Shown piece after piece: positions 1 through 64,000 of a stretch of 64,000 bases of DNA (positions are counted from its first letter, which is position 1; every line of letters begins with the position of its first letter). The notes under the pieces were generated by a model. It made no database searches. It was not told the DNA's origin and saw only the letters and a program-made list of their open reading frames with translations. The stretch lies in contig CM059186.1 in assembly GCA_030323885.1 (NCBI GenBank), positions 149,952,407-150,016,406 on the forward strand. The letters are read 5' to 3'. The stretch is from Branchipolynoe longqiensis. Taxonomy: Eukaryota; Annelida; Polychaeta; Phyllodocida; Polynoidae. The position numbers were made by a program, and so were the translations under genes.

Positions 1-785
1 ACTATCTCTCAGAAGGTAAAGTTCAGACAATACAGAGGATACAAGCTCTAAGATGTAACTGTTGTATAACTGGATGTACCATGAGTGTGGATTGTTCGGT
101 GAAGATAAGCAGTGAAGGCCTACAAAGCATGCACTGAGTACGGTAATCCAGGAAAAGGCTGAAATAAGGCAGCGATGGAATCATCATATACAGAGGCTAT
201 CTACAGTATGTTTATTGTGGTAGGTGTAATCTCAATGAGAGACGTAGGAGCAGTGGGACAACCCTTAAGGGTGGGGCTTAGACTAAGGGCTAATCCTATT
301 GGTCAAAGGTGAAGAACCAATGGGATCGCTTGAAAACACCGCTGCATGTGTCTGATGTCACCTGATAGATTGGAATAAAAAGGAGAAAGGTCGGCTTTTG
401 GCCAGCAGGAGAGCAGTGCTCTGAACATCACACCACAGCCATCATGTTGAGATATATACCGCAGTTGAAATAGCTGGGTAGTGGTGCATGGGCATAGAGT
501 AAGGTAATGAGTAGAGTCACAATGCTGGAGTCACTTTGGGAGTCCACATCTATATTCAAAATATTATGTGATGCATAACGCATTATACGAGTATAAATGC
601 TAATGGAACATATATACTTTGCTACTTCCTCCATTGGCGCATTGGTCGAGTGCCCCCCCCCCCCTGACCCCTTGTTGTCTGGGAGTTGTATACGGGTGAG
701 GACCCCTCGCGCCACACAGACTGGAGGAAATTTGTATTCAAATAAAGGAAATCTATTTTTTAAATCACACATCCAACAGAGAACA
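1..785. other. no gene recognised; promoter-like stretch
   Basis: I see no convincing coding exon here. Around 298-321 there are two CCAAT-type pentamers in opposite orientation, and a TATA-like AATAAAAAGG lies near 375. This could be part of an LTR or of another mobile-element promoter, but no second copy lies in the window to test that. A short C run sits at 653-664. Confidence 0.3.

Positions 786-854
<69 letters not shown>
786..854. repeat. (TA)n microsatellite
   Basis: About 69 bp of almost pure TA dinucleotide, interrupted only at the left edge. Open frames through it (Ile-Tyr runs) are artefacts. Confidence 0.97.
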
Positions 855-855
<1 letters not shown>

Positions 856-908
856 TGTGCAACATACTCTGTGGAAAATGTCTTATAAGTTACACATACA
901 ATAATATT

Positions 909-1412
909 GTAGTGGTCCTTCACTGACCTCTCAGGCAAGTAACCACATAGACAGGTAGGCGTGGGGAGTGTGTTGATATCAGGGAGCCTAGGTGGTGTAA
1001 TGGTTAGCACACTGGCCCGGGAATGCAAGGAGATGTGGGTTCGAGTCCCGCTCTAGGCACAATATTTCCCATTTTCATCACCCCCACGACACTGGTTGCC
1101 GTGATCAGGATCCTGTACAAGCTTTGTGCTGTATGGTTGTTGAACCTACCCTGTGTATGTATGTGTTAGTGCATTGCCTGTATGTATGTAAATTGTAAGC
1201 ATTACAAGACTTACAATTCCAGGGGGACGAGTGTAGTGGTCTTCACTGACCTCTCAGGCAAGTAACCACATAGACAGGTAGGCGTGGGGAGTGTGTTGAT
1301 ATCAGGGAGCCTAGGTGGTGTAATGGTTAGCACACTGGCCCGGAATGCAAAGAGATGTGGGTTCGAGTCCCGCTCTAGGCACAGTATTTCCCATTTTCAT
1401 CACCCCCACGAC
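909..1412 (+). mobile_element. TRIM-like / dimeric tRNA-SINE element, copy 1
   Basis: Two direct terminal repeats of about 180 bp (909-1090 and 1233-1412) flank a 140-bp internal part. Each terminal repeat holds a tRNA-like sequence (986-1058 and 1309-1380) with a 7-bp acceptor stem GCCTAGG / TCTAGGC, a box-A-like TGGTGTAATGGTTAGC and a box-B GGTTCGAGTCC. The element is bounded by a perfect 5-bp target duplication ATATT (904-908 and 1413-1417). The internal part starts with TGG (candidate primer-binding site) and ends with the purine run AGGGGGACGAG (candidate polypurine tract). The same bipartite structure recurs at 27100 and, reversed, at 48982. It is either a miniature LTR-type element (TRIM) carrying a Pol III promoter or a dimeric SINE. 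Confidence 0.7.
1309..1380 (+). other. tRNA-like head inside the terminal repeat
   Basis: The 72-nt segment folds as a tRNA-like cloverleaf: acceptor stem GCCTAGG with TCTAGGC, short D stem GTG/CAC, T arm GTGGG-TTCGAGT-CCCGC. The anticodon stem is imperfect and the 3' end runs on into repeat sequence, so it is a repeat promoter rather than a functional tRNA gene. Confidence 0.65.
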
Positions 1413-1740
1413 ATATTATATATATAATTATTGTGTGTGTAACGTTAATAATATACAACGTGGATAGGGATGCGAAATTTTCTGTTTTCTAATTTGGTTC
1501 TTCGCCCCACCCTCCCCTTATAATAATTAATATGCTTAACACTATCAGATTTGCCAGAGGTCAACTGTCAGCTTCCTTCTTTCCTTTATTCGGGGCGATT
1601 CTCATTCATCCCCGATATGTTCATGTGAGAAATGCACGTTTAAAGTCACACGGATGAAACTGGAAGGAGTGATCTGGGTACATACAGGGTCGGTACCACG
1701 TGACAGGAAACTCGGCTCACTGTGCAGCGCCCCTGGTGTG

Positions 1741-1855
1741 TTCAGTAAGGAAGCGACAAGTATAAATTGTTAAGTCATTGGTTTGACTCGACCAGGGCCC
1801 GATCTGCCAAAGCGGGAGACGGACGCTCAACTCATTCGGCCATCCCGTCCAGTCG
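1741..1855 (-). mobile_element. SINE-2 head fragment
   Basis: The reverse complement matches the head and first body part of the SINE-2 family found many times in the window (compare 40105-40443): a tRNA Leu/Ser-like head starting GGATGGCCGAATGAGTT, then the GTCATTGG / TTGACTCGACCAGG block. Confidence 0.7.
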
Positions 1856-1870
1856 CACTCCTTACACTTA

Positions 1871-2533
1871 TACCCCTGTCACACTACGACATAACGAGCC
1901 AACGTAAGCCTGACGTGCTCACGTTTCGTCATTACGTTGATGTATGTTGGGTTACATTATGATGACGTCAGAATGACATTAGACTGATGTTGAGCTACAT
2001 CACATTACATCATGTTACGTCGGTGCACGTCAAGGTTTTGAACCTGTTCAAAACTTTCGACGTAACTCGAACATAAGGGTTCTGTACATGTTCGGCGAAT
2101 GTCAATGACGTTAAACGGACGTTAGTCAAATGCTGCTCACTATGTTCCACTACGATCCACTACGTTGACCCACATTAAAGCCAGTGGAAACATCCACGCG
2201 GCGTAATGGGAACATCAGGAGAAGGTACGCCGAATGTACGTCCAACCTTACGTTCAGCATTTCGCCACCATGTCATGACGTATGTAACATCACGCAACGT
2301 AAAGCAACATAGTTCTGGCGATGGAATAATGTACATAACGTTCCGTGAGCATAATAACGTTGTCCTCTCTCATTGAATAACGCTATCACTATGCTTTACC
2401 GACGTTACGCTCTCATCAACTACGCTGCATCCACGTTCAACTTGTGGCCAAATTTGCATACTATGCTGAGAAGTTCGACATTTTTCACGTTCTCCCTACG
2501 CTGACGTCATTACATCGTAGTGTGACAGGGCCT
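1871..2533. mobile_element. Harbinger-type MITE
   Basis: The left end reads TACCCCTGTCACACTACGAC. The inverted right end has CCTGTCACACTACGATG. Both match the ends of the large Harbinger element at 4020-10456. TTA lies on both sides (1868-1870 and 2534-2536), the expected 3-bp TWA-type target duplication. The interior has no coding capacity and is full of ACGT/AACGT-containing short repeats like those under the ends of the large element, so it is likely a deletion derivative moved in trans. Confidence 0.75.
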
Positions 2534-3097
2534 TTACAGGCAGCCCTCCGCCCCATTGTCCCTACCCCCATTCCCCAGTCGCACTTCACGTCGATAGCCA
2601 CCCCCCACCCCAGCTCCAGTGGCAGGCGCCCCGGGTTAAAGATTCCCCCCTCCCCCACCCCACCCTCACTCCACACCACCCCCACCCTCACCCTCACCCT
2701 CACCCTCACCACACCCCACCGCACTGGTGACACTGACAGCACCCTCCACCCCTCTCACCCACATCCTCTTGTACAAAACAGCTGCTTCCAGACAGTTCCT
2801 GGTTGTGGGATGCCGTTTCTTACCCAACCAACTTCTTTATGAAATAGACGACTTCCATCACCATCCCACCCTCTGACGTCAGTGGAAGAACTAATGCATC
2901 GGATAGCCGATCACTGTGTAATAGGCTCTGCGGAAAAGGCCTTCTAAACGATTTCCACCACCATCGCACCATCTGCTGCCATCAAATGGCGTCCCATCCT
3001 GGACAACCTGATCTCCTCCCTCACACACACGGACACACACATGGACACACACACCCTCAGACACACACAGACAGTACAGCGCTGATCTCCCTGTGAC
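2534..3097. other. C-rich intergenic stretch without a gene
   Basis: Pyrimidine-rich sequence with a short CCCTCA tandem run (about 2682-2710) and the start of a CA-rich tract near 3020-3075. No splice-supported coding frame or recognisable protein was seen. Confidence 0.6.
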
Positions 3098-3445
3098 TGA
3101 GGGACCAGACTGGATAGTTGACTGAGTTGAGCGTTTGTCTCCCGTTTTGGTAGATCATGGGATTCGAACCCACACGGGTTCGAACCCTGGTCGAGTCAAA
3201 TGATTTTAAAATTGATATTTGTCGCTTCCTAGCCAGGTGCTTGGCGTCATTAGGATAGGGCAAACACTGGTTTTCTCAGTGTCAAAATAATGTGACTGAG
3301 TGGGATATCAGGTCATGGTGCTGGCGGCCTGGCCTCCCAGTGGGGCAGTGCTATAAATGAGTGTGCACTGTCACAAGTTGGTACCCGTCCTGATATGACC
3401 GTAGATGTTGCCAGGACGTAAAACCCCAACAACCAATCAATCTCC
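3098..3445 (+). mobile_element. SINE-2 copy
   Basis: tRNA-headed SINE: Leu/Ser-like head with the box-B like GGTTCGAACCCTGGTCGAG, then a conserved body (TTGTCGCTTCCTAGCCAGG, GGATATCAGGTCATGGTGCT) and tail (CCTGATATGACC, GTTGCCAGGACGTAAAA). It is inserted in a CA-rich tract; CTCCTC/ACACACA motifs occur on both sides. Confidence 0.85.
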
Positions 3446-3447
3446 TC

Positions 3448-3590
3448 ACACACACCCATGGACACACACGGACTCACACACCCATGGACACACACGAACA
3501 CACACACATACGGACACACACGGACACACACGCACCCATGGACACCCATGGACACACACATGGACACACACGGACACACACACACAGCGT
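3448..3590. repeat. CA-rich microsatellite
   Basis: Irregular ACACAC / GGACACACA repeats following the SINE-2 tail. His/Thr-rich frames here are low-complexity artefacts. Confidence 0.95.
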
Positions 3591-3785
3591 TGACCTCGAT
3601 GCGCCTGGGGTGGGGGTGGGGCTCATTTCACCATCTTCCCGTCACAAACAGACGTAGATCTGACCAGACAACAGAGGCTTCTAAGTGCCTCGGGACCTAC
3701 GTTAGATTCTGTTCCTGACACAGAAGGAGACGAACAGACATCAAAAGCCAGCATGACCAACGCGTACCTTACAACATAAGAGGGT

Positions 3786-3940
3786 CCTGAAAGTTGCACA
3801 GTCCAATGTTTTTGAGTTTCTATCATTTTTCTTTAGGTAGGCCTATATATATATTTGGTTGATCGTTATAATTTACCTTACTTTAGTGTGGTGTGAGATT
3901 GACTTAATATCGCTAACTTTGGAGATATTTGAAACGTAAA
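3786..3940 (+). mobile_element. MITE-alpha fragment (left half)
   Basis: Begins AAGTTGCACAGTCCAATG and continues with the TTTACCTTACTTTAGT and GCTAACTTTGGAGATATTTG blocks shared by MITE-alpha copies elsewhere (24540, 54855, 56483, 60884). The right half is replaced by a SINE-2 tail fragment at 3955-4010. Confidence 0.7.
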
Positions 3941-4510
3941 GATTGCTGTTTGTTTGTTGTTGTTTTACGTCCTAGCAACATCTAAGGTCATATCAGGACG
4001 GGGAAACGTAAAGATGTCATACCCCTGTCACACTATGACATAACGCACCAGCATAGGGACAAAGTGAAAATAAATTCTACGCGTCGAAATTCCAGGCATA
4101 ATATTAAATATGGGGCCAAGTTGGACGTCAGTGCCACGTAGTTGACGTGAGCGTATCATCGGTATAGCGTAGTTATAACGTAGTTCAACAAGTGAGGACA
4201 AGGGAATAATTAATTGTCTCAACGTGAGGCTAGTGAAACTCCAGCGCGCGCGAAGTGAGCCTAGCATGACATTAGTGGCGGCTTAGTGTCAAACTGGCAT
4301 GATCACGCCTGCGCTAATGTTGCCATGTCCAACTCAACCGTTTTTCCTGAAGTGAGTCAATGTTGGCCCGCCGAGTGATTAGCGTTGCACTGACGTGAGT
4401 CCAGCATGGCCAACGTGGCCAGCGTGACGGCAGCACATGCTCAACGCGCTTGGCATGAGTGAAACGTGGGCTGCCATGCGGAAAAGCACCCGACCCACCC
4501 GCGCCTTGGG

Positions 4511-4518
4511 TATAAATA
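4511..4518 (+). promoter_or_regulatory. TATA box of the Harbinger MADF gene
   Basis: TATAAATA preceded by GGG and followed by AGGGCG, 46 bp before the first downstream ATG (4557) and 140 bp before the ATG that opens the MADF frame (4651). A pyrimidine-rich start-site-like stretch follows. Confidence 0.65.
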
Positions 4519-4650
4519 AGGGCGCTGTGTTGCTCTCTCCTCACAACTTCTCCAGCATGCCACCGAAACATCCAGCTCCAGCTCCAGCTCCACTTCCACT
4601 TGTGCTCAAACCCCCACTATGGGAGGGGAAGAGGGAAGGGGAGGAAGAGG

Positions 4651-6447
4651 ATGACTAGTACACTACCACCATCAGCAGCAGCACCATCTCCACCATCTCA
4701 TATGGTCTCGTCTCCTGCTCACCCGACCGATGACACAGAGGAGACTATGGACACACAGTCCCTGTCTCCATCTTCTCAGCATTCCCATGAATCATCTGCA
4801 GCCTCCACCTCCTCCAGCTCACACCGTCTGCAAGGATCATGCAAGAGGAGGGTGCACAAGTTTGACTGCACTCTGCCTATAGACGAGGAGGAGGTGGTGC
4901 TGGATTTTCTGCAGGACACCCCGGTCCTCTGGAACATCAAGTTGACCGACTACCAGAGGACCGACAAAAAGAGCAAGCTGTGGCAGGACCAGGCCCAGAA
5001 GATGAGGAGAACCACTGGACATCTCCAGGGCTGGTTCAAATCCATGTGGGACATTGACACCAGGATGCATAAAAAGAAGAGTAGTGACGGGTCGACCGAG
5101 CGGACTGAGAGGGAGCAGTGGATCATGGACAATTTCGGCTTCCTCAGCTCAGTCATGCGGCACCCGCTGAAGCCCTGCAGAAGTGTAAGTACTATCTTTT
5201 TTCATTTGCATTCATGTGGATATTAATTTTTAATGTTTTTATTTAATTATTTATTAATTCTTTTAGACCTCATTGTGCACAAATCATTTTATATATTTAA
5301 TGGCATTATAATATGCAAGCATGTGGATTTATTTATTATTGACCTCATTGTGGATAAATCCTTGTATATATTTAATGGCATTATTATATGCAATCATGTG
5401 GATTTATTTATTATTGCCCTCATTATGTAAAGTCATGTTGTCTTGTATTCATTGTACTTATGTTGCTTTATTACTTTGTCTTGCAGGTGTTGGCCACCAT
5501 TGATGCAGCGCATGGTGATCTGGGGGCTGTGGAGACTGCCTGCGCTGAGCTGCAGATTGGGTTGGATGAGAAGCAGCCCGAACAACGACCCCTATCCGAG
5601 GCCCGAGGCAAGGGGAAGCAGTCCATGAAGGAGGATGACCTGCTGGATGCTCTAAAGCAATGCATTGACACCTCAGGCAACCTGTTGGACAGCCAAACAA
5701 TCACACGCATGACCCAGATAACCACGTTTGCAAACTATGTGCGGGACTGTTTGTCGACAATGACCAAGAGTGAGTTCCACCATGCGTGGACTGCGATAAG
5801 CATCATCCTGTCGCAGGTGATGGAGTCGGAGGTGGCAGATGACGGGACCATAGTCTTGGGGCCGGCGCTGTCCCGAGTCTGCCCCCCATAACCCCCCCCA
5901 TGACTCAGAGTGTGCGCCCCCCTCTGTGATGTCATGCTACTCCTCTTCATCCAATGCATCCCCTTGCCCATCGCTAAACGAGGGGTACCAGATGCATCCC
6001 CACCAGTGGCGACATCAACCACAAGCAGGAACACCCTGGGCACCCCAAAGCTTAGACTATATGCAGCAATACATGCTGCAGCCACTTCTGCCTCTGCCGC
6101 TCCAGCCTGCGGCAATGCTGATGCAGCCTCCGCCACTGCCAGCGTTGCGGGTGCAGCCTCAGTTCCCCGCAGACAATGGGTCGGCCCGCACCGGTGACAA
6201 GTCAGCCACCACGATAGCAGCCTGCAGCACATGCAATTGGCAGCGCATTAATGTTGGTATGGCTCCTCATCCAGAGTGTCAGTATGCCAGCGGGAATGAC
6301 ACCAACAGCCATGGATGGATTCCTGAATCTGTCCGGCCTGTCGGCATATCCAACATGTCAAACCTGAACATTGAGGCGCAGGAGCTCTTTGGGCCAGGGG
6401 AACTCGACACCCCCCCAAAAGGGCACGGTCAGGCCCCAGATAAGTGA
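4651..6447 (+). pseudogene. Harbinger MADF (Myb/SANT-like) accessory protein, frameshifted
   Basis: Two exons, 4651-5184 and 5487 onward, joined by a clear GTAAGT donor and TTGCAG acceptor in phase 0. Roughly residues 73-165 form a MADF / Myb-SANT-like domain: an acidic start (DEEEVVLDFL), then Trp residues in LWNIKL, KLWQDQA, GWFKSMW and EQWIMDNF. Harbinger elements encode such a protein to bind element DNA and import the nuclease. The frame ends at 5891 because of one surplus C in the run near 5884-5889. Removing it would read on without stop through a Ser/Pro/Gln-rich region to 6447. A second ATG at 4557, in another frame and closer to the TATA box, overlaps the start, so the true N-terminus is uncertain and a further indel is possible. 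Confidence 0.75.
5270..5430. repeat. about 75-bp direct repeat within the MADF intron
   Basis: Two full copies and one partial copy of a block containing ATGTGGATTTATTTATTATTG and TTTAATGGCATTAT lie between the donor (5185) and acceptor (5486). Confidence 0.85.
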
Positions 6448-6727
6448 ACAGAACTGACAGTATTTATTGTGCCTGCCTGTACATATATATGGGCCGTTCT
6501 CAGAAGTTGTGTACCAATACTGTGACATCAGTACCACAAAATTAAAATGATGTCAAAGTCCTATATACAAGCTTCCTCAATGTGTATGTCCTTTTGCATC
6601 TGAATAATTGAAAATAAACATATTCTGACATTTTCAAGTAGGTCAAATGATGCTCACACTTAATAAATAGCAGTATAGCATGGAAACCAATCTGATTCCA
6701 AAATCAAATATTTTCCACACAAAGCTT

Positions 6728-6911
6728 GACATTTTTAGGACATTTCACATGCCACTTGCTTTATAAACAGTAGTAATAATAATTTGAAACCTAGTTGCTA
6801 TGGTTTTGTCTTATTTGTGACATTTTTAGGACATTTCACATGCCACTTGCTTTATAAACAGTAGTAATAATAATTTGAAACCTAGTTGCTATGGTTTTGT
6901 CTTATTTGTGA
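6728..6911. repeat. 92-bp tandem duplication
   Basis: A block starting GACATTTTTAGGACATTTC and ending GTTTTGTCTTATTTGTGA occurs twice in direct succession with essentially no differences, so it is a recent duplication inside the Harbinger element. Confidence 0.9.
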
Positions 6912-7971
6912 TGATTAAAGAGAAAAGCTGAAAAATATTAGCACGGTAACAGTCCAAGTGGAATCAACAATTTTACACAAATGTTCGGCTCAAATTTCAA
7001 TGTTTATAGGCAATTTCAGGATTTATCTTTTACTATTCCATAACTGGGTCTGTGTATAGAGTGTCAAATGGTGAAAATAGTTCCTGTACTCTATCTGTAC
7101 TCAGTGTTTGATACAGAGTTTCATAGTACTTGCAAGTGGAAACGAAATGTTACGATGTTAATGACTCCAGAAAAAGTTAACTATTTCATCATTTTTATAA
7201 TTGAAAAAAAAAAATGTCTTCAACTTAATGAAGACATGGTATATGACCATTTGAAGTGAAATGTGCTGTTAAGATGTTTTCATTAAGTTTGTGACTTTAT
7301 TTTCAATGTTGTTGACAATGTCACAAATGAATGATGTAATTTTCTATTTATTTAGCTACATCCATCCCAATAAGATACATAATACACAATATTAACATTT
7401 ACTTTTGATCTAAAATATCTCCCACATTATTGGGCTAAATTATGAAATCTAAATATTGACACTCCAATAATGGGTTTCTTTGAAATATGCATTTCAAGTA
7501 GACTACCTCAAGTGGTACACACTTTCTGAGAACGACCCATATATATTTGGTATTATTTTTTCTGTTTTCATTTGTATTTCTTTTTTTTACTGTGTCACTG
7601 AGAGTATTTCGTGTGTGCTTGCCTATACATATGTATATATTTTGTATCCTTTTTCCTGTTTTCCTTTGTATGTCTTTTGTTTTACTGTGTAGCTGTATAT
7701 ATTTAGTAAAGTATTGCACCTGAGAGTAATCTGTAAAAGTTGTTGTAAACAAAAAACTATTTGTATTGTAAACAAGATTTTGGTCTCTGAGTCAATTTGT
7801 TAGTAAACATTATCATATGATTATTATAATAAGTAATACACAAGTACCCCCAAATAAAATTGAAAGAATAAATAAGGCCTTTGTCCATATGTCATGCTTA
7901 ACAAATTATATGACATGTAACTTTGTCCCTAGAAAACCCTTTCCTCTCCTCCCCTACTCCCCCTTAAAATA

Positions 7972-8335
7972 ACTAACATGTAAATTTTGTCAGTGTTAAT
8001 TACAGTAATCTTCCCCATAACGTTATCTTCCCCACCCAAATATATAAATCACATGTAAATTTGTCAGTGTTAAATGCCCCCCTTAAAAATAAAGTAATAT
8101 CCCCCAACCAAATTTATAACTGACATGTAAATTTGTCAGTGTCAAATGCCCCCTTTATAATTAAGGTAATATCCCCCCAAGCAAATTTATAACTGACATG
8201 TAAATTTGTCAGTGTCATATGGCCCCTTAATCAATAAAGTAATATCCCCCAACCAAATTTATAACTGACATGTAAATTTGTGAGTGTCAAATGCCCCCCT
8301 TAAAGATAGTTATATTCCCCCTTTTTTCCACACCC
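7972..8335. repeat. about 72-bp tandem array (5 copies)
   Basis: The repeating core is AACTGACATGTAAATTTGTC followed by AGTGTCAAATGCCCCC and AAAGTAATATCCCCC. Unit starts at about 8118, 8191 and 8263 give a period of 72-73 bp. It lies 3' of the transposase gene inside the Harbinger element. Confidence 0.88.
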
Positions 8336-8587
8336 ACAATTATAACTGACACATACATTAAGGTTTGATATCAATAACAGATTGATATCTTTTATTTAAC
8401 TAAGCTATAATATCTGGACATCTCATATTTTTGCATATCACACAGTACATTTCAGAGATGACATTTGTACATATCACATTGATTAAATATCACACAGTAC
8501 ATTTGTACATATCACATTTTTGCATATCACACTGTACACTTCAGAAATGATGACACCACAGTACAGAAATATCCCAGTGCACACACT

Positions 8588-9837
8588 TCATATATTCATA
8601 TCATATTCTCCTGCCATTCCTCTGATCCCGCTGGTGAGTTGACCCAGTCTTTGAGGAAATTCTGCTGTTCCTTTCCTGCCCTTGAGCCAGTGTTCTGGCC
8701 AGGTAGTTGTGTTGCAATGTCTGGCAGGTTTCTGCCCTGTCTCCATGCTCCAGGGATGAAATTGCAGTTGATTCTGGAGTAGGGGATATCGGATCTTCAT
8801 CATGTTGTGTATGACATTCACACGCTGGGATGATGAGCTTCATGGTGGAGGGGTGGTGCTGCATCGTGCTGAGCAGAACCTGAAATTGGTTTGCCAGGAT
8901 GCCGAACGCATTCTCCATACTCTCCTCGCTCTGGAAATCCTGTAGTTGAAGTTGCATTCCTCATGCGTCATAGCCCTCCTGCTGTATGGCTTCATCATTG
9001 TCGGGCGTAGGCCGAAGGCATCGTCACTGATCAGGAAGTATGGAACCGTCCTCTGGCCAGTCACAATAGGCTTGGGTTCCAGGAAACCTATGGCACCATC
9101 TTCAGTGCTGGCCTTCAGCTCAGAATCATTGAACAGCTGTGCATCTGATGCGGAGCCTTTACCACCGACATCGGTCCAGATGAACTTGTAGTCTGCATTA
9201 ACGAGCGCCATGAGAACTATGGAGTAGAATCCCTTATAGTTGTAGTATAAGGATCCACTCTTTGGGGGACACCGACAGGCAACATGCTTCCCATCAAGTG
9301 CCCCGCAGGTATGGGGGAAGTTCCACCTCTCAAGAAGTTGTTGTGGATGGCATGCCACCCCTCCGGAGTGGTGGGGCAGGTCATCACCTCGTTGATGTAC
9401 TCTGCAATGATGGCCTTGCACACCTCTCTCACGATGAGAGATTGGGTGTTGTGTGGCACCCTCCACCCAAACTTCATGGAAGTGTACTTGTTGCCCGATG
9501 CTAGGTGACACAGAATGAGGGCAAGCTTCAGGCCAGGCTTGAGCGGTGCCCTGTAGGTAGTGTAATTTTTGGTGATCCACGGACCCACTCTGGCTAGCAT
9601 CTCATCAAACATCTGGGGAAGCATCTGCATGAATTTGACGAAGGAAGCTGTGTTCTCATTATGGAGTTCCACCAGAAGCTGGTCATACAAGCCAAATTCA
9701 TGCCACCTCCCGATCCACTGCCGCACCCACAATCGCTTCGTCCGAGATTTTTTTTCTTCTCCAGCCTCAATATAGTGCAGTAACAACACGTTTGTCTCAT
9801 GGTGAACTTTGAGAATGGCCAGTTGGTAGTCCTGCAT
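8588..9837 (-). pseudogene. Harbinger transposase (DDE_Tnp_4/HARBI1-like), broken
   Basis: From the ATG at 9837 the frame shows a helix-turn-helix-like N-terminal part. After a -1 slip near 9325 it enters the nuclease core: the first catalytic Asp is in GALDGKH, the second in SASDAQLFNDS. A second frameshift near 8921 separates YRISRARR from the ENAFGILANQFQVLL block that carries the catalytic Glu. A third near 8820 precedes NVIHNMMKIRYP. All three acidic residues are still encoded, but in different frames. HARBI1-type nucleases cut and paste the element together with the MADF partner. The gene converges with the MADF gene. Confidence 0.85.
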
Positions 9838-9907
9838 GACCCACTCAGGCACATGTATCCACTGCGAAGAGCGGAGCTGTTCTGCTGACAGGAGGACATC
9901 TGAGGCC

Positions 9908-9914
9908 TATATAT
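9908..9914 (-). promoter_or_regulatory. TATA box of the Harbinger transposase gene
   Basis: On the minus strand CATATATAGGCC lies about 70 bp upstream of the ATG at 9837. It mirrors the TATA box of the MADF gene at the other end of the element. Confidence 0.5.
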
Positions 9915-10510
9915 GCTCGAAGGCAAAGCGTTCACGCCACGTTCACAACTAGTTTGACAATGTTTGAAGCACATGACAGACATTACTCGCACGCTAGACT
10001 TTCAGCAACTATGTCAGGACACGTTTGCGATACATTTGAGCAACGTTAGGCACACGTCACAGACACATTTGACCTACGTTGAGATATGTTAACCCCACAT
10101 TGTCTGAGCGCGGGCCACACGTTCGCCCCGCCTGTGTGTCACTCTCACGTAACACAATATTGATCTAACATTGCCAACGCAGCTCTATCGCGCGGCTAAC
10201 ATATCTCAACCTTGGCCTAATGTGAGTGTAACGTCATCCCAACATAACTGCTTTACTTTGCGATGTGCTGAAAGGTTTGGTTATGTCCAAAACCTTGACA
10301 CATGCTGCTGTAACTCGACGTAACCTGACATATCTCGACATAACTTGACATCTGCCTAACGTAAGCATGACATAACCCGCCGTATCTCAATGTAATGACC
10401 AAAATTCACCTACGTCGGTTCACGTTAGCTCGTTATGTCGTAGTGTGACAGGGCCACTACTTGAATGTAAAGTCCGAACAAATAAACAAACATCCTTAGT
10501 ATTATTATTA

Positions 10511-10647
10511 TCAGGATGGCTGAATGATTTGAGGATTTGAACCCATTAGCTTCAAATCTGATTGAGTCAAAACAATGACTTTTAAATTTTGGTCTTACCT
10601 AGCTTTCGTGCTTGGAATTAATAGAATGGGGCAAGGAGCAGTGTAAA
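10511..10647 (+). mobile_element. SINE-2 variant fragment
   Basis: Degenerate copy of the SINE-2 head (GGATGGCTGAATGATTTGAG) and body, with the 3' variant GGGGCAAGGAGCAGTG that marks a subfamily also seen at 15430 and 16690. Confidence 0.6.
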
Positions 10648-10854
10648 GCTGCGAACACACAGGACGCGTTTCTGGCATGGGCGTCAAGTGTCGCTCAGGC
10701 GGCAAAAATTAAAATATATGTAATAAAGAGAAGCTGAACACACTGGCCGGGCGGTTCTCACGCGGTTCTCATGTGGGCATCACGCGGCAGGATAGGATCG
10801 CTTTCGGAGCGATTTTTACCACTTGACGTGTGGTGCTGCTTGGCTTTTGACTGA

Positions 10855-11490
10855 CTTTTCCCGACTATGCCTGACTTTTCCCGATTTTGCCCGACTTGAC
10901 TTTACCCGACTTGACTTTACACGACTTGACTTTACACGAGCTGACTTTACCCGACCTGACTTTACACGATCTGACTTTACATGACCTGACTTTACCTGAC
11001 CTGACTTTACCCGACCTGACTTTACACGACTTGACTTTACACAAGCTGAATTTACACGACTTGACGTTACACAACCTGACTTTACCTGACCTGACTTTAC
11101 TCGACCTGACTTTACACGGCCTGACTACACAACTTGACTTTACACGACCTGAATTTACCCGACCTGACTTTACACGACTTAACTTTACACGACCTGACTT
11201 TACCCGACCTGAATTTACACGACTTGACTTTACACAATGTGACTTTACCCAACCTGACTTTACCCGACCTGACTTTACACGACCTGACTTTACACGACTT
11301 GACTTTACCCGACCTGACTTTACACAACTTGACTTTACACCACTTGACTTTACACGACTTGACTTTACACGACCAGACTTTACATGACCTGACTTTACAC
11401 GACTTGACTTTACACGACTTGACTTTACATCACTTGACTTTACACCACTTGACTTTACACGATTTGACTTTACACGAATTGACTTTACAC
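10855..11490 (+). repeat. 15-bp minisatellite, long arm
   Basis: About 40 copies of a unit close to ACGACTTGACTTTAC (variants with CCTGAC, ACACGA, ACCCGA). As 15 is a multiple of three, all frames stay open and give Leu-Thr-Leu-His-Asp type repeats that are not real proteins. Confidence 0.97.
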
Positions 11491-11526
11491 AACGACTTCT
11501 TGGTGTTGTTCGGTAAAGACAGGTCG

Positions 11527-11635
11527 GATAAAAATCAAGTCAGGTAAAGTTAAGTCATGTAAAGTCAGGTCGGGTAAAGTCAGGTAGTGTAAAGTCATGT
11601 GGTGTAAAGTCAAGTCGTGTAAGGTCAAGTCAACA
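11527..11635 (-). repeat. 15-bp minisatellite, inverted short arm
   Basis: Seven or so copies of the same unit read on the opposite strand (GTAAAGTCAAGTCGT). It can pair with the long arm across the 37-bp spacer. Confidence 0.93.
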
Positions 11636-12408
11636 GCACTAGTCCTTTCCCAAATGACATTATTTGCCGCTTGGCAGATGCGTGGCAACGCATCCAGTGT
11701 GTTCGCTATTTCAGCGTGAGAACCGTGTGCCGTCCGCTTGTACTTACCGCACGTCATCCTGTCTGTCCGTAGCTTAATGGGGAAGACCAATTGTCCACGA
11801 TATTTGAAGTGAAAATGAACTAAGTTGCTGTTGGCGGGCATATTAAAATGATGGATACCATAGGCTTGAGTAGGAACATGGGTTTTTAAACAATTAAATT
11901 GACATATTACATTCGTTGGTAAGGAAAGGCAAATTTCAGTTGCAGACAATAAATTATCGGGCTTCCTCATTCCACTGCTCCTTATCATATCTTACTAACT
12001 TTCTTAATAATGCCAAATCCAAGCTAGGTGGCAATATGCATACATTTGTTGGATCATTAGTTTGATTTGGTTGCATTTGAGTCCCACAGGTTCAAATCCC
12101 ACGACCTGCCATACCGGAAGTGGGTGTTGAATTTATTCTCCTACCCTGTTTTACTCAGTATTCCTTTTCATGCAGCAATGTTTAATATGTGCACTAGTTC
12201 CCAAGTTGGACAAGTACCATAAAATCGCCTGGGTTTCGAAAAGTTTTTGCTTTCATGATTATGCAGTTTCAAAAATCAGGGTCGCACCCGGAATAGTGTC
12301 GTCACCTAGGGGTTTGAATTAAAATCAATCAGCTTTAGTATTTGTGCTGCCACCTAGCGGTTTGATCGATTGCCTGCATGTGACCAGCCTGCTGTATGCA
12401 TGAGGCAG

Positions 12409-13042
12409 TTCACACAGCACAACTTTAGGCCGAACTAGATAAGGTGACCTAGATAAGGTGACCTAGATGAGGCGAACTAGGCGGGAAAGTGTGTCGTATC
12501 CACACATCCAGTGCTTGGGGCGGCTTAAGCCAGAAATTGATATCTGCACATGAGCAAGTCCATACTAACCAGCGCCACTTTCGGTTAGTCAACGTCACCA
12601 CGAGAGAGTGGGTTCGACCTAGATATGTATAGACTGAGTCGTATTGTTTTGGAACGGTCAAAACTTCTGCTGGGCAGTGAAAACCTATAAATAAATTATG
12701 AACAAAATATGTGCACAGCTAGCGGTTTCATAGACCAAATTATATAATATGAGCTTTTGATCGACCAGAAAGTCAACAAACTAAGGTCTCGACTGCGCAT
12801 GCATGTGACGTGCTTAAGCCGCCTCAAAGTAAACCGCTATCGTCCACACAAGCAAGATGGGCCGACTTAAGCTAGTTTGCTTCATATATAATACCTCGCG
12901 ACGTGGTTTACTTGAAGTGAACTAGATCAATCAACTCAGCCCTAATCCCCTTCAGTGTCGCGTCCACACGGCCAATGTGAGCCGAACTAGACAAGGTGAA
13001 CTAGTTGAGGCGACTTAACGACCGTGTGTGAACGGGGCTTTT
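12409..13042. mobile_element. probable TIR repeat / MITE
   Basis: The left part carries GTTCACACAGCACAACTTTA and repeated GGTGACCTAGAT/GGCGAACTAG motifs. The right part carries inverted and direct relatives (GTCCACACGG, GCCGAACTAGACAAGGTGAA, CCGTGTGTGAACGGGGC). The ends look like diverged inverted repeats around GTTCACACA. No coding frame. Confidence 0.45.
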
Positions 13043-13377
13043 AGCGAGGCAGACTATGTGTAGAGATCGTCTGCTTCTCAAGCGACATTGGCGTCCACCC
13101 CTAACTAAGTTAAACTCACCAAAATTACGAAGTGCTAGCTGTCGCCATCTTGTTTGGAGGTTGGACCTACTAGGATAATATCAGGATAGTGTCGTTTGGA
13201 GTGGGGAGACATTGGGTCGCAATTCTGCTGATATATCTCAATGGGTTTGATTGATTGATTGATTGATTGGTAATGATCTAATCACGTGTCGGCAGCAAAG
13301 GCCACCTTCATGTTGAAAAAGTAGAATTTATTTTGTCGCTTTGAGTCTGCAATGTCTGGCACATTTATGTTTACGGT

Positions 13378-13677
13378 GGTTGTTGGTAGTTTTACATCCA
13401 GGCAACATCTAAGGTCATATCAGGACGGGTGCTGGCAACTTTATAGTGCGGCCCCACTGGGAGACCAGCTCACCAGCACTACATGACCTGATATCCCACT
13501 CAGTCACATTATCCTGACACTGAGCTAACCAGTCCTTGTCCTATCCAGGCTGAGAAGTGAAAAGTATCAATTTTTTAGTCGTTGGTTTGACCCGACCAAG
13601 GTTCAAACCCGTGGGTTCGAATCCCATGATCTACCAAAACAGGAGACGGACACTCAACACATTCGGTCATCTTTTAT
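13378..13677 (-). mobile_element. SINE-2 copy
   Basis: Reverse-orientation SINE-2: the tail complement (GCAACATCTAAGGTCATATC) comes first, then the body, and the head at the right end (GATCTACCAAAACAGGAGAC). Confidence 0.82.
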
Positions 13678-13927
13678 CTTTACGTCAACAATTAATCAAA
13701 ATTCGGAAATGGTCCGATTTGTGTCTAACCACAGACAAATCTATCTCATGGGCAATTTTAAAGGTGGTTAAATTTGTGTCAAATGACGGCAAAATTGAAA
13801 TCCCAAGAGTTACTAAGACAGTTAAATTACAAAAGGCAGTACAGTCCAGCTGTCCTCAGGAACTGTAAAATGGGTACATGGTAAGGTATTGCATGTCATT
13901 TACACTTAAAAAATGTCCATTGGGCAG

Positions 13928-14022
13928 CTTTATAAATTTGCTGTGTGGGCAAGTCACAAGTCAGTATCTATCCTGATATTACCTTAGATGTTGCTCGGAC
14001 ACAAAACCCCAATCAGTGACCT
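13928..14022 (+). mobile_element. SINE-2 tail fragment
   Basis: Matches only the 3' part of SINE-2 (GGGCAAGTCACAAGTCAGTA, CCTGATATTACCTTAGATGTTGC, ACAAAACCCC). Confidence 0.7.
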
Positions 14023-14093
14023 GCACAGATTTTCACAGCAGAAAGAGCTCAGTTGAAAAAAAGAGCACTCCCCTAACATCTTTTAAATTGTAA

Positions 14094-15395
14094 TCCTTTT
14101 GCCTAAAAGTAGGTACTCCAAAGTGATTTCTATTTTCAACAGGTCAGTATTACATCTTATATATCTGTACAGATCTTTTAAATTGAATCTCAATGATATA
14201 AAAATCATTTAGTTCGATTGAATAGCTGCAAAGTTATGAGTGTTTAAAGATTCATTTTTTTGCCCCGATTTGTGCACATTTCCAAATTAGCCAAATCTTG
14301 GATTTTAGGGTCCCACCTGGAAGCTATTTTGCATATGATCTGTCCAATATTAAAGAATCTCATTCTCTATAGTACAAATAAGAAGCTCAATTTTTTACAG
14401 ACCATCACTGTTAGTATTCTTTCTGAAATTTCATGTCAAACTTGCTAAATTCCTTAATTTCCAGCAAACACCAATAATAAATTCAGTAAAATATAGAAAA
14501 ATAGCATAACTCCCGTTCTAATTGTCCTATCACAGCAATCTTTATACCAAAATAACCAGAATCAAAAGCTCTACATGATGACATAATTTTCTAACTGATC
14601 AGAGAAAGAAAGACAACATTCAATTTTAGGCATCACGAGCTGACAATAAAATTAAGAAAAATAGCATAACTCCCATTCTAATTGTCCGATCACTGCACTC
14701 TTTATACCAAAGTAACCAGAATTTAAAGCTCTACATGATGACATCATTTTCTAACTCATCAGAGAAAGAAAGACAACATTCTCTTTTAAGCATCGCGAGC
14801 TGACAATAGCCAAATTCTTGCAGCAGTCACTTCTCAGACCATGCTTGATGCGCATGATATAAATCTCAACCAAATATTGTTCTGGTTAGGTAGAGGAATG
14901 GTAGCTTTCTGATGATATAATTTTCAAAACGATCCTGATCAATTTTCAAGGAGGATTAATGTCTTAATGTTTTCACTCCTTCAGTTCAATCAAATTTCCC
15001 ACTCAGAAACACTCATGCTTGATATGCTAATGAAGCCTAGATTCTTCTCTATCTTTTATTGGTGGTTATTTTTAGCTCAGGTCAATGTACTCACCAAGCC
15101 ATCAAGTTTAGGGAAGGGAGTAGCTCAGACTGGATGAAAACAAAATCGGCGAGCATGCTCAGAGCTGCCGATGGTACCCGCCAACAAGTGTCCATTGACT
15201 GTGATTTATTTCATAATGATAATTAAAAATCAGACAGCCTAAAAGACAAAAGAACAAGCTTTAATTTGATATAATTTTGATTTCAAACCAAGCAGAATTA
15301 GTGGAGATTCAAGTCTTTTTAAAAGGGTTAAAATAGGTCAAATTTCGCGCTGTGGACACCGTATACGCCGACTTTGGAGTACCTACTAAAAGGGC
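14094..15395. mobile_element. 1.3-kb non-coding TIR element
   Basis: The left end has AAAAGTAGGTACTCCAAAGT. The inverted right end has TTTAGTAGGTACTCCAAAGT. The interior has no long frame and contains a 156-bp tandem duplication (about 14496-14808). It looks like a non-autonomous DNA transposon of unassigned superfamily. Confidence 0.65.
14496..14808. repeat. about 156-bp tandem duplication
   Basis: Two consecutive diverged copies of a block containing AAAAATAGCATAACTCCC, CTCTACATGATGACAT and GAGAAAGAAAGACAACATTC, inside the TIR element. Confidence 0.88.
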
Positions 15396-15429
15396 ACTTT
15401 TGATATGAAGAAGAGCAAGGTCTCAGGGT

Positions 15430-15600
15430 TTAACCCAGGCTGTCTCAAACTAACGACTTAAAATGTTATACTTTTCACTTATCGCTACTTACCCTGGTGT
15501 TTGGCATTACTGGAATAGGGAAAGCAGCAGTGGAATGAGGAAGACCAATTGTCTGCGATTGAAATTTTGGATGCTTATTCAACAAATGTAAAAATGAGAG
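15430..15600 (+). mobile_element. SINE-2 variant (alternative 3' end)
   Basis: Head and body fragment, then the 3' variant GAATGAGGAAGACCAATTGT...GATTGAAATTT shared with 16690-16860 and 25870-26060 instead of the usual SINE-2 tail. Confidence 0.6.
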
Positions 15601-16364
15601 AAAGAATTGATTAAAAAGAAATGTAATCCTTGCTTTAAATGAATCACTCATTACATGTCAGTTATTTCAACTTTGGATTCGTTTATTTTAAAAGTGCAAA
15701 TATTTACAGGTGATTATGTAACCACTTTCACAACAAGAAAAAGGTGGCATGTGTAGAGTACGTCACGCTGAATGTATAGGAAGGGGGGGGGGGGTTCTGG
15801 ATAACCAGATTGAATGATTGATTGATTGATTGATTGGTGGCAAAGGCCATATTCACAGCAAGGTGTGTTTGACCTTTAATATGTCACATTATTATTAATA
15901 TTATTATTATTATTATTCAGCTATTACTTTTACACATAACTTAAAATCTTACACAATCAATTATATGATGATGGTTAAATCTAACAATCATGAAAATTGT
16001 GGTAAAGGAAAAGAAAATCTGAGGTAATGGCACCAGGTAGAGATAGGGGTTGGAGATATTTGGATAATTACGACATAACGATTATTCTTTTTTATCTTCC
16101 TCAGATGCGATTTTTGCCAATTGGTCGTAATGCTTGCATTGCGTTTGATTCGCGGCGAAGGAGGAGTGCCCCCCCCCACCCCACCCTCTCTTCCTGCCTG
16201 CCCCGCCGCTGGGTTACGCAATGCCCCCCCCCCCCTCCCTTCTCTCCGCCGCAGGCCGCGCCCGAGGAGCGGAAGCCGAAGGGGAGGGCGGTTAAAATAA
16301 ATAAATTTAAAGTCCGATTGTTTTAAATTTCTACCATAGCTTTAAAAAAAAAATGTATATAGAT

Positions 16365-16585
16365 ATAGTGTTAAATTTGGAGTTAATTAATGCGAAAACA
16401 TACAAAAATAATGTTGGTGTGCACACTGAAATTCCAGATGCGAAATGTTTCAGCAGTGACAGATCCCATTAAACTGACTCAATATTCCGTTCTATGCAGC
16501 ATTAAATGTTTAATGAGTGCATGGGATCCAAGTTGAACAAATGTAGATTGTGGTTTCGAAAATTGTATTCTTTCACCAGCTTTAA
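16365..16585 (+). mobile_element. MITE-alpha fragment
   Basis: Contains the alpha-family core: TTGGTGTGCACACTGAAAT, CAGCAGTGACAG, CATTAAACTGACTCA, TATGCAGCATTAAATGTTTAA and the TTTCGAAAAT end block. Confidence 0.65.
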
Positions 16586-16689
16586 GCTGTCTGTTCTGCC
16601 ACAATTCAGGTATCTGTAAAACTGATACATTCAATGGGTTTTATTTGCATCTGGTAACTTTAGCTAAATAGTAAATTAAATGACAATGA

Positions 16690-16860
16690 TCAGACGGGAT
16701 GGCCGAATGAGGTGAGTGCACGCTTCGCATTTTGGCAGATCATAGGTAGCCTGGTGTTTGACATCACTATGATAGGGCAAGGAGCAGTGGAATGAGGAAG
16801 ACCAATTGTCTGTGATTGAAATTTCCCCTGCTTAATCATCTAATAATGGACAAAAACAAC
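16690..16860 (+). mobile_element. SINE-2 variant (alternative 3' end)
   Basis: Starts CAGACGGGATGGCCGAATGA. The body is shortened, and the 3' part GGAATGAGGAAGACCAATTG...TTTCCCCTGCTTAATCA matches the variant at 15430. Confidence 0.7.
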
Positions 16861-16948
16861 AAATTAAATGACAAAAGTAAAAAAAGTCAATGTTTCCCTT
16901 GAATAGTAACTTTCAACTCAAGGAACTAACAAACATCGGGTTAATCAA

Positions 16949-16974
16949 GGGTTAGGGGCTGGGGGTTGGGTGGG
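16949..16974 (+). other. G-quadruplex-forming motif
   Basis: Five G runs of at least three (GGGTTAGGGGCTGGGGGTTG then GGTGGG) with loops of 1-3 nt. This satisfies the usual G4 rule, and a second G-rich stretch follows near 16990-17020. No gene is close by. Confidence 0.6.
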
Positions 16975-17224
16975 TATGGATCTCAATAATGGATGGGGTT
17001 GGGGGTTGGGTGCTGAGGGTAATACGGGTGAGTGAACCTACTGAGTGTGCTAAATGAGGCGTGGTGGGAGGAGGGGATGATGAAAACGATAAAACTATGC
17101 GTGACGTACTTTAAGCACGGCCCCTACGAACTACATGAAAGAACACAGCGCAGTTGCTCTACTGCACAATAACAAACTGTGTTTCTAATTCCTCAAGGAT
17201 CTGTTCAAACTGTCAAATAATCAG

Positions 17225-17830
17225 GATGTCATGTGATCAGTGGCACTGTCAGGTGATCAGCGGCACTGGCACATGATCAGCGGCACTGTCACGTGATCAG
17301 CCCCAGTCACATGATCAGTGCCACTGTCACGTTATCCGCACCACTGTCACATGATCAGCGCCACTGTCATGTGATCCGCGCCACTGTCACATGATCAGCG
17401 CCACTCTCATATGATCAGCGCCACTGTCACATGATCAGCGTCACTGTCACGTTTTCAGAACCATTGTCACGTGATCAGTGTCACTGTCACATGATCAGCC
17501 CCACTGTCACATGATCAGCCCCACTGTCAAATGATCACCGCCACTGTCACATTATCAGCACCACTGTCAGGTGATCAGCGCCACTGTCACGTGATCAGCG
17601 GCACTGTCACATGATCAGTGCCACTGTCACATGATCAGCAATACTGTCACGTGATCACTGTCACTGTCACATGCTCAGCACCACTGTCACATAATTATGG
17701 TGTCACATAAGCAGCTCAACTGTCACATGATCAGCGCCACTGTCACGTGATCAGCATGACTGTCAAGTGACCAGCGCCACTGTCACGTGATTAGCACCAC
17801 GGTCACATATGCAGCATGACTACCAAATAA
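17225..17830. repeat. 20-bp satellite array
   Basis: About 30 copies of a unit near CCACTGTCACATGATCAGCG. The variable position gives CACATG or CACGTG E-box-like cores next to TGATCA. Period 20 with a few indels. Confidence 0.95.
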
Positions 17831-18316
17831 TCAGTGTTATATAATCATATGTATGTCATAGCTTTGTCATGCACATATAAGCATGTGTCATACATTCTCA
17901 TACAAATGCATGTCATACATTGCGAGATACATGTGTGTCATACATTGTCATGCACATACTGCTGTCCGTGGTTATTCCACATGAGTCTGGGAGCTGACAG
18001 AATGACACCCTGATGTCTGAAGGCATGCGTTCACACTACACCATCTATGAATTAGTGCAACGCTGTGAAACCGCTCATACAAGCTGTAAAAATGTCAACT
18101 CGGTATTGTTAACATGTAAAGAATGCTGCCTGCCAGTTAACGCACACAAATTGCAGTTTGCATTATCAAGTTGGTAGAATGAGCTTTATGCATCACAACT
18201 GCATTTAAGTGTGAACCGATGAGTGTCGTCTAGATGTGTAGTCTACTCCTCTTACTACACACACATTACGCATCAGTTAGTAACGCCTCCCAGGTCAGGT
18301 TCAGATAAGGTTCTTC
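17831..18316. other. 3' flank of gene A, no gene
   Basis: The left end has imperfect CATACATTGTCATACACAT repeats (about 17850-17960). The rest should include the 3' UTR of gene A (minus strand). I see no canonical AATAAA; GCATAAAG near 18190 (minus strand) is a possible variant poly(A) signal. Confidence 0.4.
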
Positions 18317-18778
18317 CTACGACGAAGTCTCAATGGGCGTAGTAATGGTGGGGGTGGTCGAGGTGGTGGTGGTAATGATGGTGCTGGTGTCTGCCGGGAC
18401 TTCAACGGTGGCTGGAGATGGCATGGCGCGCTTTGCAGCTGGAGAAGCAACAGTGGGTGCCTCAGCAGGGGCAGCGGCAGCAGCTGGCGTTGCAACAGCT
18501 GATTCAGACACCTTGGATATGGCAACCTTAAAGATATTGATCTTGGTGGTTAGAAGACTGGATTCCAGGTGCTCGGTCAATGCAGTGATGCTGATTAACT
18601 TCTCCTTACCATCACCACGGTCATCAAGGAATGTCAAGCATTCCACCTTCTTGCCTGGCTCGATCATGTCAGACTGCAGGGAAATGTTTCCGCCTTCTGT
18701 TGTGATGCCCCACTCCAGAGTCTTCAGTGTAGTCAGTGGCTTAACCGCCTTCAGAGTGTTTGCATTAATCAGTGCCGC
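18317..18778 (-). CDS. gene A last coding exon: final LRR and Ala/Pro/Thr tail
   Basis: 462 nt ending in TAG. Starts AALINANTLKAV, LTTLKTLEWG (last LRR), then a conserved segment with GKKVECLTFLDD, ISITALTEHL and IFKVAISKVSES. It ends in an Ala/Pro-rich and Thr-rich low-complexity tail that differs in gene B. Confidence 0.85.
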   Translation of the reverse strand, partial: AALINANTLKAVKPLTTLKTLEWGITTEGGNISLQSDMIEPGKKVECLTFLDDRGDGKEKLISITALTEHLESSLLTTKINIFKVAISKVSESAVATPAAAAAPAEAPTVASPAAKRAMPSPATVEVPADTSTIITTTTSTTPTITTPIETSS

Positions 18779-21700
18779 CTGAGTGAAAACATAACGCTGG
18801 TTAGTGTGAATAGGCACACACAACTCTAAATGCAAAACAAAATTATTACAGCTCAGACATCCTATGCATAGTCCTCTCCTCTCCACATAAAAGAAAGCTT
18901 ATTACCACCAGGATTTGTGTGTGACGTAGTCATAACATTACTCCTGCATCGTGGTTGGATAAAAGCAGTTCATTCTGCTATCAAGTGTATGTAAATAAAA
19001 CAAAAAGCACAAATCTATTCACTGATATGATCTAATTCTGTTATTTAGGACCATGAATATTCAATCGGGGGTTGAAATAATATCATTTATGAGAATAGCT
19101 TACTCAAAAAGTGAAATCCTGTCAAATTAAACCCTAAATCCTGGCGATATTAACGCCACCGCCGCATCGGCAGTGTTATGCTGTACTTTCTATCCAACCA
19201 TGATAGCCGACGAGGCACTGATCACGTGGTGCTAATCGTTTCACGCAAATCCTCAATAAAAAACCTATATAACTGTAGTGAGGTGCACTGACCTCCCCAG
19301 TTGAAATGTCACATACACAGGTCAGCATGGGTAGGTTGATTGCATTGCGAAATCTAAATAGGATAATGGTTAGACTGCTGGTCCCACAATGGCAGAAGTG
19401 TGGGTTTGAGTCCTGCTTTAGGCATACTTTTTTGCACACACAAAAAAACAGCCTTCATAACATAATTAATCATTTCTTATGCGACATAAAAAATAGGTGT
19501 CGATTGATCAAAATTGGATTTGTATTTGATAGAAACTGCCATCGACTCATTCTAAATATTTCAATTTTCAATCATTTTTTTATTTTGATAATTTTTAATT
19601 CGTCCCTCATATTTAAGCTTCTTATCCACTAATACAGATACACTAAGTTATTCTGAATTCCCTTGAATCGATGTCCCGAATTGAGAAAAGATTTTAATTC
19701 AGATTTAAATCAGATACAGATGCTCATCACTCCTTACATTATATATAGAGAGGGCCGGCTTTAAGCCAATTGACTCAATTGCTCCCAATTGGGCTCAGCG
19801 CCCATGGGTCACCACGCTAGGGTAATCTACGCAAGTAAATCATTTCACTAAAACAGACCGTAGGTGTGAACCTGGGCGCCCCACCAAAAATGTTCCCAAT
19901 TGGGAAATGCAATTCCAAAGGCCGGCCTTCAGTATATATATATACCATATTCTCAATAGATTTTCATCTGAATATTTGGAGCTCTTGTTGCCATATTCTC
20001 TCCTATTTTTTCCAATGGCATTAACAATGTGTAAACTACTATGGTTAAGTTGTTAGCGATGCAACACAAACTCACCTTATCCAGGATATCTGGCCACAGT
20101 GTGACTGATGTCAGCTTAGGGAGTTCCTTCAGGGCACCAGCCAACGTGGCATCCACTGCGTACCTGATAAGTTCCAGCTTTTCGAGTCTGTAACCACGAA
20201 ACATGCAATAGCGGGTATATAACTTACCATCTGACATTAATTAACATTGGCAGTGGAAAAGAGGGGGGCTACCATAAGGTACTGCACATCTCATACAAAG
20301 AGCCTGTTACCAAAGAAGAAGTCAGTGCAAATATCCAGCGGACAATTGGACCACAGGAAGATCTCCTGACGATCGTAAACAGATGCATACTGCAGTGGTA
20401 TGGTCGTATTTTCCGTTTATCAGGTTTTGGTCAAAACCATCTTGAAAGGCACAGTGAAAGGGGGAAGAAAACAAGGCGGACAATGGAAGAAGTGGGAAGA
20501 CACCATCAGGGAGTGGACAGGCCTGGAATTTGGCAAGTCCCAGAGGGCAGTAGAAAGCAGGGGACAATGGAGAAAATTGATTGCAAAGTCATCTGTGGTG
20601 CCCCACTGATCACAGTTAAGGGATTAATGATGATGATGATGATGATGATAATGATGATTGAAGATTTATACTGCATATCATGGATAAGTCTGAATAGACT
20701 TGTTTTCACCATTATACAGTTTGTCGATAGAAAGCCCGAGCCTACACTTTTACCGACCCAAGGGATTTTGAACCTCCCACACCGCATAGACATAGTATGA
20801 GAGCAACCAGCCTTTGATGACGCTGTAAGTTATACACAGCGGTGGAAATCCAAAGTGGCAGAGATGGGGGCATGGGGAATCGAACCACTGACCTTCAGAT
20901 TAGGAGTCCAACCTAGAAAAAAGTCACACTCTAACCACTCCGCCACAGAGAACACCACATGATGTGCAGCATACTCTGTGGAAAAGGTCTTATAGATGAT
21001 TTTGACCAACTTACTCTCTGACTTTAGTTGAAGAACTACTATTGTTGGTAGCAACTTTCTCTGCAGGATGTTCTGTAGAAAAGGTCTTAAGAGAGGATTT
21101 TCACTTGTTTCTAGCAACTCATTGTGCAGCCTGCTCTGTGGGAAATGTCTTATAGAGGATTTTCACCATCAACACACCCTCTGCTAGCAGTAGCAAGAGT
21201 AAAAGTTCACAGTGCGACATACTCTGTGGAAAGGTTGTTATAATGATGTTGTGGCTAGCAGCTCCCTGCACATGCTCTGAGAACAAGATCTATTACTTAC
21301 TTCTTGAGCTGCTTGATAGCGTTACCGACGGCTGGTTCAAGAGTGTCTCCGCCACATTCTAAACGCACTCTTCGCAGATTGGTCAGCTCAGCAAACTGCA
21401 TGTATACCTGTAAATAAAAAAGGCTTGCTTACATCAACTAAACTTTTGTAATAAATTTATCTTATTTGTAAGTTTTATCAATCTGAACTGTATGTGATGC
21501 TTACATGTTAATTAGCATAGAATGAAACTACATTCCCTTATGAATTACATTAGAGGGCCAAACATAGTCACTACTCTCCCCCTACCCCCCCCCTGCCCTT
21601 GCCCCTCCCCCCCCCCCGCCCTTGCCGCTCCCCCACCTCACCATCCCGTGGTTAGAGCTATGAACTAGTGGTCGTGACGCGGGAACCAGCAGTTAAATTT

Positions 21701-24700
21701 GGCCAACTCGGCAGTGACAAAAAACTGACCAGATAAGCGAAGTATCACATTACTTTGCTACACATACTTATATTTACTTCATACTACTAATTTAAACACA
21801 TGGCTTACACATATTTTGTAATAAGCTTCATTCACCTCCTCAAGTGAAATGCCACATAGAACATACAAAAGTAGGTGGGGATAGGTTGATTGCATCACAC
21901 AGCTTAGATAGTTAGGAACATGCCACGGAATAGTAGGCTATTGAACCTTCCGCGTATATGTAATAGATAGATGGTTGGTTGATTGGCTGTTGGAGTTGTA
22001 ACGTCCTAGCAACATCTAAAGTCATATCATTTGTTTGTTTGTTGTTGTTTTAGCAACATCTAAGGTCATATCAGGACGGTAGGTCTTATCAGGACGGGTA
22101 CCAACTTGTGACTCGCCGTGACTATGGCCTATGCTGCCGATACGGCGTAAAGCAACCACCAATCAATCAATCAACCAACTTGTGACAGTGTGCACTCATG
22201 GTGACTTTATAGTGCTGCCCCACTGGGAGACCAGACTGCCAGCACCATGACCTGATATCCCACTCAGTCACATTATCCTGACTGAGCCAACCATTCATTG
22301 CCCTATTCTAATAATACCAATTTCCTGGCTAGGAAGCGACAAGTATAAATTTTATAAGTCATTGGTTTTACTCGACCGGGAATTGAACTGCCGCCCTTCC
22401 GTACGGGAGACCTGCGGTCTACCAATTCGGCCACCGCATCCGGTAACCATAAGTTTGAGAGTTAGGATTCCAGGGGAACAGGATAGTGAGTGACACCCAT
22501 GTTCCCAGGGGAAATGCCACATACACGTGACATGAGTAGGATGATGGTATCAGGGAACTTTGAAGTTAGGAACCTCACTCTATGAGGAGTGCCGCTCTAG
22601 GCAGGGTGCCGTGACCAGAATACTGTACATGCTGAGTGCTGTATCACTATACCCACTATACAACCTGGGCTAGTTGGGGTTTCTTTTTTTTGGGGGGGGG
22701 AAGGGCAGTATCAATCAACCTAATCACTCTGCGCACCACCTACCTGTTCCGTCCACATGGCACAGTCGCCAATCTCGAGCACTTCCAGGTTCTTGAGATT
22801 CTTGAGGAACATAAACTCAGACTCGGGAATGTTGCGTAGCGTCGTCAGTACCTGGAGCCAAAAGGCAGCCAAAGCATTATGTTATATATATATTATGTAA
22901 TGACTTCAGACATTGCCAGACCCAACTAACCAATATATATATATTTGAGCTACATAAGAACATGGAAGACATCCATGTGTATATAAATGTTGTAGCTCAT
23001 ATATAAATATTATATATATATGGTATCAGACTTTAACAGTGACAGGTTCTGTTAAAATAACTTAATATTTCTTTTCTGTAACAATTAATGTTTACCAAAT
23101 ATAGCAGTATCTAAATAAATCTACAAATGGATTGCATCTAAGTAAGTGTTTTGGTTTATAAAAGGTATTATTCAACATCCATATGGCATGAAATATATTA
23201 TTCGAATATAAAAACACAGAAACATTTTTATTCTTGTCCTACAAGGCTATCAATAGCTGAAGTACTATATCACACACTGTAAAATGTTGATACAGAATTT
23301 TAGTCTGTCAAACTTCAATTAGTAATCAGCAGGCAGAAAGTAACTTACTAGTGTCTTGAGGTTTGTAAGTGCTGCTAAGTCGACGAGTCCACCACTGAAG
23401 GAGAAAGCTGGCAGCACAAGACCGCAAACACCTCGCAGTTTCAGGTGATCCAGCTGTTTCATGGAGGCGAATTTTCCAATGTCGATCTTTGTATTTGTTG
23501 TCCTATAGATAGATAGATAGATAGAACAGATTAAAATCAGTGATTTAATTCTCTGGATGCTGCAGGGTTCGATATGGGCATCAACTTTTCTAAACCAAAA
23601 CACTTCCCAAGATTTGATTCCACATTGCTAACTTCCTGTATTCCCATGGGTTAATGCCCATATGTGGATTAATGCCCACCCCCCACTTGGCCGTCTCCCG
23701 TTTTGGTAGATCGTAGTATTCGAACCCACAGGTTCAGACCCTGGTAGAGTCAAACCAAAGACATAAACATTTACACTTGTCACTTCCTAGCCAGGTGCTC
23801 TGCATTATTCGGATAGGGCAAGAACTGGTTGGCTCAGTGTCAAGATAATGTGACTGAGTGGGATATCAGGTCATTGTGCTGGTGGACTGGTCCCCCACTG
23901 GGGCAGCACTATAAAATCGACATGAGTGCGCAGTGTCACAAGTCAGTACCCATCCTGATATGAGCTTAGATGTTTCCAGGATGTAAAACTCTTAACAACC
24001 AACCCACCTCCCCAGTACATCAACTCTAGTATTCAGAATATTAAGAAAGAATAGTCAAATGATAAAAATTGAGTGTTAAAAATAAATGTTATGAACACAA
24101 TAAGCAAAAATATTAAAACTGACAATTACAAATTCCAATAACAGTTAACTAACCACATCTGTGACTCTGCCACCATGTCCGTAACTGACTCAGCACACAG
24201 TACTTCGAGTTTGTGCAACTTCTCGACAATGGCATGTAGGATGCAGGCAGGCGAGTAGTCGAAGTGCATGCATCGCACTTGGTCGAGATTCTCGAGAACT
24301 GCAGTGAACTGATGCCAGGTCCGGTTACGGTCTTCAGACAGCATACCCCGTAGGTCCTGTTAGAACATAAGTATCTTCTGTTTATTTCATGGAGTAGAGT
24401 GGCACAAAGTTGATATATGAACACACATATCAAAATACATTTCGACCTTAAATTGGGATAGCAGGGAGGTGGGGGGTACAGTTGAAAGAATCACATTAAG
24501 GTGGTCTGCAACCCAGAATTATGCACTAACTTAAATATTAGTTAATTAAAGTTGCATAATCCGATGGCTTTGGGTTTTTGCCATATTTCTTTTACATTAT
24601 ATTATGCTTATCATTATAATCTACTTTACTTAGTTTGAAGTTATTTTTTATTTTTAAACGCTAACTTTGGAGATATTTAAATTGAAAACACGCAAAACTA

Positions 24701-27700
24701 TGTACTTCAAAATGCTAGGCATCAGACTTTAGCAGTGACAGGTTCTGCTAAATAACTTAATATCGCTTTTCTGAAAGAATAAATGCTTACCAAAGATACA
24801 CCAGTATCTAAATAATCTATGAATGGATTGAATCTAAGTAATCGTTTTGGTTTATAAAATTGTTTGCTTTCAACGGCTTATGCAACTTTAATGTAGCCCG
24901 ATGCAATTAGTTGCAGAGATAACAGAACACCATAAACTGACTTACCAGAGAGTATGTGTTGTGACTTTTAAATCTCTTAGCGGCTTCTTCCCAGTTAGAG
25001 ACTCTGCTTCCTCTCAGTCTGACCTCCTTCCACTGAGAATAGATGGAAAAAAAGAGAGATGCTAGCCTACTGACAAGTATTACATTCACATACCTGTCTA
25101 CCCCAAATAACCTATTTGGTTATTCCAGTGAAAATAATTACGTACTTTCCTAAATAAATGTGTACTTACAAAATTTTGTGGATACATAAAATTATAATTT
25201 AGTGTACTCTGGCTTAAAACTTTGTACAAAATAAACAAAAGTTATATCGGTAGGTAGGCCTCTTGCCTACCCAAATTTCCTATTGGGTACTCCAGTAAAA
25301 GAAAGACTGTGTACTTTCAACAACAACAAATATATAGCAAACAGCAGCATCGCGGCATTATGACAAGTGTCCATTCTTACTGGAAGCAAGGACCGGATGT
25401 AGTGGCTAAATCGCTAAGAGTACTGGCTTCCCAGTCTCAAGGTTAAGGATTCGAATCCCAGCTGAGTTTTAACCAATGACTTACAAAATTGATACTTGTC
25501 ATGACCTAGCCTGGCACTCAGCATTAACAGGAATGGACAAGGACTGGTTAGTTCAGTATCAGGATAATGTGACTGAGTGGGATAATCAGGTCATGGTGCC
25601 AGTGGCCTGGTCTCCCAGTGGGGCAGTACTATAAAGTTGCCATGAGTGAATGCTGTCACAAGTCAGTACCCGTCCTGATATGACCTTACATATTGCTAGG
25701 ACATAAATCCCCAAGAAACAAACAAACAAAGTGAAAGCAGGCAACCCTCTTTGGTTGTACTCACAAATGTGTCGTGAGATGACAACTTCGCCCACATCCG
25801 ACAAACTCTGGCCACCCTGAAAGCAGAGATTTAAAAGATGTAACCTTAACGAACAACTGTAGTGAACAATCAACCAGGCGGGATGACCAAATGAGTTCAT
25901 CACCCGTGTCTCGTCCACTTCCCTCATTGTCTTTGCCTGAGTCAAATTAATGATGACTTAAAGATTTATACTTGCCGCCATCTAGCTTGACTTTCAGCAT
26001 TACTTGGATTGTACGAGGAACAGTGGAATGAGGAAGAGATTGAAATTGCCCCCGCTTAATCAACAAATGTGAACCCAATGATATATATGTACACAAATTG
26101 ATACTTGTCGCTACATAGCCTGGTGCTCGACATTACTGGGATTGGGAAAGGACTGGTTAGCTAAGTATCAGGATAATGTGACTGACTGAGATATTGGGTC
26201 ATGGTGCTAGCAGCCTGATCTCCCAGTTGGCCAAATAGTATAAAGTCACCATGAGTGCGCATTGTCACAAGTCGATACCCATCGCGATATGACCATAGAT
26301 GTTGCTAGGACGTAAAACCGTAACAAATATACAAATTGATCACTGAAGCCGGGTAACTACTGTAACTGCAATATCGAACCAACCTTAACAAGTCTGCTAC
26401 GCCGACGAACTTGAAGATTTTGATCAAGAGGCTTGAATGCAGCTTCAAGAAGTGACACTCGTTGGGGTTGACGACCACAATTTGCTTGCACCACATCTTC
26501 CCTAGTAAAGCCTCAGCCTTCTTTCCCTCTGCGCCATCACCACCTTCCACGCCCAGTGTGGCTGCAGATGTCATCTCACCCTGGTCCGCGATGTTGAGAA
26601 TCTGCTCATCATCCTGTGCGTAGAATTTGAAGTCAATCGGATCGTTCCTCTCCCTGAAGAGCGTCTCGGGTAGAGTTCCGGACGGTAGAAGCACCTTCAG
26701 CGACCCGTTGAATGAGATGAAGCAATTCGGTGGGATCATCAGCACTTTGTTGTTCACTTTGAGCGCGAGCGGCTGAGACATGTCCAGATGCTTTAATACA
26801 CCAGGGGGTAGTGTCATCAACTGCCCGCTCACCTGCATCTGGTTTATGATATTGGCTAAGTCCACCATCGTCACATCATCGCAAGGGCTTTTGGGAGAGA
26901 CTGCCTTGGATTTGTTGAGTTCATCAACGACCTCCATAGACTGATGTTGATTGTCTACCAAATCACTTGATCCACATGACTGGAAGATACCAAAAGACAA
27001 TTATATTCGATGTACAATTAAATTTGTCTGAGAATATTCTGAAAGATTACTCTTAAGGGACAAGCCTCAATTCAAATAATAGCGTTTTTTTATCAAATTG
27101 TAGTGGTCTGCACTGACCTCTTAGGCAAGGAGCCGCATAAACAGGTAGGCGTGGGTAGTGTGTTGATATCAGGGAGCCTAGGTGGTGTAATGGTTAGCAC
27201 ACTGGCCCGGAATGGACCGGAATGCAGAGATGTGGGTTCGAGTCCCGCTCTCGGCACAATATTTCCCATTTTCATCACCCCCATGACACTGGTTGCCATG
27301 ACCAGGATCCTGTACAAGCTACGCGCTGTATAGTTGTTGAACCTACCCTGTGTATGTAAGTGCGTTGCATTGCCTGTATGTATGTAATTGTAAGCATTAA
27401 AAGACTTACAATTCCAGGGGGACGAGTGTAGTGGTCTGCACTGACCTCTTAGGCAAGGAGCCGCATAGACAGGTAGGCGTGGGTAGTGTGTTGATATCAG
27501 GGAGGTGGTGTAAAGCCTAGGTGGTGTAATGGTTAGCACACTGGCCTGGAATGGCGCGGAATGCAAAGATGTGGGTTCGAGTCCCGCTCTCAGCACAATA
27601 TTTCCCATTTTCATCACCCCCCATGACAAAATGTAATTTTAGCCTTATATTTTGTAAATATGTTCATTATACTGAATGTTCTTTTGTCAGCGCCAAAGCA

Positions 27701-30700
27701 TCGGTGTTTAAACGGGTGTTCAAGGCAGATTATTTACACCAAATTTTGTATTTTGATATTTTATTTATAATTATAATTACTGATAAAGTGATATGCGCTT
27801 ACAAATACCACTAGAATATTACCAGATTAATATATTAGATGGATTGATGTGAATAGTTAGTTTGTTTTTATCTGTGGGGTCTTACGTTCTAGCAACATCT
27901 AAGGTAATATCAGAACGGCTTAACAATAGTAGATGAGTATATGTGAAACAAAAATTGCGTACAGAATATGGTATTTATATGGGGTTTGATTTGTGTCACC
28001 TAAATGACATCTGCTATCAACTCAATGCAGGCGCGTACTATTGGAGTACAGAACTGACCATCCTAGTCCTTACCCAGTGCCATTAGTAGCATACCTTGCA
28101 TGTAAAATCGAGGACGCCCGCACGTTGGCCGACACAAGCCGGATGGAACAGCATGGTGCACTTTTTGCAACACAGTGTCGGAGGAAGGCCTTCACAATCT
28201 GGGCATGCCAGTCCACATTGGGGAGCGTTGTCACCACTGCTTATAATAAAACAACATCAAGTAAGCTTATTAAGTCAGTAACTTGATCAACAAATTTAAA
28301 ATGAACTATAAATTTCTAAAGAAAATATTTTAACCAGGTTTCTTTAAATCGCAACAAAGAGAAACAGGATTCACAAAATATTCTGTAACAAAAGTGTTTG
28401 CGGGGAGGCACCCCGAGATGGCCAATGCAGGCGAGGAAGGAAATCCACCTATGATTTTTGGCCAGGGACGAGTACGCATTGCACGCACACACATATTTCA
28501 GTATTTTTAGATGGGAAATGGACCGCTTCCCCTGATCCAGCTATTCGCTGTCAGCGGGGTTTTGTTCCCCTGAAGGGTTATCCTACAGCCAGGCCTATGT
28601 ATGTGTAACAACGCATTGTATTGCAGATGCAGAGACGTCGAATCTATCAGGGCTTCCTCCACTCTAATTTTATGGCAATGACAACCTGCAGCCTCGTAGA
28701 ATTTGCCCTGAACTGGACCGACCAATCTCTTCATGATGAATCGTTCAGTTCAGTACGTGGCTGCGGGGTGTAATTTAATTATTACTTTTGGTAGTTTAAT
28801 TTTTTTTAGTGCTTTCATCTTGGTATTCTCCCCATTATTTTTAGCCCACGATTTGATCAATCAACACGAGTAAAATGCGCAGTGGCGTTCAGTAATTTAA
28901 AGAAATATACGTATCAATTTAAAAAAAAAAATAAAAAACAACATCATAACCATATTCCTGTGGGGTGATGCTCGGCGCAAGAAAAATGCGCAGAGGCTTT
29001 CGGAATGTATAGTTGGGATATTCATAAGCGATACTCCATCTTTGGAGTATCGGCTGTGAAATCCCCTATTGTAGTTAATTTTTAAAAGTTCCTGTTCGTG
29101 CTACGGATCATCGAGAGAAGATATCTCCGGCCAGCAGCAACCATTCTACGTACGCTTCCCCGAGAAGTCCGCCCAGGAGTATTTTTGTGGGGCTTGATCC
29201 AGGTAGGTCGGCGGTGTTCCAGGGCAGGGCAGTTTATGTATTAGTTTGATCAGGACACCGCCGACATGTCGGGTGTTATGCGCGGAAGCGTCGGCCCCGA
29301 GCGGCCGGCTACAGCGTCACGTTGTTAATCTTAAGCGAGCTCACGCTTTTTCTCCTTAGTTACCTTCAAAAGGAGATTGTATCTTATTTTAATTAATTAC
29401 TGTCGTATTTCTCTGTTTGCCATTAGGCTTATGATCCTTAATGTGCATATTCATAATCCTAATTAATTCTCTTCGTAAACCAAAAAGGAAATCGCCACTA
29501 AATTTGTGATAGGCACATATTTGCGCTCTGGTGCGTTTTCCGTGTTTACGTTTGAAGAACTATATGGGTGCGCAATTTGCGTTATACCTGAATACATTCC
29601 TAAATACACTTATTAAATATACCACGACTTTGCATATGCATTTGCGCTATCGCACAACTCTAGGCCTTACTGTTCATACCTCCAAGCACTTATCACATAT
29701 TATGAATGTCTAGAGAGCCTTAGGCGCCTTGGCGTCTGGTTATAAAAAAAAGATAATAATAGAAAGATTTTTTTTACGTGCTTAACAGACGTATTTCTGG
29801 AAATATAAATATATACGTACTTAGGCTTTCAATTTAAAATAAATACGTACTTACGTGTACGTATTTTTGGTTATTAAAAATAAATAGAAATAAAATATAT
29901 ATACGTATCTAAAAGGACGTATTTATATTTTTGGTTATTAACATTAATATACGTACTTAAACGCACGTATTATTTGGTTCAATTAATATTGACATTGAAA
30001 AAAAATAACACAACGAGAAGTTTCTTTTTTACGCCCTGGCTCGGGCAGCGATATTTTCGCTGAACGCGCCAGGAGACGGTCAGGTCTGTTATTATTGTTT
30101 ATTGTGCTACACCCGTGGACCGTTGTAGCTCCGCCCACTTTTCTCTTCTTAGACGAACATCAATTCTTGTTGTTCGTCTGGGGGAGCAGTGAAGTGGGCG
30201 TGCCTACTCGCCTAAGCCATTTGCGCGCGCGCAAATTGCGCGCGCGCAAATTGCTAACACTTGTGCACGCGAGGGTTCTCGGTGGTAAAGCGTTGCTTAG
30301 CGACTAGCTAAGCAACGAGGGGTTCGGGCGTTCGGGGCCAGACCCGGCGGACGTGTTTCTACACGCTCCGTCGTTTTCCACCGATATTTAGGCTTTTTGG
30401 GGTCAAAATTCTAAACTAAATTATAGAAACAACACGGGAGGGAACGGGAGACCTGCGTTACTATTTATGTTGGTATCCTTGTTAGTCTTTGGTTAAGAAT
30501 AAATCGTGAGCTCTTGTAAAGGTGAATCAGGACGTTCCTTGCATTCTTTCCTATCCTCCAGTCTTATTGTAGATTAACCGCTATGGAACCTATATTCGAT
30601 TGCTTTCTATGAACTGAGAGGCCTTAAGCCTAAGTCGGCCTTCTGCAAGTAATACACCCCTCTGCGGGAATCTAATAACTGACGCATTTACAGAATTAAC

Positions 30701-33700
30701 GTAGTGTAACTTTTAGGCTAGAACCACGACACGTAAGGTAAATTAAACAGTAGTGACAGCGGCAGCAACTCGTGCTGGACTGCGCATATTCGGATTCATT
30801 TAGTAACATTCATAATATCTCTAACGACGAAGGAGGCAGCCAGTAGTTGAAATAACCTAATGTAAATACACTTTAGGCCGATAAATGCGCACGGTGGCAA
30901 ATCTAGTATTTAGACGATACTCTGGCTGGCGCCTACAGTACGGGACGGACACCGACGACGGAATACGCGCAGGCGGGCGGTAAGGCTACGACGGCGGCGG
31001 CGGGCCAAGGAAATTCACATGGAAACAATTAATTATATTAACACGTTAGGCTCGCCTTAAGCGGGGGTGGAATAGCCAGACGGTTAAACAGGTATGACTC
31101 GCAAGTGGTGCCAGTTCTGAATAGTGAGGACTCACGGAACTAACCATGCAACACAGCTCCAATTGTAATAACATTGGTATATTAAAACATACAACACCAA
31201 ACTACCAGCAATTGAAATTATTGAAACTATCGAAACTATCAAAATAGAGACATCTTATAAGTTATATAGAATATTCTGAAACACATGCAGTGGTGAACAT
31301 ACTATTTGTATGAACTTTGGCATCTTGAATGAAATTGATTTAAATACACATATTCACAATAAAGAATAAAGAGACCTTGCTTAAACTCTGTATTGCAAAC
31401 TGTACCTGTATGCCCGTCACCTCCTGCGCACTGATCTCCAAACCCAACTAAACCACTCAGAGCTGAGGACAAGCCACAACTGTCTCCGGCTGTTGCTTGT
31501 GTACTATTGGCAAGCTTTAACTGGCCCGACAGCCCGACAAGACAGGCATCTGCCAACAATTGCTTAGTGCTCAACTCTCGACTGGTTTTTTGTAATGGTG
31601 GCTCCGCTGTTTTGTCTTATGAAACATGCTATTCGAGGCGATTTTAAAATTTGAATCGAAAGCAGCTGCGTGTTCGCTTAATTAAAGCAGGACATTCCAT
31701 CATCCAGGATGCTTTGTGCAAGACACGCAATTGGTGTGTGTATGAATACAAATACAGTTGCACCTGTCGTAACTGTCTCCAGCTGCTCCTTGTGTACTAA
31801 TGGCAAGCTTTAACTCGCCTGACAGCCCGACAAGACAGGCGGCTGGCAACAACTGCTTAGTGCTCAACTCTCAGTGGTTATGTGATGGCGTCTCTGCTGT
31901 TTTGTCTCATGAAACAAGCTATTCGAACCAATTTTAAAATTTGAATCGAAAACAGCCGAGTGTTCCCTTAATTAAAGCAGGACATTCCAGGTGGTGCTGG
32001 TGCTGGTGATGCTGATCATGACTCAAAGACTAAGTCTAAGGAATCGTACTTCAATGGACAACTCTGAATCTAGACCAATATTATACTAACGTTAGCTGGT
32101 GTCGAGTTATCACAGGGGCCGACAAATGTGACAATAGACAGTCTACACATTGACAAAGAAAATCCGCAAATGGCAGGGATTCATCAATCATAGCAGTCGC
32201 TGAAGACAGCCGCTACTGTACCTCACCTGCCCTAGATGCATACAGACATGACTAGCTTTTCCTAACTAAGACAAGACAGTCGGCCACGATAAGAATCGGG
32301 CAATGTGCTATACAGTCGGTCCAGTTAAAACTTAGCATTCTACATTAAACACTAGCTCGCGAAGACTTGACAGATTTCAAACTGGCGATTTCAACCTTAC
32401 TTCACTTTGATGTAACGTTTGTTTTTAATGGCTACCGTTTGAGATATTTGAAGTGCAAGCATGCACGCCAAAACGAGGCTTATGCAGTAACAGGTTCTAT
32501 TAAATTCACTCTGTATGCTATTCTATGTGGCAACAAATGTTTAATAAGCGCACCAGTAGTGAAGTTAGATATTTAAAATCAAATTTAGTTTGAGTGCTTT
32601 GGTTTTGAAAATGTGATGCTTCATCGGACTATGCAACTCTAAGTCAATTTAATAGAACCTCTTACTGTTGTTTGCAAGCCTATAATTCCAGCATGTTGGT
32701 TTACGCACCAAATATTTACACTTCAAATAACGCAATAGTTAGCAATTTATAATCAAAGGTGTACCAACATAGAGTAAACGATCAAGCTAATATAAATATT
32801 TTTAAAGTGTGGTAAAAATTGAAACCAACCAGATTAGCCAATTCAAAAACTTGATTTCCGTTGCACCGAATACATATCGTGCATTCTTGTTTCTTTCTTT
32901 ATTTATGAACTATGCAATTGGAGCTAGGAAAAGGGGAAAGGTTAAGGGTTCGATCCCATGTACATTTCGTCCGTTATTAATTATGCACAGATTATGCTCA
33001 CATTTGTTTTTAACTGACCGTAATTACATTTACAGACAAATTCTCCGGAAAATGCTCTCCAGCAAATGTTGGCACAACTTCCACCGATTCCTAAGCATGT
33101 GTTGGGAGAGTGTTTGGAAGTAGACAGGTATGACCAAGCGGTTTATGTTTTACTTCATTTGGACTTGGTACTTGCTGGTAGTGTCTTTTACTTACTTAGA
33201 TGGATAAATTGTAGTGTTGGCTCGGTATTCAAACGCAAATCAACTATGATGCCTCGCCAAAAATAGGCATGTGTACAAATAATGCACACACAGAATGTTT
33301 GCTACAATCTAGATGCATCATAACCAATTATAGACAAAAACAAACAAAAAGATTTAAAATTGGGAACTTCCCGATTTTATACCACAAACAAGTTTACAGA
33401 GATAATTGATAAAGGAAATCAATCCATATGGATTATGACCACTCGTGCACAGCGGTGAAAACAAGTGCATGCACTTAACCATTATGAGTAGAATAAACAA
33501 ACGATCACTAAAAAAAAAGAATTTTTTTTTTTTTTTTTTTTTGGTCCATTAGTTGCTTAAGCAGGGGAAATTTCAGTCATAGACGACTGGTCTTCCTCAT
33601 TCCACTGCTGGTCGATAGAAAGCCCGAGCCTACACTTTTACCGACCCAAGGGATTTTTAACCTCCCACACCACATAGACATGGTATGAGAGCAACCGGCC

Positions 33701-36700
33701 TTTGATGACGCTGTAAGTTATACACAGCGGTGGAAATCCAAATTGGCAGAGCTGGGGGCACGGGGAATCGAACCGCCGACCCTCAGATTAGAAGTCTGAC
33801 CTAGAAAAAAGTCAGACACTCTAACCACTCCGCCACAGAGAACGCCACTTAGTTAGCTAAATTAGTATTTTTACCTAAACCCAGAATGTACTGAATTAAC
33901 CCTGCGTGGGAAAACTCCCTAAAACCCTGTCTACATATAAAATGCACACAGTGAATGACTGCTCCCGCATAAATACAACACAAACGCTTTATTAGATAAA
34001 TGCAGTAACAATACTCTATTATCTTAAATTTGTCCTTGTAATTAAATGGTGTAAATGACTGAAGTTAAACATGGCCAGAAGACCAGTGCCTCAGCTCTGA
34101 AGAAAGATGGTATTCAAATGAATTTAAACAAAATTATTTTACCAAATAATACCCAAAAAAGGTTCTTTGTAGCATTTTAAAGAGCAGTATGAATGCGGTT
34201 ATCCACTCACCCGTCGGTAACATCAGATGTCGCCGGTTTCTCAGGCTCCTTCTCAGTTGTTGACTCAGTCATGGCTTTTAGCGGCTTTTCTGATGTAGAC
34301 TCGACAATTGGTTTTGCAGGTTTCTCAGGCACCGACTCGACCGTTCGCTTTACCACCTTTGCGGATGCTGACTCGACGATTGGGTTCATTGAATTTTCAG
34401 ATGCTGGTTCGACTGCAGGCTTTAGTGGTTTGTCGGTTGTGGACTCAACCACTGGACTCTTTGGTTCATCATGTGTCATCACAACCGGTTTATCGGATGG
34501 GGTTACCGCCTTCTCGGAAGGTGATGACGCAGCATCTGTTACAAATTTCTCAGGTGGAGACTCAACATCCATGGCTACCCGCTTCGCAGGTGGATACTCG
34601 ACATCTGCGGTTGCCAACTTCTCGGGTGGAGAAGCAGGTGGAGACTCAACATCTGAGATGACACGCTTCTGGGGCAGAGATTCTATATCTGCTTTTACCC
34701 ATTTCTCAGGTGGAGAAGCAGGTGGAGACTCGATATCCGCAGTTACCCACCTCTCGGATGGAGACTCGACATCTGTTGTTACCCGTTTCTCAGGCGGTGA
34801 CTCAACTTCAAATTCTGCCTGTTTTTCTGGTGGAGATCTATCTACAGCATCAACACGATCATCTGGAATCCTTGGTGCAGTTTTCTTTTTTGACATCGGA
34901 GCTGTATGCTTACGGGCAACAGCAAGTTTTCGGACAGGCTCCACCACCGAAGGCATTGGGACCGAAATGGTAGCAGATATTTGCTCATGCTTACTTGATG
35001 TTTCATACTTAAACGGTTTATCATGCTTACTTTTGTGGTGCTTATGTGGCTTGTCATGCTTACTTGACTTGTGTTTGTCTTTGTCGTGCTTATCAATTCT
35101 GTCATGTTTGTCATGCTTCTTCGATTTGTCATGCTTACTCGATTTGTCATGCTTATATGGTTTGTCATGTTTCCCCAGCATCTCTGGCTTACTTGGTCTA
35201 CCAGGTTTACTTGGACGAGTGGCTGTGAGATCCATGACAATCGAATGCTTTGAAGCAAAGCTCATCTGCGGTTTGTATTTTTTCATTGGCGGTCCCAACT
35301 CTGAGCTAAGCATATCATCTTCAGCGTTAGCAATGTTCGGAAAGAGCTTCTTCGACCTGTTCAAAACGGAAGAGTCAGAGGAGTCTGACGAGTCAGAGTC
35401 AGATAAGAGCAGACGCTTCTGGCCTTCATTGCCACCATGTCCCCGACCTCGACCCCGACCTCTACCCCGCCCACGTCCCCGACCGGAAGTCGAGGTGGAA
35501 GACTCCGAGTCGGACGCATTCTCGCGCTTGACCCCGCGACCTCGACCTCGACCTCGACCTCTGCCACGACCCCTGGTGGGGGACGGTGTACCGTCGAGAG
35601 GCGCCGGCATGCCGCTGGTGCCCAAGCTGGACTTGGACACTCGACCAGGTTGCAGGTTTGCACCACGCATCATTTCCTGTGGCTCCTTGTAAATGGTGCG
35701 TTTCTGGAACGTGAAGTTGTCCTTCGACAGATCTGTGATGCCGAATTGGTCCACTGTAAGACAACGGTCAGATACATGCAAAAGACATTTCTACGATAAG
35801 TGAATACAGAGGAAGACGGACATGATATGACATCCCGTCCATAGGTAGTAGAAATATATATATTCGAAAACAGAGCCAGCTGGATGTGAATACAGAGGAG
35901 GGTGGAGATGACATGTCATCCCTAGTTTCGTAAACAGAAATATATATATTAGAAAACAGAGCCAGCTGGATGTCATCCCTAGTTTCGTAAACAGAAATAT
36001 ATATATTAGCAAGCAGAGATGTGAATATAGAGGAGGGTGGGAATAACATGCTATTCATACAAAAATATATATTAGCGAAACATAGAGAAATGTGATGAAA
36101 CTAGAACCTCATAATTTTTATAGGTGCATAATTCAAGTTGCAAATCCGATGTTTTTGAGTTTCTGCCATATTCTGGGATCTGATTGGCTATCAGCAAAAA
36201 ACTGAAAGTCTGACCGGGGGTTTGGAGGCCACCCAGGTTTGGCCAATAAGAATTGATTTTACAATAAGGAGTGCCATCTAATAATGATCTAGCACAAATA
36301 GTCAACAACTGAATGTACCGCAACTTTGTGAAAGCCAGTATTACCAGCAAACCAGCTGGCTTCCCGGGCACAGGTTAAGCCCCCCCCCCCCCAATATAAC
36401 ACCATGTATCTTTTAACCGGATCTGCAAGAATCACAAAAATGACCAATTCCATTATTAAAAACTCGTAAATCTCTGAATCTGTGGAAAAATCACATTCCT
36501 GCATATTTGTTTGATTAATATATTAGGTTAATGGTTGTAATAAACCTTACTTTAGTTTGAACTAACTGTTTATTAAAAATGGCTAATTTTGTAGGTATTT
36601 TAAAGTGAAAATATGCTAAATAACTTTTGGTGTGCACACCAAAATGCGGGACACCATAGATATTAGCAGTAACAGGTTCTATTAAATTGACTGAGTATTA

Positions 36701-39700
36701 TTCCCTATGGTACTATAGAAAGTATCATAAAACACACATACCACTAAGACTACAACTGCTGCTACTACTACTAGCAGTGTAGTAGTTTCAGTAACTGTAG
36801 TAGTAGTATTAGTAATAGTAGTAGTTTCAGTAACAGTATTTTATGCTACTATCTGTAGAAGTAGTAGTATTATTAGTAATAGTAGTATTACTACTAGTAC
36901 TATACTACTGCTACTACTTACTATTAGAGAGCATTTGACACAGTAGACCACAAAATACTACTGGAAAAACTAAAAACTATGGGCATAAAATCCAACACTA
37001 TGGATTGGATAAGATGCTACCTGAACAACAGGCAACAGAAAACAAAAATAAACAATACACTATCAGACAACCAACCTGTCACATGTGGTGTACCCCAAGG
37101 GTCAGTGTTAGGGCCACTACTCTTTATAATCTATATAAACGATCTTGAAAAATGGTTGCAAACTGAATGCCTCCAACTATATGCAGATGACACAGTCATA
37201 TACGCAAATGGCACCACAGAAGAGGAGGTAATAACTAAACTAAATAAACTCCTACTAAAACTAGATGAGTGGTGTGGGTCCAACAAAATAACCATCAACA
37301 CTAGCAAATCAAAAACAGTACTCTTCTCGCATAAATTAGAAAATTACACTGTAAGTTAGGAAACCAAACACTAGAAAATGTAGACCATTAGAAATACCTT
37401 GGCCTTGAGTTGGACAGCCAACTAAACTACAACCTATGTATAAATAAAATTATACAAAAAGTAAACCACAAACTGTGGCTATTTGCAAAGCTAAGAGACT
37501 ACATGACACAAGAAATGTCAATAAAAATCTTCAAGGGCATGGTGCACCCCTATTTTGACTATGGAGATGTAAACTACATGGGTGTGAGAAAAGAACTACT
37601 AAAAAAACTGCAAACACTGCAGAACAGAGCCCTAAAAATCTGTCTAAGAGTAGACAAGCTGCACCCCACCTATGACATACACAAAAGAACCAAAGTGAAA
37701 TTACTAGAAAATAGGAGAATAATTCATTTGAACACATTAGCATATAGCTATAGTCAAAACATTAAACTTCTAACAAAACCACAAAGGGCTACTAGAGCAA
37801 ATAATGCGCCACTACTAAAGCAGACCAGAAGCCAAATAAAAGCTCATGAGAGAAGCACGCTCGAAATGGCTGCCAAGGTGTGGAATGCCCAAACGGTAAA
37901 GGAACGACAAATTCCTGACCTAAAAACTTACAAAAAATATCTGTGCAAAATAAGGCTAGGAAACCCCCACTAAGCTGCACTGCAAAGGGCATGTGATATG
38001 TCACGGCCCACCAGCGGGATGCCCAATGGAAGGTAACCATGCCAAAAGTAGCCAGATAACACCCCACACAGCTACGTACAAGCCTATGATATGTAAATAG
38101 GAGTAGGCTAGTCTAGTAATAAGAGTAGAAAAAATAAATACACATATACCAAGAAAATCCAAAAAAACTAACATAGGCTATTAACCATACCAACCAATTA
38201 TCTATCTGCTACTAAAATGCAGGCAAACAAATACCTTATCAGCAGCTACTGTGGGGTAAGATAACACCAACACTACAACTGGCCAGCATTGAAAACAAGC
38301 CTGGGTACCCGGGCTTATATGCTATGGACAGTATAAATACAGCCTCAATAATTAAAAACAAAAAAACAAAAAAAACAACAGTTACCTTCTAGTTCTAATC
38401 TAATTATGGACGTTCCTGCCAAATGCATGTTTCACTATTAATTTTAATATACTCACAGTACTTTTCGATTTCCACATAAGACCGCTGAAAAAATAGACAA
38501 GAAACATGTGTATGAGTGCCAGCACGAGTGTTGGCCATGCTTAATGAATGTTATTTTGTACATGTTTACACCATGAAACCTATACAGGGATGATAGTGAT
38601 TTCAGGGAGAAAAAAAGCGGAAATCAAGCCAAGATTATTATCTCGATGGTAAATTTGCGTCTTAGAGGCTAGGTACCGTACCACATCTTTTTTATTTAAA
38701 TGTCCCCAGCCTGTGAAAAAACCTCGGAAATCCACTTAAAAACGGAAAAATATCATCCCTGCTATAACAGTAATCTTGGAGAAATCCAATTGACGAGACG
38801 GCTGGAGAGCACTACAGTAGTGCCTGGCTTCAATGACAGCGATATCCAGTACAGTGAAACCCTGTTATAATACGATCGTTGGGGTCCATACAACGTCATC
38901 GCAAAAACAGTGGGGTTGCATTAAATTGGGGGTCAGTTTATATAATTACATCATTGTCGTCATCATCATCATTATCATGATGACGACAATGATGTAATTA
39001 TATAAACTGAACCCCAATTTAATGCAACCCCACTGTTTTTGCGATGATGTTGTATGGACCCCAACGATCGTATTATAACAAGGTTTCACTGTACTGATAT
39101 GACCTTAGATGTTGCTAGGACGTAAAACAACAACAAACAAACAACAATCATCATTATCATATTAGATTAGATAGTGAACTATCAGAACATATATCTTGAT
39201 TACTAACTATCAGAACATATATCTTGATTAGTACTGAGATGGCAATGTACATATTGGAATGCCTAATAGTTATTAAGGAAGTAAGTGGAAGTAGGTGTAA
39301 GTAAGTATCAGTAACGGTAAGTAGATGGAAGTAGCTGGAAGTAAGTAAGTGGAAGTAGATGGAAGTAGGTGTAAGTAAGCAGAAGTAAGTGGAAGTAGGT
39401 GGAAGTATCAGTAAGAGTAAGTAGGTGGAAGTAAGTGGAAGTAGATGTAAGTAGGTGTAAGTAGGTGTAAGTAAGCGGCAGTAGGTGTAAGTGGGTGTAA
39501 GTAGGTGTAAGTATCAGTAAGAGTAAGTAGGTGGAAGTAGGTGGAAGTGAGTGGAAGTAGATGTAAGTAGGTGTAAGTAAGCAGAAGTGTAAGTAGGTGT
39601 AAGTAGGTGTAAGTAGGTGTAAGTATCAGTAAGAGTAAGTAGGTGTAAATAAGTGGAAGTGGAAATAAGATGTAAGTAGGTGGAAGTAGGCGCAAGCAAG

Positions 39701-41424
39701 TGTAAGTAGGTGTATGTATCTGTAAGTAAGTGAAGTAAGCTTAAGTAAGTTCAAGTGTGTGTAACTGGAAGTATGTTTAAGTATCTGTAAGTATTTATAA
39801 GTAAATGTCAGTACGTATAAGTAAATGTAATAAGTGTGTAAGTAAATGTATGTGTAAGCAGGTGTAAGTATGTACAACTAAGTGTAAGTATGCATAAGTA
39901 TGTTTAACTAAGTAAATAAATAAGTACGTAAACAATCAAGTAGTTGGGACTCACCAGTTTTTTGCCCTTGGGTGTGAAGTAATATGCATCGAGAGTGGCG
40001 CTTGTGGCCCGCTGGACAATTTCTCTCCGCCATCCTGTAAATAGCCATGTTACATTACAGTTACAGTTATTGCCTGCTGTCTACGAGGTTTCTTCTGCTG
40101 TGGTGGTAATAGTTGTTTGTTTGTTGTTGTTTTACATCCTAGCAACATCTAAGGTTATATCAGGTACCGAGTTGTAACAGTGCGCACTCATGGTGACTTC
40201 ATAGTGCTGCCCCACTGGAAGACCAGGCCAACAGCACCATGACCTGATATCCCACTCAGTCACATTATCCTGACACTGAGCCAACCAGTCCTTGACCTAT
40301 CCTAATCATGCCAAGCGCCAGGCTACGAAGCGACAAGTATACATTTTTACGTCATTGGTTTGACTCGACCAGGGTTCGAACCCACGATCCCATGGTCTAC
40401 CAACACGGGAGACCGACGCCCTAACTCATTCGGCCATCCCGTCTGGTGTGGTGGTAATAGACAACCAACATAGTTGACATAAGAAGCAAGGACCACCTAA
40501 CACCAAAGCTCAATTGGTGATCTTTTGTGACATGATAAACTATATCTAATTTGTATTAAGAATATAAATCTATTGAAATATCCACTTTACAGATTGATTT
40601 GATCGATTTGATAGATTATTTTATGCCATTTCGGCAGTAAAAGTCATTGCCATAGCGGTGAAATTCCAATATTTTCATGTATTTCCTAACAACAGGGATG
40701 AGAACAGGTCAGGCTGGTATATAATATTAATAAGGTGCTTTAGAACAGAGTAAATTGAGGGGTACTTACCTGTCTCAAACGGAACAAGCCACCGAGGGTC
40801 GATATCAGTGTTGGACGACTTTGCACCTAATAAAAAACAAAGATCATAATTTGTTTAAATCATTCAATAAAATACTAAGAATAAACCAAAAATACAATTA
40901 TTCGCTCGTGTTTTAGAATTTCTTTTAGCACATAATTCTTATTGTGTCTACAGGATAGATATGACCTGGTTTCTAGACATTACTCTTAGTGAATGAAACT
41001 ACAACTGACTTCACCAAATACCATGAAACCCCAATTTAACGCGCCCCGATATAACTTGAATTTGGGTATAATGTGATGATTCATTGGACACGAAATTCTT
41101 TAATTTAAAGGTAATTCAATCAACTGAACCCCCAATTTAGCGCGAACCCGCTTTTTTTGTGATGACTTTCTATGGACTTCAACGATGCCCTTATAACGGG
41201 GTTTCCTTGTCATCTAATAGGCCGCACTAGACTAATTCCTCCATTATAAGCCGCAGCTATGTGTTCTGGGGGATCTATACAGCGTTCATGCGTTGCTAAT
41301 ATTGCCACAGACCTCTGCCGCGCCCACGGCCCTTCGGTGACCGTGCAGGTACATCAAAGCCTTCGCCCACGTTGAACTCCTGGTCGATTGGCTCTTCGAG
41401 GAGCCTTCGCTCAAAGTCGTCCAT
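18317..41424 (-). CDS. gene A: MBD-PHD-F-box-LRR protein (complete model, 15 coding exons)
   Basis: Coding exons in order: 41424-41313, 40826-40770, 40034-39955, 38484-38457, 35753-34211, 28236-28095, 26979-26384, 25816-25765, 25032-24946, 24356-24154, 23502-23349, 22851-22744, 21407-21301, 20187-20076, 18778-18317. Every junction has GT..AG and matching phase, total 3,843 nt (1,280 codons plus TAG). Domains: MBD about 46-110; RG/KHDK/SPPEK disordered region about 120-605; PHD-like finger 613-656; conserved unknown block about 690-760; F-box about 828-875; LRR about 900-1150; Ala/Pro/Thr-rich tail. Predicted role (inference): nuclear SCF substrate receptor targeted to methylated CpG. Start chosen at the ATG with context GACATGG, after in-frame stops and just downstream of paired ETS sites. 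I know no vertebrate MBD protein with an F-box. Paralogue: gene B. Confidence 0.88.
18905..19257. mobile_element. MITE-beta copy in gene A intron 14
   Basis: Shares with 51465-51778 and 56877-57414 the ends AGGATTTG...CAAATCCTCAATA and the blocks CATGGTTGGATAGAAGCAG-like, ATCTAATTCTGTTATTTAG and CCATGAATATTCA. Non-coding. A TRIM-family head follows 18 bp later, as in gene B. Confidence 0.8.
19275..19425 (+). mobile_element. single TRIM-family terminal repeat (tRNA-like head)
   Basis: Starts GTAGTGAGGTGCACTGACCT and contains the tRNA-like GATAATGGTTAGACTGCTGG...GGTTTGAGTCC and TTTAGGCA. The second repeat is absent, so it is a solo-type copy. It lies directly after MITE-beta in intron 14. Confidence 0.7.
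20076..24356 (-). CDS. gene A exons 10-14: leucine-rich repeats
   Basis: Exons 24356-24154, 23502-23349, 22851-22744, 21407-21301 and 20187-20076. Repeating L..L..L.L segments (LDHLKLRG, LTNLKTLVLTTL, LKNLEVLEIGDC, LTNLRRVRLECG, LEKLELIRY, LPKLTSVTLW) form an FBXL-type LRR array, the expected substrate-binding part of an SCF receptor. Introns contain LINE, SINE-2, SINE-3 and MITE-alpha copies. Confidence 0.85.
20275..20660 (+). mobile_element. LINE 3' fragment in gene A intron 13
   Basis: Broken frames give the C-terminal end of a non-LTR retrotransposon ORF2: an EEVSANIQRTIG-like segment, ILQWYGRIFRLSG, then KKWEDTIREWTGLEF and QWRKLIAKSSVVPH. A (TGA)n-type tail ends it at about 20660. Strongly 5'-truncated. 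Confidence 0.72.
20725..20953 (-). mobile_element. SINE-3 copy
   Basis: Read on the minus strand: tRNA Leu/Ser-like head with GTGGCGGAGTGGTTAGAGTG and box-B-like GGTTCGATTCCCCATGCCCC, then a body with CCACCGCTGTGTATAACTTA. A second, very similar copy is at 33607-33844. Confidence 0.82.
21830..21965 (+). mobile_element. degenerate TRIM-family head
   Basis: Retains CCTCAAGTGAAATGCCACAT, GTAGGTGGGGATAGGTTGATTGC and a decayed tRNA-like part (TTAGATAGTTAGGAACATGCC). Confidence 0.45.
22018..22443 (-). mobile_element. SINE-2 copy with nested tail fragment
   Basis: Reverse SINE-2 (TCCCACTCAGTCACATTATC, GGTTTTACTCGACC). The tail is interrupted near 22100-22165 by a GCCGTGACTATGGCC/GCCGATACGGCGTAAAGCAACC segment matching a separate SINE 3' end seen at 42690 and 63340. 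The head carries a variant with two tRNA-like arms (GAGACCTGCGGTCTACCAAT). Confidence 0.75.
22450..22640 (+). mobile_element. degenerate TRIM-family copy
   Basis: Internal-part remnant (GGATTCCAGGGGAACAGG), then a head (GGAAATGCCACATACACG, GCCGCTCTAGGC), then internal part again (GTGCCGTGACCAGAATACTG). This supports a repeat-internal-repeat structure for the family. Confidence 0.55.
23018..23165 (+). mobile_element. MITE-alpha fragment in gene A intron 11
   Basis: Contains ATCAGACTTTAACAGTGACAGG, TAACTTAATATT and GTTTTGGTTTATAAAAG. It sits in the same intron, and the same orientation, as MITE-alpha 54855-55178 in gene B. Confidence 0.65.
23694..23997 (+). mobile_element. SINE-2 copy in gene A intron 10
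   Basis: Head (TCTCCCGTTTTGGTAGATC), body and tail (ATGTTTCCAGGATGTAAAAC) all present, moderately diverged. No counterpart in the short gene B intron 10. Confidence 0.82.
24540..24893 (+). mobile_element. MITE-alpha, full copy in gene A intron 9
   Basis: Bounded by TTAAAGTTGCATAATCCGAT and, inverted, TATGCAACTTTAA. The interior holds the family blocks (TTACTTAGTTTGAAGT, GGAGATATTTAAATTGAAAA, TTTTGGTTTATAAAA). Ends coincide with TTAA, suggesting a TTAA target or end. Confidence 0.75.
24946..25032 (-). CDS. gene A exon 9: post-F-box linker
   Basis: 87 nt, phase 0 on both sides. Encodes WKEVRLRGSRVSNWEEAAKR and RFKSHNTYSL. The initial W-K is the usual F-box C-terminal Trp. Same length as the gene B exon. 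Confidence 0.85.
25390..25716 (+). mobile_element. SINE-2 copy in gene A intron 8
   Basis: Complete SINE-2 (head GATGTAGTGGCTAAATCGC, tail GACCTTACATATTGCTAGGAC). It ends 50 bp before exon 8. Gene B has a SINE-2 in the same intron and orientation (57806-58140). Confidence 0.8.
25765..26979 (-). CDS. gene A exons 7-8: conserved block and F-box
   Basis: Exon 7 (26979-26384) holds a block strongly conserved in gene B around GQLMTLPPGVLKHLDMSQPL, KVNNKVLMIPPNCFI and LPSGTLPETLF. I do not recognise its fold. The F-box spans the exon 7/8 junction: CHFLKLHSS, IKIFKFVGVADLLR, then VARVCRMWAKL. It matches the Skp1-binding consensus (IF.F....DLLR....VCR.W). Exon 8 (25816-25765) is 52 nt, as in gene B. 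Confidence 0.85.
25870..26060 (+). mobile_element. SINE-2 variant (alternative 3' end), gene A intron 7
   Basis: Head AACCAGGCGGGATGACCAAATGAGTT, partial body, then the GTGGAATGAGGAAGAGATTGAAATTGCCCC variant end. Confidence 0.65.
26085..26320 (+). mobile_element. SINE-2 5'-truncated copy, gene A intron 7
   Basis: Begins in the body (TGATACTTGTCGCTACATAGCC) and runs to the tail (GATGTTGCTAGGACGTAAAAC). Confidence 0.78.
27100..27627 (+). mobile_element. TRIM-like / dimeric tRNA-SINE element, copy 2
   Basis: Same layout as 909-1412: terminal repeat 27100-27287, internal 27288-27427, terminal repeat 27428-27627. It is in gene A intron 6. The right repeat has a short internal duplication (GGTGGTGTAAAGCCTAGGTG). 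The flanking AAATT / AAAAT is an imperfect 5-bp duplication. Because both copies stop at the same CCCCCAYGAC point, the whole unit moved as one. Confidence 0.7.
28095..28236 (-). CDS. gene A exon 6: PHD-like zinc finger
   Basis: 142 nt. Spacing C-x3-C-x11-C-x2-C-x4-H-x2-C-x11-C-x2-C, with CGLAC, CKKC, LFHPACVG and FTCK; the last Cys comes from the first codons of exon 7 (SC). This is a compact C4HC3 PHD-type finger, a fold often used to read histone tails. Two extra Cys (CPDC, LCC) absent from gene B make the first ligand pair ambiguous in A. Confidence 0.82.
28960..31060. other. CpG-rich block of unknown origin in gene A intron 5
   Basis: Unlike its AT-rich surroundings, this 2.1-kb stretch is rich in CpG and in inverted repeats: GTCGGCGGTGTTCC near 29208 pairs with GGACACCGCCGAC near 29254; an alternating GC tract GCGCGCGCAAATTGCGCGCG is near 30222; a perfect hairpin is at 30291. 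Repeated TACGTA motifs occur at 29750-29960. No long frame. An AATAAA near 30500 would fit a long solo LTR, but no second copy proves it. Confidence 0.4.
30291..30317. other. perfect 10-bp hairpin
   Basis: CGTTGCTTAG, loop CGACTAG, CTAAGCAACG. It lies in the CpG-rich block just after the alternating GC tract. Function unknown. Confidence 0.8.
31480..31990. repeat. about 220-bp direct duplication with spacer
   Basis: Copies at about 31481-31700 and 31771-31990 share GGCAAGCTTTAACT, GACAGCCCGACAAGACAGGC, GCTTAGTGCTCAACTCTC and TTAATTAAAGCAGGACATTCC, with moderate divergence. In gene A intron 5. No recognised family. Confidence 0.85.
32380..32643 (+). mobile_element. MITE-alpha, right two-thirds
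   Basis: Contains AGATATTTGAAGTGCAAGCATGC, CAGTAACAGGTTCTATTAAATT and the end block CATCGGACTATGCAACTCTAA. Confidence 0.7.
33607..33844 (-). mobile_element. SINE-3 copy
   Basis: Nearly identical to 20725-20953. The tRNA-like head at the right end reads (minus) GTGGCGGAGTGGTTAGAGTG, with GGTTCGATTCCCCGTGCCCC. A fragment of the SINE-2 variant end in reverse lies immediately to the left (33543-33606), after a poly-T run. Confidence 0.83.
34211..35753 (-). CDS. gene A exon 5: disordered RG / KHDK / SPPEK-repeat region
   Basis: A single 1,543-nt exon. It starts with the last MBD residues (DQFGITDLSKDNFTFQ). Then come two Arg-Gly runs (up to eight RG pairs), an acidic Ser/Asp run (SDSDSSDSSDSS, CK2-like), a candidate SUMO-interacting motif (SIVMDLT), about 15 Lys-His-Asp-Lys units, a basic KKKTAPR motif, and some 15 degenerate repeats of the type VESPPEKRVT. 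Composition and repeats indicate intrinsic disorder. Gene B has the LFPNIA/LYPNIA, KKYKP/KKMKP, DLT and KK.TAPR landmarks but lacks the KHDK and SPPEK arrays, so these expanded in A or were lost in B. Confidence 0.85.
36122..36735 (+). mobile_element. MITE-alpha interrupted by another insertion
   Basis: The left end (AAGTTGCAAATCCGATGTTTTTGAG) and the remaining body (from about 36520: TTACTTTAGTTTGAACTAAC, GTGTGCACACCAAAATGC, GTAACAGGTTCTATTAAATTG) are separated by about 350 bp of unrelated sequence containing a C run at 36379-36392. Confidence 0.65.
36740..36925. repeat. (ACT/AGT)n trinucleotide-rich tract
   Basis: CTACTACTACTA and its complement TAGTAGTAGTA alternate. It borders the LINE fragment that follows. 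Confidence 0.9.
36926..38385 (+). mobile_element. 5'-truncated LINE (non-LTR retrotransposon RT) in gene A intron 4
   Basis: Starts inside the reverse transcriptase (AFDTVDHKILLEKL) and shows the palm motifs GVPQGSVLGPLLFIIYINDL and LYADDTVIY. A frameshift/stop zone lies at about 37350-37400. The C-terminal part (RT thumb and beyond) then runs to a stop at 37971, and an A-rich tail with ACAAAAAAACAAAAAAAACA ends near 38385. Belongs to the Jockey/CR1/L2-like group; clade not fixed. Inactive. Antisense to gene A. Confidence 0.88.
38457..40826 (-). CDS. gene A exons 2-4: methyl-CpG-binding domain
   Basis: Exons 40826-40770, 40034-39955 and 38484-38457, completed by the start of exon 5. The joined protein shows the MBD signature: GWRREIVQR, then DAYYFTPKGKKLRS, then VEIEKYL and a final DLSKDNFTF. 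Compared with MeCP2, positions equal to Arg111 (VQR), Asp121 (LDAYY), Tyr123 and Arg133 (LRS) are all kept, so methyl-CpG binding is plausible. The loop between the first Arg and the Asp has 6 residues instead of the 9 in MeCP2/MBD2, a shortened L1 loop. The introns carry a near-perfect palindromic MITE (38852) and a GTAAGT-rich minisatellite (39260). Confidence 0.88.
38852..39091. mobile_element. near-perfect palindromic MITE (pogo/Tigger-like ends)
   Basis: 240 bp, ends CAGTGAAACC..GGTTTCACTG, TA on both sides (38850-38851, 39092-39093). The two arms of about 115 bp differ at roughly three positions, apart from the ATCATCATC centre. A long hairpin would form in RNA of the gene A intron. CAGTRAAACC ends with TA duplication are typical of pogo/Tigger elements. 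Confidence 0.85.
39260..39910. repeat. GTAAGTAGGT minisatellite in gene A intron 3
   Basis: Irregular 5-12-bp units built from GTAAGT, GGAAGT and GGTGTAAGTA. The plus strand thus carries dozens of perfect 5' splice-site cores, while the transcribed (minus) strand reads ACTTAC/CACCTACTTAC. It ends 45 bp before exon 3. Confidence 0.93.
40105..40443 (-). mobile_element. SINE-2 copy in gene A intron 2
   Basis: Complete reverse SINE-2, among the least diverged copies (TCCTAGCAACATCTAAGG, GACCTGATATCCCACTCAGT, TGACTCGACCAGGGTTCGAA, TTCGGCCATCCCGTC). Confidence 0.87.
41022..41214. mobile_element. older pogo-like MITE in gene A intron 1
   Basis: Related to 38852-39091: left CATGAAACCCCAATTTAAC, right TTATAACGGGGTTTCCTTG, interior CCCCCAATTTAGCGCG and TTTTTTTGTGATGACTTTCTATGG. 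Diverged. Confidence 0.6.
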
Positions 41425-41609
41425 GTCCCTCTCCTTTCGATTGTGCCGGGTAGTGACTTCCTTCTTATCGTCGTTGGACTCCGAAGAGCAGTAAATATGA
41501 CACAACACTTACTACCAACAGAACCTGCTCCTTATTCTCACTATTCCCAGCAAAGCAGCGTTCCCCTGCCGCTTACTGCAACGCTGTCCACCAGAATCGA
41601 CTGACGTAC

Positions 41610-41632
41610 ACTTCCGGTCAGTAACTTCCGGT
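41610..41632 (-). promoter_or_regulatory. paired ETS-type sites, likely gene A promoter
   Basis: ACTTCCGGT occurs twice (41610-41618 and 41624-41632), i.e. two ACCGGAAGT sites on the gene strand, 14 bp apart. Paired ETS/GABP sites are typical of TATA-less housekeeping promoters just at the start site. The predicted ATG is about 190 bp downstream (41424). Confidence 0.5.
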
Positions 41633-41789
41633 CTATATGTGCCCTTCCCTGCTAGGGGCTGACAGGTTTTGGCTGCAGCCACCAGGGTGTTTTTTTTCTC
41701 TTTTGTTTTACGACACTGAATCACAAAAGGAAAGAATGTTGATTTAGTAAATGCGCCGTAGAATTCAAGTCTAGGATTATTGGGGTTTT

Positions 41790-42250
41790 ACATCCTAACA
41801 AGAATAAAGGTCATATCAGGATTGATACCCACATGTGGCAGTGTGCCGTCATTGGGGCTTTATAGTACTGCCTCACTAGGATAACATGGAACTGGCGCTG
41901 TAGACATCCTGATAACAGACTTATAAGTTATAGCCTACCAAATAAGTAGTTGATAAGTATCACTCAATATCTCACTCAGTCACAGTATCCAGACATTGAG
42001 CCAACTGGTGCTTGCCCCATTCTAGAAATGCTGAGCATCAGGCAAGGTAATGTCAAGTACTGACTTTGCAAGTCTTTAATTTGATCTGGTGGTCTATCAA
42101 TCTGACATACACCAACACTCATGTTACAAAATTGGCAGTTGACGTAAGGACTGGTTCGTTCAGTGTAAGGATAATGTGACTCAGTGGGATATTGTATCAT
42201 GGTGCCAATGGCACTATAAGGCGAGCCAGAATAGAGTCACAAATTACAAC
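41790..42250. mobile_element. old SINE-2 fragments, both orientations
   Basis: A degenerate reverse copy (41790-42090; TCACTCAGTCACAGTATCC) is followed by a forward body fragment (42140-42250; GGACTGGTTCGTTCAGTGTA, GATAATGTGACTCAGTGGGA). Confidence 0.6.
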
Positions 42251-42254
42251 CTAT

Positions 42255-42585
42255 TCTGAGTGTGCGTGGAGTTTTACGTCCTGGCAACATCTAAGGTAAT
42301 ATCCTGATGGGCACCGACTTGTGACAGTGCACACTTATGATGGGTTTATAGTGCTGCTCCACTGGGAGACCAGGCCACCAACATCATGACCCAGTATCCC
42401 ACTCAGTCACATTATCCTGATACTGAACTAACTAGTCCTTGCCCTATTCCAGTAATGCCAAGCACCAAGCTAGGTAACAACAAGAATCAATTTTGTAAGT
42501 CATTGGTTTGACTCGACCGGGAGTTAAACTACCGACGTTCCGCACAGGAAGCCTGCTATCTATCTATTCAGCCACAGTGTCCGGT
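42255..42585 (-). mobile_element. SINE-2 copy
   Basis: Reverse SINE-2 with tail (GTTTTACGTCCTGGCAACAT), body and a head variant (GACCGGGAGTTAAACTACCG). A (GGT)n tract and a separate SINE 3' end (TTGCTTTACGCCGTGTCGG, 42697) follow on the right. Confidence 0.8.
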
Positions 42586-43424
42586 CTGTTTATTCTGATA
42601 TGACCCCAGATATTGCTAGGATGATAGTAGTGGGGGTGGTGGTGGTGGTGGTGGTGATAGTAATGATGACGATGAGTTTGATTGACTGATTAGTGGTTGC
42701 TTTACGCCGTGTCGGCAGCATAGGCCATATTCAGGGCGAAGAGATGATGACGATGATGACTGTCAGTGATTTTACACAATGTCGGCATTGAAAGTCATTC
42801 ACAGTGAAAAGCGAGTAGAATTTATTGTTATCCTGCTTTTTCTAGAAAATAACACGTGTCAAGAGACAGTAAATTTGTTTGTCAAAAGACATAGGTTAAC
42901 GTTACTGATACTAGTGACAGGATGGACAACCCCAACCACTCTTTCACGTACGACATTAGTTCAAATAAACGCCTTTTTAGAGTTTGCTAATTGCTTACTT
43001 CTAGTAATTTATTGTAAGTGTACGTACGTAGTCATTGTTTATTCTCAACAAGAAATTCTTTAGTAGGCCTACATATCTATATTTGGTTTGGTATTGACAT
43101 ATTGGTCTTCCAGCCATATAATTGGCACAAGTTATATTATATTGACACAAGTGAGTTGGCTGTTTTTATGATAGTTTTTTTTTTAGATATCTATCTCCCC
43201 GCCCCCTTTTCCCCTGCGCGTAATCCCAAGTAGGAAAACGAAGTGAAAATGATGTGTAATTGGATTATATGGATATTGTGTGATGGAAGCAGCTAACCAG
43301 TCCTCGTCCTATCTTAGTAATGCCAAGCGCCAGGCTCGGTAGTGATAAATATCAATTTTATAAGTCATTGGTTTGACTCGACCAAGATTCGAACTTCCTA
43401 CCTTCCACCACCACATTCAGTTAT
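42586..43424. other. intergenic, no gene
   Basis: Microsatellite (GGTGGTGGT, 42630-42660), a SINE 3' end (42690-42740), an AT-rich stretch and a reverse SINE-2 fragment at 43290-43410. No coding signal seen. Confidence 0.5.
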
Positions 43425-43640
43425 TTAACCCTTTAAAACTGGAAACGCCCGCAAGTTTCATGTCCAGGAGCGCCTGAATGCATCCACCATATCTCATATC
43501 GTATCTCCTAATCGGTGATACCAAGGAGGCACAATTTGTTATCATTTGAAAGAGAAATGACAGGGGGGTGGGGTTTAACAATTTAATTAGTACTCCAAGG
43601 ACTTAACAATTTAAATCTCTTTCAAGGCTGCTAGGGTTAT
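43425..43640. mobile_element. TTAA-CCCTTT repeat fragment (piggyBac-like MITE)
   Basis: Starts TTAACCCTTTAAAACTGG. Its interior (AGGAGCGCCTGAATGCATCC, GATACCAAGGAGGC, ATCATTTGAAAGAGAAATG) is the reverse complement of parts of 58947-59260. The right end is unclear. Confidence 0.55.
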
Positions 43641-44079
43641 GGCAGAGTGTAATGAGATGACCTGAGTGGTATATTGCCAGGATTACAGCATCTCAGTAGG
43701 GCAGCATTGTAAAGCTTGCAGGAGTCGGTATTAGACTTGAAAGGGTTTTGGACATTACTAGAATGCAAAACCCAACTAGCTTCGTTAGTTGTGACCAACC
43801 TTGGTTGACTGATTGATTGATAAATCTATAGTAATCTTAGTGTTCGCAGTAAATCACAGCAAATGACCAATCCTATGAATGACCAATCCTAGGGGGTTAT
43901 AATTGTCCAAATTTAGTTTTATAGGGATTACTACAATATAGACCTTCCACTTTCAAGAATTATACAATTTATTCAAACTATCTCCATTGGTTACTATTTT
44001 ATGGTGCTTTTCTTCGCTTGACATTCAGCCAATTGAGTGAGTTGTGGGACAGTTAAATAGTTAAATAAATCAGCACTAT

Positions 44080-45100
44080 AAAGACTAGCATTATAAGCTG
44101 CATGTCCTAATCATACAATCGGCAATATAAATACTAGTATTGTAAGCTGCATGTCCTGTTCATACAATCGGCAATATAAATACTAGTATTGTAAGCTGAA
44201 TGTCCTGGTCATACAATCAGCAATATAAATACTAGTATTGTAAGCTGAATGTCCTGATCACATAACTATCTGCACTATAAATACTAATATTGTAAGCTGC
44301 ATGTTCTGATCACACAGCCAGCGATAATATAAATACTAGTATTGTCATTGTGTCCTGATCACACAACTATTGGCAATATATACTAGTATTTTAAGCTGTG
44401 TCCTGATCACACAGCCATCAGCAATATAAAAACTAATATTGTAAGTTGTGCCGATCACACAGATCACACAGCTATTGGCAATATAAATATTAGTATTGTA
44501 GCTGTGTTATGATCACACAGCTATGAGCATTATAAATACTAGTATTGTAGCTGTGTCATGATCACACAACTATCAGCAATATACATACTAGTATTGTAGC
44601 TGTGTCATGATCACACAACTATCGGCAATATATATACTAGTATTGTAGCTGTGTCATGATCACACAACTATCGGCAATATATATACTAGTATTGTAGCTG
44701 TGTCATGATCATACAGCTATCAGCAATATATATACTAGTATTGTAGCTGTGTCATGATCACACAACTATCGGCAATATACATACTAGTATTGTAGCTGTG
44801 TCATGATCACACAACTATCAGCAATATATATATACTAGTATTGTAGCTGTGTCATGACCACACAATTATCGGCAATATATATATACTAGTGTAGCTGTGT
44901 CATGATCACACAGCTATTGGCACTATAAATACTAGCATTGTAAGCTGCATGTCCTGATCACACAGCTATCGGCACTATACATATTAGCAATATAAATACT
45001 AATATTGTAAGCTGTGCTGATCACAGCTTTCGACAAAATAAATAATAGTATTGTAGCTGTGTCATTATCACACAGCTGTGTCCTGATTACACAGAATAAA
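44080..45100. repeat. about 50-bp satellite array between the two genes
   Basis: Some 20 copies of a unit with ACTAGTATTGTAGCTGTGTC, ATGATCACACAACTATCGGC and AATATAAAT/AATATATAT. The central copies (44560-44900) are nearly identical, the outer ones diverged, as expected of an array homogenised by unequal exchange. Confidence 0.94.
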
Positions 45101-45719
45101 CATTAATATTCTAGGTCTCCTAGAATAGGTGGGAACAAGACATTCTGTAAATTTGTGGTTGGAAGACCGACATGCTAGTGTTGGGATAAGAAATTCATTT
45201 TTATGATTAAAAACAGTGAGAACAAAACCAAAAGGTTATACATTACAAAAGCTCACATTGTAAAAGGAAGGTTTGTTGATGTGTCCACAGATAGTTATTA
45301 CAAATAAAACCTTGGATTAAATAACTAAGCAAAATTCAAATGCATTCTCAAACATAATGAATAACAGAAAGACCACTTATTCCAAATAGTATTTACACGC
45401 ATGGAATAAACATATTAGAATCACTAACAAATTATCTTAAATACTTTATTTTCTAACCAACGATTGATACATGTAACAGTACACTTTCAGTCGACTGACC
45501 AAGCAGATGATCACAATATAAAACGATGTAATCTAATTGGAAAAAGAATAACCAATTAAAAATAAAATATACATATAAAACCACACCCACCCTAAAAAAA
45601 GAAAAAGAAATAAATTTGGTACTGACGGACAAATAGATACTTCGCTACTAGAGAAACTATTCAAAATGCATGCAGCATAGCATAGCACACCTATATATAT
45701 ATATATATATACACTACAG
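45101..45719. other. AT-rich intergenic, no gene
   Basis: No coding frame, RNA gene or recognised repeat seen, except a short TA run at 45690-45712. Confidence 0.5.
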
Positions 45720-46108
45720 GTTTCATACCCAATTTGACGTCAAATTCCAGGACTTTCCGGTGCAAAATTCCAGGACGTTTTTAAAAATTAAAGTGCCCCA
45801 AAACACAGCTTTAGTCAGTCGATTCACTAGGTGAGATGTGAATTGTGAATAAACATGAGAAATAACAATGACTATATGTATCATCTTAATATAAAAATTA
45901 AGAGGTGGGCTAACAAACCTATAAAAATCACTTTTAATACAAAACATCACTGATTGAAGTTTGGGCACATCAGCGAAAATAGGCTTTAAAAGAAACATGG
46001 TCATGATTTTCCATTTTCAAGGATCTTTAGACAAATTCCAGGCCTTTCCAGGCCTTGAATGCCGCAAATTCCAGGATTTTCAATGTTTTCAAGGACCCGT
46101 ACGAACCC
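45720..46108. mobile_element. TIR repeat with AATTCCAGG ends
   Basis: The left part GTCAAATTCCAGGACTTTCC and the right part (inverted) GGTCCTTGAAAAC, ATCCTGGAATTTGCGGC are arranged as inverted repeats of about 60 bp. Non-coding interior. DNA-transposon MITE; superfamily not assigned. Confidence 0.55.
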
Positions 46109-46539
46109 GATACTAATATTTACATCAACCAAATACATATCTGTTCTATTTGAGGATTAGTCCTCATAAAATAATTAGTAACTAATTTTGAGATAATAAT
46201 TCCGGAGACAAATAACACTAAGCACTGTGAATTAAAACAATATCTGTAAAGAGCCTTAGAATGTCTCCTGTGACTGTGAGTATGGGCGTGTTGTCAAGTT
46301 TACCTTATAATTATAGCTATAAGTGGCGAGTTCTATTCACATATCCTGTTAACACTTCCTTCTGTACAGTATCCAACTGTCACTATCTACACGTGGTGGG
46401 CATCACAAGTGTCGGGGTGTAGCCTATCAATTATCAGCTGCTGCTTCACAAATGCCACTTTATAATACAAAGCAGGTACCGCCCGATATGAGGGTTTCAG
46501 ACCTTCGGGAATTAGGATATTCTGAGAACCGCTGATCTG

Positions 46540-46830
46540 TAGTGACAGCTTACACGGTGAAAATTGATGTTGGTGCCCCTCCCAGCCCTGTCCTTCGCAA
46601 TAGGTTAGTTGTTGGAATTTTACATCCTGGCAACACATACGGTCATATCAGGGTGACTTTATAGTGTTGCACCACTGGGAAAGCAGACCGCCAGCACCAC
46701 AACCTGATATCCCCCTGTCACATTAGCCTAACACTGAGCTAATAGACCCTATACTAACTCGCTTTGCACGTATAACCACATTCATCCTAATGACCAAACT
46801 TGGCATGGTTCTTGCCATACATTTTTTCTT
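46540..46830. mobile_element. repeat delta, split by a SINE-2 insertion
   Basis: Flanks GTGCCCCTCCCAGCCCTGTCC and GACCCTATACTAACTCGCTTTG, with GGTTCTTGCCATACAT, match the uninterrupted copy at 57600-57765. A reverse SINE-2 fragment (46603-46745) sits in between, so the insertion is younger than the repeat. Confidence 0.65.
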
Positions 46831-48981
46831 TTTTTGGTAAAGTATTTATTCATCTGAATATGACATTTGTCAGCATCAGAGCACTGGTCTTCCCGCCATC
46901 TTAACTATTGGAATTGACAGTCTAAATAATCTAAGTTTGGTCAGTGCTGTATTAGTCACAGCATCGATCTTGTAGAATTAAAGGAGTGGCTCCTGCTGTA
47001 TAATGTACAGCACCAGTCACTGTAATACATGCAAAAATGGGGAGCAGCACCGAGTAGGTGTATACTCGGGGCAACTCAAACAATCGTTGTGGGTTAAATT
47101 TTTTCTCTTAAAAAACAAGCTAAGTTTATAGTTGACTAGACATTTCGTCTGTCTTATATAATGTTCAATGTGTTTAAACAGATTGATAGTTGTGTAGGAT
47201 GTTCGGTGTGTTGATGGTTTGTTCATGATGGTTAGGGTAGATTGAGGTGAATTATCCTAGCAAATATTTTATATTCAATTTTTTTGTTTAACTGTTTAAA
47301 ATACTAGTATTTTATTCAACTGTTTCGTGTATGTGTATTCACCACCTCTCCTAACCTTCCGTTGCGTAAGCTGTGACCCAGAGTGCTGCATCACAGCTTC
47401 CGTCCTTCCTGAGGTACCAGCAGAACTGAACTGAGTATTGACCTAGGCAAAGCTGATGTTGCTACACATTCCAGAAGCCTGCCTCAAATCCTACATTAGC
47501 ACAACTAAGTGGTTATTAAATGACGTCAGCATTCAAACCAGTCATTTTTGATTAATAGGAACTGTAATTTCATTGTATTTTAACATATAACCAACACTAT
47601 ACCAAAATATGATATCAGATAGCAGGGGTTAGTTTTATCACACTGGACACTGCAATGGATTATCACCAGAGATAAGCAATACCATACAGGGCATTTAATA
47701 AATCTATATATATAACACAAAATGACACATGGTTGGAATTTAGCCAAATCAGCGTAACCTCCCTAGAGTTTACAATCATATTATGCACAAAAATTAACAT
47801 TTTCTGTCGCAAAACATGATAATAAAGATCACCTATTTCTTCCCCTTGTAGTCACAATAGGAATTTAATGACTGTTTTGGCGGATACCTCTTTACTTTTG
47901 TATCTATTTAGTCAAGGCAACAAGTACACATACAAATCCAGCGTTTCCACCACGACTTGAAAATTACTAGTTTGGTGTATGAAGGGTTTTTTCACCCTTT
48001 AGCGATGTGTCTGCAAACAAATCTGATACCAGAAGATTAATGGGATTTTAAATAGAAATTAAGATTCAGGAAAGGGGCAAAAGAAATTCAGTGTTAACGA
48101 CTCATATATTGACAAAATGTAATGGAAACAATTGTTCTTTACCCATCTCTGCCTAAAAGCAAGTAATATTTGGACATGAGTTATATAAATATATGGTACC
48201 TATGCTAAACATTAAGCATTGAAATTTTTTTATTTTTTTAAAATTAAGATATCCTTATCGGCAACCAAGGCATTGTATGTACTGGCTACCAGAATAGTGT
48301 TTAGTGCCGCATCTACCAGCATGTGGCCACGCACTGCTCTGGAGTCAGCCTTGCCAGTCATCATGACTCATGTGGCTTACTGTGTTGTCGGCGTACACCA
48401 CCTCAAGCCTCTATAAAGGTATTTCATTAAAAGGCACCTCTACCCCCATCCAACAAAAATAATTATAATTTTCAAAATTAACATATCACATGATGGTAAG
48501 GACAGTTGTGCTTATGTGTTTTATTTCATCAATACATGGTGCGACATAGCACTGTAGACAGGTCCAGTGTGAGCATCCAAGGAAGGTGCACTCGTATGAT
48601 GACGACGCACCGGAAACTGTCTGCTGCATCTTGTCCCGCCAACCCGTGTTTACAGTGAGATGGCAGTCGGGCACACTTGTGGTGATGAAGAGCCCTGCCC
48701 TGCCCTGCCCTGCCCTGCCCTCTTGTGGGCAAAGGATGAATTAACTGTGAACGCCACAGGGATGCCAAGCTGGGTTTGGGGAGGTGGGGAAAGAACTTTT
48801 ATTAGGTAAATAGGCATGCCTGGTCATTAGCAGTATTGTGTGTAAAAAAGGGCCGCGTTTGAAATTCTCCCTGCTTAATTAACTAATGTACAAAAAAAAA
48901 GGGCAGGGTCCAAGGGTTACCAGTCACGGCGACCCTCCCCAGCACCAGGGTTTTCAGGGGCAGTGCGCGTACTATAGGCCT
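46831..48981. other. intergenic, no gene recognised
   Basis: Scattered frames are short and lack splice context or protein-like composition. A delta-like fragment lies at 47339-47430 (CACCTCTCCTAACCTTCCGT) and a CCCTG pentanucleotide run at 48690-48720. Confidence 0.5.
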
Positions 48982-49387
48982 GTCATGGGGGGGGGGGGGG
49001 GTGAAAATAGTAACTATTGTGCCCAGAGGAGAATTCGAACCCACACTTGCCATTCCAGGACTAGATGCGAACCATTACATGACCTAGGCTCCCTGATGCA
49101 ATCACCGTATCCTACTAAATGGTTTACATCGATGTCGTTCAATGCTTACAAATACAGACTACATGCAATGCACACACGGTAGGTTCAACAACCATACAGT
49201 GCATAGCTTGTATGGGGCTCGTCACAGCATCAGTGCCAAGGGGGGGAATGGGAGATATTGTACTTCTTGCCATTACAAGGCTAGCATGCTAACCATTACA
49301 CAACCTAGGCTCCCTGACGCAACCACCTCATCCACGCCTACCTGTCTACTGTGGCTCCTTGCCTGAAAGGTCAGTGCGGACTACGAC
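48982..49387 (-). mobile_element. TRIM-like / dimeric tRNA-SINE element, copy 3 (reverse)
   Basis: Older copy in reverse: the first tRNA-like head complement is near 49029-49093 (GACCTAGGCTCCC), then an internal part (CGGTAGGTTCAACAACCATA, TACAGTGCATAGCTTGTA), then a second head complement 49240-49387. AGGCCT occurs directly on both sides (48976-48981 and 49388-49393), a 6-bp target-duplication candidate. Confidence 0.65.
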
Positions 49388-50428
49388 AGGCCTATGTACA
49401 TGACCCTGAAAAGCCTAAAAGTGAATTCCCCAGTTAGCCAGGTGAGCGGAAGGCACTGACACTCACTGGCTGTGCAGGTCAAATGGACCTGGGTTTGTTT
49501 GTTTTACGTCCTAGCAACATGTAAGGTCATATCAGGACCAAATGGATCTGGGAGGCAATTGGGAAGTACTAGGAGGAATAGTGGCAAATAACAACAAAAA
49601 AGATATCAGTGAAAAAAATTTTTATAGCAATTATGCTATTTACAAACTATTGTTTATTTTTCTCAATCAAAATGAACTTGGGCCAATTATTTGGGAAATC
49701 TTTGAAGGTTGGTATCCCTGTGAGGCAGTGGTCTTGGTAGAAATCTGATTTACAATGCAATGATTTGACACCGCTCCCCAACCAGCGACAACAGTTTACT
49801 ACTTCATGACAAGCGCACTGCCCTGAAGCTGGATTGACTTAAATAATGATTTATCGATATGGAAGTGATTAATATGAGGGCTTAGTATTCTGCGCTATAA
49901 TAACCGCTACATCTATGTAAAACTTTCTTTTAATTTTTATTTTTTTTTTTTTAAACTAAATGTGTGGTTTGCAGGGCTAGTATATAACAGCCACATAGGC
50001 AGGTATGGATGTGCATGGGTTCAGAAGTGTGCATTGTCTGCAGTCGGACATCATCTTGCCCGCATTGTTTAGTCATCACTCAAAGCGTGCACTGAGTTAT
50101 TATTCTTAGTTCCCATTATTTTCCACACCATGCCCTATTTCATCTATGACAACTCGCGAGCAAATGAGCTTATCATCTTCGTCACTGTTTATATATATAT
50201 CAAGTCCATTGAATTGAGCTGCATAGTATCAGCTCACCTTATAAGTTTCCCGACACTCACACTTCCAAATGCTACCCGTTCCAGTCACGGGCACATGTTG
50301 ATAAGTTATTTAAGTAGATCCCCACCCACTCCCTTCCTATCCCTGCCAACATAAAAGAAAATTATTGTTTATGTGTGAACCCACCCATAACCCTTCACTA
50401 CACATGCCTCCCAACCCCCTACCCACCC
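49388..50428. other. 3' flank of gene B, no gene
   Basis: Contains a short SINE-2 tail fragment (49500-49535) and AT-rich sequence. The part next to 50428 should include the gene B 3' UTR (minus strand). No AATAAA seen close to the stop. Confidence 0.45.
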
Positions 50429-50911
50429 TTAGGTCAGGTCCACAGCGTCTGCTAGAGTTTCACCATCTCGATTTGGGGAGAGGACCAAACTGTCTGCAGG
50501 TGTGGCGTTGGCACTAGAAGGTGGGGTCGATGCTTTAGGGGTGGCTGCAGTGGTGATGGGAGCAGCAGCAGTGACAGCGGCGACAGCAGCAGTGGCAGCG
50601 GCAGCAGCAGCAGCCGGGGTGGCAACAGCTATGTCAGACACCTTGGATATGGGAACCTTGAAGACAGTGATCTTGGTGGTTGGAAGGGCAGCTCCCAGTT
50701 GATCCATCAGCGCTGTGATGCTAATGAACTTTTCCTTGCGCTCCTCTTCCCCATCGACGGGGTCTTCCAGGAATGTTAAACATTCCACCTTCTTGCCTTC
50801 CTCTACCTGTAGCGATATGGTGGCTGCCTCAGACATGATGCCCCACTCCAAAGTTTTCAATGTCATCAGCTGCTTAAGTGCCTTCAGCGTGTTTGTGTTA
50901 ATCAGCGCCGC
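50429..50911 (-). CDS. gene B last coding exon
   Basis: Final LRR (LMTLKTLEWG), conserved GKKVECLTFLED and VFKVPISKVSDI, then a long Ala/Thr/Val run and a C-terminus with DAVDLT before the stop. The tail is unrelated in detail to gene A's Thr-rich tail. Confidence 0.85.
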   Translation of the reverse strand, partial: AALINTNTLKALKQLMTLKTLEWGIMSEAATISLQVEEGKKVECLTFLEDPVDGEEERKEKFISITALMDQLGAALPTTKITVFKVPISKVSDIAVATPAAAAAAATAAVAAVTAAAPITTAATPKASTPPSSANATPADSLVLSPNRDGETLADAVDLT

Positions 50912-51283
50912 CTGAGTGGGAAATGATAACATACAATGTGAACCCAGTTAAAGTAATACAATATAAACAAGCAAACCGATGTTGGAAAATCTTTAATACA
51001 TTCATAGATCAAAGCAATCAAGATGACCTAATATTGTAACCAAAGAATTTGTTGAATCGTCAGATAGTTCCACTGCCCGCCCAAACTAAATGTACATACA
51101 GAACCCTGAAAACCCTAACCCTGGTAACAAGAGAACCGCAGTGACTGCTCATGCAAATCCAGGCTCGAGTGAAGTAAGGGGCAGAAAAGAGGGAGAGTGG
51201 GAGTTGTAAAAAGAAAGACTAATGTATGTTCTGAAGCAATTGTTTTGTTTTCCCATTAGAATTGAATTTTAGAACTTGTTCTC

Positions 51284-51316
<33 letters not shown>

Positions 51317-54300
51317 AACCCAATTCTTGAAACTGAGACTTGGATTTCTGAGCTATGCATAAATGGGGAAAATCCCATTTGCGTTTTCCACTATCAAAGA
51401 TCACTGGAGGAAATTGAAGGATGGGGGCCCATTGGACCTTTAATGATTGGGCCAATAATGCATATTGAGGATTTGCCATGTAACGTAGGCATCACACTAC
51501 TCCTGCATCATGGTTGGATAGAAGCAGTACCTTCTACTATCAAGTGTGTGTGATAAGTCACTGAATATGCTTAATTTGAACACTTATTGAGTAAGTTATG
51601 CTCCTAAATAACATTATTTCAACTCCCCAGTGAATAATCATGGTTCTAAATAACAGAATTATATGATAGTAGTGACTGTTCACACACACTTGATACTAAA
51701 GGGAATTGCTTCTATCCAACCATGGTGGCAGACTAGGCACTGGTCATGTGGTGCTAATCTTTTGACGCAAATCCTTAATGTGTGTGTAATTCAGCATAGT
51801 AGTCTGCACTGACCTTTCAGACAAGACTCCACATTATACAGGTAGGCGTGGGTAGTGTGATTGCATTAGGGAGCCTAGGTAATGCAATGGTTAGCACCCC
51901 AATATGTAGTTGCCCTATCCACGCCATTCGATGGCTAGCATGCTAACCAATCACCCTATCCACACCAACATGTGGATCCATGCCTGAGAAGTCAGTGCAG
52001 AGTACTACATCAGCATCAATACACATCAAATTGAAGCCTATTTCGTATTTGTAAACTATGTGTGCCATGCAGATTTCTTATGCTCAACCAGAGGTAATGG
52101 CTGTATTATGGAAAATGCCTCATCATTTTCTCCAACTGCTCCATGTAACCTAGGTACAAGATTCACCCCATACTGCTGCAGTAGGGGTGCAAACCAGCCT
52201 TATGTAAAAGGTGGCGAAAAAACGGGTCAAAGAAATGAGAGCCTAATTTCACAATGTAAGATGCAACAATTATTCTTTACATATATCTTATTATTTACCC
52301 GCTATCTTTGAGTTGAAAAATATAATATAATATCTAGTTTAATAAGATTTAAAAGTGACATCGACGGCGTTCTACGACCGCCATCTTGTCTTTTTTGCAT
52401 TCTCTCCCATTTCACCAACTCTGTGCCTTAGAAGTATCCATTTCATACTGGAGCCTCACTTCCATACTGGAGCCTCACTTCCATACTGACGGTATTTTCG
52501 CCCGTATTTACATAAGGCTGGTCTTCACCCGTGTACTACAACGGGTGAATCTTTTATCTACATGTAACCCTGCCTCCACCCAGCGGTGCTGGTTTGCGTT
52601 GACAAGTCCACTGTTCTCATATATTCATTCCCATTCCAAAGACACCAAAATAGCGCTAACCACTATGGCTACTGCCGCAACAAACTTACATTTTCTGATA
52701 TATCTGGCCACACAGTGAGTGACGTCAGTTTCGGCAGTTCCTTTAAGGAATCTTCTAACCTGGTGTCCACCGCAAACTTGATCAGCTCCAGCTTTTGCAG
52801 TCTGAAAATCAGCAAATACAAAATTTGGAATCCTCACACATGCATTAAAGATCTGATTATTATGTATTCCTTACTATATCTTAACAAAATGTACATATTC
52901 TTGGAACATCAATTGCATCGCACTGCTAAATCCGGATGCGGTGGTCGGATCGGTAGAGCGCAGGCTTCCCATGCGGAAGGTCAGATCATCAAATACCAGA
53001 TGAGTAAAAACAATATCTTACAAAATTGATACTTGTCATTTCCTAGTCTGGCGCTCTGCATTATTAGGATAGGGTAAGGACTGGTTAGCTCAGTGTCAGG
53101 ATAATGTGACAGTGGGATATCAGGTCCTGGTGCTGGTAGACTGGTCTCCCAGTGGCGCAGCACTATAATGTCGCCCTGAGTGTACACTGTCAGTAGGTAT
53201 CCGTCATGATATAACCGTAGATGTTACTAGGATGCAAAATTGATGTATTACCTTAAAGTGTTGCCCTACTGGGAGACCATGCCACCAGCACCATGACTGA
53301 ATATCTTACTCAGTGACATTATTCTGATAATGACAAACCAGTCCTTGCCCCATCCTATTAATGCCGAGCATCAGGCGATTAGTTTCGATTTTGTAAGTCA
53401 TTGGTTTAACTCGGCCAGGGTTCTAATCCATGACCTCCTACACAGAACCTCAGCCAGCGTTCTTATGAATTGGCCACCGTGTCCAAAGAGGTTAGAATAG
53501 TGTTAGACTATTACTGTCCAGCAATGAAAAGAAGTCATTATGTTAAAAAAAAATTTAGTCAGCAACAAATCATTTGAACTAATGAAAATCGAATCGTTTC
53601 CTTTTTGATAAGGGATGATTCAGTAAACCTCAACTTACTGTTTAAGGTGCTTCAACGCTTCGCCAAGTGCGGGTTCAGGGCTTTCGCCGCCACATTCCAG
53701 ACGCAGAGTCCTCAGTTTGGTCAGCTCACCCAGCTGCTTGTACACCTTCGTTAAGAAGTAGACACAAAATGCGGAGTTATTTAAAATGATAGTCTAAAGG
53801 AAACAAAGCTAAAACCATACAATACAATGCAATCTTTCCAACACATCTTGCTATATATTTGTTTCTAATGTACATTGCAGTAAAATTAGATATGTATATC
53901 TCTGGTTTGATTCAGTCAATCGGGCATGGTAACACCAAGTATCAACTTTAGTATATCTTTGGTTTGATTCAGTCAATCAGGCATGGTAACACCATGTATG
54001 AACTTTAGTATATCTTTGGTTTGATTCAGTCAATCAGGCATGGTAACACCAAGTATCAACTTTAGTACATCTTTGGTTTGATTCAGTCAATCAGGCATGG
54101 TAACACCAAGTATCAACTTTAGTATATCTTTGGTTTGATTGCATCAATCAGGCATGGTAACACCATTTATCAACTTTAGTATATCTTTGGTTTGATTCAG
54201 TCAATCAGGCATGGTAACACCATGTATCAACTTTAGTATATCTTTGGTTTGATTCAGTCAATCAGGCATGGTAACACCAAGTATCAACTTTAGTATATCT

Positions 54301-57300
54301 TTGGTTTGATTCAGTCAATCAGGCATGGTAACACCAAGTATCAACTTTAGTATATCTTTGGTTTGATTTCATCAATCAGGTATGGAAAAGACAAGTATCA
54401 ATTTAGTATATCTTTGGTTTGACTTGGGTCATTCGCATAACCTGCAGTTCCTCTCCCCCCCCCCCCTCTCCCCAACCCCACCACCACCCCACCACCCCAC
54501 CCCAACGCCAGATGGGAAGCGCTCTGATAATATAACCATAATTCCGTTCATACGACCCATGGCTCTATTTTTTTCAAAATTGAGACGGCAATAGTATAAA
54601 ACGAAAATGGACACAACAGCTGAACTTACCTCTTCGGTCCACATGTCGCAGTCACCAATCTCAAGGACCTCAAGACTCTGGAGCTTATTGAGGAAAAGGA
54701 ACTCTGCACTGGGGATGCTCCGCATCGTAGTCAACACCTTGCGGTAGAAGAGAAGTTTATGCAGTCATGTGATAAGTGCAAACACCATGAATAGATGCTG
54801 ACTGTGCAATTGTGGGGAACATTACTTCCAAGAATTATGTTATTATGAGATGTGTTAGTTGCATAGTCCAATGATTTAGTGTCTGGTATATTTGTTTAGA
54901 TTGATAGTTATAATTTCATTTACTTTAGTTTGAAGTAACTTACTTTAAAGGATAACTATTTGAATTGAAAACAGAATAAATTAATTTTGGCGTGCACGTT
55001 GAAATGCTAGATATCACATGCTTCAGCAGTGACAAGTACTATTAAATTTACTTAGTATTCCTTCTATAGGCCGACAGCAATAAAAGGTGCACCGGTTTCA
55101 AAATTGGATATGTAGGATCAAATCTAGGGAAGCATTTAGATTTAGAAAATTGGGTGCCCTCATCAGATTATGAGTCTTTAACATATGCTGCCATGTTATT
55201 AATGTATAGCAGTGGAAATAAATGATTCAATCTATTACAATACTGATGTAATGAGAATATTCAGCTTTCAAATTTGTTGGGTTCCAATCGCAGAGACAAA
55301 AGCAACTTACAAGTGTCTTGAGGTTTGTGAGTGCTGCTAAGTCAACGAGTCCGCCACTGAAGGAGAAAGCTGGCAGCACAAGACCGCAAACACCTCGTAG
55401 TTTCAAATGCTCCAGCTGCTTCAGTGAGGCAAATTTACCGATGTCGATTTTTGTATTTGTAGTCCTGTCAATGAATATCAAATTATCGGAAATAAGAATT
55501 CTCGTTTTTTTAAACCACCGCAACTAACAACAGTGATGGTGAATTGAAAAAGGTATTGGACAGATCTAACCCAAATGATAGCAGCAAATCAAATGTCTCC
55601 TTAATTCATTGGATTCAAATATAAAAGGAGTTACATATTAAAGTAACAGAACGTACCACATTAGTGATTCTGCTATCATGTCAGTGACTGACTCCGCACA
55701 TAGTACTTCAAGTTTATCCAACTTTTCGACAACAGCATGTAGGATGCAGGCAGGTGAGTGGCCAAAGTGTATGTGTCGTAGTTGGTCAAAATTCTCAAGC
55801 ACGGCTGTAAATTGATGCCACGTCCGGTTACGGTCTTCAGACAGCAGCATACCTTGCAAGTCCTGTCAGATAAAAACTAGTTTGTTTATTTGATCACATA
55901 CATTTGTCAATAGCAGTACTGTATATTAAGTCTGACCAAATGCCCAATGCAACCGAATTGTGAGGTCTCAATAAATAAGGCTTTTACCATTATCCATTCT
56001 TAAAAGAGAAGTTAATTAGAAAAAAAGTTAATTAGGCAGTTTTCCTGGGTGGGGATTAAAAAAAAAAGTAGTTATAATTATTTTACTGTTTTATCAACAA
56101 AATATTTATGGTTAAGCATTTCTAATTCGGAATATGCGGATTAAGATTTACTTACCAAAAACCATGTGTTGTGGTTCTTAAACCTTCTAGCAGCTTGTTC
56201 CCAGTCAGAGACTCGGCTTCCTTTCAATTTCACAACCTTCCACTGATTGCATATAAAACAAATAAAAAACAATTAATGTAATTATGAATAAAATAATGCA
56301 CATGAAACATAAATCTTCATTTATAAGCAACAGAGCTTTATTAGTTTGAATTAATGTGATAACAATTTTTTTAATGTTTAAACAATGTAATTATGTGAAC
56401 AAAATAACGCATATTAAACACAGAAATCCGTATAAAATGGTTAATAAAATGGTGGAATAGAATACAATAACTAGCTTCACTTAAAGTTGCAATGGCCGCT
56501 GTTTTTGCTATTCTGCCATATTTGGAGATAGATACGAGATTGATCAGTGTAATCTCCCGTACCGTAACTTGACTTTAATCATAAATGGCTAATTTTCGAG
56601 ATAGCTTAAGTGAAAATATGCTAAATTATTTTTGGCTGAGACATCCACATCCATAGGCTTTCAGTAGAAACAATTTCTATCAAATTGACTTATAACTCCC
56701 TGCTATGCAGCAATAAATGCTTCATAAGAGTACCAGTATCTAAGTTGGGTATGTAGGATCAAATCTATTTCATTTCATCGGAATATGCAGCTTTAATAGA
56801 AGTTACATTACAAAGCATTATTACGGTGATAATCTGACAGAGGGCGCTGTGATACAATTCAGATCGACGCGGTATTATTGAGGATTTGCTCGTGACGTAG
56901 GTATCACACTACTCCTGCATTGTGGTTGGATAGAAGCAGATCCTTCTACTATCAAGTGTGTGTGTTAAGGCCACCGTACAACAAAAAGCGCAAATCTATT
57001 CACTGCTACGATCTAATTCTGTTATTTAGAACCATGAATATTCACTTGGGCGTTCAAATAATGTTATTTAGTAGCATAGCTTACTCAATAAGTGAAATTC
57101 GGTCAAATTACGCCCTAAATCCAAGCGATATTAAGGACGCTGCCACATCGGCAGCGTTATTGCCATTGTCGCTGTACTTTCACTCAGATTTTGGGTTAAA
57201 TTTGACCAGAATTTCACTATTTGAGTAAGTTATGCTTCTAAATAACATTATTTCAACCCTTCAGTGAATATTCATGTTTCTAAATAACAGAATTAGATCG

Positions 57301-60300
57301 TAGTAGTGACTATTCACACACACTTGATACTAAAGGGAACTGCTTCTATCCAACCATGATGGCCGACTAGGCACTGGTCATGTGGTGCTAATCTTTTGAC
57401 ACAAATCCTCAATAGCATAGGTGGTTGGCCTAAGAGGTGGCGCCATCTAGTGTACACGGCCAGCGACAGTAAACAGTACCCGGGAGAGGCCCGAATTGCA
57501 AATCAGTGCCACCTGTCGACTCGTTCGTAATTATGTTCAAAGTGTGAACCCATAACAAGAGTTTTCAGAATTCTGCTGGTCCCTAAAGCTGAGACACAGC
57601 ATGCCAGGTCACAGCTTCAGCACACACACCGAACGTTGGATTTGGTACCCCTGCCAGCCCTATCCTTCACTACAGACCCTATAATTTAAATTTACTTTGC
57701 ACATATACAACCATATGCTTCCTGATCAAACTCGGTAGCGTTCTTGCCATACATTTATTTCTGATCCAGGGAAAGTTTCCCAGCAAACATCACCAACTCT
57801 CCCGGACCAGACGGGATGGCCGAATGAGTTTAGCATCTCCCGTTTTCGTAGATCGTGGAACCCACAGGTTCGAACCCTGGTCGAATCAAACCAATGATTT
57901 AAAAATTGATACGTGTCGCTTCTTAGCCAGACGCTCAGCATTATTAGGATAGGCCAAGGACTGGTTGGCTCATTGTCAGGAAAATGTGACTGAGTAAGAT
58001 ATCAATTCATGGTGGTGGTGGCCTGGCCTCCCAGTGTGGCAGCATTATATAGTCACCATGAATGCGCACTGTCACAAGTCGGTACCAACCCTGATATGAC
58101 CATAGATGTTGCCAGGAAATAAAACTCCAACAACCAACCAACCGACTCTCCCACATTCCAGCGGGTAAGCTGAAGCTGCGACCCGGCATGCTCGTGCATG
58201 CTGGATCACAGTTTGTCCTTCAATAAAGAACTGCCGTCTACAGTACTCACAAGGCTGTCTTGACATGCCACTTTGGCCCACGTTCGACACACCCTGGCTG
58301 CCCTGCAAGATCAAAAGGGTACACTGAATTTAATACATGCACACCGTTACGAAAATAACGAATTGTATGGGGTTTTTAAAGTAGTATACAAGGTATATCA
58401 GCGATGATAGTAAAGGTCTTTAATAAATCTGCTTATACCCCAGTCAGACTACAGCTTGCGACCACTCTGCAGCCACCTTAGACCAAAGAACCCACACTAA
58501 CCCATGATATCCTTGCTACCAAAACAATGGTTGCCAATGTCTGGGCATCACTGGTGAGTGTGTGTTCTTTGGCCTAAGGTGGTCGCAAGCTGTAGTGTGA
58601 CTGGAGTATTAAAAAAGCACATGGAAGTGTAGAGCAGGAATGAAAGTGGTCTCCGGCAAAAAACCGCAGAAATCAGGCAGGGACCATGGCGCCACCTAGC
58701 GGGTTCCGGTAGAACCAAGCTTTGGTTATTACACCGAAATCTGACTTTTGGTAAATTTAACAAGGCGTATGGGGGGGAAAATGGCACCTATGAACATATC
58801 GGAAATCCACCCGAAAATCGGATATTTCTCATCCCCGGACTCCAAATTGATCAGTAGACAGAGTGTAATTTTACCTCCCTGTGAATACGTACGAAGGAAG
58901 GGTGGGCTATTTATTAATGCTTTCTTCTTTGACAAATCTGTATTAACCCTTTCAGCACTAAAGATATTTATTTCAATTGTTAAGTCCCTGGAGTCCTTAG
59001 CGAATTGTTGAAAAATCTGCATGTTATGTTAGTGCAATTAAATTGATATATCACAAAAACTATTGAAAATCAAGTTGATTTTATATGAAAGTAAATTGGT
59101 TTCTCTTTCAAATGATAGTAAATTTAGCCTCCTTGGTATTACTGGTCATAAGATATGACATGAGATATGATAATATATATGGCGGGCGCATTCAGGTGCT
59201 CCTGGCCGGCAAACATGTGTTACTTGAAAGCACATTTGAAAGCTCCCGTCCTTTAAAGGGTTAAAATATATTATAATTAATTGGAGCTGCTATGTAGTAG
59301 TTATTACTATAAACAAATATATATTGCATTTAACATGGTGGTTATTCTATAAATTGTGATTACATTCACTTAATGAATTGCATGGAACATAAATACTGAA
59401 AATTTCTTCAAATTAACTTGAATAAGTTCTCTAGGTTTGTCTCCACCCCGGTCTTCTTTTTGTTATTTTGAGCCAGGTAGCTTTTTTTGATTAGGTACTC
59501 GAGGCGAGGGTGGAGGCTGGTACTATTCAAGGATTTACGATATACAAATCTACCAACCGTAGCAGGTCTGCGATGCTGAGGAACTTGAAAATGTTGATCA
59601 TGCAGTCGTAACCGGATTGCAGCTTTAGGAAGTGGCAGTCACTGGGCGGAACCACTTTCATTTGTTTGTGTGACATCTTTGCCTGTGTCATATTCGACAT
59701 GTTTTCCTTATCACCACCGGCCTCCCCACTTGCTGCATCTTTGGTTGCTGGGGGCGGGGCACTACTCGGGTCTGTAAAGTTGAGTATTTGTTCATTGTTT
59801 TTAGCGTAAAAGTTGAAATTTATTGGCAGGTTCTTCTCCTTAAAGAGCGTGTTGGGCAGCGTTCCAGGCGGTAGAAACACCTTCACTGCAGAGTCTGAGG
59901 AGATGAAACAATTCGGTGGGATCATCAACACCTTGTTGTTCACTTTGAGCGCGAGCGGCTGAGACATGTCCAAGTGGTTTAATACACCAGGAGGCAGTGT
60001 TAGCAACTGCCCACTCACCTGGTTTTGGTTAATAATTCTCGATAGATCTATTGTCGATACACCATCTTGGGGGCTTTTTGAGGGTGATGAGAATGCACTT
60101 TCCACAGAGTTCCCCGGAACACGAACCACTTCCATTGGTCGAGTACTTGACGATGCTGGTCCACATGTCTGGAAGAAAAAGCATACTTTCTATGACACAG
60201 AATAAACAGTTTTTATTATTTCCAACACCATTATTACTTTTGCAAATAGTATTATTTTGTTGAATGTGGAAATAATGTTCATAACAATATCTTTCTCCCT

Positions 60301-63300
60301 CTCTTCCCTCCTCCCTCCCCCGAGCCAATTCGACATAATGACATAAAATTGATACTTTCGCTATCTATCCCTGGCACTCTGCATTAATAGAAAAAGGCAT
60401 GGACCGGTTTGCTCATTATTAGGATAATGTGACTGAGTGGGATTATGCATCATGGTGCCAGCAGCCTGGTTTTCCAATGGGACAGAACTAAAAGGTTGCC
60501 ACAAAGGCACACTGTCACAAGTCGGTACCCATTCTAAATTCTAATATGACCATTCCGGTTGTGTAAACACACCGGGCAGCAGCTTCAGTCCTTGTCAGCA
60601 ACCAGCACACAATAACGCAGAAGTGCTGACAAAGGCTGTCATCGAATAACAACTAATTCTGTCTTAATAATTTTTTTTTGCACTAGTTAAAGTTGAATAC
60701 AGTAAAACCTCTCTAAATCGACCGACCATGGGACCGACTTTAAATGGTTCATTTAGGGAGGTGGTCAGCTTAGGGAGTTTATTTATCGTTACAATGGGCG
60801 ATCGTTTGAGACCCAAATAAAGCAATCGATATAGAGCAGTGGTCGATCTGTGGTCCGTCAGAGAAGTGTTGCTGTAGAGTGATGGTGTTGGGTTTCTATA
60901 ATTTTCTGAGATAAATATATGAGGTTGATCGCTATAATCTACCTTACATTAGCTTGAAGTGACTTCGATTTAAAATAGCTAACTTTGGATATATTTGAAG
61001 TGTAAACATGCGAAATTAATGTTGCTATGCTTGCCAAAACTCTGACCCCATAGCAGTAACATGTTCAGTTAGATTCACTTAGTATGCCCTTCTATGCAGC
61101 AACAAATACTAAATAAGTGCACCAGTATCAAAGTCGGATATGCAGGTTCAAATCTAGGTATGTATTTTGCTTTTGAAAATTTGATGCTTTTATGGGACTA
61201 TGCAACTTTAAGGAGCCAGGAACCAGCAGACAATGAGTATTGACAAAGGCTGTCATCGCATAACAAATAACTACAGTAAAACCGCTCTAACCAACCACCT
61301 CCACAGATCGCCCACTCCCTTATTTTGATCGCTTTATTTGGGTCCCAAACGATCGTCCATACAATACAACTGTAATGATAAAAAAAACTCCCTAAACTGA
61401 CCACCTCCCTAAATGAATCATTTAAAGTCGGTCCCATGGTCGGTCAATTCAGAGAGGTTTTACTGTATGTCTAAAAAATAAAATTTTGTAGAAACAGTAG
61501 TTTTCTTTAAATGTTTGCTGATTGAACTGAATTTTGGTAAAAATCTGGATATGCACTAGGGTACCCAGTTCTGTACGCACACAAAGGGTCTTCAGCAAAT
61601 TGTTGCATAATGACTTTTATTGTGTTTATATAATCAAATAGTTAGTTGAGTAACTGGAAGTACAAGCTCATCAATATGCATTTTCTATTTTGTTTGCAGG
61701 GATGAAAGAAATCTATGATGAGGTTATCTGTCAATAATGTTGTGCCAATAATAGCACATTATCTTAGTGATTATTATTATTCTTAAAAGAAGGAATTTAT
61801 TCACGGTGAAAAAAATAGATACTACTAGCTTTTCACCATGAATTTGGCCCTTTTCCCTTCTTTTAATAATAATAACAATAATAATTAGTCTGCTAGGATA
61901 ACGTGCTGTTATTGGAGCAACATTTAAGGAAAGATACCACTAGCATATCGACACTTTTGTGGTAATTATGTTTATTTTGCTGAATAAGCTTTTTGTCAGT
62001 GCCGAAGCGGCCATGATATCAGCGTTTTTTACAACACAAGGAATTTCCGTGAAAATCCGGACCGTTTACCATATGCTTAGCACTGTCAGGGAATCGCGGA
62101 AAATTCCCGGAAGTCGGGTTTGGTACAGTACTCTCCTAACACTATCTTAGCTCCATTCCACTGATCAATCAGCACAGATCACTATCCTTGTTGTGACTGT
62201 ATTATCACCCATGTCTACACAGACAGTGCTGCAGGGTAGACCAATAGTAGAGGCCATATGGCATTGCCTTAAATCTCCCTTTTCTCTCCGCACTCACTGA
62301 TTGATTTTCTGCTTGAATGGATTTTTATGTCCTAGCAATATCTAAGGTCATATAAGAAGGGGATTCGGACTGATCAATTGCTGTCATATTATATATCCAT
62401 GGTATTTTTTTAAACATTAATCGGTGAATATAAAAAATCGCGCAAATCCGCGAAATCGCGGGGGTCTTTCTCCCTGGTTTGGTACGCAGTTTTGCTCTTT
62501 AGTTGTTTGTTAGTACTTCCTTATTTCAGTTGTTTTGATGGAAGAATAGCAGTGAATTCAAATGCAAATCAAATACGATATCTCCCAGAAATATGGACAT
62601 GTAAAAATAATTCAAAACTGAACTGAACAGTATACATTTTCTACCTGGGTTGCATTAAATGATACGGACTATGCACACACAACGCTAGCGAGCATTTGTC
62701 AGGGTACAGAACTGATTATCCTAGTGTAGTCTATTCCTTCCCAACAATATCCGAATGGTTCCAGTTCAACATACCTTGCATGTGAAGTCCATCGTTCCTG
62801 GAAGTTGGCCGACGCATGCCGGATGGAACAGCATCATGCATTTTGAACAGTGCAGCGTCGGGGGAAGTCCTTCCCGGCCTGGGCACGCCAGACCACACAG
62901 GGTAGTCGTCCCTACACTGCATACAAAACAATAAAAGTGGAACACGCAAATAAACAACAAGCTCAAAAGTAGCTGGCAGAACCTCATACACAGAAATAAA
63001 CAGAACTTTCAAATGAAGGCAACTGTTGCCCAACTATCAGTGCAAACTAAGTCACACAATATTAGTTTTTAAAAACCTAGACTAAGACAATAAAAACCAA
63101 CTTCAAGGTCAATTTTCGATCCCCCACACACTTTCCAATATCCACTGGTCTGTGCCCCAATTTCCCAATCTATATTGAAAATCATTGTACAATTAGTGGT
63201 AGTATAATTTTCATATGAATAGTAAATGCTTATGAATATAGAGTACTTATTACTAGTGGTTGATTGATTGGTGGTTCCTTAACAAGCCATATTCGCAGCG

Positions 63301-64000
63301 ATATTTCTAATAGTACACTTGATTGATTGATTGATTGATTGGTGGTTGCTTTACGCCGTGTCGGTAGCATAGGCCATATTCACGGCGACTAATGGTACAC
63401 AATACATGTATCACAATGCTTGTAACTCATCGTTGTGCTATAAGCTAAGTATAAGCAGATCCCTGACTGACACCCTATTAATGATTATTAATTCCTCCCA
63501 CCCCCATTAAAAAATAAGGTGTTCCCTCTACCGGCACATGCTTCCACAGCTCAAATCGTTGATTGCAGACAGGGGGAAATCTTCTGCTTCATCTTTAACA
63601 AGACCTAACAATAAATCTATTCTTACCCTCCAGATGAGTTGGGTGATTTATTAAACGAGTTTGCAGTCACGCTCGAGCTCGGAGTCCTTGGCGCAGTTCT
63701 CTTCTTGGCCACCGGCCCCGTGCGCTTTTTGGCAAGAGGACCTTTATTGTCTGCATTTGCACCTCCCTGAGCAGCTGGTGTCATCGAAAGCACCTTGTTC
63801 ATCATGCGCAACTGGGGCTCAGTCTTTTTCGGTGTGCTGTATTCACTGAATTCATTGTCCGTGAGGTCCACAAAGACTGTCGGATTGGACGGAAAGCTTG
63901 AATTTGGCTTCATCTTCTTAGCCTGCGGTGGCATGTTCCATAAACTCTGGGTGCCTGCAATGTTTGGATAGAGGCCACCAGCATTCGAAATACCAGAAGT
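50429..64000 (-). CDS. gene B: PHD-F-box-LRR paralogue of gene A, 5' end beyond the window
   Basis: Coding exons: 64000(partial)-63627, 62916-62775, 60168-59558, 58302-58251, 56242-56156, 55862-55657, 55464-55311, 54737-54630, 53745-53639, 52801-52690, 50911-50429. Junctions are GT..AG with the same phases as gene A; 2,436 nt in the window (811 codons plus stop). Exon lengths 142, 52, 87, 154, 108, 107 and 112 equal those of gene A; the others differ by whole codons. Domains seen: disordered basic region with a SIM-like VFVDLT, PHD-like finger, conserved GQLLTLPPGVLNHLDMSQPL block, F-box, LRRs, Ala-rich tail ending AVDLT. Whether it has an MBD cannot be told, since those exons would lie beyond 64000. 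Two acceptors (at 54738 and 53746) end in AAG instead of CAG. Confidence 0.88.
51285..51314. repeat. poly-C run of 30
   Basis: Uninterrupted C homopolymer in gene B intron between the last two coding exons. Its length may be unreliable in the assembly. Confidence 0.9.
51465..51778. mobile_element. MITE-beta copy in gene B, same intron as in gene A
   Basis: Ends GAGGATTTGCC and CAAATCCTTAAT; contains CATGGTTGGATAGAAGCAG, TAAATAACATTATTTCAAC, TTCTAAATAACAGAATTA. Lies in the intron before the last coding exon, as does 18905-19257 in gene A. Confidence 0.82.
51797..52010. mobile_element. TRIM-family head plus inverted head fragment
   Basis: Forward head (GTAGTCTGCACTGACCTTTC, GAGCCTAGGTAATGCAATGG) is followed by a reversed head fragment (CTAACCAATCACCCTATCCA, GAGAAGTCAGTGCAGAGTACTAC). 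It follows MITE-beta by about 19 bp, as in gene A. Confidence 0.7.
52690..55862 (-). CDS. gene B leucine-rich repeat exons (five)
   Basis: Exons 55862-55657, 55464-55311, 54737-54630, 53745-53639 and 52801-52690. LRR segments LEHLKLRG, LTNLKTLVLTTM, LQSLEVLEIGDC, LTKLRTLRLECG, LQKLELIKF, LPKLTSLTVW. The second exon differs from gene A at only two residues, the others at many more. Confidence 0.85.
52930..53235 (+). mobile_element. SINE-2 copy
   Basis: Head GATGCGGTGGTCGGATCGGT, body (GATAATGTGACAGTGGGATATC), tail (ATGTTACTAGGATGCAAAA). Immediately followed by a reverse copy. Confidence 0.8.
53248..53480 (-). mobile_element. SINE-2 copy (reverse)
   Basis: Reverse body (TGCCCTACTGGGAGACCATG, GCCCCATCCTATTAATGCC) and head (GGTTTAACTCGGCCAGGG). 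Forms a large imperfect inverted pair with 52930-53235. Confidence 0.78.
53890..54425. repeat. 57-bp satellite derived from a SINE-2 segment
   Basis: About nine copies of a unit with ATATCTTTGGTTTGATTCAG, TCAATCAGGCATGGTAACAC and CAAGTATCAACTTTAGT. The unit aligns with the SINE-2 (reverse) segment CAGGCTAGGTAACGACAAG...GTCATTGGTTTGACTCGACC, so the array arose by tandem amplification of part of a SINE in a gene B intron. Confidence 0.85.
54855..55178 (+). mobile_element. MITE-alpha in gene B, same intron as in gene A
   Basis: GTTGCATAGTCCAATGATTT at the left, ATCAGATTATGAGTCTTTAA at the right, typical interior. Located between the exons ending VLTTL and LKTL, matching the fragment at 23018 in gene A. 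Confidence 0.72.
56156..56242 (-). CDS. gene B post-F-box linker exon
   Basis: 87 nt. WKVVKLKGSRVSDWEQAARR then FKNHNTWFL. Equivalent to gene A exon 9, phase 0 both sides. Confidence 0.84.
56483..56796 (+). mobile_element. MITE-alpha copy
   Basis: Ends TTAAAGTTGCAATGGCCGC and CATCGGAATATGCAGCTTTAA. Full interior. In gene B intron upstream of the linker exon. Confidence 0.75.
56877..57414. mobile_element. MITE-beta, full palindromic copy
   Basis: About 540 bp. The two halves are inverted copies (GGTTGGATAGAAGCAG vs CTGCTTCTATCCAACC; ATCTAATTCTGTTATTTAG vs CTAAATAACAGAATTAGAT; TGAGGATTTG vs CAAATCCTCA). The 57060-57180 centre holds the unpaired region. Gene B intron, non-coding. Confidence 0.82.
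57600..57765. mobile_element. repeat delta, uninterrupted copy
   Basis: CCCCTGCCAGCCCTATCCTTC, GACCCTATAATTTAAATTTAC and GCGTTCTTGCCATACAT, as in 46540-46830. It continues after the neighbouring SINE-2 (ATTCCAGCGGGTAAGCTGAAG). Confidence 0.55.
57806..58140 (+). mobile_element. SINE-2 copy in gene B intron 8 with target duplication
   Basis: Complete element (GACCAGACGGGATGGCCGAA to GTTGCCAGGAAATAAAACTCC). ACTCTCCC occurs on both sides, an 8-bp target duplication. It sits in the same intron as 25390-25716 of gene A. Confidence 0.85.
58251..60168 (-). CDS. gene B conserved block and F-box (two exons)
   Basis: Exon 60168-59558: block GQLLTLPPGVLNHLDMSQPL, NNKVLMIPPNCFISS, LPPGTLPNTLF, an Ala/Gly linker, then the F-box start CHFLKLQSG, INIFKFLSIADLLR. 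Exon 58302-58251 completes it: AARVCRTWAKVACQDSL. The block is better conserved than the linker, so it is a genuine domain. Confidence 0.85.
58436..58608. mobile_element. 173-bp Harbinger-like MITE with TTA duplication
   Basis: Left TACCCCAGTCAGACTACAGC, inverted right TACTCCAGTCACACTACAGC; TIRs extend about 30 bp (to TTGCGACCAC). TTA on both sides (58433-58435, 58609-58611). The ends resemble the Harbinger TIR at 4020. Confidence 0.85.
58947..59260. mobile_element. piggyBac-like MITE
   Basis: Begins CCCTTTCAGCACTAAAG and ends CTTTAAAGGG, flanked by TTAA on both sides (58943-58946, 59261-59264), the target duplication of piggyBac elements. Non-coding. Confidence 0.75.
60340..60560 (+). mobile_element. 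SINE-2 5'-truncated copy
   Basis: Begins in the body (AAAATTGATACTTTCGCTAT) and reaches AAGTCGGTACCCATTC and TAATATGACC. Diverged. Gene B intron before the exon 60168-59558. Confidence 0.7.
60701..60881. mobile_element. pogo/Tigger-like MITE, copy 1
   Basis: Left ACAGTAAAACCTCTCTAAAT. The interior GATCGTTTGAGACCCAAATAAAGC and GGGAGGTGGTCAGCTTAGGG is shared in inverse order with 61271-61466. The right end GTTGCTGTAGAGTG is decayed. Confidence 0.72.
60884..61213 (+). mobile_element. MITE-alpha copy
   Basis: Family interior (GGTTGATCGCTATAATCTACC, CTAACTTTGGATATATTTGAAG, CACCAGTATCAAAGTCGGATATG) and the end ATGGGACTATGCAACTTTAA. The left end is lost. Confidence 0.75.
61271..61466. mobile_element. 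pogo/Tigger-like MITE, copy 2
   Basis: Ends TACAGTAAAACCGCTCTAAC and, inverted, TACAGTAAAACCTCTCTGAA. About 196 bp with TA at both edges. Confidence 0.82.
61736..61924. mobile_element. 189-bp palindromic MITE
   Basis: Left AATGTTGTGCCAATAATAGC, inverted right AATGTTGCTCCAATAACAGC. The inverted repeats continue through the AAGGAAGG-type centre (AAAAGAAGGAATTTATTCAC vs CCCTTCTTTT). Gene B intron. Confidence 0.8.
62775..62916 (-). CDS. gene B PHD-like finger exon
   Basis: Same ligand spacing as gene A (CGLAC, CSKC, LFHPACVG, FTCK with the final TC in the next exon). Arg replaces the Cys in the CPDC of gene A, supporting CGLAC as the true first ligand pair. Confidence 0.82.
63319..63390 (+). 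mobile_element. (GATT)n plus SINE 3' end
   Basis: A GATTGATTGATT run followed by GGTTGCTTTACGCCGTGTCG and GCATAGGCCATATTCACGGC. The same 3' end occurs at 42690, 13270, 15810 and 22110, always beside a GATT run, so it is a separate SINE family tail. Confidence 0.7.
63627..64000 (-). CDS. gene B partial exon equivalent to gene A exon 5
   Basis: Frame open from the window edge. Landmarks shared with gene A: LYPNIAG, PPQAKKMKP, SIM-like VFVDLTDNE, and KKRTGPVAKKRTAPRTPSSS. Much shorter after the DLT motif because the KHDK and SPPEK arrays are missing. Ends in GG at phase 2 before GTAAGA, as in gene A. Confidence 0.82.

What the first reader, a model, noticed from the sequence alone, without database searches (positions are those of the whole stretch)
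18317..41424. MBD-PHD-F-box-LRR protein: a possible methyl-CpG-directed SCF ubiquitin ligase receptor
Seen: 15 exons with consistent splice phases join an MBD (GWRREIVQR, DAYYFTPKGKKLRS, VEIEKYL), a compact C4HC3 finger, an F-box (IKIFKFVGVADLLR, VARVCRMW) and LRRs in one frame of 1,280 codons. Established: vertebrate MBD proteins (MeCP2, MBD1-6, SETDB1/2, BAZ2A/B) have no F-box; FBXL19 and KDM2A/B combine a CXXC finger (unmethylated-CpG reader), PHD, F-box and LRR. Inference: this protein has the same plan with the CpG reader of opposite preference, and could bring SCF ubiquitination to methylated DNA. I am not aware of a description of this architecture.
Basis: partly seen in the sequence, partly recalled or inferred. 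Interest (0 to 1): 0.92.

Follow-up and report, generated by a model that had tools for sequence, protein, structure and literature searches.

The report
Methyl-DNA reader fused to ubiquitin-ligase receptor
This is one of two neighbouring copies of an apparently undescribed gene, shared by molluscs, worms and insects, that joins a likely reader of methylated DNA to a part expected to recruit protein-degradation machinery, and its methyl-reading residues are changed in insect groups that lost DNA-methylation enzymes.

Summary
Confirmed and extended. The 15-exon minus-strand gene is real (1,280 aa). Pfam finds MBD (E 3e-15) and F-box (3e-9); the finger is a divergent PHD-type; the LRRs resemble SKP2. 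Relatives with MBD and F-box occur in molluscs, annelids, a brachiopod, chelicerates, a myriapod and insects, mostly filed as uncharacterized. The window also holds most of an intact tandem paralog; the genome has DNMT1. Function was tested by comparison: five residues aligned with the methyl-CpG contacts of MeCP2/MBD2 are intact in 153 of 155 rows outside three lineages, and changed in 15 of 15 rows from Diptera, Braconidae and Dendroctonus ponderosae, which lost methylation enzymes; 13 of those 15 keep a Pfam F-box. Tribolium castaneum, without detectable 5mC but with DNMT1, keeps all five. Best reading: a protostome methyl-CpG reader that brings SCF ubiquitin ligase to methylated DNA. mCpG binding, Skp1 binding and substrate are untested. 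Seven paper searches for the architecture found no description. Hymenoptera, whose MBD2/3 is reported to have lost its mCpG-binding exon, keep this MBD intact in 58 of 58 named non-braconid rows.

The parts
18317..41424 (-). gene A, coding span (15 exons, 1,280 aa)
41313..41424 (-). gene A exon 1
40770..40826 (-). gene A exon 2 (start of MBD)
39955..40034 (-). gene A exon 3 (MBD; contact residues R65, D72, Y74)
38457..38484 (-). gene A exon 4 (MBD; contact residues R84, S85)
34211..35753 (-). gene A exon 5 (end of MBD, long linker)
28095..28236 (-). gene A exon 6 (PHD-type finger)
26384..26979 (-). gene A exon 7 (end of finger, conserved block, start of F-box)
25765..25816 (-). gene A exon 8 (F-box)
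24946..25032 (-). gene A exon 9 (end of F-box)
24154..24356 (-). gene A exon 10 (LRR part)
23349..23502 (-). gene A exon 11 (LRR part)
22744..22851 (-). gene A exon 12 (LRR part)
21301..21407 (-). gene A exon 13 (LRR part)
20076..20187 (-). gene A exon 14 (LRR part)
18317..18778 (-). gene A exon 15 (LRR end, C-terminal tail, stop)
35692..40785 (-). MBD, aa 52-113, over exons 2-5
26974..28217 (-). PHD-type finger, about aa 614-656, over exons 6-7
26617..26826 (-). conserved block, about aa 706-775, no Pfam family
25015..26451 (-). F-box, aa 831-876, over exons 7-9
50429..64000 (-). gene B (tandem paralog), the part inside the window; continues to about 69.7 kb in window numbering
63627..64000 (-). 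gene B exon 5, part inside the window (exon runs to 64359)
62775..62916 (-). gene B exon 6 (finger)
59558..60168 (-). gene B exon 7 (conserved block, F-box start)
58251..58302 (-). gene B exon 8 (F-box)
56156..56242 (-). gene B exon 9
55657..55862 (-). gene B exon 10
55311..55464 (-). gene B exon 11
54630..54737 (-). gene B exon 12
53639..53745 (-). gene B exon 13
52690..52801 (-). gene B exon 14
50429..50911 (-). gene B exon 15 (stop)

Best explanation
The gene encodes a chromatin-bound F-box/LRR protein of a protostome-wide family. Its MBD reads methylated CpG (inferred from conserved contact residues and their change where methylation enzymes are lost). Its PHD-type finger and basic linker add chromatin contacts (inferred). 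Its F-box docks Skp1-Cul1-Rbx1 and its LRR domain picks the substrate (inferred from family knowledge). The likely result is ubiquitination of a chromatin protein at methylated gene bodies. This genome carries two tandem copies. In Diptera and Braconidae the SCF half persists without an intact methyl-reading site, so the protein probably also has work that does not need 5mC.
For: MBD, F-box and LRR in one frame and in relatives from Mollusca, Annelida, Brachiopoda, Chelicerata, Myriapoda and Insecta. The five residues aligned with MeCP2 R111, D121, Y123, R133, S134 (labels recalled; alignments) are intact in 153 of 155 rows outside three lineages, and at least one is changed in 15 of 15 rows inside them; in those 15 rows 36 of 75 contact cells against 6 of 210 other conserved MBD cells are changed. 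The finger pattern is found in 6 of 6 Diptera rows and 6 of 6 braconid rows, a Pfam F-box in 6 of 6 and 6 of 6. Against a termite reference, 5 braconid MBDs are 50-59% identical versus a mean of 67% in 51 other hymenopteran rows, while F-box/LRR identity is the same (61-64% vs mean 62%). Methylation losses: braconids PMC10538959 (passages); Diptera and D. ponderosae PMC12370710 (passages). Own genome has DNMT1; window CpG o/e 0.62 with TpG/CpA 1.25. Copies A and B diverge under constraint: F-box/LRR dN 0.14, dS 1.00.
Against: No binding, ubiquitination or expression data. Tribolium castaneum (no detectable 5mC, DNMT1 kept) has all contact residues. Dipteran changes are mild (D to E, S to T; arginines kept) and their MBD is not faster overall (identity differences near zero). 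With Apis as reference braconid F-box/LRR is lower too (79-83% vs mean 93%) and some methylated Hymenoptera also show a lower MBD than F-box/LRR identity. Two of three D. ponderosae entries have no Pfam F-box (possibly gene-model faults). The independent-pairs test gives 3 same, 0 opposite, 1 tie, p = 0.25; the length-weighted chance is 9e-4 on the whole tree but 0.029 within insects. The pattern was noticed before it was tested. The best single PDB match of the MBD is BAZ2B, which lacks the aspartate and serine. Gene A lacks two residues at the F-box start that gene B has.
Confidence: 0.6

Rival explanations
1. The MBD is a general DNA- or chromatin-binding module (as argued for BAZ2-type TAM domains) or a protein-binding module (as in MBD5/6 with ASXL), not a methyl-CpG reader; the protein is an SCF receptor tethered to chromatin regardless of methylation.
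For: BAZ2B is the best PDB match. The gene and its F-box persist in 6 of 6 Diptera rows without methylation enzymes. MBD5/6 shows an MBD that binds a PHD finger and, as stated there, not methylated DNA (PMC9523997, passages). T. castaneum keeps the residues without detectable 5mC.
Against: The full contact set is kept in 153 of 155 rows and differs from BAZ2B at aspartate and serine; it is changed in the three lineages that lost methylation enzymes.
Confidence: 0.25
2. The protein reads methyl-CpG, but the F-box/LRR part acts outside SCF (as a scaffold or Skp1-only partner), so no ubiquitination is involved.
For: F-box proteins with non-SCF roles are known (recalled). Gene A's F-box start lacks two residues that gene B has. 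Two of three D. ponderosae entries have no Pfam F-box.
Against: F-box above Pfam cut-off in gene A and gene B; the F-box/LRR part is the most constrained stretch compared between the copies (dN 0.14); SKP2 is the nearest solved structure by sequence.
Confidence: 0.12
3. The model joins two neighbouring genes (MBD gene and F-box gene).
For: A CpG-rich stretch that could be a promoter lies in intron 5 at 30001-31250; no transcript of this organism was available.
Against: The same order in one protein in relatives of several phyla and in transcript-sized contigs; the tandem copy repeats the whole 15-exon plan.
Confidence: 0.03

Closest known systems
MBD proteins that read methyl-CpG (MeCP2, MBD1, MBD2, MBD4)
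   Same: MBD by sequence, with the R, D, Y, R, S contact set
   Different: None is known to carry an F-box or LRRs (recalled); here the effector half is an SCF-type receptor
BAZ2A/BAZ2B (TAM/MBD)
   Same: Best PDB match for the MBD is BAZ2B
   Different: BAZ2B lacks the aspartate and serine in the alignment; no DDT or bromodomain match here
KDM2A/KDM2B and FBXL19
   Same: CpG reader, zinc finger, F-box and LRR in one protein (plan recalled)
   Different: No CXXC or JmjC match; the CpG reader is expected to have the opposite preference
SKP2 and FBXL-class SCF receptors
   Same: F-box followed by LRRs; SKP2 aligned over about 280 residues, E 4e-6
   Different: SKP2 has no MBD and no PHD (recalled)
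UHRF1
   Same: A methyl-DNA reader and a PHD in a protein of the ubiquitin system (recalled)
   Different: UHRF1 uses an SRA domain and its own RING, not MBD and F-box (recalled)

Membership tests
[quoted passage not shown]
   56 bits vs 21 in gene A; 47 bits in gene B
[quoted passage not shown]
   R65, D72, Y74, R84, S85 in gene A; invariant in 13 of 13 aligned members including gene B
[quoted passage not shown]
   needs protein and DNA
F-box proteins (SCF receptors) | F-box above Pfam cut-off | tested here: met
   F-box-like 36.9 vs 24.3 bits in gene A; 43.4 in gene B
F-box proteins (SCF receptors) | LRR substrate domain after the F-box (FBXL class) | tested here: met
   LRR_14 45 vs 40 bits in gene B; only 27.2, below cut-off, in gene A; SKP2 aligned over the stretch
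F-box proteins (SCF receptors) | binding to Skp1 and ligase activity | not testable with these tools
   needs biochemistry; structure prediction was not accepted
PHD finger | C4HC3 ligand pattern | tested here: met
   8 ligand positions invariant in 12 of 12 rows; first pair spaced C-x3-C
PHD finger | Pfam PHD cut-off | tested here: not met
   PHD 11 bits vs 24; profile match to BPTF PHD only E 0.0014; hence called PHD-type, not filed as PHD
KDM2/FBXL19 | CXXC zinc finger | tested here: not met
   no CXXC match in Pfam up to E 1
KDM2/FBXL19 | direct sequence kinship of the F-box/LRR part | tested here: inconclusive
   no KDM2 chain among 10 PDB hits at E 0.01; no direct comparison made

The most novel reading that the evidence does not exclude
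A protostome-wide, undescribed class of SCF ubiquitin-ligase receptor that is directed by methyl-CpG and that, in Hymenoptera, where MBD2/3 is reported to have lost its mCpG-binding exon, is the principal intact MBD reader of gene-body methylation, converting it into ubiquitination of a chromatin substrate.
Probability: 0.3. Interest if true: 0.94.

Novelty: new variant of a known kind. Interest (0 to 1): 0.82.

Why it matters
How gene-body methylation is read in invertebrates is unsettled. The toolkit papers looked at here name MBD1/2/3 and MBD4 (PMC11292947, PMC8330077), MBD2 and MBD2/3 (PMC11050768) or MBD3 (PMC5799256) as MBD readers (passages only), and one reports that hymenopteran MBD2/3 lost its mCpG-binding exon, while adding that a new exon may restore binding and that biochemistry conflicts (PMC12696957, section 25). 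A second MBD family with intact contacts in bees, ants, beetles, molluscs and annelids, tied to an SCF-type receptor, is a concrete candidate reader with a predicted output. It is present in the honeybee (LOC412607) and can be tested with standard binding and pull-down assays.

Tried and rejected
Considered and rejected: that the gene is Drosophila six-banded (PMC9523997, passages, gives it as the MBD5/6 orthologue). That the fusion is a misjoined pair of genes (relatives and tandem copy speak against it). That the MBD is simply BAZ2-like (contact residues differ).

Led nowhere or went against me: the independent-pairs test (p = 0.25, only 4 pairs). T. castaneum keeps the contact residues without detectable 5mC. 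Diptera show no overall MBD acceleration, and with Apis as reference the braconid contrast is less clean than with the termite. Two of three D. ponderosae entries lack a Pfam F-box, and one of them also lacks the finger pattern (the third entry was not examined for it). In one search my F-box pattern picked the wrong stretch in Culex and Anopheles; the F-box there rests on Pfam. The MBD search of the own genome found the window gene and three others that I read, by recall, as BAZ2-like, MBD2/3-like and SETDB-like but missed gene B. The conserved block between finger and F-box gave only weak LRR matches (best E 0.018). An H3-tail-like motif (TARKST in 23 of 123 proteins examined) is not in the window genes and could not be tied to a function. 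Papers: 10 searches; seven looked for the architecture, of which three returned no paper; in the other listings I saw no title or abstract start that describes an MBD-F-box protein. The library lacks most subscription papers and bioRxiv.

Limits: each protein search scored only the about 8,000 candidates sharing most exact words and listed at most 120, so the lack of a named deuterostome, cnidarian, nematode, flatworm or lepidopteran row is not proof of absence. Rows are not species: some are isoforms, and twelve are near-identical unnamed jgi beetle contigs. 16 of 186 family rows did not match my MBD pattern and were left out of the residue counts. Two braconids (Microctonus, Diachasmimorpha) are assumed, not documented, to lack methylation, and the methylation status of most other species was not checked. 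Copy number in other genomes was not examined.

Full report
The gene. Pfam finds MBD (aa 52-113, E 3e-15), F-box-like (aa 838-876, E 3e-9) and weak LRR; PHD scores only 11 bits, far below cut-off. In 12 of 12 aligned members the finger keeps C-x3-C, C-x2-C, H-x2-C, C-x2-C, and its profile meets PHD fingers such as BPTF (E 0.0014), so I call it a divergent PHD-type finger. The F-box/LRR part matches SKP2 over about 280 residues (E 4e-6).

The family. Three protein searches returned 14 of 15 hits, 110 of 120 listed out of 124 hits, and 120 of 120 listed out of 385 hits that I count as family, with overlap; a few are fragments without the MBD. Named holders include gastropods, bivalves, a chiton, Lamellibrachia, Owenia, Lingula, Limulus, scorpions, a tick, Nymphon, Strigamia, termites, a cockroach, Anabrus, a leafhopper, beetles, a flea, many Hymenoptera including Apis mellifera LOC412607, mosquitoes and a gall midge. 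Most names are 'uncharacterized' or 'hypothetical'; some are misleading (titin homolog, mucin). No named deuterostome, cnidarian, nematode, flatworm or lepidopteran was listed. Six unnamed contigs of 3.9-6.4 kb carry 1,201-1,637 aa uninterrupted, which looks like mRNA (inference). The F-box/LRR tree of 84 chosen rows broadly follows animal groups, with long and unsure branches; the window sits with Lingula (SH-aLRT 85), so I take the 1.85-Gb genome to be a lophotrochozoan, without naming it.

A tandem copy. ORFs at 50429-50947 and 59527-60189 proved to be exons of a second gene. With the neighbouring 40 kb its 15 exons were placed at 69689 to 50429 in window numbering: 1,020 aa from the aligned start, 584 of 980 aligned residues (60%) identical to gene A, with canonical finger and F-box and the same MBD contact residues. 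Its true start lies further upstream and was not determined. Between the copies dN/dS is 0.31/1.33 overall and 0.14/1.00 in the F-box/LRR part; in the MBD part dS is saturated. Both look kept by selection. No further copy appeared within 10 kb on one side or 40 kb on the other; the whole genome could not be searched for more. Gene A looks the more derived copy: an expanded linker rich in K, H and D and a two-residue gap at the F-box start.

Does the MBD read methyl-CpG? The residues known from MeCP2 and MBD2 as methyl contacts (labels recalled: R111, D121, Y123, R133, S134 of MeCP2) align with R65, D72, Y74, R84, S85 of gene A (alignments). Of 186 family rows, 170 matched my MBD pattern; 16 fragments or models did not and were dropped. 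Two rows at first misaligned (P0070, P0088) are intact. The five residues are intact in 58 of 58 named non-braconid Hymenoptera rows, 29 of 30 named beetle rows other than Dendroctonus (the exception, Agrilus, has a gap in the model), and 66 of 67 other rows (the exception, P0036, is an unnamed contig). At least one is changed in all 15 remaining rows: 6 Diptera (D to E, S to T), 6 Braconidae (first arginine lost in all six, to K, I or N) and 3 entries of Dendroctonus ponderosae (D to S, S to T, one also R to K). The taxonomy of the six braconids, Venturia and the gall midge was checked.

These lineages lost methylation enzymes. PMC10538959 (passages) reports that braconids lost CDCA7 together with DNMT3 (M. 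demolitor, C. [quoted passage not shown] demolitor has no detectable 5mC, and that the ichneumonid Venturia canescens keeps CDCA7; Venturia's MBD is intact here. PMC12370710 (passages) lists Diptera and D. ponderosae as having no methylation toolkit and T. castaneum as DNMT1 only. Nicrophorus and Photinus, both methylated (PMC4700941, PMC6191289; passages), and Onthophagus, reported with complete machinery (PMC5105290; passages), are intact.

How specific is the change? In the 15 rows 36 of 75 contact cells are changed against 6 of 210 other conserved MBD cells (rows are related, so the Fisher value 1e-18 overstates it; collapsed to three lineages, 10 of 15 against 4 of 42 columns, p 5e-5). 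Against a termite reference, 5 braconid MBDs are 50-59% identical and other hymenopteran rows average 67% (n = 51, lowest 47% in one odd model, next 63%), whereas F-box/LRR identity is the same, 61-64% against a mean of 62%; one row (P0072) was skipped. Against Apis the contrast is less clean, because braconid F-box/LRR is lower too (79-83% against a mean of 93%), and Diptera show no overall MBD acceleration with either reference. The finger stays canonical in 6 of 6 braconids and matches my pattern in 6 of 6 Diptera; a Pfam F-box is listed for 6 of 6, 6 of 6 and, in D. ponderosae, only 1 of 3 entries.

What speaks against it. T. castaneum has no detectable 5mC yet keeps all five residues; it retains DNMT1. 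Few independent losses exist: the paired test gives 3 concordant, 0 discordant, 1 tie, p = 0.25; weighting by branch length, the chance that three changes all fall on 5mC-less branches is 9e-4 over the tree and 0.029 within insects. I saw the pattern before testing it. Methylation status was taken from papers for only some species and assumed for the rest.

Mechanism. Shown: domain chain, conservation, tandem duplication, DNMT1 in the genome (a 60-aa exon piece matches DNMT1 chains at E 6e-32), CpG depletion with TpG/CpA excess in the window (0.62 and 1.25). Inferred: the MBD binds methylated gene bodies; the F-box recruits Skp1-Cul1; the LRRs choose a chromatin substrate, unknown. Persistence of the SCF half in Diptera and braconids suggests a second, 5mC-independent role.

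Known or new. Seven of the ten library searches looked for the architecture and showed no description; papers on annelid, gastropod and bumblebee toolkits name only MBD1/2/3, MBD2/3, MBD4, MBD2 or MBD3 as MBD readers in the passages seen (PMC11292947, PMC8330077, PMC11050768, PMC5799256). PMC12696957 (section 25 read) says that hymenopteran MBD2/3 lost the mCpG-binding exon, that a new exon may restore binding, and that biochemistry conflicts; this family could fill that gap. I file it as an MBD protein and an FBXL-class F-box protein by sequence, not as KDM2/FBXL19 (no CXXC), and rate it a new variant of a known kind.

Noticed in passing
window 50429-64000 and onwards to about 69.7 kb in window numbering: Intact tandem paralog (gene B) of the reported gene, same strand and same 15-exon plan, 60% identical.
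   Followed up: yes
mollusc relatives such as P0003-P0009; gene A aa about 371-388: A short motif ahead of the PHD-type finger reads TARKST in 23 of 123 proteins examined, identical to histone H3 residues 6-11 (recalled), so a possible H3K9 mimic; gene A has ARKHTAP and gene B AKKRTGP there.
   Followed up: partly
window 26617-26826 (exon 7): Conserved block (GQLLTLPPGV...QPLALKINN...VPPSCFI...GLKVLLPP) between finger and F-box in lophotrochozoan members, without a Pfam family; not found by my pattern in Limulus or Strigamia.
   Followed up: partly
window 30001-31250: CpG-rich stretch (o/e 1.25-1.36) inside intron 5 of gene A, in an otherwise mostly CpG-depleted window; possible internal promoter or GC-rich repeat.
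   Followed up: no
window 4516-9906: MADF-type ORF (plus strand, E 1e-4) and DDE_Tnp_4 transposase ORF (minus strand, E 8e-19), a pair that recalls PIF/Harbinger transposons.
   Followed up: partly
window 36928-37973 (+): Reverse transcriptase fragment (RVT_1, E 4e-26) inside intron 4 of gene A, antisense to the gene; probably a non-LTR element.
   Followed up: partly
window 27176-27257 and 27515-27596: tRNA-like matches (Rfam 42 and 34 bits) inside intron 6 of gene A, apparently in two copies of one repeat; probably SINE heads.
   Followed up: no
window 44069-45077, 10892-11490, 17234-17808, 53894-54422: Tandem repeat arrays with units of 49/147, 15, 20 and 57 bases; the last lies in intron 12 of gene B.
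   Followed up: no
P0036 (unnamed contig, 607 aa): A compact relative with MBD, finger, F-box and LRR almost without linkers, but without the second arginine of the MBD; organism unknown.
   Followed up: no
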